A DNA stretch of 32,083 nucleotides from Planctomyces sp. (GTDB taxonomy: Bacteria; Planctomycetota; Planctomycetia; Planctomycetales; Planctomycetaceae): positions 1-32,083 of the forward strand of contig SXKJ01000340.1 in the NCBI GenBank assembly GCA_005778115.1, read 5' to 3'. Below, in pieces: positions 1 to 32,083 of the stretch. Every line of letters starts with the position of its first letter. Positions within the stretch are counted from its first letter, which is position 1. Made by a program: the position numbers and the translations under genes. Under the pieces are notes generated by a model that saw nothing but the letters and a program-made list of their open reading frames with translations, was not told where the DNA came from and did not search any database.

Positions 1-297
1 CAGATTGCCGGCCTCGACAAATTAGGGGACGACTTCTTCACCGCCGTCGATCAACTGAAGCCCGGCACGACCGCCGCGATTCCGAACTATGACCGTTCCG
101 CCTTCATCGTCGTGCATGTCATCGACCGCGAAGAAATCGCGGCCGAGGAAGACGCTCCGCAACGAGCTGACTTCCTCAAGACCTGGCCGTTCAGCCCCCC
201 CGCGAATGAACTGGCCAACGCCAGTTCATTTCCGCTGCGTCGCGAGTGGATGGAATCCATCGAACGCAAATACAACGTGAAGTGGCCGGTGAAGTAG
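1..297 (+). CDS. C-terminal fragment of an uncharacterised protein (possibly a SurA/parvulin-type isomerase)
   Basis: The frame is open from the first base to a TAG at 295-297, giving the last 98 residues of a protein that starts outside the window. The segment LKPGTTAAIPNYDRSAFIVV resembles the end of parvulin-type PPIase domains, where a 'lkpGev..p' strand is followed by a strand of the form 'yyvvrv'. The tail is hydrophilic and ends EWMESIERKYNVKWPVK. The similarity is weak and comes from memory of the fold pattern only, so the function is tentative. The stop codon lies inside the left arm of the inverted repeat at 294-351, so the repeat may have set the present 3' end of the gene. Confidence 0.55.
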   Translation, partial: QIAGLDKLGDDFFTAVDQLKPGTTAAIPNYDRSAFIVVHVIDREEIAAEEDAPQRADFLKTWPFSPPANELANASSFPLRREWMESIERKYNVKWPVK

Positions 298-351
298 GAC
301 GGGCACTCCTGCCCGTCGATGCGAGGAGACGGGCAGGAGTGCCCGTCCTAC
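294..351. repeat. Inverted repeat, family A (perfect 24-bp arms)
   Basis: The left arm at 294-317 starts gtaggacgggcactcctg and the right arm at 328-351 is its exact reverse complement, with a 10-nt loop. A close relative lies at 24328-24384. The left arm contains the stop codon of the upstream gene. The right arm ends 5 nt before the rbsK start, so it overlaps the rbsK leader. There is no T-tract. Confidence 0.9.
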
Positions 352-356
352 AAATC

Positions 357-1298
357 ATGTCGATCATCGTCCTCGGCTCGATCAACACGGATTTGGTGAT
401 CCGTTCGCAGTCGTTGCCGCAACCGGGCGAAACAGTCCTGGGTGGCGAGTTCTATCGCGCGGCTGGCGGTAAAGGAGCCAATCAAGCGGTCGCGGCAGCG
501 CGATCGGCGCGCGATCCGGTGATCTTCCTCGCGGCCGTCGGGGACGACTCATTTGGCCAAGAATCGCTAAGCGCCCTGCGGTCGGAGAATCTCGATACGC
601 GGTTTCTGAAAGTGGTCCCCGGTCAGCCGTCAGGAGTCGCACTGATTCTGGTTGCTGCCAGCGGCCAGAACCTGATTAGCGTGGCCAGTGGCGCGAATCT
701 ACATCTGCGGCCGGAGGACATTCACGCGGTTCCAAAAGAGGTGTGGCAAAATGCTCGCGTGTTCGTCGCGTGTTTGGAGTCGCCGCTGGAAACGGTCATC
801 GCCGGACTGCGACATGCCAAACAATCCGGGCTGACAACGATCGTCAACCCAGCTCCCGCCGATCGCGAAATCATGTTCGCGGTTGGACTGCGGCTCATCG
901 ACGTCTTCACGCCCAACGAAACCGAAGCCGCGTTGCTGACCGGTCGCGAAGTCCGATCTTCCGCGGACGCCGAGGCTGCCGGAAGGCAGCTTCAAACCGC
1001 CGGTTGCTCGCGAGTCATCATCACGCGCGGTGAGCATGGTTGCTGCGTCCTTGACGACGATGTCGTCGAACACCTCGACGCAATTGCGGTCGAAGCGATC
1101 GACGCTGTCGCGGCGGGAGACGTCTTCAACGGCGCACTCGCCACAGCCCTTTCCGAAGGCCGATCGCTCATCGAGGCCACTCGCTGGGCCAGCAGGGCCG
1201 CAGCGATCTCGGTCACGCGACGCGGAGCTCAGCCGTCGATTCCAACTCGCGACGAGATTGAATTAAATGCGAGTCGCGGGAGCGATTCGCCTACGTAG
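357..1298 (+). CDS. rbsK: Ribokinase (PfkB family)
   Basis: This predicted 313-residue cytosolic kinase phosphorylates ribose at O5 with ATP. It opens with the first PfkB strand, VLGSINTDLV (5-14). It carries the sugar-binding GGKGANQAVAAA stretch (38-48), the NPAPAD segment (165-170) and PNETEAALLTG (187-197). The anion-hole and catalytic-base motif is AAGDVFNGA (252-260), with Asp255 as the expected base; the closely similar DTTAAGDTFNGA is typical of true ribokinases. I start at the ATG at 357 because the family begins here. The open frame extends back to about 246, but those codons are a read-through of the family A repeat. The last few codons and the TAG lie in another inverted repeat (1272-1317). 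No ribose transporter or other rbs gene is adjacent. A related sugar kinase of the same family is possible. Confidence 0.88.
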   Translation: MSIIVLGSINTDLVIRSQSLPQPGETVLGGEFYRAAGGKGANQAVAAARSARDPVIFLAAVGDDSFGQESLSALRSENLDTRFLKVVPGQPSGVALILVAASGQNLISVASGANLHLRPEDIHAVPKEVWQNARVFVACLESPLETVIAGLRHAKQSGLTTIVNPAPADREIMFAVGLRLIDVFTPNETEAALLTGREVRSSADAEAAGRQLQTAGCSRVIITRGEHGCCVLDDDVVEHLDAIAVEAIDAVAAGDVFNGALATALSEGRSLIEATRWASRAAAISVTRRGAQPSIPTRDEIELNASRGSDSPT

Positions 1299-1317
1299 CT
1301 CAGTCGCTCCCGCGACT
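1272..1317. repeat. Inverted repeat at the end of rbsK
   Basis: The arms agtcgcgggagcga (1272-1285) and tcgctcccgcgact (1304-1317) are perfect 14-bp reverse complements with an 18-nt loop. The left arm encodes the C-terminal residues of ribokinase, and the loop holds its TAG (1296-1298). It could act as a weak terminator, but no T-run follows. Confidence 0.8.
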
Positions 1318-1350
1318 GAGATTCCAGGTGTTCGACGATTGAAATCACAA

Positions 1351-1807
1351 ATGCGACTCTGGTCCCTGCACCCGAAGTATTTGGACTCACGCGGCTTGGT
1401 GGCACTCTGGCGCGAGGCGCTGTTGGCTCAAGCGGTCTTAGTGGGCGAAACACGCGGCTACCAGCACCATCCACAACTGACACGATCTCGGAAATCGGCC
1501 ACTCCTCAGTCAGCGCTGGCAAGCCATTCAGGCGGAGTCGTTACGACGCGGCTATCGCTTCGACAATTCCAAAATCGGCCCCGTCAAGAACCCGGAAGTG
1601 ATCCCCGTCACACGCGGCCAAATGGACTACGAATGGGGACAATTCAAAGCCAAATTGCGGCGACGCGATCCCACAGCATGGGAACAGATTCAGTCAGTGA
1701 CTCGACCAGTCCCGCATCCGTTGTTTCGGATCAAACCGGGACCGATCGAAGATTGGGAAGTCGTTTCGATTTTGGGCGGTCCGCGAATAACATCCGCCTC
1801 CGCTTGA
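1351..1807 (+). pseudogene. Pyrimidine dimer DNA glycosylase/endonuclease V family, frameshifted
   Basis: From the ATG at 1351 the frame reads MRLWSLHPKYLDSRGLVALW, followed by WREALLAQAVLVGETRGY and HHPQL. This is the hallmark N-terminus of small bacterial proteins annotated as pyrimidine dimer glycosylase/endonuclease V (Pyr_excise), which nick DNA at UV-induced dimers. The match fades near 1500-1525. The family-like sequence resumes one frame over, with AIQAESLRRGYRFDNSKIG, IPVTRGQMDYEWGQFKAKL and HPLFRIKPGPIEDWE, ending at TGA 1805-1807. Neither frame alone is complete, and the second frame has a stop at 1478-1480. A small deletion around 1515-1530 would explain this. It is either a recent pseudogene or an assembly error. 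The gene ends 22 nt before gltX. Confidence 0.75.
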
Positions 1808-1829
1808 TGACCTTCAGCAAGGACTGACG

Positions 1830-3443
1830 ATGACTGTAAGAACGAGGTTTGCTCCTAGCCCGACGGGCTACATGCACATCGGCGGGATGCGAACCGCTCT
1901 GTTCAATTGGTTGTGGGCACGGCACAACGGCGGCACGTTCATTCTGCGGATCGACGACACGGACCAGCAGCGCAACATGGACGAGGCACTCGGCCCGATC
2001 CTGCAAGCATTCAAGTGGCTCGGTCTGACCTGGGATGAAGGACCTGAGATCGGGGGGCCGTACACTCCGTACTTTCAATCGCAGCGTGGCGAGCTGTATC
2101 GTGCCGCCGCCGACCAATTGCTTCGCGAAGGCAAAGCCTATCGCTGCTTCGAGACGAAGGAGCAAATCGACCAGGACCGCAAGCAGGCCGAAGCCGAGAA
2201 GCGGACCTATCTGAGCGCTCGCCGTTCGCTGCAACTGAGCGAAGCGGAGATCCAAAAATTGCTCGCCGAAGGCCAGCCGCACGTCATTCGGTTCCTGGTG
2301 CCTCGCGACCAGAAGATCGTCATCGACGATCACATTCGTGGCCGAGTCGAATGGGATGCCGGACTGATGGCCGATCCGGTCATCATGCGCGGCGATGGCT
2401 CGCCGCTCTACAACTTCGCGACGGTGATCGACGACGCGCAGATGCAGATCACGCACGTCGTCCGGGCGGAAGAACATCTCTCGAATACGCCGACACAGGT
2501 GTTGCTGCATCAGGCACTCGGCAACACGCTGCCGCAGTTCGCTCACATTCCGTATGTCGCTGCGCCGGGTGGGAAAGAGAAGCTCAGCAAGCGTAAGCTG
2601 GCTCAATACCGCAACAACGCTGCGTTCAAAAAGCTGTGCGACAAAGGGGACGCGGTCTTCGCTCAGATTGGCCTCGCGGGACAAGCGGGGCTCGAGCCGG
2701 TGATGGTCGAGTTCTACGAACGAGTCGGCTTCCTGCCGGCAGGAATTCTGAACGGCTTGTTGCGGCTCGGTTGGTCGCTGGACGACAAAACCGAGATCTT
2801 CTCGCTGGAGGATGCGGTGAAACTCTTCACCCTCGACCGAGTCGTGAAAGCTCCGGCCGGTTTCGATCCCGACAAGATGGTCTCGTTCCAGCAGCACTGG
2901 ATGACGCAGTTGCCGTTGGAGCAGAAGGTCGCGGGTTGCTTGCCGTATCTCGTGAGAGCGGGCCTGATCGTGGGGCAGGTTTCCAATCTGCCCGGCCAAG
3001 ACGGGCACATTGAAAACGTGTCCCACGAGTCGTTGGAATTCGTCGCGCGGTTGATTGCCGCGATGGGCGATCGCATCAGACTCTTCAGCGATATCCTCGA
3101 CGTCGCCTACTTCTTCAAAGACGAGATCACTTACGACGAGAAAGAATTCACCAAACGAGTCGCCAAGGAAGGTGTCCCCGCTCTGCTGGCCGGCTTTCGA
3201 GATTGCATCACAGCGATGCCGGAATGGACGGTCGAGAACTTGGAAGCCACGCTCAAATCGTACTGCGAAAAACAAGGACAACCGGCCGGCACGCTAATTC
3301 ACGCTTTGCGAATCAGCACAACCGGCGTCCCCATTGGCCCCGGTGTCTACGAATGCGTGCTGCTCGTCGGCCGTGACCGCGTGTTGACGCGGATCGATCA
3401 AGCGATTCAGAGAGCGACGGCCCGACAAGACTCAACCCAATGA
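1830..3443 (+). CDS. gltX: Glutamyl-tRNA synthetase (class I)
   Basis: This enzyme charges tRNA-Glu with glutamate in the cytosol. The protein is 537 residues; 470-510 is usual. It has the class I HIGH signature as [20 protein letters not shown] (10-29), the amino-acid-binding RIDDTD (40-45) and the KMSKS loop as KLSKR (251-255). Directly after KLSKR it carries a longer insert, [20 protein letters not shown], instead of the HGA of standard GltX; I recall this variant from planctomycete-type enzymes. Residues about 381-399 ([19 protein letters not shown]) are the in-frame translation of a dispersed inverted repeat inserted in a linker of the anticodon-binding part. Downstream homology resumes at [13 protein letters not shown]. 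The start is ATG 1830 with an AAGGA upstream. The catalytic core looks intact. Confidence 0.95.
2970..3026. repeat. Inverted repeat, family B, embedded in gltX
   Basis: The left arm at 2970-2988 (gtggggcaggtttccaatc) and the right arm at 3008-3026 (cattgaaaacgtgtcccac) pair imperfectly. The left arm matches the arm of the intergenic element at 22130-22181. The element is a multiple of three in effect and keeps the gltX frame open. Confidence 0.82.
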
Positions 3444-3450
3444 GTTCCCA

Positions 3451-3522
3451 TTTTTCGCCCTTCATCTTTCGCCAGTTCCGGCATCATGACGGGGGGAGCT
3501 GGCAAAAATGGAGGGCGAAAAA
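3451..3522. repeat. Inverted repeat, family D, between gltX and the epimerase gene
   Basis: The outer arms tttttcgcccttcat (3451-3465) and atggagggcgaaaaa (3508-3522) pair with one mismatch. The stem continues inward through gccagttcc and ggagctggc. The same design and much of the same sequence recur at 29537-29606. It could also work as a terminator for gltX. Confidence 0.8.
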
Positions 3523-3570
3523 TGAACGACAAATCTTTCAACCCCGTTTGGCTTCGATGATGAGGTTCCC

Positions 3571-4836
3571 ATGAAATTTCAAACTCTCGGACTCAAACCC
3601 AGTTTCGGATTCGGCGACCGCATCGGTCTCGCCACGCCCGGCCACATCGCGGCGATGCGGCGAGTGCCGTGCGGCATCGAAGCGATCTTCCCGCAGCAAT
3701 CCATTCGCGAGATGACGCGCACGCAACGCACGCCGCAGAACGTCATCGACGATGCGGTGAGCGGCATGACTGCGACCGGATGGACGGGGCTTTGCGGCGC
3801 GGATGCGGACCACTTGAAGACTCAACATGACGTTGATCGCACGGCAGCGGTCGGGTTCACGTTCTTCACGATCGACCCGTCAGGAGCCGTTGACCCCAAG
3901 GCCGACAGCTACGACGAATCAACGCTGTGGCAACAAGCGGCAGCCATTCAGTCCGAGGTCGGCTGGGCACCGCAATACGTCGGCCGACAGGTAAAACTCT
4001 CAACTGGCACGGCCATCGACTTCACCGATCGTGCCTGTCTGCAAGCCGCCGTGAAGTACGGCCGAGCGATCAATCAGGCGGTCGCCTTGTCGGATTACAT
4101 TAGCCGCGTGCAGACATCGGCCGGGCGGGAATTCGAGATCGAACTGAGTGTCGATGAAACCGACAACCCGACGACTCTTGCCGAGCACTACATCATTGCG
4201 GATCAATGCCTTTCACGCGGTATGAAGCTGGTCAGTCTCGCGCCGCGATTCGTCGGTGACTTTGAGAAAGGAGTCGATTTCAAAGGCGACCTGGCGTTAC
4301 TAGATCGTTCGCTGCGCGAGCACGCGGCGATTGCGGCGATGCTCGGCCCGTACAAGCTCAGCCTGCATTCAGGGTCGGACAAGCTGTCGATGTACGCCGC
4401 GCTGGCTCGCGCGACGAAAGGCCGCTTCCATGTGAAGACGGCTGGAACGAGTTATCTCGAAGCGCTGCGCGTCGTCGCTCGGCACGACGAGAAGCTATTT
4501 CGCGAGATCATCGGATTCGCTCGCGGGCGTTACGACACCGACAAAGCGACGTATCACGTCTCGGCCACGCTGGCCGGTGTGGCTTCCGGCGAGCAACTCG
4601 CAACCGCTCGCGACCTCGAACGCACTTACTTGGAAATGTGGGCCGACGTGCCGGCCGGCAAAGGCTTCACGGCACCCGGCCGGCAAATTTTGCATTGCAC
4701 GTTCGGGTCCGTATTGACGCATCCCGATTTCGGTCGGGCCGTTCGCAGCGTGCTGGAATCGAATCTTGGCACGTACATCGAAGTTCTCGACGAACACTTC
4801 TCGCGGCACCTGCAAGCTTTGAAAGCCGGCCTGTAA
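3571..4836 (+). CDS. Tagaturonate epimerase family protein (UxaE-like)
   Basis: The 421-residue cytosolic protein starts MKFQTLGLKPSFGFGDRIGL. It contains the segments IFPQQSIREMTRTQRTPQ, GLCGADADHLKTQHDVDR and GFTFFTIDPSGAVD, which I recognise from proteins annotated as the tagaturonate epimerase (UxaE) family. UxaE interconverts the keto-hexuronates tagaturonate and fructuronate, allowing galacturonate carbon to enter the mannonate route. The conserved His and Asp residues in DADHLKT and in the LHSGSDKLSMYAAL segment (near 365-380) are plausible metal or substrate ligands, but I cannot prove that. The start ATG at 3571 has GAGG five bases upstream. No other uronate genes are adjacent, so the true substrate may differ. 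The gene stands alone between two inverted repeats. Confidence 0.72.
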   Translation: MKFQTLGLKPSFGFGDRIGLATPGHIAAMRRVPCGIEAIFPQQSIREMTRTQRTPQNVIDDAVSGMTATGWTGLCGADADHLKTQHDVDRTAAVGFTFFTIDPSGAVDPKADSYDESTLWQQAAAIQSEVGWAPQYVGRQVKLSTGTAIDFTDRACLQAAVKYGRAINQAVALSDYISRVQTSAGREFEIELSVDETDNPTTLAEHYIIADQCLSRGMKLVSLAPRFVGDFEKGVDFKGDLALLDRSLREHAAIAAMLGPYKLSLHSGSDKLSMYAALARATKGRFHVKTAGTSYLEALRVVARHDEKLFREIIGFARGRYDTDKATYHVSATLAGVASGEQLATARDLERTYLEMWADVPAGKGFTAPGRQILHCTFGSVLTHPDFGRAVRSVLESNLGTYIEVLDEHFSRHLQALKAGL

Positions 4837-4860
4837 TCGGCATCATGGGAAAATCAACGA

Positions 4861-4903
4861 GCCCCATTCGTCTGCCATCAGATCATTGGCAAACGAATGG
4901 GGC
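4861..4903. repeat. Inverted repeat between convergent genes
   Basis: The arms 4861-4877 (gccccattcgtctgcca) and 4887-4903 (tggcaaacgaatggggc) are reverse complements with one mismatch and a 9-nt loop. It lies between the convergent ends of the epimerase-family gene and the cytochrome gene, where a bidirectional terminator would be useful. Confidence 0.82.
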
Positions 4904-4940
4904 CAGAGGAATGAGAATTCGCGGTGGCGACGATTGCGAA

Positions 4941-6587
4941 CTACTTCGCCGAGAGCTTGCCGGCGAGAGCATGGAACTTTTCGCGAAACTCGACTGCGTC
5001 GTAGTCCCCGATCGGCTTGAGCGACTTCGTGAGATCAACTTCGGTGACTTCGCGAGTCTTCGTCGAGCCGGGAATCTGTTGCTGGGCTTTTTTCCCGTCG
5101 AGCAAGTTGAGGGCGAAGAGTTTCTCCACGCCAGCCAACTCGGCGTCCATCGTGGCAACAAGAGCTTTGACGTCATCTGGACTCGATTTCGTCGATAACT
5201 CACGTCGCAAGACTTGGGAAGCCCACACCAGTTGCCGGGCTGAGTCGTAATCCCAAAGCTCGCTGTCCGCCACAGCAACGATGTCGCGCAGCAGTTGCAT
5301 GCCCTCGGCGCGTGGTAATGGTTTGCGCTCTAACGTGCCGGCCTGCTGATCGAGCCATTCCGTGACCGGTTTGACCGCCTCGGCCCAATGATCACGACGG
5401 CCAAACGGTTGATCGCTCAGCAGTTTGTCGACGGGCTGCATTTGACGATCGAATTCTTCCGCGGGGCCTCCCAATCTCTTCAACGCCAATTTAGTGAGCA
5501 CCGCAGGCCATGCTCGCAACATCGGTCGTCCCGGCGCACCATGCAACTTGCGGCTTTGCCGCCAACTGCGATCTTTCAAATCGTGATGGCAGGCGTAGCA
5601 CTCGAAGAGCGACAACTCCGGAAAGTCCGGCTTCGCAACGGGTACTGCTAGTTGCTCGTTGGCCAAGCTGCTGGCCAATTTCAGATTCTCGCTGAACGCG
5701 ACCAAGGCCGAGACCAATACCACGTTCGTTTCGTGCAAATTGTCGAGCTTGTATGAGTCGCGTCCGTAAATGTCGTCCGCGTTCTTCTTCAGGAACTCCT
5801 GGCGTACCGGTTCGGCCTTCTTGTGGAAGTCGCGCCAATGCTTGGGCATCTGCTGTGCGAACGATTCCATCTCAAAACCTGGGAGCGGCGGATGACCGGC
5901 AGCGTACATCTCATGCGTGACGACTTTTCCCTCGGCGGCATTACCTAAGTGGCAAGAGAGACAGAGTCGCGTGCGCTCCGACGGGGATCGAATGTCAGCG
6001 AAACCGTATTTGTCGAGCTTGTCCTTCGACGACAGAAATCGCCACGAGTCCTTGTTCGTATGCGGGACGTACCAGCCCTTGGCTTCGGGATTCGCGGCCG
6101 CGTCGCCCGACGCCGAGTGGCAACCTTCGCAACTTACTCCCTGAGCAACTTTCAAAGTATCGACCAAATCGGCGGAGATCAGCCGCGGATCGTCGCCCAT
6201 CGCCGACAGCGGAAAGCCGGTGTGACATGCCAAGCACCGCTTGTCACGATGGATCTCGGCCACTCCCAGCAGCTTCCCCATGTGTATTGAGCGTTCGTTC
6301 TTCAACACCGTGAATGCCTGTGAATGTCTGTCGGAGGTGATCCAAATCTTGATTTCATCCAGCAAGACCCAGCTATCGTCCGTCAGTTTTTCTTCACTAA
6401 AGCCTGCCGCAGCCAGCAGCGGGTCAGACTCTTTAGGAAAGCCTCCCGTGTGGCATTTCAAGCAATCGGCCGCACCGCGAAATGTGCGTTGTGCCGTCGC
6501 CGACTTGGCCGGAGTCTCCTGCGCGGCAAGCCAATTGGACGTGAAGACTGAAAGGACGAGTGCGATCACACTCAGCGAGGAACGCAT
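4941..6587 (-). CDS. Exported pentahaem c-type cytochrome (cytochrome c554/NapC-like haem packing)
   Basis: The 548-residue protein begins with a Sec signal peptide (MRSSLSVIALVLSVFTSNWL, cleavage near AAQ). Five CxxCH haem-binding motifs can be read: CLKCH (42-46), CLACH (118-122), CEGCH (153-157), CLSCH (209-213) and CYACH (330-334). The last is followed by HDLKDRSWRQ. Histidines in HEMYAAGHPPLPGFEM and elsewhere are candidate distal ligands. The spacing resembles planctomycete 'cytochrome c family' proteins related to the multihaem c554 fold. The last 200 residues have no haem motif and are mostly helical. It is expected to shuttle electrons in the periplasm; the partner is unknown and no redox neighbour is present. 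The start is supported by AGGAG eight bases before ATG 6587. Confidence 0.85.
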   Translation of the reverse strand: MRSSLSVIALVLSVFTSNWLAAQETPAKSATAQRTFRGAADCLKCHTGGFPKESDPLLAAAGFSEEKLTDDSWVLLDEIKIWITSDRHSQAFTVLKNERSIHMGKLLGVAEIHRDKRCLACHTGFPLSAMGDDPRLISADLVDTLKVAQGVSCEGCHSASGDAAANPEAKGWYVPHTNKDSWRFLSSKDKLDKYGFADIRSPSERTRLCLSCHLGNAAEGKVVTHEMYAAGHPPLPGFEMESFAQQMPKHWRDFHKKAEPVRQEFLKKNADDIYGRDSYKLDNLHETNVVLVSALVAFSENLKLASSLANEQLAVPVAKPDFPELSLFECYACHHDLKDRSWRQSRKLHGAPGRPMLRAWPAVLTKLALKRLGGPAEEFDRQMQPVDKLLSDQPFGRRDHWAEAVKPVTEWLDQQAGTLERKPLPRAEGMQLLRDIVAVADSELWDYDSARQLVWASQVLRRELSTKSSPDDVKALVATMDAELAGVEKLFALNLLDGKKAQQQIPGSTKTREVTEVDLTKSLKPIGDYDAVEFREKFHALAGKLSAK

Positions 6588-6662
6588 GGACTGAACTCCT
6601 GGGTGTCTTGAGTAATGGGAGCGCTCTTACCACCAGCACTCGAATTCGGCGGCAGCATAGCT

Positions 6663-7874
6663 TCAATTCTTGATTGCTTCGATAGCGAGTTGTTGTAGCT
6701 CGCGGCGCAAATCCGATCCATCGGCGTTGGGCAGGCCGACCCGCTGGATCAGCAGGATCACGAACAGGTCTTGTTTCGGATCGATCCAGGCTTGAGTGCC
6801 GAACGCTCCGCCGTGGCCGAAGGTGCCGGGTGAGACCATCGCGGTCACGCCTTGCGGTTCTTTGACGACGGCCCAGCCATAGCCGAATCCCATGCCGGGA
6901 ACGAAGCCGCAAGGCAAATCGCCGGTTTGCACCTTGGTCATCGTCAGCACGCTTTCCGGCGAGAGAATCTTCGTGGAGCCGAGCCGTCCGGCGTTCAGCA
7001 TCGCTTGATAGAGCTTCGCGAGATCGGCCGCCGTCGAGTACAGCCCACCGGCCGGGATCGGATGCTTGGCACCGGTGGCCGGGCCGACGATCGGGCGATT
7101 GGCAACGACGAGTTCTCCGTTCTTAGTCTCGTACAAGCCGGCGATACGCGGGACTTGTTGCTCCGTCGGAAAGCAGGCGGTGTCGTTCATCCCCAACGGA
7201 CGGAACACACGAGCGGTCAGGAACTCCTCGAACGACTGCCCCGAGACGACCTCGATCACTCGGCCAAGCGTGTCGATGCCAGCGTTGCAGTACGCCCATT
7301 TGCTGCCCGGCTCAAAGTCCAACGGTTGCTGTGAACTGACCAGGACCGCCTCGGCGAGCGTGCGTTGACGAATGGCATACAAGTCGGCCAGCCCCGGTGG
7401 AAATCCACCGGGCAGACCGGACGTGTGAGTCAACAAGTCTCGCAACGTGATCACTCGCGATGGCTTCTTGAGCGTGACGGAGTCCCCTTCGCGCGACGCG
7501 GTCAGGCGTTGGCCACGAAACTCTGGCAGATGCTTTTCGACCGGATCATCGACGGAGAGTTTTCCCTCATCTTGCAGGATCATGATGCCCATCGCGGTGA
7601 TCGGCTTGGTCATCGACGCGATGCGGAAGAGCGCGTCTTTCGGCATCGGCTGTTTGGTCTCGATCTTCTGCAACCCGACCGCCTCGAGATGCGCGATGGC
7701 ATTTTTCGAGCCGACGGCTGTGACCGCTCCGGCGATGATTTTCTGATCGACGAAGCTCTGCATCCGCTCGCCGATTTTGCCGAGCTTCGCGGAATCAAAG
7801 TCTGTCGCGGACAACGGGGAGATGTTCGCCAACGCGATGCTGATGGTCGTAATCAGACTGAGCCAATGACGCAT
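6663..7874 (-). CDS. Exported serine hydrolase, beta-lactamase/esterase family (PF00144)
   Basis: The 403-residue protein has a signal peptide (MRHWLSLITTISIALANISP) followed by a class C beta-lactamase/penicillin-binding fold. The nucleophile motif SMTK is at 87-90 (Ser87, Lys90), the Tyr motif YCN is at 195-197, and the third motif HGG is at 354-356. The segments DLLTHTSGLPGG and GLYSTAADLAKLYQAML are typical of this family, which includes EstB-like esterases and D-amino-acid peptidases. The true substrate cannot be read from sequence, and antibiotic hydrolysis should not be assumed. AGGA lies eight bases upstream of ATG 7874. The gene lies 69 bp downstream of acpS on the same strand and could be cotranscribed with it. 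Confidence 0.9.
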   Translation of the reverse strand: MRHWLSLITTISIALANISPLSATDFDSAKLGKIGERMQSFVDQKIIAGAVTAVGSKNAIAHLEAVGLQKIETKQPMPKDALFRIASMTKPITAMGIMILQDEGKLSVDDPVEKHLPEFRGQRLTASREGDSVTLKKPSRVITLRDLLTHTSGLPGGFPPGLADLYAIRQRTLAEAVLVSSQQPLDFEPGSKWAYCNAGIDTLGRVIEVVSGQSFEEFLTARVFRPLGMNDTACFPTEQQVPRIAGLYETKNGELVVANRPIVGPATGAKHPIPAGGLYSTAADLAKLYQAMLNAGRLGSTKILSPESVLTMTKVQTGDLPCGFVPGMGFGYGWAVVKEPQGVTAMVSPGTFGHGGAFGTQAWIDPKQDLFVILLIQRVGLPNADGSDLRRELQQLAIEAIKN

Positions 7875-7943
7875 GAGTTCGATCCTTTGGACGTTGGGTT
7901 TGGGATAACAGCCAACAGCTTTCAGCCCACAGCCATCGGCAGT

Positions 7944-8345
7944 TCAGGTGGCTCGAAGGCCGATCGCGGTGGCTGTGGCGTACTCTCGGCAATGAGACAT
8001 GGTGACGAGAATTTCGCCGATGCCGAGTTGCTTGGCGAGTTCGGCGGTCGAGCCTTGCAATACGATGCGTGGGCGGCCGGATTCCTCAGTGACGACTTCG
8101 ATTTCTTGAAAGTGCGTTCCTTGGATGAAACCGGTCCCCAGCGCTTTCATCACCGCTTCCTTGGCGGCCCAGCGGCCGGCGAAAGGTTCGGCGGAGAACT
8201 TGCGTTGCCGGCAGTAGCCGATCTCATCGGGCGTGAAGATGCGGTTCACGAACGAATCACCATGCCGTTCGATCATCTTGCTAATCCGCTCGACTTCGAC
8301 GATGTCCGTGCCTAGGCCCACGATCACGACGTTGCACCTCCCCAA
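7944..8345 (-). CDS. acpS: Holo-[acyl-carrier-protein] synthase
   Basis: AcpS transfers 4'-phosphopantetheine from CoA to the conserved serine of acyl carrier protein. The 133-residue length is usual for the family. The N-terminal motif GLGTDIVEVERI (10-21) holds the Mg-binding Asp14. FAGRWAAKEAVMKALGTG (55-72) holds the second ligand, Glu63. The closing SHCREYATATAI is also canonical. Its probable substrate, acpP, lies about 5 kb away at 13422, so the two are not in one operon. The start is ATG 8345. A start further in, close to VIVGLG, would also fit the family but has no better ribosome site. Confidence 0.94.
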   Translation of the reverse strand: MGRCNVVIVGLGTDIVEVERISKMIERHGDSFVNRIFTPDEIGYCRQRKFSAEPFAGRWAAKEAVMKALGTGFIQGTHFQEIEVVTEESGRPRIVLQGSTAELAKQLGIGEILVTMSHCREYATATAIGLRAT

Positions 8346-8393
8346 CGCGACGGCGCGAGCTTATCGTGTGTCGCGTACACCCGCCAGAAAGTC

Positions 8394-8446
8394 GTAGTAG
8401 GCACACTCCGTGTGCCGTCTGACGGCACACGGAGTGTGCCTACTAC
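8394..8446. repeat. Inverted repeat with perfect 25-bp arms and 3-nt loop
   Basis: The arms 8394-8418 and 8422-8446 are exact reverse complements around the loop ctg. The outer end reads gtagtaggcacactccg. It lies between the divergent acpS and WD40 genes, so it is not placed as a terminator. The hairpin ends 16 nt before the WD40 start. Confidence 0.92.
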
Positions 8447-8462
8447 CAATGGGAGACCGATC

Positions 8463-9458
8463 ATGCCTGCAGATCCCGCTCAAACGTATGTCGTGAAGTC
8501 GTTCGCCAATGAAGCCTCACTGGTCTCGTGCCGGTTTGATCCGAGCGGCCGATTCGTGTTCGTCGGCATGCAGCATTCAAAGGTCGTCCGCTGGGACATC
8601 GCCAGCGGTGCGAAGACCGATCTCGAAGGAGGTCATGAATCGTGGGTGCGAGCAATCGCGTTCGCGAACAAGGGCGAGACAGTCCTGACTGGCGGCCACG
8701 ACGGCCGACTGGTGTGGTGGCCAACGGCTGCCGAGAAGCCGGCTCCGATCCGCACGGTTGAGGCTCACGCCGGATGGATTCGAGCGATCGACGTCAGTCC
8801 GGACGGACAGTTTGTCGCGTCGTGCGGCAACGACCTGAAGGTCAAGTTATGGAAGGTCGAGGACGGCAGCCTGGTCCGCGAGATGACCGGCCACGAGCGG
8901 CACGTTTACAACGTCGCGTTTCATCCCGGAGGTAAGAATCTGGTCTCCGGCGATCTGGTCGCGAACTTCATCGACTGGGAGGTTGAGACCGGCAAGACGC
9001 TGCGATCGTTCAAAGTCCCAACGATTCACAAGTTCGATCCCGGCTTCATGGCCGACTATGGCGGGCCGTACTCGATGCAGTTCGCGAAAGACGGCAAGCA
9101 GTTCGTAGCTGGTGGTATCACGAACGTCTCGAACGCCTTTGCTGGCGTTGGTAATCCGGCCTTCTGCATGGTCGATTGGGAGACTGGAAAAGAGACGATC
9201 GCTCATCTCTGCAAGTCCGGTCTGAATGGCAAAGCCTTCGGCGCGGTTCTGCATCCCGACAACTTTCTGATCGGCGGTGTCGGCGGAGGTGGCGGCGGAC
9301 ACATCTTCTTTTGGAAGCCGGGACAGAAGGACGAATTCCACACATTCAACATCGGCAACGCGATCCGCGACCTGTCGCTGCACCCGGATGGGATCCAACT
9401 CGCGACCGCGCACCACGACAAGCAACTACGGTTGCTAGCGATGAAGCCGAAGGGGTGA
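8463..9458 (+). CDS. WD40 repeat beta-propeller protein
   Basis: The 331-residue protein consists almost entirely of WD40-type blades. Recognisable blade endings include VVRWDIASG, GRLVWWPT, LKVKLWKVEDGSL and FIDWEVETGK. Blade starts include GHESWVRAIAFANKGETVLTGG, AHAGWIRAIDVSPDGQFVAS and GHERHVYNVAFHPGGKNLVS. There is no signal peptide, so it is probably cytosolic and acts as a scaffold. A glycine run (GGVGGGGGGHIFFW) sits in a loop near residue 280. I chose ATG 8463 (MPADPAQTYVV), preceded by GGGAGA. The longer open frame from 8412 only reads through the right arm of the 8394-8446 hairpin. Planctomycetes often have such proteins near PQQ-like and DUF1501 genes. The partner is unknown. Confidence 0.88.
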   Translation: MPADPAQTYVVKSFANEASLVSCRFDPSGRFVFVGMQHSKVVRWDIASGAKTDLEGGHESWVRAIAFANKGETVLTGGHDGRLVWWPTAAEKPAPIRTVEAHAGWIRAIDVSPDGQFVASCGNDLKVKLWKVEDGSLVREMTGHERHVYNVAFHPGGKNLVSGDLVANFIDWEVETGKTLRSFKVPTIHKFDPGFMADYGGPYSMQFAKDGKQFVAGGITNVSNAFAGVGNPAFCMVDWETGKETIAHLCKSGLNGKAFGAVLHPDNFLIGGVGGGGGGHIFFWKPGQKDEFHTFNIGNAIRDLSLHPDGIQLATAHHDKQLRLLAMKPKG

Positions 9459-9477
9459 GTAGGAATGCCGAAATAAG

Positions 9478-9528
9478 TGTGGCACGACGCTCCGCGTCGT
9501 GATTTGCGACGCGGAGCGTCGCACCACA
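9478..9528. repeat. Inverted repeat between convergent genes
   Basis: The arms 9478-9499 (starting tgtggcacgacgctccg) and 9507-9528 pair over 22 bp with two mismatches and a 7-nt loop. It lies between the 3' ends of the WD40 gene and the aldolase gene. Confidence 0.85.
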
Positions 9529-9548
9529 ATGCTGCCGGGCAATCAGCA

Positions 9549-10322
9549 CTACGCGAAGAATTTACCGAAGTTCGCTTTGACCGCGTTCAGGCCGGCTTGA
9601 ACGATTCGTGAATCGTTCGTCACCGAGAGCATCCGGCAGCCCTTCGAGTACAGCATCTCGCAATGCTCGGCATTGGGGGTGACGGCTCCCCACGGCTTGT
9701 TGTGCTTGCGACAGGCGGCGGCGATCTTGTCGATCGCTTCCTGACACTTCGGGTGCATGAAGTCGCCGGTGACGCCGAGCGCCTGACTCAAATCGGAAGG
9801 GCCGACAAACAGCAGATCGACGCCGTCGATCGCCGCGATTGCCTCCACGCAGTCCACCGCCTCAAGCGTTTCAATCTGGATCGCGAGCCAGTTGTTTTGA
9901 TTCGCCTCGACCACAAACTTGGCGAGCGGCGTCAGCGTGTAGCGCCCATCAAAGCCGCTGACGTTCAGCCCGCGATTGCCACGCGGTGCGAACTTCGTCC
10001 AACGGACAATCTGCTCGGCCTGTTCGGCGGAATAAACCATCGCCGCCATGATGCCGCCCGCTCCGGCTTCCAGGCATTTCGTGAAGATGGCGTAATCGGT
10101 CGGCGCGATGCGGACGAAGCAATCGAGGCTCTGACTGCGTGCCGCCGTGCAGGCGATCTCCAGATTCTCCATCGAGAACCCGACGTGCTCGTGATCGAGC
10201 CAAAGCCCATCGAAGCCACCGTTGAATCCGATCATGTTGATCACATTGTGGTGCAGCACTCGCCCCATCGCGGCGTATCGCACCGTTTCACCACGAGCCA
10301 GTTTTTCTTTCGTGCGTAGCAT
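9549..10322 (-). CDS. HpcH/HpaI family aldolase (class II, 2-keto-3-deoxy acid type)
   Basis: The 257-residue cytosolic protein is related to 2-dehydro-3-deoxyglucarate and 4-hydroxy-2-oxo acid aldolases, which cleave 2-keto acids to pyruvate and an aldehyde using a divalent metal. Visible features are LWLDHEHVGFS with the likely catalytic His46 (40-50), FVRIAP with the pyruvate-binding Arg71, IQIETLEAVD with metal ligand Glu151, and DLLFVGPSDLSQALG with metal ligand Asp177. I chose ATG 10322 (MLRTKEKLARGE) because GGAAAGG lies six bases upstream. Fifteen extra in-frame residues upstream come from a short palindrome (10345-10363). Two PQQ-like genes lie upstream on the same strand. The exact substrate is unknown. 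Confidence 0.87.
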   Translation of the reverse strand: MLRTKEKLARGETVRYAAMGRVLHHNVINMIGFNGGFDGLWLDHEHVGFSMENLEIACTAARSQSLDCFVRIAPTDYAIFTKCLEAGAGGIMAAMVYSAEQAEQIVRWTKFAPRGNRGLNVSGFDGRYTLTPLAKFVVEANQNNWLAIQIETLEAVDCVEAIAAIDGVDLLFVGPSDLSQALGVTGDFMHPKCQEAIDKIAAACRKHNKPWGAVTPNAEHCEMLYSKGCRMLSVTNDSRIVQAGLNAVKANFGKFFA

Positions 10323-10344
10323 GAGATGCCTTTCCGAGGCGTAG

Positions 10345-10363
10345 CGCACGCGGTTCGCGTGCG
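10345..10363. repeat. Short palindrome upstream of the aldolase gene
   Basis: The arms cgcacgcg (10345-10352) and cgcgtgcg (10356-10363) are perfect with a 3-nt loop, flanked by gtag on the left. It lies about 23 nt upstream of the aldolase start on the minus strand and could affect its leader. Confidence 0.6.
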
Positions 10364-10386
10364 ACACAAAGAAATTGAAGCTGAAA

Positions 10387-11625
10387 TTACTGAGCCTTCA
10401 CGTCGTAGCAAGAAAGGATTTCCTGATCTCGCAGGAAGAGCTTGCCGTTGCAGACGACGGGATGCGCCCAAACCATTCCCTTGGAATTGCGGCGAGCCGG
10501 TTTTGGTGAGGGATTGAAGCGGCCGTGCTCTTTCCAGCCCACTGGAGATGCCTCTGCGAGGACGACGGTGCCGGTCTTTTCCTCAACGCAATACAGCATC
10601 CCGTCGGCGCAGGTGACGCAGCCTTTTCCAAGAGCACCCTTTTCGGCCCAGACGACATCACCCGTTTTGAACTCCATGCAGACCCAGCCAACCGCGTCCG
10701 AGTAACCGTAAAGATGATCGCCTAACAAGATCACTCCACCGTGATGGTTCTTCATCTTCTGGTTGAAGTACACGTCCTCGACTTGGCTGCCTCCGATGAC
10801 TTTTACCAGCTTGCAACCGACTCCGTAGCCGGACGTGATGAAGACGTGGTTGTCGTGATAGATCGGTGTCGGGATCACCGCCGTCTTGCCCGGCCACTCG
10901 GATTTCCATAGCAGCTTGCCGTCGCTCGCGGAGACGCCGACGACTTGGCTCTGGAACAACTGCAGGTACTGCCGCTGCCCATTCAGCTCAACCGGCACGA
11001 CGGACGAGTAACCCGCTTTATCGGTCAGCTCGGCGGTTCGCCAGAGGATTTCACCGTTGGCCTTGTTGAGCGCGACGATCGCCCCTTCGCTGCCGCCGGG
11101 AGTGCAAATCACCTGATCGCCGTCGACCAGCACCGATTCGCAAAAGCCCCATCCGGGCTTTCGGCCGCCGAGCGACGACATCGATTTCTGCCAGCGCACT
11201 TTGCCGTCTTCAAGCGCCGCGCAGATGACGGTTCCCTGGCCTCCCATCGCACAGACCGCGTCGCCGGAAATCGCCGGAGTGCCGCGCGGGCCATCTCCTT
11301 TGCCGTCATCCAGACGAGTTCCCACTCGCGCGGCCCAGAGTTCCTTGCCGTCGTTCGCATTCAGGCAGATCAGGAACTCGGTATCTTCGCGTGCCCCAAT
11401 CGTGATGAGCTTCCCGTCGGCAATTGCAAAGCTCGAATAGCCCAAGCCGACATCGCTGTTGCTCCAAACCAGTTTCGGGCCGTCGTTCGGCCAGTCCTTC
11501 AGCAGACCGGTCTCCTTCGATACGTCGTCCCGATCCGGCCCGCGCCAATTCGGCCAGTCGCCGGCTTGAAGCGAGGCCGCCATCCAACAAAGTCCGAGGA
11601 GAAACAACCGAAAGGCAAATCGCAT
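10387..11625 (-). CDS. Exported PQQ-like beta-propeller repeat protein 1
   Basis: The 412-residue protein has a signal peptide (MRFAFRLFLLGLCWMAASLQ). It is followed by the planctomycete hallmark DWPNWRGPDRDD and a series of quinoprotein-type blades, such as ADGKLITIGA, LICLNANDGKELWAARV, ALNKANGEILWRT and SASDGKLLWKSEW. These blades form an eight-bladed propeller in PQQ-dependent dehydrogenases. No enzyme active site is visible here, so a structural or binding role outside the cytoplasm is more likely. ATG 11625 is preferred because AGGAG lies seven bases upstream; an ATG six bases earlier (11631) is too close to that site. It lies 103 bp downstream of a paralogue. Confidence 0.88.
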   Translation of the reverse strand: MRFAFRLFLLGLCWMAASLQAGDWPNWRGPDRDDVSKETGLLKDWPNDGPKLVWSNSDVGLGYSSFAIADGKLITIGAREDTEFLICLNANDGKELWAARVGTRLDDGKGDGPRGTPAISGDAVCAMGGQGTVICAALEDGKVRWQKSMSSLGGRKPGWGFCESVLVDGDQVICTPGGSEGAIVALNKANGEILWRTAELTDKAGYSSVVPVELNGQRQYLQLFQSQVVGVSASDGKLLWKSEWPGKTAVIPTPIYHDNHVFITSGYGVGCKLVKVIGGSQVEDVYFNQKMKNHHGGVILLGDHLYGYSDAVGWVCMEFKTGDVVWAEKGALGKGCVTCADGMLYCVEEKTGTVVLAEASPVGWKEHGRFNPSPKPARRNSKGMVWAHPVVCNGKLFLRDQEILSCYDVKAQ

Positions 11626-11652
11626 GAGCATACTCCTGACGAAAAAACTGGT

Positions 11653-11721
11653 GAGCCGGAGAGTGTCAGCTCCCGGACTTTGAAACTCGGCGAACGTCCG
11701 GGGGCTGACGCCCGCCGGCTC
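11653..11721. repeat. Inverted repeat between the two PQQ-like genes
   Basis: The arms 11653-11678 and 11696-11721 pair over 26 bp with four mismatches. The core gtcagc/gctgac flanked by C- and G-runs resembles family C at 20679-20754. It separates two co-directional paralogues. Confidence 0.78.
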
Positions 11722-11728
11722 GCCTTGG

Positions 11729-12994
11729 TTAGTTGGCAATGCAATACAAATGGGTGTCAGTGCGGATCAGGACTTTGCCATCCGTGAAAACCGGAGTCGC
11801 AACAGTCTGCGTGCCGTCGAGTTCATTGGCGGCGAGCACCTTGAACTCCGGGCCGGCAGAGAGCACGAAGGTCACTCCGTCCTCGCGAGTCGCATACAGC
11901 TTGCCGTCCACAACGATTGGGGACGAACTAAAACCGAGACGACCTTGCTCCGTTTGGCCAGACCAGATTTCGCGACCCGTCTTGATGTCCAAGCAAGTCA
12001 CGAGACCCCGCATCTTGCCGGAGTCGGTCAGCACATAAACCTTCCCATTTACCGCCGCCGGGGTCGCAACATCGGTTCCATTTCCCTTCTTGACCCAGGC
12101 CACATGCGACTTCGTCACGTCGCCGCGGCCTCCCAAATTGATCGCCGTGATTTCTTGGCCGCGCTGATACGGAGCGATCACTATGCCGTCGGACACCACT
12201 GCGGAGGCAATCGAGCGCAGTCGTTTCAGCGACGCGGGATCGGGATTCAATCCACCAACGCGCCAGACTTCTTGACCGTTGGCCGCGTCGTGAGCGGTCA
12301 CATGATCGGCTCCCAACACGACAAGCGTCTCGTGACCGTTCTCATTCAACACAACGGGGGTCGAATAACTGTGAGCGGATTCCTCCGGCGCATCCACATT
12401 GCGGTCCTGCTTCCAGGCGACCTGGCCGGTGGTCTTATCGAACGCGACGAGGTACGACGGCCCGGATTGCATGACAGCCACGACGCAATGCTGCTTGGTG
12501 AGCACAGGCGACGTTCCCAAATCCCACCACAGAGTGTTCTCGCCGAACTTTTCTTGCAGATTCGTCTGCCAGATGAGCTTGCCAGCGAAGTCAACGCAAA
12601 TCAGGTCGCCACTCTTGAAGTATGCGAAAACGTATTGGCCGTCGGTGGCACACGAGGGATTGCTGCCCGACGCCTTCTTGTTCTTGCCACCGAGATCCTT
12701 GCCGATCACGACTCGCCACTGTTCCTTGCCGTTGCGATTGAACGCGAGCAAGGCGTTCGTTCCTTCCGCGGCGCTCGTCAGAAAAATGTGGTCGCCCCAC
12801 ACCACTGGAGTCGACGAACCTCGGCCAGGCAACTCGACTTTCCAAGCGACATTTTTCGTGGCACTCCATTCGGTCGGATATCCCTTGCCAGACGCGACAC
12901 CGTTGTAATCCGGCCCGCGCCAGTTTGGCCAATTGTTGGCGAGCAGTGGCGAAGCGAGAGCGGCGATCAAACACAACGAGGCAACCAATCGCAT
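11729..12994 (-). CDS. Exported PQQ-like beta-propeller repeat protein 2
   Basis: The 421-residue protein has a signal peptide (MRLVASLCLIAALASPLLAN), then NWPNWRGPDYNG (21-32) and repeated blades, such as VVWGDHIFLTSA, LLAFNRNGKEQWRVV, YLVAFDKTTGQVAWK, VTAHDAANGQEVWRV and VTCLDIKTGREIWSG. The strand-closing W in each blade and the DGKLYATRED pattern are typical of PQQ-like domains. It is a paralogue of the next gene downstream and of the protein at 20776-22014. It is expected in the periplasm or attached to the envelope. The start is set by AGGAG eight bases before ATG 12994. Upstream in-frame codons lack a ribosome site. Confidence 0.88.
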   Translation of the reverse strand: MRLVASLCLIAALASPLLANNWPNWRGPDYNGVASGKGYPTEWSATKNVAWKVELPGRGSSTPVVWGDHIFLTSAAEGTNALLAFNRNGKEQWRVVIGKDLGGKNKKASGSNPSCATDGQYVFAYFKSGDLICVDFAGKLIWQTNLQEKFGENTLWWDLGTSPVLTKQHCVVAVMQSGPSYLVAFDKTTGQVAWKQDRNVDAPEESAHSYSTPVVLNENGHETLVVLGADHVTAHDAANGQEVWRVGGLNPDPASLKRLRSIASAVVSDGIVIAPYQRGQEITAINLGGRGDVTKSHVAWVKKGNGTDVATPAAVNGKVYVLTDSGKMRGLVTCLDIKTGREIWSGQTEQGRLGFSSSPIVVDGKLYATREDGVTFVLSAGPEFKVLAANELDGTQTVATPVFTDGKVLIRTDTHLYCIAN

Positions 12995-13296
12995 GGCGGG
13001 ACTCCTTCGGGAAGGGAATTCGTCGGCGGGCGGACACGCAGAGGCGGAAAGCATAAGTCCCGCCCCCCGAAATTGTGAGCGCATTGCCGGCAGGTCCAGC
13101 GAGTCAAAACCGTGAATCGATCGCAGTGCTAGCGAGTTCCTTGGATTGCCGTTTCACGGAGTGGCAATTGAAGGCGAGTTTTTGACTCTCAGTTGGAAGT
13201 TCTCAGTTTCCAAGAGCATTCTCAGCGGCTCCGCCGATTTCCTAGCCAGCTTCTCCGTTTACACGTTTTTCGGAAACGGTTATATGTGCCCGCGAT

Positions 13297-13327
13297 TTGA
13301 CGGAGCGGCTTAGGCGTTGCGTTAAAT
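13297..13327 (+). promoter_or_regulatory. Possible sigma-70-type promoter upstream of acpP
   Basis: TTGACG at 13297-13302 and TTAAAT at 13322-13327 are separated by 19 bases. The boxes are acceptable but the spacer is long, so this is only a candidate. Confidence 0.22.
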
Positions 13328-13408
13328 TTAGTGAACACACCTCCCGGCCTAGTGGCCGCGATGACGTGCGGGCGAATCCAGAGTGGGTCAAAACAGCGAT
13401 CAGCCTTC

Positions 13409-13414
13409 GGAGGG
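13409..13414 (+). promoter_or_regulatory. Shine-Dalgarno site that sets the acpP GTG start
   Basis: GGAGGG at 13409-13414 lies seven bases before the GTG at 13422. It supports that GTG, and not the earlier in-frame GTG at 13383, as the acpP start. Confidence 0.75.
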
Positions 13415-13421
13415 CTATTCC

Positions 13422-13661
13422 GTGTCTGTTGAAGAAAAAGTGATTGCCATTGTGAGCGAGCAACTCGGCGTTGCAAAAGAAGAAATCAAATCCGAAAGCA
13501 AGTTCGTCGACGACCTCAAAGCGGATTCGCTGGATGTCGTAGAACTCGTCATGGAGTTCGAGGACGAATTCGAGGTGACGATCCCCGACGACGATTATGA
13601 CAAGATTAAGACTGTCGGCGATGCGGTGAAGTACATCACAGATAAGAAGAACGCCGCTTAA
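13422..13661 (+). CDS. acpP: Acyl carrier protein
   Basis: The 79-residue acidic protein carries growing fatty acyl chains on a phosphopantetheine arm. The attachment site is Ser36 in the textbook motif [18 protein letters not shown] (33-50). The rest, [19 protein letters not shown] and [19 protein letters not shown], forms the usual four-helix bundle. Start at GTG 13422 (MSVEEKV) is supported by a strong GGAGGG site and by the family length. fabF follows 195 bp downstream on the same strand, as in many bacteria. The intervening stretch holds a weak palindrome (ggctgac...gtcagcc near 13690-13717) and no gene. Confidence 0.96.
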
Positions 13662-13856
13662 GCGACTCAATGGACGTCGGCCTCCTGGGGCTGACGGTCG
13701 CAGGCACGTGTCAGCCGTACGGCTGCCCCCATCTGAGCGAACACCGGAATGTCAGCCTGTCGAGGCGAGTCGCGTGAAGCGAGAACCCACACCAAGGATG
13801 GTTGCGGTTCAGCCAGCAAGCAACGCTGATGTCCTGGCAACGGGAAGAGCACAAGG

Positions 13857-15101
13857 ATGAGTCGTCGAGTAGTTGTCACCGGCTTGGGCGTCGTCACGTC
13901 GCTCGGCTTTGAGGTTCCCGATTTTTGGGATCGCCTCTGCGCCGGAAAAAGCGGCGTCGGACCGATTGGCCGGTTTGATTGTTCGGACTTCAAAGTCCGC
14001 TTCGCCGGCGAAATCAAAGACTTTGATCTGTCCGAGCACGTCGCGATCGACTCGAAAGAAGTGAAGCGACAGGATCGCTTCGTGCAATTCGCGATGGGTG
14101 CCGCTGGAAAAGCGATCCGCCAATCGGGCTTGGATTTCTCCAAAGGGGACCAGTTCCGCCACGGCGTGTTGATCGGCAGCGGTATTGGTGGGCTGCAAGA
14201 GATTGAGCAACAGCACAGCCTCTTGTTCGATCGCGGTCCAACGCGCGTGTCGCCGTTCATGATCCCCAAGCTGATGGTGAATGCCGCGAGCGGAAACATC
14301 TCCTGTCATTGGACGCTCAAAGGCCCCAATAGCGCGGTGGCGACCGCATGTGCTTCCGCGACGAATGCGATTGGCGATGCGTTTCGGCTGATTCAACTCG
14401 ACATGGCCGACACAATGGTGACGGGCGGCAGCGAAGCGGCGATCACTCCGATGGGCTTGTCCGGTTTCTCGCGCATGGCCGCGCTCTCCACTCGGAACGA
14501 TGATCCCGAACGAGCCAGCCGACCGTGGGACAAAGATCGAGATGGATTCGTAATGGCGGAAGGAGCCGGCGTGCTCGTTCTGGAAGAGTACGAGCACGCG
14601 AGAGTTCGTGGCGCGAACATTCTGGCGGAGATCCTCGGTTACGGCATGTCGGCCGACGGTAGCCACATGACGGCACCTGATCCCGAAGGACGCGGAGCTG
14701 CTCGTGCAATGCAGACGGCGATCAAGGATGCCAAGGTCAATGTCGCTGACATCGACTATGTGAACGCTCACGGCACCAGCACGCCGCTGGGCGACAAAGC
14801 CGAAACGTTCGCGATCAAGACGGTCTTCGGCGAGCATGTCCGCAACATCGCGGTCTCCAGCGTGAAGAGCCAATTGGGACATTTGCTCGGTGCGTCAGGT
14901 GGAGTGGAAATTGTTGCGACAGTGCTCGCTCTGCAAAACCAAGTCGCGCCTCCCACGATCAATCTCGACAATCCTGACGAGGGATGTGATCTCGACTATG
15001 TTCCTCACGAGGCGCGCCCCATGCCGATTCGCCGAATTCTGAAAAACAGTTTCGGCTTCGGCGGTCACAATGCCTGTCTTGTGCTCGCACGAGCGATGTG
15101 A
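13857..15101 (+). CDS. fabF: Beta-ketoacyl-ACP synthase II
   Basis: FabF condenses malonyl-ACP with acyl-ACP in fatty acid chain elongation. The 414 residues are full length. The catalytic triad is visible as Cys165 in TACASATNAIGDA, His305 in NAHGTSTPLGDKAE and His342 in SQLGHLLGASGGVE. The N-terminus RRVVVTGLGVVTSLG and the C-terminal NSFGFGGHNACLV are also canonical. It follows acpP on the same strand, and the pair is very likely co-regulated. The start is ATG 13857 with AAGG just upstream. The KAS II family also includes polyketide-type ketosynthases; the neighbouring ACP and the lack of other PKS domains favour the housekeeping enzyme. Confidence 0.95.
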   Translation: MSRRVVVTGLGVVTSLGFEVPDFWDRLCAGKSGVGPIGRFDCSDFKVRFAGEIKDFDLSEHVAIDSKEVKRQDRFVQFAMGAAGKAIRQSGLDFSKGDQFRHGVLIGSGIGGLQEIEQQHSLLFDRGPTRVSPFMIPKLMVNAASGNISCHWTLKGPNSAVATACASATNAIGDAFRLIQLDMADTMVTGGSEAAITPMGLSGFSRMAALSTRNDDPERASRPWDKDRDGFVMAEGAGVLVLEEYEHARVRGANILAEILGYGMSADGSHMTAPDPEGRGAARAMQTAIKDAKVNVADIDYVNAHGTSTPLGDKAETFAIKTVFGEHVRNIAVSSVKSQLGHLLGASGGVEIVATVLALQNQVAPPTINLDNPDEGCDLDYVPHEARPMPIRRILKNSFGFGGHNACLVLARAM

Positions 15102-15283
15102 TCGTTGGGTTTTTCCCGTCTTGTCCCATTTTTTCCGATCGACCTAGAATCCGCCCGTTCGTTGATCGGGCACAACCTGCACGGCTCGGCACGGTCGAGT
15201 GGTTTGATTCGCAAACCCTCGAATGGAGAGTGTCGCCGCCGTCCACAAATTCAGCCGAGTTTCGCCGTTGGAAGGAGTCATCG

Positions 15284-17062
15284 ATGAGAATTGTTCGCAA
15301 AATCGCGCTGGTTTTGTGTGGGATGTTGGGACTAATCGGTGGAGCCGCCATTGCGCAACAGGCACCGCCGGCTCACGCAACTCAGCTCCATGCGGCGTTG
15401 AATTCAACCAACGAGCTCATGGCCGATCTCAAGTTCCTCTGCGAGCTGGCCGGACCACAGGGAGTCAAAGGCTGGAAACTGCTGGAGCCTTTTCTGGAAG
15501 AGACGTTCGCGGGGACCGATCCCGCCCGGCCCGTCGTGGTGGATGTGTTGTTCAACGCCAACGGCTCGGACATCCGTGCTCACTTTCCGCTGTTGGTGGA
15601 CCCTAAAAAGCCGCTCGGCACGAAGTTCTTGACCAACCTTGCGGGCATCGGAATTCCGAACAAACGATTGACCGCCGGTTTCTACCAATTGGGGGGCGGT
15701 GCTGATCCGATGAAGGGGGCCGCCTTCAATGGTTTTTTGCGACTGCTCAATCCGCCAATCACCTATGCTTCCATCGCCACGGATCGCAACTTGGTTCCAG
15801 CGAATCTTCCCGACCCGACCAAAGGGGCTGTGGTCGCCGCGTTGCTGGCCAAGAAATACGACGTCGGCTTGATGATGAAGAACCCCAAGCAGGCCGAAGC
15901 CGATCAGAAGGCGCGGCGCGCTGACTCTCAGAAGGCCAAGGAGAATCTGCTCGCCGGTTTGAAGAAGAAACCGGAGGACACACCGGAAGCCTTCGCTGTG
16001 CAAAAGGCGCTGCTCGAACACAACCTGGGTGAGCTGGAACGCTTCATCGCGGAATCCGATGAGCTGACACTCGGCTGGATCACTGACGCTCCGAAGAAAG
16101 ATGCGCGGCTGGACTTTGAGCTGGCAGCAATTCATGGCACCGGATTGGATGCGAGCGCCAAGTTGCTCGGACAGAAGCCAGGAATGTTCTCTAGCGTGCC
16201 ACGTTCTCCGGATGCGATCCTCAGTGGCCGTCTGCATTTCCCGCTGGATGAATTCCGGCAGTCCAGCTTGGTGTCCAGCCTGCCGCTTTATCGTGCTGTG
16301 GCGGACGCGGACATTGCCGCCTCGACCACCAAGTCGGCCGAGCAAAAGGAGGCGATGAAGCTCGCGTCCAAATTGTTCTTCGACATGGTTGATGCTGAAG
16401 TGAAAGTCGGTGTCATTGATGGGTTGATCGAGATGTCGCAGGCCAACGGCGAGAAGTCGAATCTGGTTTTCGGCATCAAGGCCAAAGACGGCCAGGCTCT
16501 CAAGGCGATTCTGGAACTGATTCCGAAGATGAATGCGGATTACAAGCTGCAGCTCGATGTTGAGAAGGCCGGCGACTACGAGATTCACTCGATTCAAATC
16601 CCGGAGAACCACGAAGACTTCGAGATGATCTTCGGCAAGGGTGCTCCGGTATTCGTGGCAACCGGCCCGAACGCTTGGTGGGTCGCAGTCGGCACCAAGT
16701 CGAAGGATCAACTCAAGCTCGCTTTAGGAGCGGCGGGACAAGGCAACGCCGCGCAAGCCAATAATTTTCTGACGTTGTTCGGTCGGGTCGGTCCGTGGGT
16801 CGAATACATCGACATCCGACGGACTCGATTGGATGCGGTGCCGTCCGACGTCAAGCTGACCGAGGCGGACCTGAAAGACAGGAAGGATCGCGCGGCCCTC
16901 CGCAAAGTCGCGCTCGACACGTTCAAGTCGGGCAAGGGAACCTTCGAAACCAAGCTGGATGCGAAGGATGGCAAGGTCACCGGTTCGACCCGCTTCGATG
17001 ACGGCATCCTGCTTTTCATCGGGACGGCGATCTCTGACTTCAGCAACAAGACGCTGAAGTAA
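15284..17062 (+). CDS. Large exported protein of unknown function
   Basis: I do not recognise a family. The 592-residue protein starts with a clear signal peptide (MRIVRKIALVLCGMLGLIGG, then AAIAQQ). AAGGAG at 15272-15277 supports ATG 15284. The open frame runs back to 15098, but those codons look non-coding. A charged, probably helical region rich in Lys, Ala and Glu (about 205-265, KNPKQAEADQKARRADSQKA) is flanked by mixed alpha/beta sequence. A second half contains KLFFDMVDAEVKVGVIDGLI and a PVFVATGPNAWWVAVG strand. This layout resembles exported planctomycete proteins without assigned function. The 182-bp gap after fabF suggests its own promoter. Its 3' end overlaps the convergent gene by 23 bp. 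Confidence 0.8.
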   Translation: MRIVRKIALVLCGMLGLIGGAAIAQQAPPAHATQLHAALNSTNELMADLKFLCELAGPQGVKGWKLLEPFLEETFAGTDPARPVVVDVLFNANGSDIRAHFPLLVDPKKPLGTKFLTNLAGIGIPNKRLTAGFYQLGGGADPMKGAAFNGFLRLLNPPITYASIATDRNLVPANLPDPTKGAVVAALLAKKYDVGLMMKNPKQAEADQKARRADSQKAKENLLAGLKKKPEDTPEAFAVQKALLEHNLGELERFIAESDELTLGWITDAPKKDARLDFELAAIHGTGLDASAKLLGQKPGMFSSVPRSPDAILSGRLHFPLDEFRQSSLVSSLPLYRAVADADIAASTTKSAEQKEAMKLASKLFFDMVDAEVKVGVIDGLIEMSQANGEKSNLVFGIKAKDGQALKAILELIPKMNADYKLQLDVEKAGDYEIHSIQIPENHEDFEMIFGKGAPVFVATGPNAWWVAVGTKSKDQLKLALGAAGQGNAAQANNFLTLFGRVGPWVEYIDIRRTRLDAVPSDVKLTEADLKDRKDRAALRKVALDTFKSGKGTFETKLDAKDGKVTGSTRFDDGILLFIGTAISDFSNKTLK

Positions 17063-18236
17063 TTCGCCGGTCACCATCCAGCCAGTGCATGAATCGCGAC
17101 CTCAGCGACGTTTTCCGGTCGTGAGTCACAGTGGTCTCGCGCAGTTCGATCGGCCCCCACAGTCGGCGGTCCAGCGCGGCTCCCGGCACGCTGTTGGGCA
17201 AGAAGAGATGCCAGGCATCGCCGCGAGCGATCTCGTCACGCAGCATCAAGCCGATCAGCCGCTCACGAGCCTGCGGGGCTTGCGGATCGGCCAGCATCAG
17301 CGCCGTCTCGACGCGCGACCGGCAATGAAAGTTGTACGCGAACGCCGTCAGCCGCGAGTCGTGGAACAACACTGAGACATCTGCCGCCCCCGCGTCCACC
17401 GCGAGCGGATGTGTCTCCTGCAAGCATTCAAACATCTTCTGACTCAAAGGACCGTGCGACGTGCCGGCTTGCAAGTCAACGATGCGATCCAGTTGCTTCA
17501 GGAATCCCCAATCGCGGAGCGTGTCGCCACAACTGGCCCCCTCTGGTCGGAAGCGGACGAATTTCTCGGACGATCTCAGTGACTGCAGGGCATCCAATTC
17601 GCGCCACCATTGCCTCGCGGCACTGTCGCGGTTCGCCCAGAACTGGCTGAACGTCGCGGGGAGTTCCAAGCCCAACAACTCGCGGCAGGGCCGTTGAAAC
17701 ACCGGGCGTCCCGAAGACTCGAAAACCAGCGGGACGCGATTTGGTTCAACGCCCTGAGCCACCACTTCGGGGAGTTCCAGGATGTCCCATGAGTGATCGT
17801 GCTCAACGAGATGCCGTGCGACCGCCGCCAAAGTGGTCGCCGGATGCGGCCCGACCGAGCCCGGCAAACTGCCCCACGGTGATTGCGGTACTGAGAGAAC
17901 TCGGAATGTACCCAGCGCGCGACGCACCAATCGCTCGCGCAAGGGCATGATCCCGATCGGACGCTGCCACGCCGAGACGATCAGAAATCGCCATCGTTCC
18001 GCCATCGGCTGGAGTGGGTTCCGTTCTGAGCAGGTCGGACCTTGCCACTCGGTGACGATCTTTGGATCGAGGCTGGAATACCGATGTCGCTCCTCACAGA
18101 TCGCGGTCAGTGAGGCTTCCAGGAATTCAGGAGTCTGCCGAAACGAAGCGCGCGGAGTGCGTGACCACAGCGAATGCCACAAGTGCCGCAGTTGGCTGGG
18201 GCAAGCCACATCAGCGGCTTCATGGACGGTCATCAT
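17040..18236 (-). CDS. GNAT/BioF2-like acetyltransferase domain protein (FemAB/CelD type)
   Basis: The protein is about 398 residues and cytosolic. The opening PSQLRHLWHSLWSRTPRASF, followed by QTPEFLEA, matches the start of BioF2-like GNAT proteins, where a Trp-rich helix precedes a 'tpFqtpewl' segment. WRFLIVSAWQRPIGIMPLRE and LTAFAYNFHCRSRVETALML are the expected substrate-binding strands of the two GNAT lobes. Members include CelD-like and FemAB-like transferases acting on polysaccharide or cell-wall precursors; the substrate here is unknown. Start choice is uncertain: ATG 18236 fits the family, while ATGs at 18314 and 18332 would add residues unlike it. No clear ribosome site is seen. 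The last 23 bp overlap the end of the convergent gene. Confidence 0.68.
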   Translation of the reverse strand: MMTVHEAADVACPSQLRHLWHSLWSRTPRASFRQTPEFLEASLTAICEERHRYSSLDPKIVTEWQGPTCSERNPLQPMAERWRFLIVSAWQRPIGIMPLRERLVRRALGTFRVLSVPQSPWGSLPGSVGPHPATTLAAVARHLVEHDHSWDILELPEVVAQGVEPNRVPLVFESSGRPVFQRPCRELLGLELPATFSQFWANRDSAARQWWRELDALQSLRSSEKFVRFRPEGASCGDTLRDWGFLKQLDRIVDLQAGTSHGPLSQKMFECLQETHPLAVDAGAADVSVLFHDSRLTAFAYNFHCRSRVETALMLADPQAPQARERLIGLMLRDEIARGDAWHLFLPNSVPGAALDRRLWGPIELRETTVTHDRKTSLRSRFMHWLDGDRRITSASCC

Positions 18237-18341
18237 GCGGCACCGAATCCGAGCGAACGATTCAAGGATATAACGAGTCAGGCAATCGGCGTGCCGGCTC
18301 CCCCAAGCGGCCATATGTGCTGACTTCCGCAAGTGGCGTTA

Positions 18342-18559
18342 GAAGTTGCACAGTTCATAGCCCCAAAGGTGGCGAGACTCGATAGCCCAGGGCGCAGCCC
18401 TGGGAAACGAGTCACCTTCGTGCCGATAAGCCCCGAAGGGGCGTGACAAATAGAGTCGCGCCCCCTCAGGGCTTTTCAAATCCGAATTGCTCAAATCCCA
18501 GGGCTGCGCCCTGGGCTATCGAGTTCCGCCCGCTTCGGGGCTGAAAATGGCGCAACTTC
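18342..18559. repeat. 218-bp composite inverted repeat (nested palindromes)
   Basis: The outer ends gaagttgc (18342-18349) and gcaacttc (18552-18559) pair. A central pair of 27-bp arms at 18378-18404 and 18497-18523 is an exact reverse complement. Each of these arms is itself a palindrome (cccaggg cgcag ccctggg). Between them aagccccgaaggggcg (18428-18443) pairs with a related stretch near 18460-18476, with two mismatches. The element fills most of the 429-bp gap between two genes on the minus strand. No coding potential was seen. Confidence 0.85.
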
Positions 18560-18665
18560 ACGGAAAGCTGCTGACGCTCGACCGACGTTGCTTCAAAGAA
18601 ACGCTGGTGTTGTGAAACAGCATCATGTTGTCGAATGGCAACGGCCGCGATCACAAGGCTCGCGA

Positions 18666-19481
18666 TCATTCGGCAGGTAGTTCGAGCGGCGTCCACGACA
18701 GGCTCGACTTCAGCGGAACATGATTCATGACGTCTCCGCCAGTCGCCAGCCAGAAGCGATGATCCTTCACTCCCGCATCGATGTTGTCGAGCGGCGTTGC
18801 GTCCCCCGTGAAGCGGGCCTTCGTCAGTGCGACCCAGTCGCCATTCACCGTCTTCACCCAACCGTTTCCAAAAGTTGCGCGGCGCGTTTGCTTCGCACTT
18901 CGGCCGTCGCGTCGGAAGTCTTCGAGGAACGAATACAACCCGCGCAATGGCTCGCCGCCGGTCTGAGTGCGAAACGTGGCGAGATGCTTCCACTCGCTCG
19001 ACTCGTCCAGCCACAGATACGCCGCGAACGACGTCTTGGGTTTCTCGACAGTCGCCTTCACGCAGAAGCGATACGTCTGCCCGATCTTCCATTTCAATTT
19101 GTAGAACGACTGCGCTCCGGTCCCTTCATTGCCGAAGCGGCCGACACGCACATCTTTGTCGTTGTGCAACACCTCGACGCGCCGATCCGCCGGCACCGAG
19201 TTCGGATCGTTCTGTTCGCCCGGATCCCAGATCGAGAACAACACGACTTTGTCCTCCGGGCCGCTCAGCTCTTGAATGCCGAAGTAGCCGTGCTTGAACC
19301 CACAGACCATGAAGTAGCTGCCGGGCACCGACTCTTCGACGGTTACTTCGTTGTAGAAGACCGTCGCATCCGGAGCCGGAAATCCGAGATGCACCGACCG
19401 CGCGGCTTTCGGTTCCTTCGGCTCATCGGCGAAGGACGCTCCGGCCACCAAGACCATCAGACATGACAACCACGCTCGCAT
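18666..19481 (-). CDS. Exported DUF3472 domain protein
   Basis: The 271-residue protein has a short signal peptide (MRAWLSCLMVLVAGASFADE). It is followed by ARSVHLGFPAPDATVFYNEV, SVPGSYFMVCGFKHGYFGIQ and VVLFSIWDPGEQNDPNSVP, a pattern I recognise as DUF3472. This beta-rich domain is frequent in secreted proteins of planctomycetes and Bacteroidetes, often with carbohydrate-active enzymes. KWKIGQTYRFCVKATVEKPK and HLATFRTQTGGEPLRGLYSF continue the fold. No catalytic residues can be assigned. ATG 19481 is preferred because the signal peptide begins there; an in-frame ATG at 19502 adds seven residues (MRIENCK). No strong ribosome site is visible for either. Confidence 0.8.
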   Translation of the reverse strand: MRAWLSCLMVLVAGASFADEPKEPKAARSVHLGFPAPDATVFYNEVTVEESVPGSYFMVCGFKHGYFGIQELSGPEDKVVLFSIWDPGEQNDPNSVPADRRVEVLHNDKDVRVGRFGNEGTGAQSFYKLKWKIGQTYRFCVKATVEKPKTSFAAYLWLDESSEWKHLATFRTQTGGEPLRGLYSFLEDFRRDGRSAKQTRRATFGNGWVKTVNGDWVALTKARFTGDATPLDNIDAGVKDHRFWLATGGDVMNHVPLKSSLSWTPLELPAE

Positions 19482-19533
19482 TTTGCAGTTTTCAATTCTC
19501 ATTTCTTATTTTCCATTTATGCGTTCGATCACC

Positions 19534-19597
19534 GTGCCGCGACCGTCAGGGAGCGGCTCGCTCATCAGTCCGGGCCGCTCCCTGACGGTCGCGGTAC
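19534..19597. repeat. Inverted repeat between divergent genes
   Basis: The arms 19534-19557 (starting gtgccgcgaccgtcaggg) and 19574-19597 pair over 24 bp with one mismatch. It lies between the divergent DUF3472 and ABC genes, so a terminator role is unlikely. Confidence 0.88.
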
Positions 19598-19645
19598 GGC
19601 TGCGTTGCCTACTGCCGATCGCTCACGCCTCTTAGGATAACGCCC

Positions 19646-20659
19646 ATGACACCTGCCGCCGATGCACCCCACGCTATCGAAGTTCGCGACCTCACGAAGG
19701 TCTATCGCGTGTTCCAAAAACGCGAGGGCTTAGCGGCGTCACTCAAGAGCCTCTTCCGACGCGAATACAAAACAGTCACCGCGGTTGGCGGAGTCAGTTT
19801 CTCGATCCGCCAAGGGGAGATGGTCGCTTTTCTCGGTCCCAATGGAGCCGGGAAGACTACGACGCTGAAGCTGCTCAGCGGGCTGATCTATCCGACCTCT
19901 GGCTCCGCGAAAGTGCTGGGCTTTACGCCGTGGCAGCGCGAGATCGCCTATCGCCGCCGCTTCTCGCTGGTCATGGGGCAGAAGAATCAGCTTTGGTGGG
20001 ACTTGCCCGCTCAAGAATCGTTCCGCCTGCACGAGGCGATCTATCACATCGAACCGGACATTTTTCAGCGGCGGCTCGACGAACTGACCGACCTGCTGGA
20101 AGTCTGCAAGCTCGTCAATCAACCGGTGCGCGAACTGTCGCTCGGCGAGCGGATGCGCATGGAACTGATCGCCGCACTGCTGCACAGCCCCGACTTGCTG
20201 CTGCTCGACGAGCCGACGATCGGCTTGGATGTTGTCTCGCAGCGCAAGGTCCAAGAGTTCCTCAAGCACTACCAGCGCGAGCAGCAGATCACCGTCCTGC
20301 TGACCAGCCACTACATGAAAGACGTCGAAGCCCTCTGCGATCGAGCGGTCATCATCAATCAAGGCTTGATCCAGCACGACGGACCGCTGGCTACGATCGT
20401 GGGCCGTTTCAGCCAAACCAAGATCATCGAATTACAATTCGCCAGCGAGCTGCCGGCGTCTTCCGAACTCGAACGGTTCGGCACGGTGTTCGACATCAAG
20501 TCGCCGCGATTGAAGTTGCGAATCCCGCGCAATGAAGTGGCGCAAACACTCACGGCGTTGCTCGGCCGTTACGAGATCGAAGACGTCAGCGTTCAAGACC
20601 GCCCGCTCGAAGAAGTCATCGCCGAGGTTTTTCAACAAGAAGCCGGATCGACAAACTAA
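19646..20659 (+). CDS. ABC transporter ATP-binding protein (ABC-2 exporter type)
   Basis: The 337-residue cytosolic ATPase carries Walker A GPNGAGKT (64-71), the signature LSLGERM (164-170, for LSGGQ), Walker B LLLLDEP (184-190) and the switch histidine in TSH (His222). A long N-terminal strand ([18 protein letters not shown]) precedes the nucleotide site. A C-terminal domain (250-337) follows the ATPase core, as in the COG4586 group of ABC-2 exporters. These normally work with two membrane permease genes encoded next to them. None is present here; the next gene is a PQQ-like propeller. It may pair with a permease elsewhere. The start is ATG 19646 with an AGGATAA upstream. Confidence 0.92.
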
Positions 20660-20678
20660 CCCGAAACGCGTGCGTCTT

Positions 20679-20754
20679 GGCGAGCGGGGCGGCGTCGGCC
20701 CCCCCCCCGGTGGCGTCAACCACAGACCGGGGGGCTGACGCCGCCCCGCTCGCC
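20679..20754. repeat. Inverted repeat, family C
   Basis: The arms 20679-20703 (starting ggcgagcggggcggcgtc) and 20730-20754 pair over 25 bp with one mismatch. The junction of left arm and loop is a run of ten Cs. The same family is cut by the window end at 32054-32083, and a looser relative lies at 11653-11721. It sits just before a PQQ-like gene and creates a false upstream extension of its frame. Confidence 0.88.
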
Positions 20755-20775
20755 GGGACAGGATTGGAGTCTCTC

Positions 20776-22014
20776 ATGAACCGCTGGATCACAGCCGTCA
20801 TTGTCATAGCACTTACCGGCCAATCGTTTGCCGAAGACTGGCCGCACTGGCGCGGTCCGCGCGGAGACGGCACCTGGCACGGCCCGAAGCTGCCGGAGAA
20901 ATGGCCGGAAGGTGGTCTCAAGCCGAAGTGGAAAGTGCCGATCGGCGGTGGCTATTCCGGCGTGACGGTTGTGGGGCAACAAGTCTTCGTGATGGACCGC
21001 CAGAAGGAACCCGAAACCGAACGAGTGCTCTGCTTCGATGCCGACTCCGGCCAGCAGATTTGGAAGCACGAGTATCCGGTCACCTATGCCAAACTCGATT
21101 ACGGCAACGGCCCGCGAGCCGCTCCGACGTGGCATGAAGGAAATCTCTATACGGTCGGAGCACTCGGCGAGTGCCGCTGTCTCGATGCCAAGACCGGCAA
21201 GAAGATCTGGTCGGTGAACTACCTCAGCGATTTGGGTGGCAAGTTGCAGGAGTGGGGCTTCGCCGGCTCCCCGTTCGTCGACGGCGACAACCTCATCGTG
21301 CAGCCCGGCGGCAAAGACGAGCACGGCATTGCCGCGTTGAATCGGCACACGGGTAAGGTCGTTTGGCAGTCTCATTCGGATGCCGCGGGTTACTCGACCC
21401 CGATGATCGTCACGCACAACGAGCGGCGGCAGTTGATCTACTGGACCCCGTCGCACATTCGCGGTCTCGACCCCGTGACCGGGAAACCGTTCTGGCAAGT
21501 TCCCTACGAGATCACCTACGGCGTCGCGATTGCCGAACCGATCTTTCAAGAAGGACTCGTACTCGTCTGCGGCTACTGGAACGGGTCGAAAGCGATTCGC
21601 CTCGGAGCACAGCCCGATCAAGCCGAACTCGCCTGGGAAGAAAACAAATTCCTGCGCGGCTTGATGTCGCAGCCTCTTTATCGCGACGGCCACGTTTATC
21701 TGCTCGACAAGCAATACGGCCTGACCTGCTTCGAGCTGAAGACCTCGACGAAGCTCTGGGACGACGACAATCAATTGACCCCGCGAGGCCGCAACCCGCA
21801 CGCGAGCCTGGTGTGGCTCGGCGACGCCGACCGCGCAATCATTCTCAACAGCGAAGGGGACTTGATCCTCGCGCGGCTGAACGCGACCGGCTATCACGAG
21901 CAATCGCGCAGCAACATCATCGGCTTCACTTGGGCACATCCCGCCTTCGCTGGCTCGCGCGTGTATGCTCGCAGCGACACCGAACTGGTGTGCGTGCCGC
22001 TGCTGCCGGAGTGA
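20776..22014 (+). CDS. Exported PQQ-like beta-propeller repeat protein 3
   Basis: The 412-residue protein has a signal peptide (MNRWITAVIVIALTGQSFAE) and the WPHWRGPRGDG motif (22-32). Blades are visible in VLCFDADSGQQIWKHEYPV, CRCLDAKTGKKIWSVNYLS, IAALNRHTGKVVWQSHSDA, RGLDPVTGKPFWQVP and TCFELKTSTKLWDDDNQ. It has the same length class as the two paralogues near 11-13 kb. No PQQ or calcium ligands typical of active dehydrogenases can be picked out. GGAG six bases before ATG 20776 sets the start. It lies between an ABC ATPase gene and a DUF1501 gene, each separated by an inverted repeat, so it is probably transcribed alone. Confidence 0.88.
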   Translation: MNRWITAVIVIALTGQSFAEDWPHWRGPRGDGTWHGPKLPEKWPEGGLKPKWKVPIGGGYSGVTVVGQQVFVMDRQKEPETERVLCFDADSGQQIWKHEYPVTYAKLDYGNGPRAAPTWHEGNLYTVGALGECRCLDAKTGKKIWSVNYLSDLGGKLQEWGFAGSPFVDGDNLIVQPGGKDEHGIAALNRHTGKVVWQSHSDAAGYSTPMIVTHNERRQLIYWTPSHIRGLDPVTGKPFWQVPYEITYGVAIAEPIFQEGLVLVCGYWNGSKAIRLGAQPDQAELAWEENKFLRGLMSQPLYRDGHVYLLDKQYGLTCFELKTSTKLWDDDNQLTPRGRNPHASLVWLGDADRAIILNSEGDLILARLNATGYHEQSRSNIIGFTWAHPAFAGSRVYARSDTELVCVPLLPE

Positions 22015-22129
22015 TCGGACTACCTCGCAGTCACCGCCAGTCCTCGGGCGTCCGTCGCGAAAAAAACCGAACTTCGCTTGGACACAGCAGCCGATACGGA
22101 TAAGGTCATTCTGATTGGTTGCCATTCGT

Positions 22130-22181
22130 GGGGCAGGTTTTCAACCCGCCCGGCCGTGCTGGCAGGTTGAAAACCTGCCCC
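22130..22181. repeat. Inverted repeat, family B, intergenic copy
   Basis: The arms 22130-22146 (ggggcaggttttcaacc) and 22165-22181 are exact 17-bp reverse complements. It lies just before the ribosome site of the DUF1501 gene. The arms match the copies inside gltX (2970-3026) and the kinase gene (29291-29310). Confidence 0.9.
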
Positions 22182-22197
22182 GCGAGGAGGTTGATTC

Positions 22198-23589
22198 ATG
22201 CTGAGCATTCTCGATCCGTTGGCTCGTGGTTCTCGCCGAGATTTCTTGCGCATCGGCGGATTGACGCTGGGGGGGCTGACGCTGGCCGATTGGCTACGGA
22301 CGACCGCTTCGGCGGCGGGGAAGTCGGTCACCACGGATAAGTCCGTCGTGTTTCTGTTCATGCACGGTGGGCCTTCGCAAATCGAGACGTTTGATCCAAA
22401 AATGACGGCACCCACCGGCATTCGGAGCATCAATGGCGAAGTGCAAACCGCTCTGCCTGGTTTCACGTTTGGGGCGACGTATCCGAAGCTGGCTCAACTG
22501 GCTGAGAAGCTGTCCGTCGTGCGGTCGTTCGTGACCGGTGACGGCAATCACGACATCAAGCCGATCGTCTCGGTCGACACGCTCAAGGCGAATCTCGGAT
22601 CGTTGTACTCCCGCGTGGCCGGGACGGTGCATCCTGTGACGGGGATGCCGGTCAATGCGGCGCTCTTTCCGCAGGCGATCAACCCGCAAGCTCAAGCGAT
22701 GCAAACCGGCTTCGGTCGATTCACCGATTCGGGAGCACTCGGAGCCGCTTACGCGCCCTTCATGCCCGGCAGCGATGGGCCGTTCCAACAAAGTTTGAAG
22801 CTGACGCTGCCGCGCGAGCGGCTTGATGATCGTCGCAAGCTGCGTCAGGAGTTTGATCGCATTCGCCGCACCGTCGACACACGCGGCGAAGCGGAGGGGC
22901 TCGACAAGTTTCAGGAGCAGGCGCTCGACACGATCCTGCGCGGCGTTGCGGAGGCGTTTGATCTCAGCAAGGAAGACCCGAAGACGGTGGCACGCTACGA
23001 CACTGCTCCGCTGATTCGGCCGGAGGACATCGACAAGAAGTTGAACAACTACAAGTTCTACACCGATCACACACAGACGCTCGGCAAGCTGCTGCTGCTG
23101 TCGCGGCGGTTGTGCGAAGCGGGTTGCCGATTCGTGACTGTGACGACGAACTTCGTGTGGGACAATCACGCCGATGTGAACAACGCCGGCGTCGAAGAGG
23201 GCATGAAATACTGCGGCGTCCCGTTCGATCACGCCGTGTCGGCGTTCATCGAGGACGTCGAAGCGCGCGGGCTAAGCGACAAGATTCTGTTAGTCTGCTG
23301 CGGCGAGATGGGCCGCACTCCGCGGATCAATGCTCGCGGCGGTCGCGATCACTGGGGCAACCTCGCTCCGTTGCTTCTCTCAGGCGGAGGACTGCCGATG
23401 GGCCGAGTCATTGGGCAATCGACGAAGGACGCGGGCGAACCAAACTCGGACAAGGTCACGATTCGCAATCTCATCGGCACGATCATGCACACGCTGCTCG
23501 ACGTCGGCGAGGTGCGACTGCAACGCAATCTGCCATTCGACCTGGCTCGCGTGTTCGCGGACTACACGCCGATCACCGGGCTGTCGTAA
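22198..23589 (+). CDS. DUF1501 domain protein (twin-arginine exported)
   Basis: The 463-residue protein opens with a Tat-type leader, GSRRDFLRIGGLTLGG (11-26, Arg13-Arg14). It is followed by SVVFLFMHGGPSQIETFDPK, the signature of DUF1501, an alkaline-phosphatase-like fold greatly expanded in planctomycetes. Other family marks are VVRSFVTGDGNHD, TNFVWDNHADV, EMGRTPRINARGGRDHWG and the closing TIMHTLLDVG. The Asp and His residues in these segments would be metal ligands in the sulfatase/phosphatase superfamily, but the reaction is unknown. GAGGAGG upstream sets ATG 22198. DUF1501 genes usually follow a DUF1553/DUF1549 gene; here none is adjacent, so this is a stand-alone copy. Confidence 0.93.
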   Translation: MLSILDPLARGSRRDFLRIGGLTLGGLTLADWLRTTASAAGKSVTTDKSVVFLFMHGGPSQIETFDPKMTAPTGIRSINGEVQTALPGFTFGATYPKLAQLAEKLSVVRSFVTGDGNHDIKPIVSVDTLKANLGSLYSRVAGTVHPVTGMPVNAALFPQAINPQAQAMQTGFGRFTDSGALGAAYAPFMPGSDGPFQQSLKLTLPRERLDDRRKLRQEFDRIRRTVDTRGEAEGLDKFQEQALDTILRGVAEAFDLSKEDPKTVARYDTAPLIRPEDIDKKLNNYKFYTDHTQTLGKLLLLSRRLCEAGCRFVTVTTNFVWDNHADVNNAGVEEGMKYCGVPFDHAVSAFIEDVEARGLSDKILLVCCGEMGRTPRINARGGRDHWGNLAPLLLSGGGLPMGRVIGQSTKDAGEPNSDKVTIRNLIGTIMHTLLDVGEVRLQRNLPFDLARVFADYTPITGLS

Positions 23590-23590
23590 T

Positions 23591-23643
23591 GTAGTTCGGA
23601 CGCCTACGTCCGAGCCGGGTCCGGACGTAGGCGTCCGGACTAC
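23591..23643. repeat. Inverted repeat between convergent genes, containing a stop codon
   Basis: The arms 23591-23612 (starting gtagttcggacgcctac) and 23622-23643 pair over 22 bp with one mismatch. The right arm ends ggactac, and its cta is the TAG stop of the minus-strand regulator gene. The left arm starts one base after the DUF1501 stop. Confidence 0.9.
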
Positions 23644-24311
23644 GCGGGCACGATCACGACGAGCAATTGCTCCGCAGCCGCGCGGCCCATTGCCACGGGG
23701 CGATCGCCGCGACGCAACGATACCAGCCCCGCCGCTTCGTTGACGTGTTCGACCAAGGCGGTCGCTCCCAAGGAGAAATCCGACTCGGTGAGGTAGCGCA
23801 AGAACCCCGCGTCTTGATTCAGAACACGTACCAACCGCACGCGCGATCCGGCCGGCATGGTGCTCAGCGGTCGGCCTTGTTCGCCGCTGTTGCGTAGGTC
23901 TCCGTTCGCGGTCGGGATCGGATCGCCGTGGGGATCGCACGGCGGATAACCAAGGAAGTCGTCGATACGGTCGATCAGAAAATCGCTGACGGCGTGCTCC
24001 ATGTTCTCGGCCTCTTCGTGGACTTGGTCCCACGTCAGGCCGAGCGTCTGCACGAGAAACAATTCGATCAACCGATGCCGCCGCAGCATTCGCAGAGCCA
24101 GCGTGCGGCCCGCTTCGGTCAGGCTGACTCCTTCATACGGCCGGTACTCGGCGAGTCCTGCCTCGGCCAGTGCCTTCTGCATACTCGTGACTGTGCCGGG
24201 CGAGACCTTCAAGCTCTGCGCGAGCTTGCCGGTCGAGACCGACGTTGAGCCTGTGCTGGCTCCAATTTGCCAAATTGCTTTGAGGTAGTTTTCGACGGTG
24301 AGGCTCGGCAT
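23640..24311 (-). CDS. DtxR/MntR family metal-dependent transcriptional regulator
   Basis: The 223-residue cytosolic repressor binds DNA when loaded with Mn or Fe. The winged helix covers 1-70 (TVENYLKAIWQIG, LAQSLKVSPGTVTSMQKALA). The dimer and metal domain carries His79, Glu83 and His98, matching site 1 of DtxR in spacing, then Glu102, Glu105 and His106. The DtxR residue at position 102 is Cys; Glu there is more like MntR. A C-terminal FeoA/SH3-like domain (AGSRVRLVRVLNQDAG onward) is present, as in DtxR. No metal transporter gene is next to it. I chose ATG 24311 (MPSLTVENY), since the extension to 24353 is read-through of the 24328-24384 repeat. The stop lies in another repeat. Confidence 0.9.
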   Translation of the reverse strand: MPSLTVENYLKAIWQIGASTGSTSVSTGKLAQSLKVSPGTVTSMQKALAEAGLAEYRPYEGVSLTEAGRTLALRMLRRHRLIELFLVQTLGLTWDQVHEEAENMEHAVSDFLIDRIDDFLGYPPCDPHGDPIPTANGDLRNSGEQGRPLSTMPAGSRVRLVRVLNQDAGFLRYLTESDFSLGATALVEHVNEAAGLVSLRRGDRPVAMGRAAAEQLLVVIVPA

Positions 24312-24327
24312 CAGGAAAGATCGCTTA

Positions 24328-24384
24328 GTAGGACGGGCACTCTTGTCCGTCACAGAAGGGAACGGGCAAGAGTGCCCGTCCTAC
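24328..24384. repeat. Inverted repeat, family A, second copy
   Basis: The arms 24328-24350 (starting gtaggacgggcactcttg) and 24362-24384 pair over 23 bp with one mismatch. It differs from the 294-351 copy by only a few bases in the arms. It lies 17 nt upstream of the DtxR-family start. Confidence 0.9.
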
Positions 24385-24389
24385 GAAGG

Positions 24390-24590
24390 TCACAACTCGC
24401 GACCGCAGACATCGCAGCAGCCACGGCCATGAGACGTCTGCTGGCCGCAATGTGGACACGCCAACGTTGCGTGACCGGACTGCATGGATTTGAACAAGCT
24501 CAGCATGACCGACAGTCCCTTCGCCACGCAGTACAGCAGGATGACCGCGAGGACTGCGACGATAATCAATCCGACAAAGCTCAACGCCAT
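24390..24590 (-). CDS. Small membrane protein with C-terminal zinc ribbon (copy 2)
   Basis: The protein has 66 residues. One transmembrane helix (residues 3-25, VGLIIVAVLAVILLYCV) is followed by an amphipathic stretch. A compact zinc ribbon CPHCGQQTSHGRGCCDVCGREL fills residues 45-66, with two CxxC pairs. Its C-terminal half is clearly paralogous to the protein just upstream (ATLACPHCGQQT against ATLTCFHCGQQT). AAGGGA six bases before ATG 24590 supports translation, and the gap to the upstream paralogue is 13 bp, implying one transcript. I know no function for this arrangement. It could sense or hand over zinc, or tether a partner to the membrane. Confidence 0.75.
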   Translation of the reverse strand: MALSFVGLIIVAVLAVILLYCVAKGLSVMLSLFKSMQSGHATLACPHCGQQTSHGRGCCDVCGREL

Positions 24591-24603
24591 GATCTCCCTT
24601 AAA

Positions 24604-24825
24604 TCACTGCAACTCGCCGCCGCAGTGGTCGCAAGTTTTCCCGCCCGCCGCAGTCTGTTGTCCGCAATGGAAGCAGGTCAGCGTCGCCGAGTCCTGGCCC
24701 CACGTCGCCAGCGAGTCCACGCTGACACCGCAGCACCAGCAGACGACCAACAGGATGAGGACACCGATCAACAAGATCGCCAGAAAGCCGCCGAAGTATC
24801 CGCCAAAGACGTAGTAGAACCACAT
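24604..24825 (-). CDS. Small membrane protein with C-terminal zinc ribbon (copy 1)
   Basis: The 73-residue protein has an aromatic N-terminus (MWFYYVFGGYFGG), one strongly hydrophobic helix (about 14-33, FLAILLIGVLILLVVCWCC) and the zinc ribbon CFHCGQQTAAGGKTCDHCGGEL near the C-terminus. The CxxC-x9-CxxC-type spacing suits one zinc ion. The positive-inside rule is hard to apply to so short a protein, but a cytosolic ribbon is likely. GAGG six bases before ATG 24825 supports the start. The gene is 48 bp downstream of hicB and 13 bp upstream of its paralogue, all on the minus strand. I do not recognise a named family. Confidence 0.78.
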   Translation of the reverse strand: MWFYYVFGGYFGGFLAILLIGVLILLVVCWCCGVSVDSLATWGQDSATLTCFHCGQQTAAGGKTCDHCGGELQ

Positions 24826-24873
24826 ACGGCACCTCGCCTAGCGAGATCGTGTTGAGAGGCGACATGGGTCACG

Positions 24874-25089
24874 TTAGACCGCGACACCAACGATCCCAGC
24901 TTCGACACTTGGTTCGGGAACGGGTTCACCATGCTGACGCATACCCTCGATGTGAAATTCGATCGCCTCGCGAATCCGTGTTTCCAATTCTCCACGAGTC
25001 TTTCCGGTCGCGATGCAACCGGGAAGGTCAGGCACATAGGCAGACCAGTTATTGGGACCAGGTTCATAGATCACCGTATATTCGGTCAT
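24874..25089 (-). CDS. hicB: HicB family antitoxin (short form)
   Basis: The 71-residue antitoxin neutralises the HicA mRNA interferase. The N-terminal TVIYEPGPNNWSAYVPDLPG, then CIATGKTRGELETRIREAIE, is the partial RNase H-like fold of HicB. The C-terminal DNA-binding domain (ribbon-helix-helix or HTH) seen in longer HicB proteins is absent, so this pair may not repress its own promoter in the usual way. The start overlaps the end of hicA by four bases (25086-25089, the ATGA type), a sign of translational coupling. The order toxin then antitoxin is normal for hicAB. Confidence 0.9.
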   Translation of the reverse strand: MTEYTVIYEPGPNNWSAYVPDLPGCIATGKTRGELETRIREAIEFHIEGMRQHGEPVPEPSVEAGIVGVAV

Positions 25090-25289
25090 GACTCTTCCTC
25101 ATCGAGCTGCGCTTGCTTGAGAACGCTCTTCAGCGTTTTGGGATGCACGTCGTCATTGGTGTGACCAGAGACTGTCACCGTCCCCGCTTTCGTCGAATGC
25201 ACGAGTTGCCGGTGACTTCCACGAGTCCGCTCCACCTGCCAGCCATCATCGTGCAGCAGTCGTAGCAAGTCACGCACTTTCATGGGCAT
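25086..25289 (-). CDS. hicA: HicA family mRNA interferase toxin
   Basis: The 67-residue protein has a double-stranded-RNA-binding-like fold that degrades mRNA. The diagnostic sequence is VRDLLRLLHDDGWQVERTRG, then SHRQLVHSTKAGTVTVSGH, with the catalytic His26 in GSHRQ. It ends HPKTLKSVLKQAQL, as in the family. Two starts are possible, ATG 25289 (MPMKV) and ATG 25283 (MKVRD). The first lies a few bases after the dapL stop (taaacaatg), which would allow re-initiation from dapL. No separate strong ribosome site is visible. A toxin locked to an essential biosynthetic gene is unusual. Confidence 0.92.
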   Translation of the reverse strand: MPMKVRDLLRLLHDDGWQVERTRGSHRQLVHSTKAGTVTVSGHTNDDVHPKTLKSVLKQAQLDEEES

Positions 25290-25292
25290 TGT

Positions 25293-26525
25293 TTAGCCAA
25301 CCACTTGTTGGAACCGGGCAACTGCCTCCTCGACCTTTTCGCGGCTATTGAACGCAGACAGGCGGAAGTAACCCTCGCCTGCCGCGCCGAAGCCGCTGCC
25401 CGGCGTTCCCACTAGATGCCCCTTTGACAACAGCAAGTCGAAGAAGTCCCAGCTCGACAAGTTTTGCGGAGCCTTCAGCCAGACATACGGAGCATTCACG
25501 CCGCCGTGGACTTCGATATTCGCGCGCTGCAAGCCTTCGCGAATCAGGCGAGCGTTCGTCAGATAGAACGCGATCATGTCGCGAATCTGCTGCTTGCCTT
25601 CGGGCGTGTAAATCGCGGCGGCGGCCTTCTGCACCGGATACGACACGCCGTTGAACTTCGTGCTCTGCCGGCGATTCCACAACGAGTGGAGTTCCACGCT
25701 CTGGCCGGAGGATGTTTTGCCTTTCAAGGCTTTCGGCACGACCGTGAATGCGCAACGAGTTCCGGTGAAGCCCGCCGTTTTACTGAAGCTGCGGAACTCC
25801 AGCGCGACTTCTTTCGCGCCGGGAATCTCAAAGATGGAGTGCGGAATCGACGGATCGGTGATGTACGACTCATAGGCCGCGTCGTAGAGGATGATTGAAT
25901 CGTTGACCTTCGCGTACTCGACCCACTTGGTCAGAGCTTCTTTGCTGATCACGGTCCCCGTCGGATTGTTCGGGAAGCAGAGATAAATCAGATCGACCTT
26001 GCGATCAGGCAGCGCGGGAGTGAAACCGTTGGCCGCGGTCATCGGGATGTAGACCAGTCCGCCGTATCGGCCCGACTCATCGGCGGCACCGGTGTGTCCT
26101 GCCATGACATTCGTGTCGACGTAGACCGGATAAACCGGGTCGGTCATGGCGATGACGTTGTCGTCGCCGAAGATGTCGAGAATGTTGCCCGTGTCGCACT
26201 TCGATCCGTCTGACACGAAGATTTCGTCGGCCGCGATGTCCGCTCCGCGCGCCTGATAGTCATTCTGAGCGATCGCGTTCCGCAGGAAGTCGTAGCCCTG
26301 TTCCGGGCCGTAACCTTTGAACGTGCTGCGTTGAGCCATCTCATCGACCGCGCGATGAAACGCTTCGACGACGGCCGGGATCAGCGGTTCGGTGACGTCG
26401 CCGATCCCCAGGCGGATGATGTTGGCGGACGGGTTCTCGGCGGCGAACTTCGCGACTCGACGGCCGATTTCCGGGAAGAGGTATCCAGCTTTCAGCTTCA
26501 GATAATTGTCGTTGATGCGGGCCAT
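25293..26525 (-). CDS. dapL: LL-diaminopimelate aminotransferase
   Basis: DapL makes LL-diaminopimelate from tetrahydrodipicolinate and glutamate in one step, for lysine and cell-wall synthesis. It is the standard route in Planctomycetes, Chlamydiae and plants. The 410-residue PLP enzyme begins [20 protein letters not shown]. It contains [55 protein letters not shown], the internal-aldimine lysine in [17 protein letters not shown] and the closing [10 protein letters not shown] chose ATG 26525; a TTG twelve bases upstream is less likely. It heads a co-directional run with hicA (3-bp gap) and hicB. The 191-bp gap upstream separates it from the divergent protease gene. Confidence 0.96.
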
Positions 26526-26656
26526 GTTGCTTTTCAATCAGAGCGAGTGAACGGGAGGGTTTACGGAGTCACCGAATCGAAGAACGGAGTGACTCGACGA
26601 TGGGGCTCAGTCTAGGCGTGCTGAGAATGTGAAACAATCAAGCTCGCGAGGCTGCT

Positions 26657-26684
26657 TTGCCGCATTCAATTGGCTGGCTAAAAT
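26657..26684 (+). promoter_or_regulatory. Candidate sigma-70-type promoter for the M50 protease gene
   Basis: TTGCCG at 26657-26662 and TAAAAT at 26679-26684 are 16 bases apart, and the start of the protease gene follows 32 bases later. There are two mismatches in the -35 box and one in the -10. No experimental support is available. Confidence 0.35.
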
Positions 26685-26716
26685 CCATGGAGAAATGACA
26701 CCAGCGGGAGCCTTTG

Positions 26717-27424
26717 ATGTTTGGCCAGCAGTTTCCTCCGACCGAATATGACTTGCGGTTCTCGGTTACGCGCGTCCCCGTGCGAGTCCACCCGGTCTTC
26801 TGGCTGACGGCGGCATGGATCTCGTGGTACGACCAGCAGATGGATTTGACGCTGGTCGGAATGCTGTGTGTGTTCGTGTCGATCTTGCTGCACGAGCTAG
26901 GTCATGCGTGGACGACGCGGCGGCTGGGGAATCGCCACCCCGAAATCGTGCTGGAGTTCTTCGGCGGCTATGCGACGACGGGGCACCATTCTCGCTGGGG
27001 GAACATCGCGGTCGCGGCGGCCGGGCCAGGCGCGGGGCTGTTGTTGTTCAGCGCACTCTGGTTCTGGACGAAGACCGACTCTTTCCGCTCGTTGGAGCTG
27101 TCGCAGTATCCCGCGTTCGCGATCGAGGATCTGATCTTCATGAATTGGTCCTGGAGCCTGATGAATCTCGTCCCCGTCTGGCCGCTCGACGGAGGCCAGA
27201 TCGCGCGGCAGGTGATCGGCTTTTGGCAGCCGTATCGCCAGGACGAGCTCACCACAAAGCTGTCGATCGCCGTCGCGGTCTCGATGGTGGCCTGGTCGCT
27301 GCTGGCACCGCAGGTTGTGACGCTGGTCTTCTGGAACGATCCCAAGTTCTTTGTGTTCTTCTTCGGCTACCTGGCGTTCTTGAACTATCAGTCGCTGCGG
27401 CCGTCCGGCTATCAGCGCTGGTGA
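26717..27424 (+). CDS. Site-2 protease family membrane metalloprotease (M50)
   Basis: The 235-residue polytopic membrane protein carries the zinc motif HELGH (59-63) in LLHELGHAW. The third-ligand motif is LVPVWPLDGGQIARQ, with the ligand Asp158 in LDGG. Four to five hydrophobic segments are visible (for example VGMLCVFVSILL, IAVAAAGPGAGLLLFSALWF and LSIAVAVSMVAWSLLAPQVV). The family cleaves within the membrane to release factors or signal peptides, but small members like this one, without PDZ or CBS domains, have mostly unknown substrates. ATG 26717 follows GGGAG by seven bases. The downstream gene is convergent, with only 2 bp between the two stops. Confidence 0.9.
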   Translation: MFGQQFPPTEYDLRFSVTRVPVRVHPVFWLTAAWISWYDQQMDLTLVGMLCVFVSILLHELGHAWTTRRLGNRHPEIVLEFFGGYATTGHHSRWGNIAVAAAGPGAGLLLFSALWFWTKTDSFRSLELSQYPAFAIEDLIFMNWSWSLMNLVPVWPLDGGQIARQVIGFWQPYRQDELTTKLSIAVAVSMVAWSLLAPQVVTLVFWNDPKFFVFFFGYLAFLNYQSLRPSGYQRW

Positions 27425-27426
27425 AT

Positions 27427-28086
27427 TCAGGCGCGGGGCACGATGTAGTTCAACACCAGGACGTAATGGCACGCGCCGCCGAGCATCACGCACAAATGCC
27501 AGATGGCGTGATGAAACCGCCGCTCGTCGTTGACCAGGAACCAAGTGCCCGACGAATACGCTGTCGCACAAATCACGATCCAAGCGACCCCTTCGCCACC
27601 GACGCAGCGGTAGTAATGCGGAGCCGCCAGAATCGGAACCCAGCCCACCAGCAAATAGAACGAGGTGGAGACGTTGTGCAGCTTGGTGAAGAACAGTTTC
27701 AGCACGATCCCCACGCCCGCCAGCAGCCACATGACCGCCAGCAGCACGCCCCACCAGCCTTCTCGGAGAAACGCGACTCCGAACGGCGTGTAACTGCCGG
27801 CCGCCAGCAGAAAGATGCAGACCTGATCGAAGGTCCGAAAGCGATGCCGCCAGATTCCGCGATGCACGCTGTGCGAGAGGGTCGAAGCGGCATACAGCAG
27901 CGACAGCGTCACCGCGTAAACCGCGCACCCCACCGTCAGCCATTGGTTGTGTTTGCTGAGCGTGGACTGCACCAGCCACCAGCCCGCCGGCAGGCTCAGG
28001 AAAAAGCCAATACCGTGAGTCCATTGATTCGCCACCTCCTCGGTGACGAAGCGTGATGTGGATCTCATTTCCAGCGAACGACTCAT
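27427..28086 (-). CDS. Hemolysin III/PAQR family membrane protein
   Basis: The 219-residue protein has seven hydrophobic segments. It begins TEEVANQWTHGIGFFLSLPA, the usual N-terminus of the hemolysin III (YqfA/TrhA) group. The zinc-site residues of the PAQR fold are visible: Ser68 and His72 in STLSHSVH, Asp87 in TFDQ, and the C-terminal pair in FHHAIWH. Family members are linked to membrane lipid homeostasis; true haemolysis is not implied. ATG 28086 has GGGAG upstream and matches the family length. A longer open frame to 28212 looks non-coding. Confidence 0.92.
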   Translation of the reverse strand: MSRSLEMRSTSRFVTEEVANQWTHGIGFFLSLPAGWWLVQSTLSKHNQWLTVGCAVYAVTLSLLYAASTLSHSVHRGIWRHRFRTFDQVCIFLLAAGSYTPFGVAFLREGWWGVLLAVMWLLAGVGIVLKLFFTKLHNVSTSFYLLVGWVPILAAPHYYRCVGGEGVAWIVICATAYSSGTWFLVNDERRFHHAIWHLCVMLGGACHYVLVLNYIVPRA

Positions 28087-28214
28087 CGCAGACTCCCGTC
28101 GAAGTAATCGCGGTCGCGACCGACCGCGAACGTCCGGCGACGAAATACCAGAATCCGCCAAATGGGCATACAGCGGTTCTGGGCTCGGCGGCCAAGGGAG
28201 CGAACGACGCACTT

Positions 28215-28300
28215 TGTAACCCGACGCGTCAGCGAGGACGAATTCGTCAACGTCGTCACAATTTCGAGAACACCCGCCCTCGCTTACGCTTCTGGTTACA
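28215..28300. repeat. Inverted repeat in the gap before the kinase gene (first of three)
   Basis: The arms 28215-28237 (starting tgtaacccgacgcgtcagcg) and 28278-28300 pair over 23 bp with three mismatches and a 40-nt loop. It is followed directly by the nested pair at 28307-28438. Confidence 0.8.
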
Positions 28301-28306
28301 AAAGGT

Positions 28307-28438
28307 GGCTCTCCGCCATTCGTGTTGAAGACGAATTCGTGAGCCGCACGGCGCTAGCCGCGGGTCGAGGAAAAATAACCCGCGGCTAGCGCCTTGCGGC
28401 TCACATGGCACCGAAATCAACACGAATGGCGGAGAGCC
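28307..28438. repeat. Outer inverted repeat with another element in its loop
   Basis: The arms 28307-28328 (starting ggctctccgccattcgtg) and 28417-28438 are exact reverse complements of 22 bp. The 88-nt loop contains the unrelated hairpin at 28339-28404. Confidence 0.88.
28339..28404. repeat. Inner inverted repeat (27-bp arms)
   Basis: The arms 28339-28365 (starting gtgagccgcacggcgctag) and 28378-28404 pair over 27 bp with one mismatch and a 12-nt A-rich loop. It is nested in the element at 28307-28438, which suggests insertion of one repeat into another. I saw no gene between 28087 and 28470 (384 bp). Confidence 0.88.
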
Positions 28439-28470
28439 CCAAAAGTGCGCCATGCTCCCGGACAACTCAC

Positions 28471-29514
28471 ATGCTCGAACTCGGTCCAGACAACCTGATT
28501 GAATACCTCTGCCAGACGGGCCGGCTGTCCTCGGCCGATGCCGCGAAGTCGCATGCGGAGACGCTGTCCGGCGGAGTCTCCAACGTCGTGATGCGCGTCT
28601 CGGTGCCGAGTGGCCAGGACTTCGTCGTCAAACAATCGCGGGCACAACTCCGCACGCAGGCCGCCTGGTTCAGCCAGCCCGAACGCATCTGGCGCGAACG
28701 GGACGTGCTCGATGTCCTGTCGCGAGTCACCCCTCCCAGGGTTGTGCCGAAGCGGCTGTTCGAGGACCGCGACAATTATCTGTTCGCGATGGAAGCGATC
28801 CCGAGCGAGCACCTCGTTTGGAAGTCCTCCCTGCTGAACGGTGAGGTTGATGAGTCGATCGGCCGCCGACTCGGCGAGATCCTGGCCGGGATTCACTCGC
28901 GCACGACGAATGACGCCGAACTGCGAGAGCGGCTTGGCGACCGCACGATCTTTGACGAACTGCGGCTTGACCCGTTCTATCGCTATATGGCACAGCGGCA
29001 GGCCGAACTGCGTCCGGCCCTGGAGCGTCTGATCGACGAGACAATGGCGACGTCGACCTGCCTGGTGCTCGGCGACTTTAGCCCCAAGAACATCTTGCTT
29101 GTGCCCAGCGAATTGGGCAGCGATGGTCAGCGACCGCGACTCGTGCTGGTCGATTTCGAGACCGGACACTTTGGCGATCCGGCGTTCGATCTCGGCTTCT
29201 TCCTCAGCCATCTGTTGCTGAAGACGATCAAGCACGCGATCCGAGCGGACAGCTTCTTCGACATGATTCGCGCGTTCTGGTCGGCTTATCGTGGGGCAGG
29301 TTTTCAGTCTGGGGATGAGCGAAACACCGTCACGCACTTAGCCGCCTGCATGAGAGCACGCATCGAGGGCAAGAGCACAGTGGATTATTTGACCTCGGAA
29401 GCTCAGTCTTTCGTGCGAGACATCACACGCGATTGGCTGCTGTCACCACCAAATCGAGTCGATGCCGCATTCACCGATTTGCAAAGACGGCTCAAAGCGA
29501 TCTGCTCGTGTTGA
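28471..29514 (+). CDS. APH/MtnK-like small-molecule kinase
   Basis: The 347-residue cytosolic kinase has the aminoglycoside-phosphotransferase fold. The glycine loop region TLSGGVSNVVMRVSV (31-45), the ATP lysine Lys54 in FVVKQSR, the catalytic Asp202 and Asn207 in LGDFSPKNILL and the metal Asp228 in VLVDFETGHFGDPAFDLGFF are all present. The overall length and 'DFE.GHFGDPAFDLG' resemble methylthioribose kinase, but no methionine-salvage gene is adjacent, so the substrate is open. Antibiotic resistance should not be inferred. Residues about 274-281 (RGAGFQSG) look like a decayed in-frame family B repeat in a C-terminal linker. ATG 28471 (MLELGPDN) is chosen; upstream in-frame codons run into the repeats. 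Confidence 0.82.
   Translation: MLELGPDNLIEYLCQTGRLSSADAAKSHAETLSGGVSNVVMRVSVPSGQDFVVKQSRAQLRTQAAWFSQPERIWRERDVLDVLSRVTPPRVVPKRLFEDRDNYLFAMEAIPSEHLVWKSSLLNGEVDESIGRRLGEILAGIHSRTTNDAELRERLGDRTIFDELRLDPFYRYMAQRQAELRPALERLIDETMATSTCLVLGDFSPKNILLVPSELGSDGQRPRLVLVDFETGHFGDPAFDLGFFLSHLLLKTIKHAIRADSFFDMIRAFWSAYRGAGFQSGDERNTVTHLAACMRARIEGKSTVDYLTSEAQSFVRDITRDWLLSPPNRVDAAFTDLQRRLKAICSC
29291..29337. repeat. Remnant of family B repeat inside the kinase gene
   Basis: The stretch gtggggcaggttttcag at 29291-29307 equals the left arm of the 22130 element for 16 of its first bases. The matching right arm is decayed (29320-29337), so only half an element is clear. Confidence 0.6.
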
Positions 29515-29536
29515 GGATATTCCTAATTTCATGGTC

Positions 29537-29606
29537 CCATTTTCCGCCCTTCATTTTTCGCCCGCTCTCCGAAGGGAGCTGGCAAAAAAAGAAGGACGGA
29601 AAATGG
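29537..29606. repeat. Inverted repeat, family D, second copy
   Basis: Left part 29537-29568 (starting ccattttccgcccttcat) and right part 29575-29606 pair with several mismatches. It shares its plan and much sequence with the 3451-3522 copy, including ggagctggcaaaaa. Confidence 0.8.
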
Positions 29607-29627
29607 AGGCACAAGGAGACCGGTCAA

Positions 29628-30587
29628 ATGCGAATCCTTGCGATACTACTGACGATCTCGCTGCTGACGAGCACTGCACTGGCTGATGACCCGTCAAACG
29701 CGCGCCGGCCGAAGAACGATGCCGAACTCCGCTTCTGGCTTGAGAACATGATCTGGCATCACCGTTACTCGAACGACGAAATCACCGCTGCGACGAGTTT
29801 GACGGCTGACGAGATCAAAGCCGCGCGAGCGAAATTCGACATCCGTGACGACAACCGCCCGGTCCGCGCGGCAAACGGGCCGTTGGTCGTGCTGCCGTAT
29901 CCGGGCGGCCGGCATCCGCGCATCGGATTTCTTGACGGAGCCGTGAACCCGCAACGCGAGACGAAGGTCAGTGTCTTCACGCCGTGGTCCGACAAAGATT
30001 ACGTCGTCGTCGATGTGCCAGAGGCGTTGTGGTCGAATCTCGGATTGACGTATCTGGCGCACACGCACATCGACACGGTGTGGTCCAAGCAAGGCATCGC
30101 GATGGAACGGCTCGAATGGAATCGCCGCAAGGACGGTTCGCTCGACATTCAACGCCGACTGCCGAATGGCATCGACTTCGGAGCGCTCATCATTCCGACT
30201 CGCGAAGCCGTTCGCATGGAGTTGTGGTTAAAGAACGGCTCGAAAGAAAAGCTGTCGGACCTGCGCGTGCAGAATTGCGTGATGCTCAAAGGAGCCAGCG
30301 GCTTCGCGGCACAGACGAACGACAACAAGCTGTTTCGCAAACCGTTCGTCGCGGTACATGACGGCTCGAAGAAGCGCTGGATCATCACCGCGTGGGAGCC
30401 CTGTCATCGGCCGTGGGGCAATGCACCGTGTCCCTGTCTGCACTCGGACCCGAAGTTCCCGGACTGTGCTCCCGGCGAAACGCAGACTCTGCGCGGTTGG
30501 TTGTCGTTCTTCGAGGGAACTGAGATTGATGCGGAGTTGCACCGCATCGAATCGCTCGGCTGGCAGACGGAACCGCTGCGGAAATAG
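29628..30587 (+). CDS. Exported protein of unknown function, conserved planctomycete type
   Basis: The 319-residue protein starts with a signal peptide (MRILAILLTISLLTSTALAD) at ATG 29628, with AAGGAG nine bases upstream. A helical segment NDAELRFWLENMIWHHRYSN is followed by a mainly beta domain: VVLPYPGGRHPRIGFLDGAV, ETKVSVFTPWSDKDYVVVDV, WSNLGLTYLAHTHIDTVWSK, EKLSDLRVQNCVMLKGASGF and WIITAWEPCHRPWGNAPCPC. I recall similar sequences in planctomycete genomes but no assigned function. His and Cys clusters (HHRY, HTH, CHRPWGNAPCPCLHSD) could bind metal, and four or five cysteines in an exported protein could form disulfides. It stands alone between a kinase gene and a glycosyltransferase gene. 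Confidence 0.82.
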   Translation: MRILAILLTISLLTSTALADDPSNARRPKNDAELRFWLENMIWHHRYSNDEITAATSLTADEIKAARAKFDIRDDNRPVRAANGPLVVLPYPGGRHPRIGFLDGAVNPQRETKVSVFTPWSDKDYVVVDVPEALWSNLGLTYLAHTHIDTVWSKQGIAMERLEWNRRKDGSLDIQRRLPNGIDFGALIIPTREAVRMELWLKNGSKEKLSDLRVQNCVMLKGASGFAAQTNDNKLFRKPFVAVHDGSKKRWIITAWEPCHRPWGNAPCPCLHSDPKFPDCAPGETQTLRGWLSFFEGTEIDAELHRIESLGWQTEPLRK

Positions 30588-30603
30588 CGAGTCGTCAGCC
30601 AAC

Positions 30604-30691
30604 GTAGCCGTCACCGCTCCGCGTGACGAGCCGAAGTCTCAAACGACGTCGATCGCGCGATCGGCTCGTCACGCGGAGCGGTGACGGCTTC
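30604..30691. repeat. Inverted repeat with 31-bp arms
   Basis: The arms 30604-30634 (starting gtagccgtcaccgctccg) and 30661-30691 pair over 31 bp with one mismatch, the longest arms in the window. The loop side holds a second palindrome, cgatcgcgcgatcg, at 30650-30663, which overlaps the start of the right arm. Confidence 0.92.
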
Positions 30692-30744
30692 GTAAAGCTT
30701 CCGTCTTGGCGATCTGACGCGATGTGTGCCAGACTGCCGACACG

Positions 30745-32043
30745 ATGGGACCTGATGCTTCAAGGATGTATCGCCTGAGAACAGCACTCCGCGGCGCGAT
30801 CGATGCGCGGTTGCAGCCGGAGTATCTGCGATGGATGTCGATCGCCATCCTGATTGTCGGCGGAGTCTTGCTGTGTGCGTCCTTCGCGACTTCGGATCGA
30901 GGTCAAACGGCTTTCGGCCAACCGTTGGGGAATGACTTCGCCGGCTTTTTCGTCGCGGCGCAGATTCTGGATCGAGGCCAAGCGACTCAGTTGTACGACC
31001 GAGCGTTGCACGACCAGCTTTATCATGAGTTGCTGCCGAAGCTCGATCCGCGCGATTCGATTCCCTACGTCCATCCGCCGTTCGTGGCGGGCCTGCTGCG
31101 ACCGCTGACGTGGCTGTCGTATGAAGCGGCGGTCGCCATCTGGTTGATGGTCTCGCTGAGCCTGTTCATGGCCGGCGTCTGGCTGCTGGTTCGCTCATCA
31201 TCGGGACTTCCGCGCGAACAGATGGGGCTCGTGATGCTGCTGGCTCTGTCGTTCGAGCCGTTCCTGATGGAGTGCTGGCTAGGAGGCCAACTCTCGTCCG
31301 TAGGTTTCTTCAGCTACGCGCTGGCGTGGTACTTCTTGTCTCGCAACCGACCGATGGCTTCTGGACTGGCGTTGGGGTTGAGCTTCTACAAACCGACGTT
31401 GTTGTTGCTGATGTTACCGTTGCTCGTCATCGGCCGCCGCTGGCGAGTGTTGTTGGGAATGACGATCACCGGAGTCCTGTTGGCAGGACTCTCGTTGGCG
31501 CTGGTTGGTTGGGAGGTCAGCGTCGGCTATCTCGATGTGTTGCTCTCGTTTCGCAAAAGCACGTCCGGTGGCGGTCTTCAAATCCTGACTTGGAAATACG
31601 TGGACCTCAATAACGCACTGCGTTCGTTGTGGGGCGGACAGTCGCTGGCGAGAACGGCGGTCTTTGGGATCTTGGCTCTTGGTCCGTTCGTATTGCTCGC
31701 CAGAACGTGGTGGCGCTGGGACTCGTTGGAATCGAATCACCGCCAATGGTTGTGGGCGGCAACGCTCGCATGGCTGCCGATCTTAAATCTGTATGTCGGC
31801 ATCTATGACTCGATCTTCGTCGTGCAGAGCTTACTGCTCGCGGCCGACGTGTTGTCGCGAGACCGGCGGCCGGGTACCGAGCTGACAGATTCCGGTCTGG
31901 CCTATTGGACCTTGGCGATCGGCCTCACCGCTTGGTTCAGCCAACCGCTGGCTCGCATCTCCGGCGTGCAGGTCTACACGTTGGCCGTGATCGGCCTGGG
32001 CCTGCTGGAGCTCAGATTCGTTCATCGGCCTCGCAACCCGTAA
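30745..32043 (+). CDS. GT87/DUF2029-type polytopic membrane glycosyltransferase
   Basis: The protein has about 432 residues with some ten hydrophobic helices (for example MSIAILIVGGVLLCASF, VAIWLMVSLSLFMAGVWLLV and TAVFGILALGPFVLLA). The periplasmic loop with GNDFAGFFVAAQILDRGQAT and IPYVHPPFVAGLLRPLTWLS is the hallmark of the GT87/DUF2029 family, which uses polyprenyl-phosphate sugars; the acidic residue in NDF is the likely catalytic site. Relatives include mycobacterial alpha-mannosyltransferases, but the sugar and acceptor here are unknown. The start is uncertain: GTG 30724, ATG 30745 and ATG 30766 are all in frame and none has a convincing ribosome site. TAA is at 32041-32043. Confidence 0.85.
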   Translation: MGPDASRMYRLRTALRGAIDARLQPEYLRWMSIAILIVGGVLLCASFATSDRGQTAFGQPLGNDFAGFFVAAQILDRGQATQLYDRALHDQLYHELLPKLDPRDSIPYVHPPFVAGLLRPLTWLSYEAAVAIWLMVSLSLFMAGVWLLVRSSSGLPREQMGLVMLLALSFEPFLMECWLGGQLSSVGFFSYALAWYFLSRNRPMASGLALGLSFYKPTLLLLMLPLLVIGRRWRVLLGMTITGVLLAGLSLALVGWEVSVGYLDVLLSFRKSTSGGGLQILTWKYVDLNNALRSLWGGQSLARTAVFGILALGPFVLLARTWWRWDSLESNHRQWLWAATLAWLPILNLYVGIYDSIFVVQSLLLAADVLSRDRRPGTELTDSGLAYWTLAIGLTAWFSQPLARISGVQVYTLAVIGLGLLELRFVHRPRNP

Positions 32044-32053
32044 TGCGAATTGT

Positions 32054-32083
32054 CGAGCGGGGCGGCGTCAGCCACCCGGTGCA
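32054..32083. repeat. Family C repeat arm, cut by the window edge
   Basis: The sequence cgagcggggcggcgtcagcc at 32054-32073 continues into acccggtg, like the left arm and loop of the 20679-20754 element. The right arm would lie outside the window. Confidence 0.75.

Follow-up and report, generated by a model that had tools for sequence, protein, structure and literature searches.

Intergenic hairpins of many families in a Planctomyces genome, most of them very probably REP-type doublets copied by Y1 transposases

MITEs are small, dispersed elements with terminal inverted repeats. GTAG-tagged REPs and REPtrons have been described by Di Nocera et al. (2013; PMC3733652), who placed the GTAG repeats of all species in 24 families and named R. 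baltica as a carrier of different REP families. The same paper describes TIRYTs and TIRtrons, in which a Y1 transposase is flanked by inverted repeats without GTAG; TnpA-Y1 class 3 is found principally in Planctomycetes and has repeats without GT[AG]G (PMC6006769). In E. coli, TnpA-REP is reported to cut the REP as a single strand (PMC8266576).

We analysed the whole 32,083-nucleotide contig SXKJ01000340.1 of Planctomyces sp. (the window), a 1.22-Mb sample amounting to about a sixth of the draft genome assembly, and congeneric genomes. The hairpins between the genes are very probably, for the most part, REP-type doublets (REPIN- or BIME-like) that are non-autonomous and copied by Y1 transposases encoded elsewhere. 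The kind of element is already known; what is unusual is the number of families in one genome. It is also striking that related species often carry a different family in the same gap.

Inverted repeats and their classes

A first listing gave 21 inverted pairs in the window. When arms of at least 14 nt, a mismatch of at most 17% and a span of at most 150 were required, 17 inverted repeats were counted, whereas 20 dinucleotide shuffles gave 0.85 on average and never more than 3. Raising the minimum arm length to 22 left 13 repeats in the window and none in the shuffles. The sample contained 374 inverted repeats with arms of at least 15 (median spacer 19 nt), against 11 after shuffling, and the genome-wide estimate is about 2,150. 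Because the search was aimed at inverted pairs, single REPs lie outside all these counts. The repeats reported in a preliminary description of the window are therefore real, and 16 of its 18 positions were recovered by the search to within 17 bp. When the sequence was read at the other two, 28307 held up (1 mismatch in 24) and 11653 proved weaker, with matches at 26 of 33 arm positions; the range of zero to four mismatches given there applies except at 11653, at 18359 (5 in 47) and at some others. The 17th repeat counted, at 8959, falls within coding sequence and appears to be a chance match.

The repeats are dispersed, present in many copies and mostly extragenic: 240 of the 374 midpoints fell outside called ORFs, though ORFs cover 87% of bases. 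Elements were present in 15 of 22 window gaps (gaps of at least 20 bp mappable to relatives, with 11653 left out of the occupied count) and in only 2 of 11 gaps of a second stretch, L037, so that the earlier wording 'almost every intergenic gap' was too strong.

GT[AG]G was located near both outer ends of 114/374 repeats. These REP doublets form class I, the only class with a palindromic unit bearing this foot. GTAG was the commonest of all 256 tetranucleotides near both ends (90/374), and 27 of the 113 clusters obtained from the sample were GT[AG]G-tagged, 18 of these having two or more members. A tag near both ends is thus not common to all elements. A further 112 of the 374 repeats contained the core CGYNAG in both arms and no foot (class II; chance expectation about 37 in all), a count that is partly post hoc since the core was first defined as CGYYAG and was widened after the L014-type loci described below had been examined. 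Together 226/374 carry foot or core, and the view of the repeats as REP/MITE-like with unusual diversity is right for most of those sampled. The remaining 148/374, to which our explanation does not confidently extend, have neither; they include a small class III, which has no known transposase and whose arms lack a fold of their own.

Many arms are themselves hairpins, a feature missed in the preliminary description. Both arms contained a perfect stem of at least 5 in 151/374 repeats, against a mean of 37 for shuffled arms. The two class I arms tested fold alone (z -5.8 and -4.5), and the single class III arm tested does not. The inverted repeats, in which two oppositely oriented units lie close together, are thus pairs of facing REPs (REPINs). 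One 24-mer gave 80+81 matches with up to 3 mismatches, against 2+1 for the reversed sequence.

Class I doublets of the window include GTAGGACGGGCACTCCTGCCCGTC at 294..351 (arms 24/24), the left GTAG of which provides the upstream gene with its TAG stop codon. This site has no element in G297 and G299 and another family in G303 and G300; the GTAG is present also in the empty G297 gap. A second member of the 294 family, at 24324..24388, is common to G297 and missing in G303. At 1272..1317 the GTAG tags point inward, with CTACGTAG at the centre; the central TAG is the end of the upstream pfkB gene, and congeners contain many copies with identity up to 98%. The doublet GTAGTAGGCACACTCCGTGTGCCGTC at 8394..8446 (arms 26/26) has as its counterpart in G303 and G300 an 11-bp gap without element. 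Also of class I are GTGGCACGACGCTCCGCGTCG (9478..9528), a doublet of GTGGGGCAGGTTTTCAACCTGCC type (22126..22185), GTAGTTCGGACGCCTACGTCCG (23591..23643) and GTAGCCGTCACCGCTCCGCGTGACGAGCC (30602..30693). Alignment to relatives revealed one more element that had been overlooked, a GTGG-tagged doublet, now decayed, that lies within gltX and keeps its reading frame (2969..3027). It has repeat matches, but no inverted repeat is detected there in this genome; the homologous stretch is more intact in G303, G297 and G300, and is absent from G299.

In class II, the doublet of GTACCGCGACCGTCAGGGAGCGG type at 19532..19599 belongs to a family that flanks the L014 TnpA gene on both sides, and is missing from G303 and G299. 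The GGCGAGCGGGGCGGCGTCAGCCCCCCGG family, represented at 20679..20754, is the largest cluster of the sample (56 members). Doublets similar to GTGAGCCGCACGGCGCTAGCCGCGGGT at 28339..28404 adjoin L014-type tnpA in G048, G069 and G181. Two elements are class II-like, the clustering singleton GTAACCCGACGCGTCAGCGAGG at 28213..28302 and the weak doublet at 11653..11724, which has repeat matches in congeners. Class III is represented by 3449..3524, with arms that are direct repeats of CATTTTTCGCC, and 29537..29606, which is decayed in G303 and missing in G299 and G300; GCCCCATTCGTCTGCCA at 4861..4903 is class III-like. There are also two composites. A 184-bp composite with GCCCAGGGCGCAGCCCTGGG lies at 18359..18542, and in G303 a similar repeat is found 41 bp from an IS200-type tnpA. 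The other, of 132 bp with outer arms GTGGCTCTCCGCCATTCGTGTTGA (28307..28438), encloses the 28339 doublet.

Y1 transposases and neighbouring repeats

Sixteen Y1 (HuH) transposase matches were found in the genome, and 0 to 16 per genome in 12 genomes of the genus. L016 is a REP-associated tyrosine transposase (184 bits, cut-off 80), with a perfect GTAG doublet of 36-nt arms 4 bp downstream. A RAYT-type transposase, which the preliminary description had proposed to look for, is thus present, with repeats beside RAYT genes. At 30 L016-type loci GT[AG]G hairpins occurred at 2.71 per kb near the gene and 0.30 per kb far from it (48 near, 20 far); a subset of 17 of the 30 loci gave 36 near and 15 far, with gene ends slightly different from those of the 30-locus count. 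The densities at 30 L012-type RAYT loci were 2.89 and 0.17 per kb (51 near, 11 far). In this genome L016 and L012 each have their own repeat at the flank, as expected of cognate RAYTs.

Inverted repeats at 30 L014-type loci were found at 1.48 per kb near and 0.15 per kb far (31 near, 8 far), and CGYNAG was present in 18/31 near arms against 3 for the reversed core. A near repeat was present at 16/30 of these loci, and in 10 of the 16 one family was seen, by eye, on both sides of the gene. L014 (its gene frameshifted) and its relatives are thus Y1 genes with their own non-GTAG repeats on both sides. IS200-type genes in the genus (26 loci) gave 1.21 against 0.47 per kb (18 near, 25 far). Near repeats were present at 18/30 L016-type and 17/30 L012-type loci; none was found at 14/30 L014-type, 12/30 L016-type and 13/30 L012-type loci, or at 10 genus loci with L010 as best match. 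At L013 and L015, both among the L010-best loci, a doublet sits where the gene start should be.

In the explanation we favour, a doublet would be two facing REPs, each with a GT[AG]G foot or a CGYNAG core, and each Y1 lineage would recognise its own repeat. We infer that each enzyme moves the repeat found beside it, presumably copying it via single-stranded DNA by analogy with TnpA-REP and IS200/IS605. Old transposases would have been lost and outlasted by their elements; the many families would then exist because several transposase lineages live or have lived in the genome and the genus. For many class I families, that of 294 included, no transposase partner was identified, and for class III, with 27 loci spread over 5 of the 12 congeners, no shared transposase was found among those of the loci that were listed. 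Doublet density (arms of at least 20) rose with Y1 number in 10 congeners without reaching significance (Spearman 0.46, p 0.19), and there are counter-examples. With arms of at least 15, G304 has 0 Y1 matches and 0.18 repeats per kb, and G294 has 15 matches and only 0.15.

Turnover between species and rival explanations

When gaps occupied here were compared with those of four congeners, 19 of 44 comparisons showed another family, 14 no element and 11 the same family. Such differences favour frequent arrivals, the first of two alternatives in the preliminary description. The second, constraint on the fold, looks like a lesser factor, one element (L037:16650) being kept in five species. Gaps that hold a different family in the congener are in excess (odds ratio 2.8, p 0.037, from comparisons that are non-independent), and this is read as a sign of insertion-tolerant gaps, in which orthologous positions come to carry different families in different species. 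As only 3 rows passed the filter for insertion junctions, the congener flanks being too diverged, no target motif is claimed.

It is possible, if rather doubtful, that resident doublets are also rewritten in place by the locally dominant stem variant, besides inserting; such rewriting might, with equal reserve, keep arms paired while the family changes. Four cases are cited for it. The half-stems at 22126 are GCAGGTT/AACCTGC in G000 and G303 (with one deviating base here), and GCACGTT/AACGTGC in the G297 orthologue, the latter being commoner in G297 (8 against 2 among loci fetched). The left arm of the gltX element resembles the variant common in this genome and the right arm the other variant. 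The 26-nt spacer at 30602 is reverse-complemented in G297, and the 23591 gap contains three families in three species, those of G303 and G297 differing from the one here. A limited literature search found nothing to the point on in-place turnover, which leaves its absence there unproven.

Host hairpins, acting as terminators or stabilisers of mRNA 3′ ends with the fold under selection and the primary sequence free, would account for the very stable folds of the five whole elements tested (z -5.9 to -11.8), for the extragenic positions and for the element kept in five species. T-runs (at least six T in nine) accompany 4.0% of the hairpins and 0.9% of random positions, a fourfold excess, yet at 15/374 they are rare, as the preliminary description had said, although not absent. 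Elements also occur in divergent gaps (32 in 102 gaps; 53 in 126 convergent gaps), near-identical copies recur within families, element-free gaps are common in congeners, and repeats cluster at transposase genes; we regard this reading as very unlikely. Intrinsic terminators, defined by a GC stem and a T-run, were rejected on the same T-run count, and the window contained no Rfam match over the gathering score.

Ordinary MITEs, as deletion derivatives of DDE insertion sequences, would suit the class III arm that does not fold alone, a 62-bp class III element with at least 8 copies counted by eye, and the 28307 composite, which has at least 13 further copies in the genome at 91-98%. Classes I and II are found near HuH transposase genes, however, and the few sites that could be aligned despite diverged junctions showed no recognisable target duplication. 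We regard this origin as very unlikely for the repeats as a whole. Hardly credible is local inverted duplication by template switching without transposition. Arms are more alike within than between elements in 11 of the 12 families listed, a likeness biased by a detection that selects for matching arms, and the inverted 30602 spacer would suit such an origin; but duplication in place does not yield tens of dispersed copies of the same sequence or explain their gathering at transposases, and the 28307 composite recurs at many places as a whole element, spacer included.

Comparison with known systems

A genome in which dozens of REP families live beside several transposase lineages is well suited to matching enzyme to repeat and to following the origin of a new REP family. 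Within the genus, with its range of Y1 numbers, repeats that have an enzyme can be set naturally against repeats that have none. Given the gap-by-gap turnover of such hairpins, relatives should be checked before any of them is taken for a conserved regulatory element. In-place rewriting, if true, would let a selfish repeat spread without new insertions.

The elements share small size, dispersal and terminal inverted repeats with MITEs, and differ from them in that class I arms self-fold. With GTAG-tagged REPs and REPtrons they have in common the GTAG foot, short palindrome, TY-type loop, facing dimers, tag-supplied TAG stops and a RAYT gene that has its own repeat alongside (PMC3733652). The 27 GT[AG]G clusters in a sixth of one genome stand beside 24 families described there for all species, numbers not strictly comparable because the family criteria differ. 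REPINs (Bertels and Rainey 2011, PMC3116915) resemble our doublets in the inverted doublet as mobile unit, extragenic position, a spacer less conserved than the REPs, and RAYT proximity; for REPINs excision was seen in sequencing reads, whereas here the evidence is presence or absence between species only. The L014 lineage and class II, with a CGYNAG core described from our own data, fit the descriptions of TIRYT and TnpA-Y1 class 3 (PMC3733652, PMC6006769).

Inverted repeats in the window and the source genome

The window, the whole of contig C318 of a draft genome (7.43 Mb, 515 contigs, 94% complete), contains 17 inverted repeats whose arms measure 14 nt or more, compared with a mean of 0.85 in 20 dinucleotide shuffles. 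One of the 17, at 8959, lies inside a coding region and is probably due to chance. The preliminary description had listed 18 places with long inverted repeats, 16 of which were recovered among the 17; reading of the sequence at the remaining two showed 28307 to be good and 11653 weaker. A partly biased sample of 1,222,106 bases gave 374 repeats when arms had to be 15 nt or longer, against 11 in a control of one shuffle per piece. Forty contigs picked by number held 132 repeats in 456 kb, corresponding to about 2,150 per genome. Repeat density is higher in the window (0.5 per kb) than in the sample (0.31 per kb). The eight window genes scanned are all ordinary (pfkB kinase, gltX, UxaE, FabF, ABC transporter, DUF1501, phosphotransferase and GT87); matches to FabF came from two Planctomycetaceae MAGs (74 and 77%) and from a Planctomicrobium MAG (62%). 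Two small overlapping ORFs at 24874-25290 on the minus strand resemble a HicB/HicA pair by reading.

Clustering of the sample arms gave 113 groups, 43 of them with two or more members. In class I repeats, by our reading of the clusters, GT[AG]G precedes a short-looped palindrome, in many cases with TCC as the loop; GTAG was the top tetranucleotide near both ends (90/374). Class II repeats lack this foot and have CGYNAG in common. This core was present in both arms of 124 of the 374 repeats, compared with 37 for reversed arms and a mean of 33 for shuffled arms, and GT[AG]G was also present in 12 of the 124. Perfect stems of at least 5 occurred in both arms of 151/374 repeats (mean of 37 for shuffled arms), and stems of at least 4 in 236/374 (141 for shuffled arms). 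When folded as single-stranded DNA, single arms of the elements at 294 and 23591 form their own hairpins (z -5.8 and -4.5), and the whole elements form one long hairpin (z -11.1 and -7.4).

In class III, short direct repeats (CATTTTTCTG and related words) make up the arms, and the one arm tested showed no self-folding (0 kcal/mol). One class III word had 13 matches in the source genome and none in the reversed control. A 62-bp class III element has at least eight copies there, and a CATTTTTCTG-type word was found in 5 of 12 congeners (L246-L272); no transposase was seen among the features listed for these loci. Five further loci (L008, L031, L038, L071 and L080) carry inverted pairs with arms of degenerate tandem words (GGGGCGAG, GCCGAAAG, ATTGAGAATTG) that are not REP-like; the GCCGAAAG word barely exceeds its reversed control (28 versus 21). 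The 148 of 374 repeats with neither foot nor core include class III, the 18359 type, chance repeats and, probably, decayed copies.

Association with Y1 transposases

The preliminary description had proposed a search for a RAYT-type transposase, and such genes are indeed present: the source genome has 16 Y1_Tnp matches, of IS200 and RAYT type, about half being IS200-type. The 19532 family flanks the TnpA gene of L014 (G000:C136) on both sides; this gene has a frameshift near its start. A perfect GTAG doublet adjoins the L016 gene, a GTAG palindrome lies 45 bp upstream of L012, and a GTAC doublet 185 bp upstream of L001.

Transposase loci of relatives served as replicate tests of this proximity. 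Matches of L014 type were present in 39 of 294 Planctomycetota genomes. Thirty such loci had 31 repeats within 350 bp and 8 farther away (1.48 versus 0.15 per kb). Fourteen loci had no near repeat; 10 of the other 16 had, by our reading, the same family on both sides. The flanking family varies between genomes, and resembles the window's 28339 family at three loci. The core was found in 18 of the 31 near arms, versus 3 when reversed. For the RAYT lineages, GT[AG]G hairpins numbered 48 near and 20 far at all 30 fetched L016-type loci (near in 18), and 51 near and 11 far at all 30 fetched L012-type loci (near in 17). Within the genus, 26 IS200-type loci had 18 repeats near and 25 far (1.21 versus 0.47 per kb), one of them (L293) with an 18359-like repeat 41 bp away, and 17 RAYT-type loci had 8 near and 4 far. 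No near repeat was found at the ten genus RAYT-type loci with L010 as best match. Two of these ten, L013 and L015, hold a doublet where the gene start is expected; the 5′ ends of these RAYT-like genes seem to be cut short by this doublet, of the 28339 family. The proximity results for each lineage therefore indicate that different window families accompany different transposase lineages. No partner was identified for the family at 294 among the lineages examined.

Turnover between species

Over aligned stretches, leaving out a 158-bp repeat match, the window is 82-91% identical to the two nearest genomes. Comparison with four congeners, in which 33 of 37 gaps were mappable, gave 84 gap comparisons: different families in 19, the same in 11, an element only in the source in 14, only in the congener in 13, and neither in 27. 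An element-wise count, run in both directions and including chance repeats, gave 104 different, 68 none, 54 same and 22 decayed or single (n=248). At 23591 three species carry three families, and the 19532 element is missing from G303 and G299. Within gltX, an in-frame REP doublet (2969-3027) is decayed in the source genome, more intact in G303, G297 and G300, and missing from G299, where the protein has 13 fewer residues at that place. Of the two variants, the left arm of this doublet is like the one common in the source genome and the right arm like the other. Some elements persist, since that at L037:16650 is common to all five genomes.

The spacer between the arms at 30602-30693 (also L148) is reverse-complemented in G297 relative to the source genome, and at 22126 G297 carries the alternative stem variant, the commoner one in fetched G297 loci. 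These changes may reflect recombination between arms or replacement in place. At 28307-28438 a class II doublet lies within longer outer arms, forming a 132-bp composite. At least 13 further copies are present in the source genome (91-98%), with more in congeners; so many close copies are a sign of recent spread. A sequence of about 150 bp at L037:7782-7939 is matched many times over, with values of roughly 74-82%, in every one of the four congeners searched.

Relation to known repeat systems

PMC3733652 describes GTAG-footed REPs, facing dimers, cognate RAYTs and tag-derived TAG stops, and PMC3116915 describes REPINs as mobile units; class I is assigned to REP/REPIN. Among the pseudomonads and stenotrophomonads studied in PMC3686654, genomes have at most four RAYTs, and REPs without their RAYT are frequent. 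What is uncommon in the source genome is the number of families, beside 16 Y1 matches (about half IS200-type), together with their turnover. According to PMC6006769, Y1 classes with atypical repeats are known, one of them chiefly in Planctomycetes. Class II appears to work in the same way as REP/REPIN, and its fit with TIRYT or class 3 as these are described makes it a candidate member.
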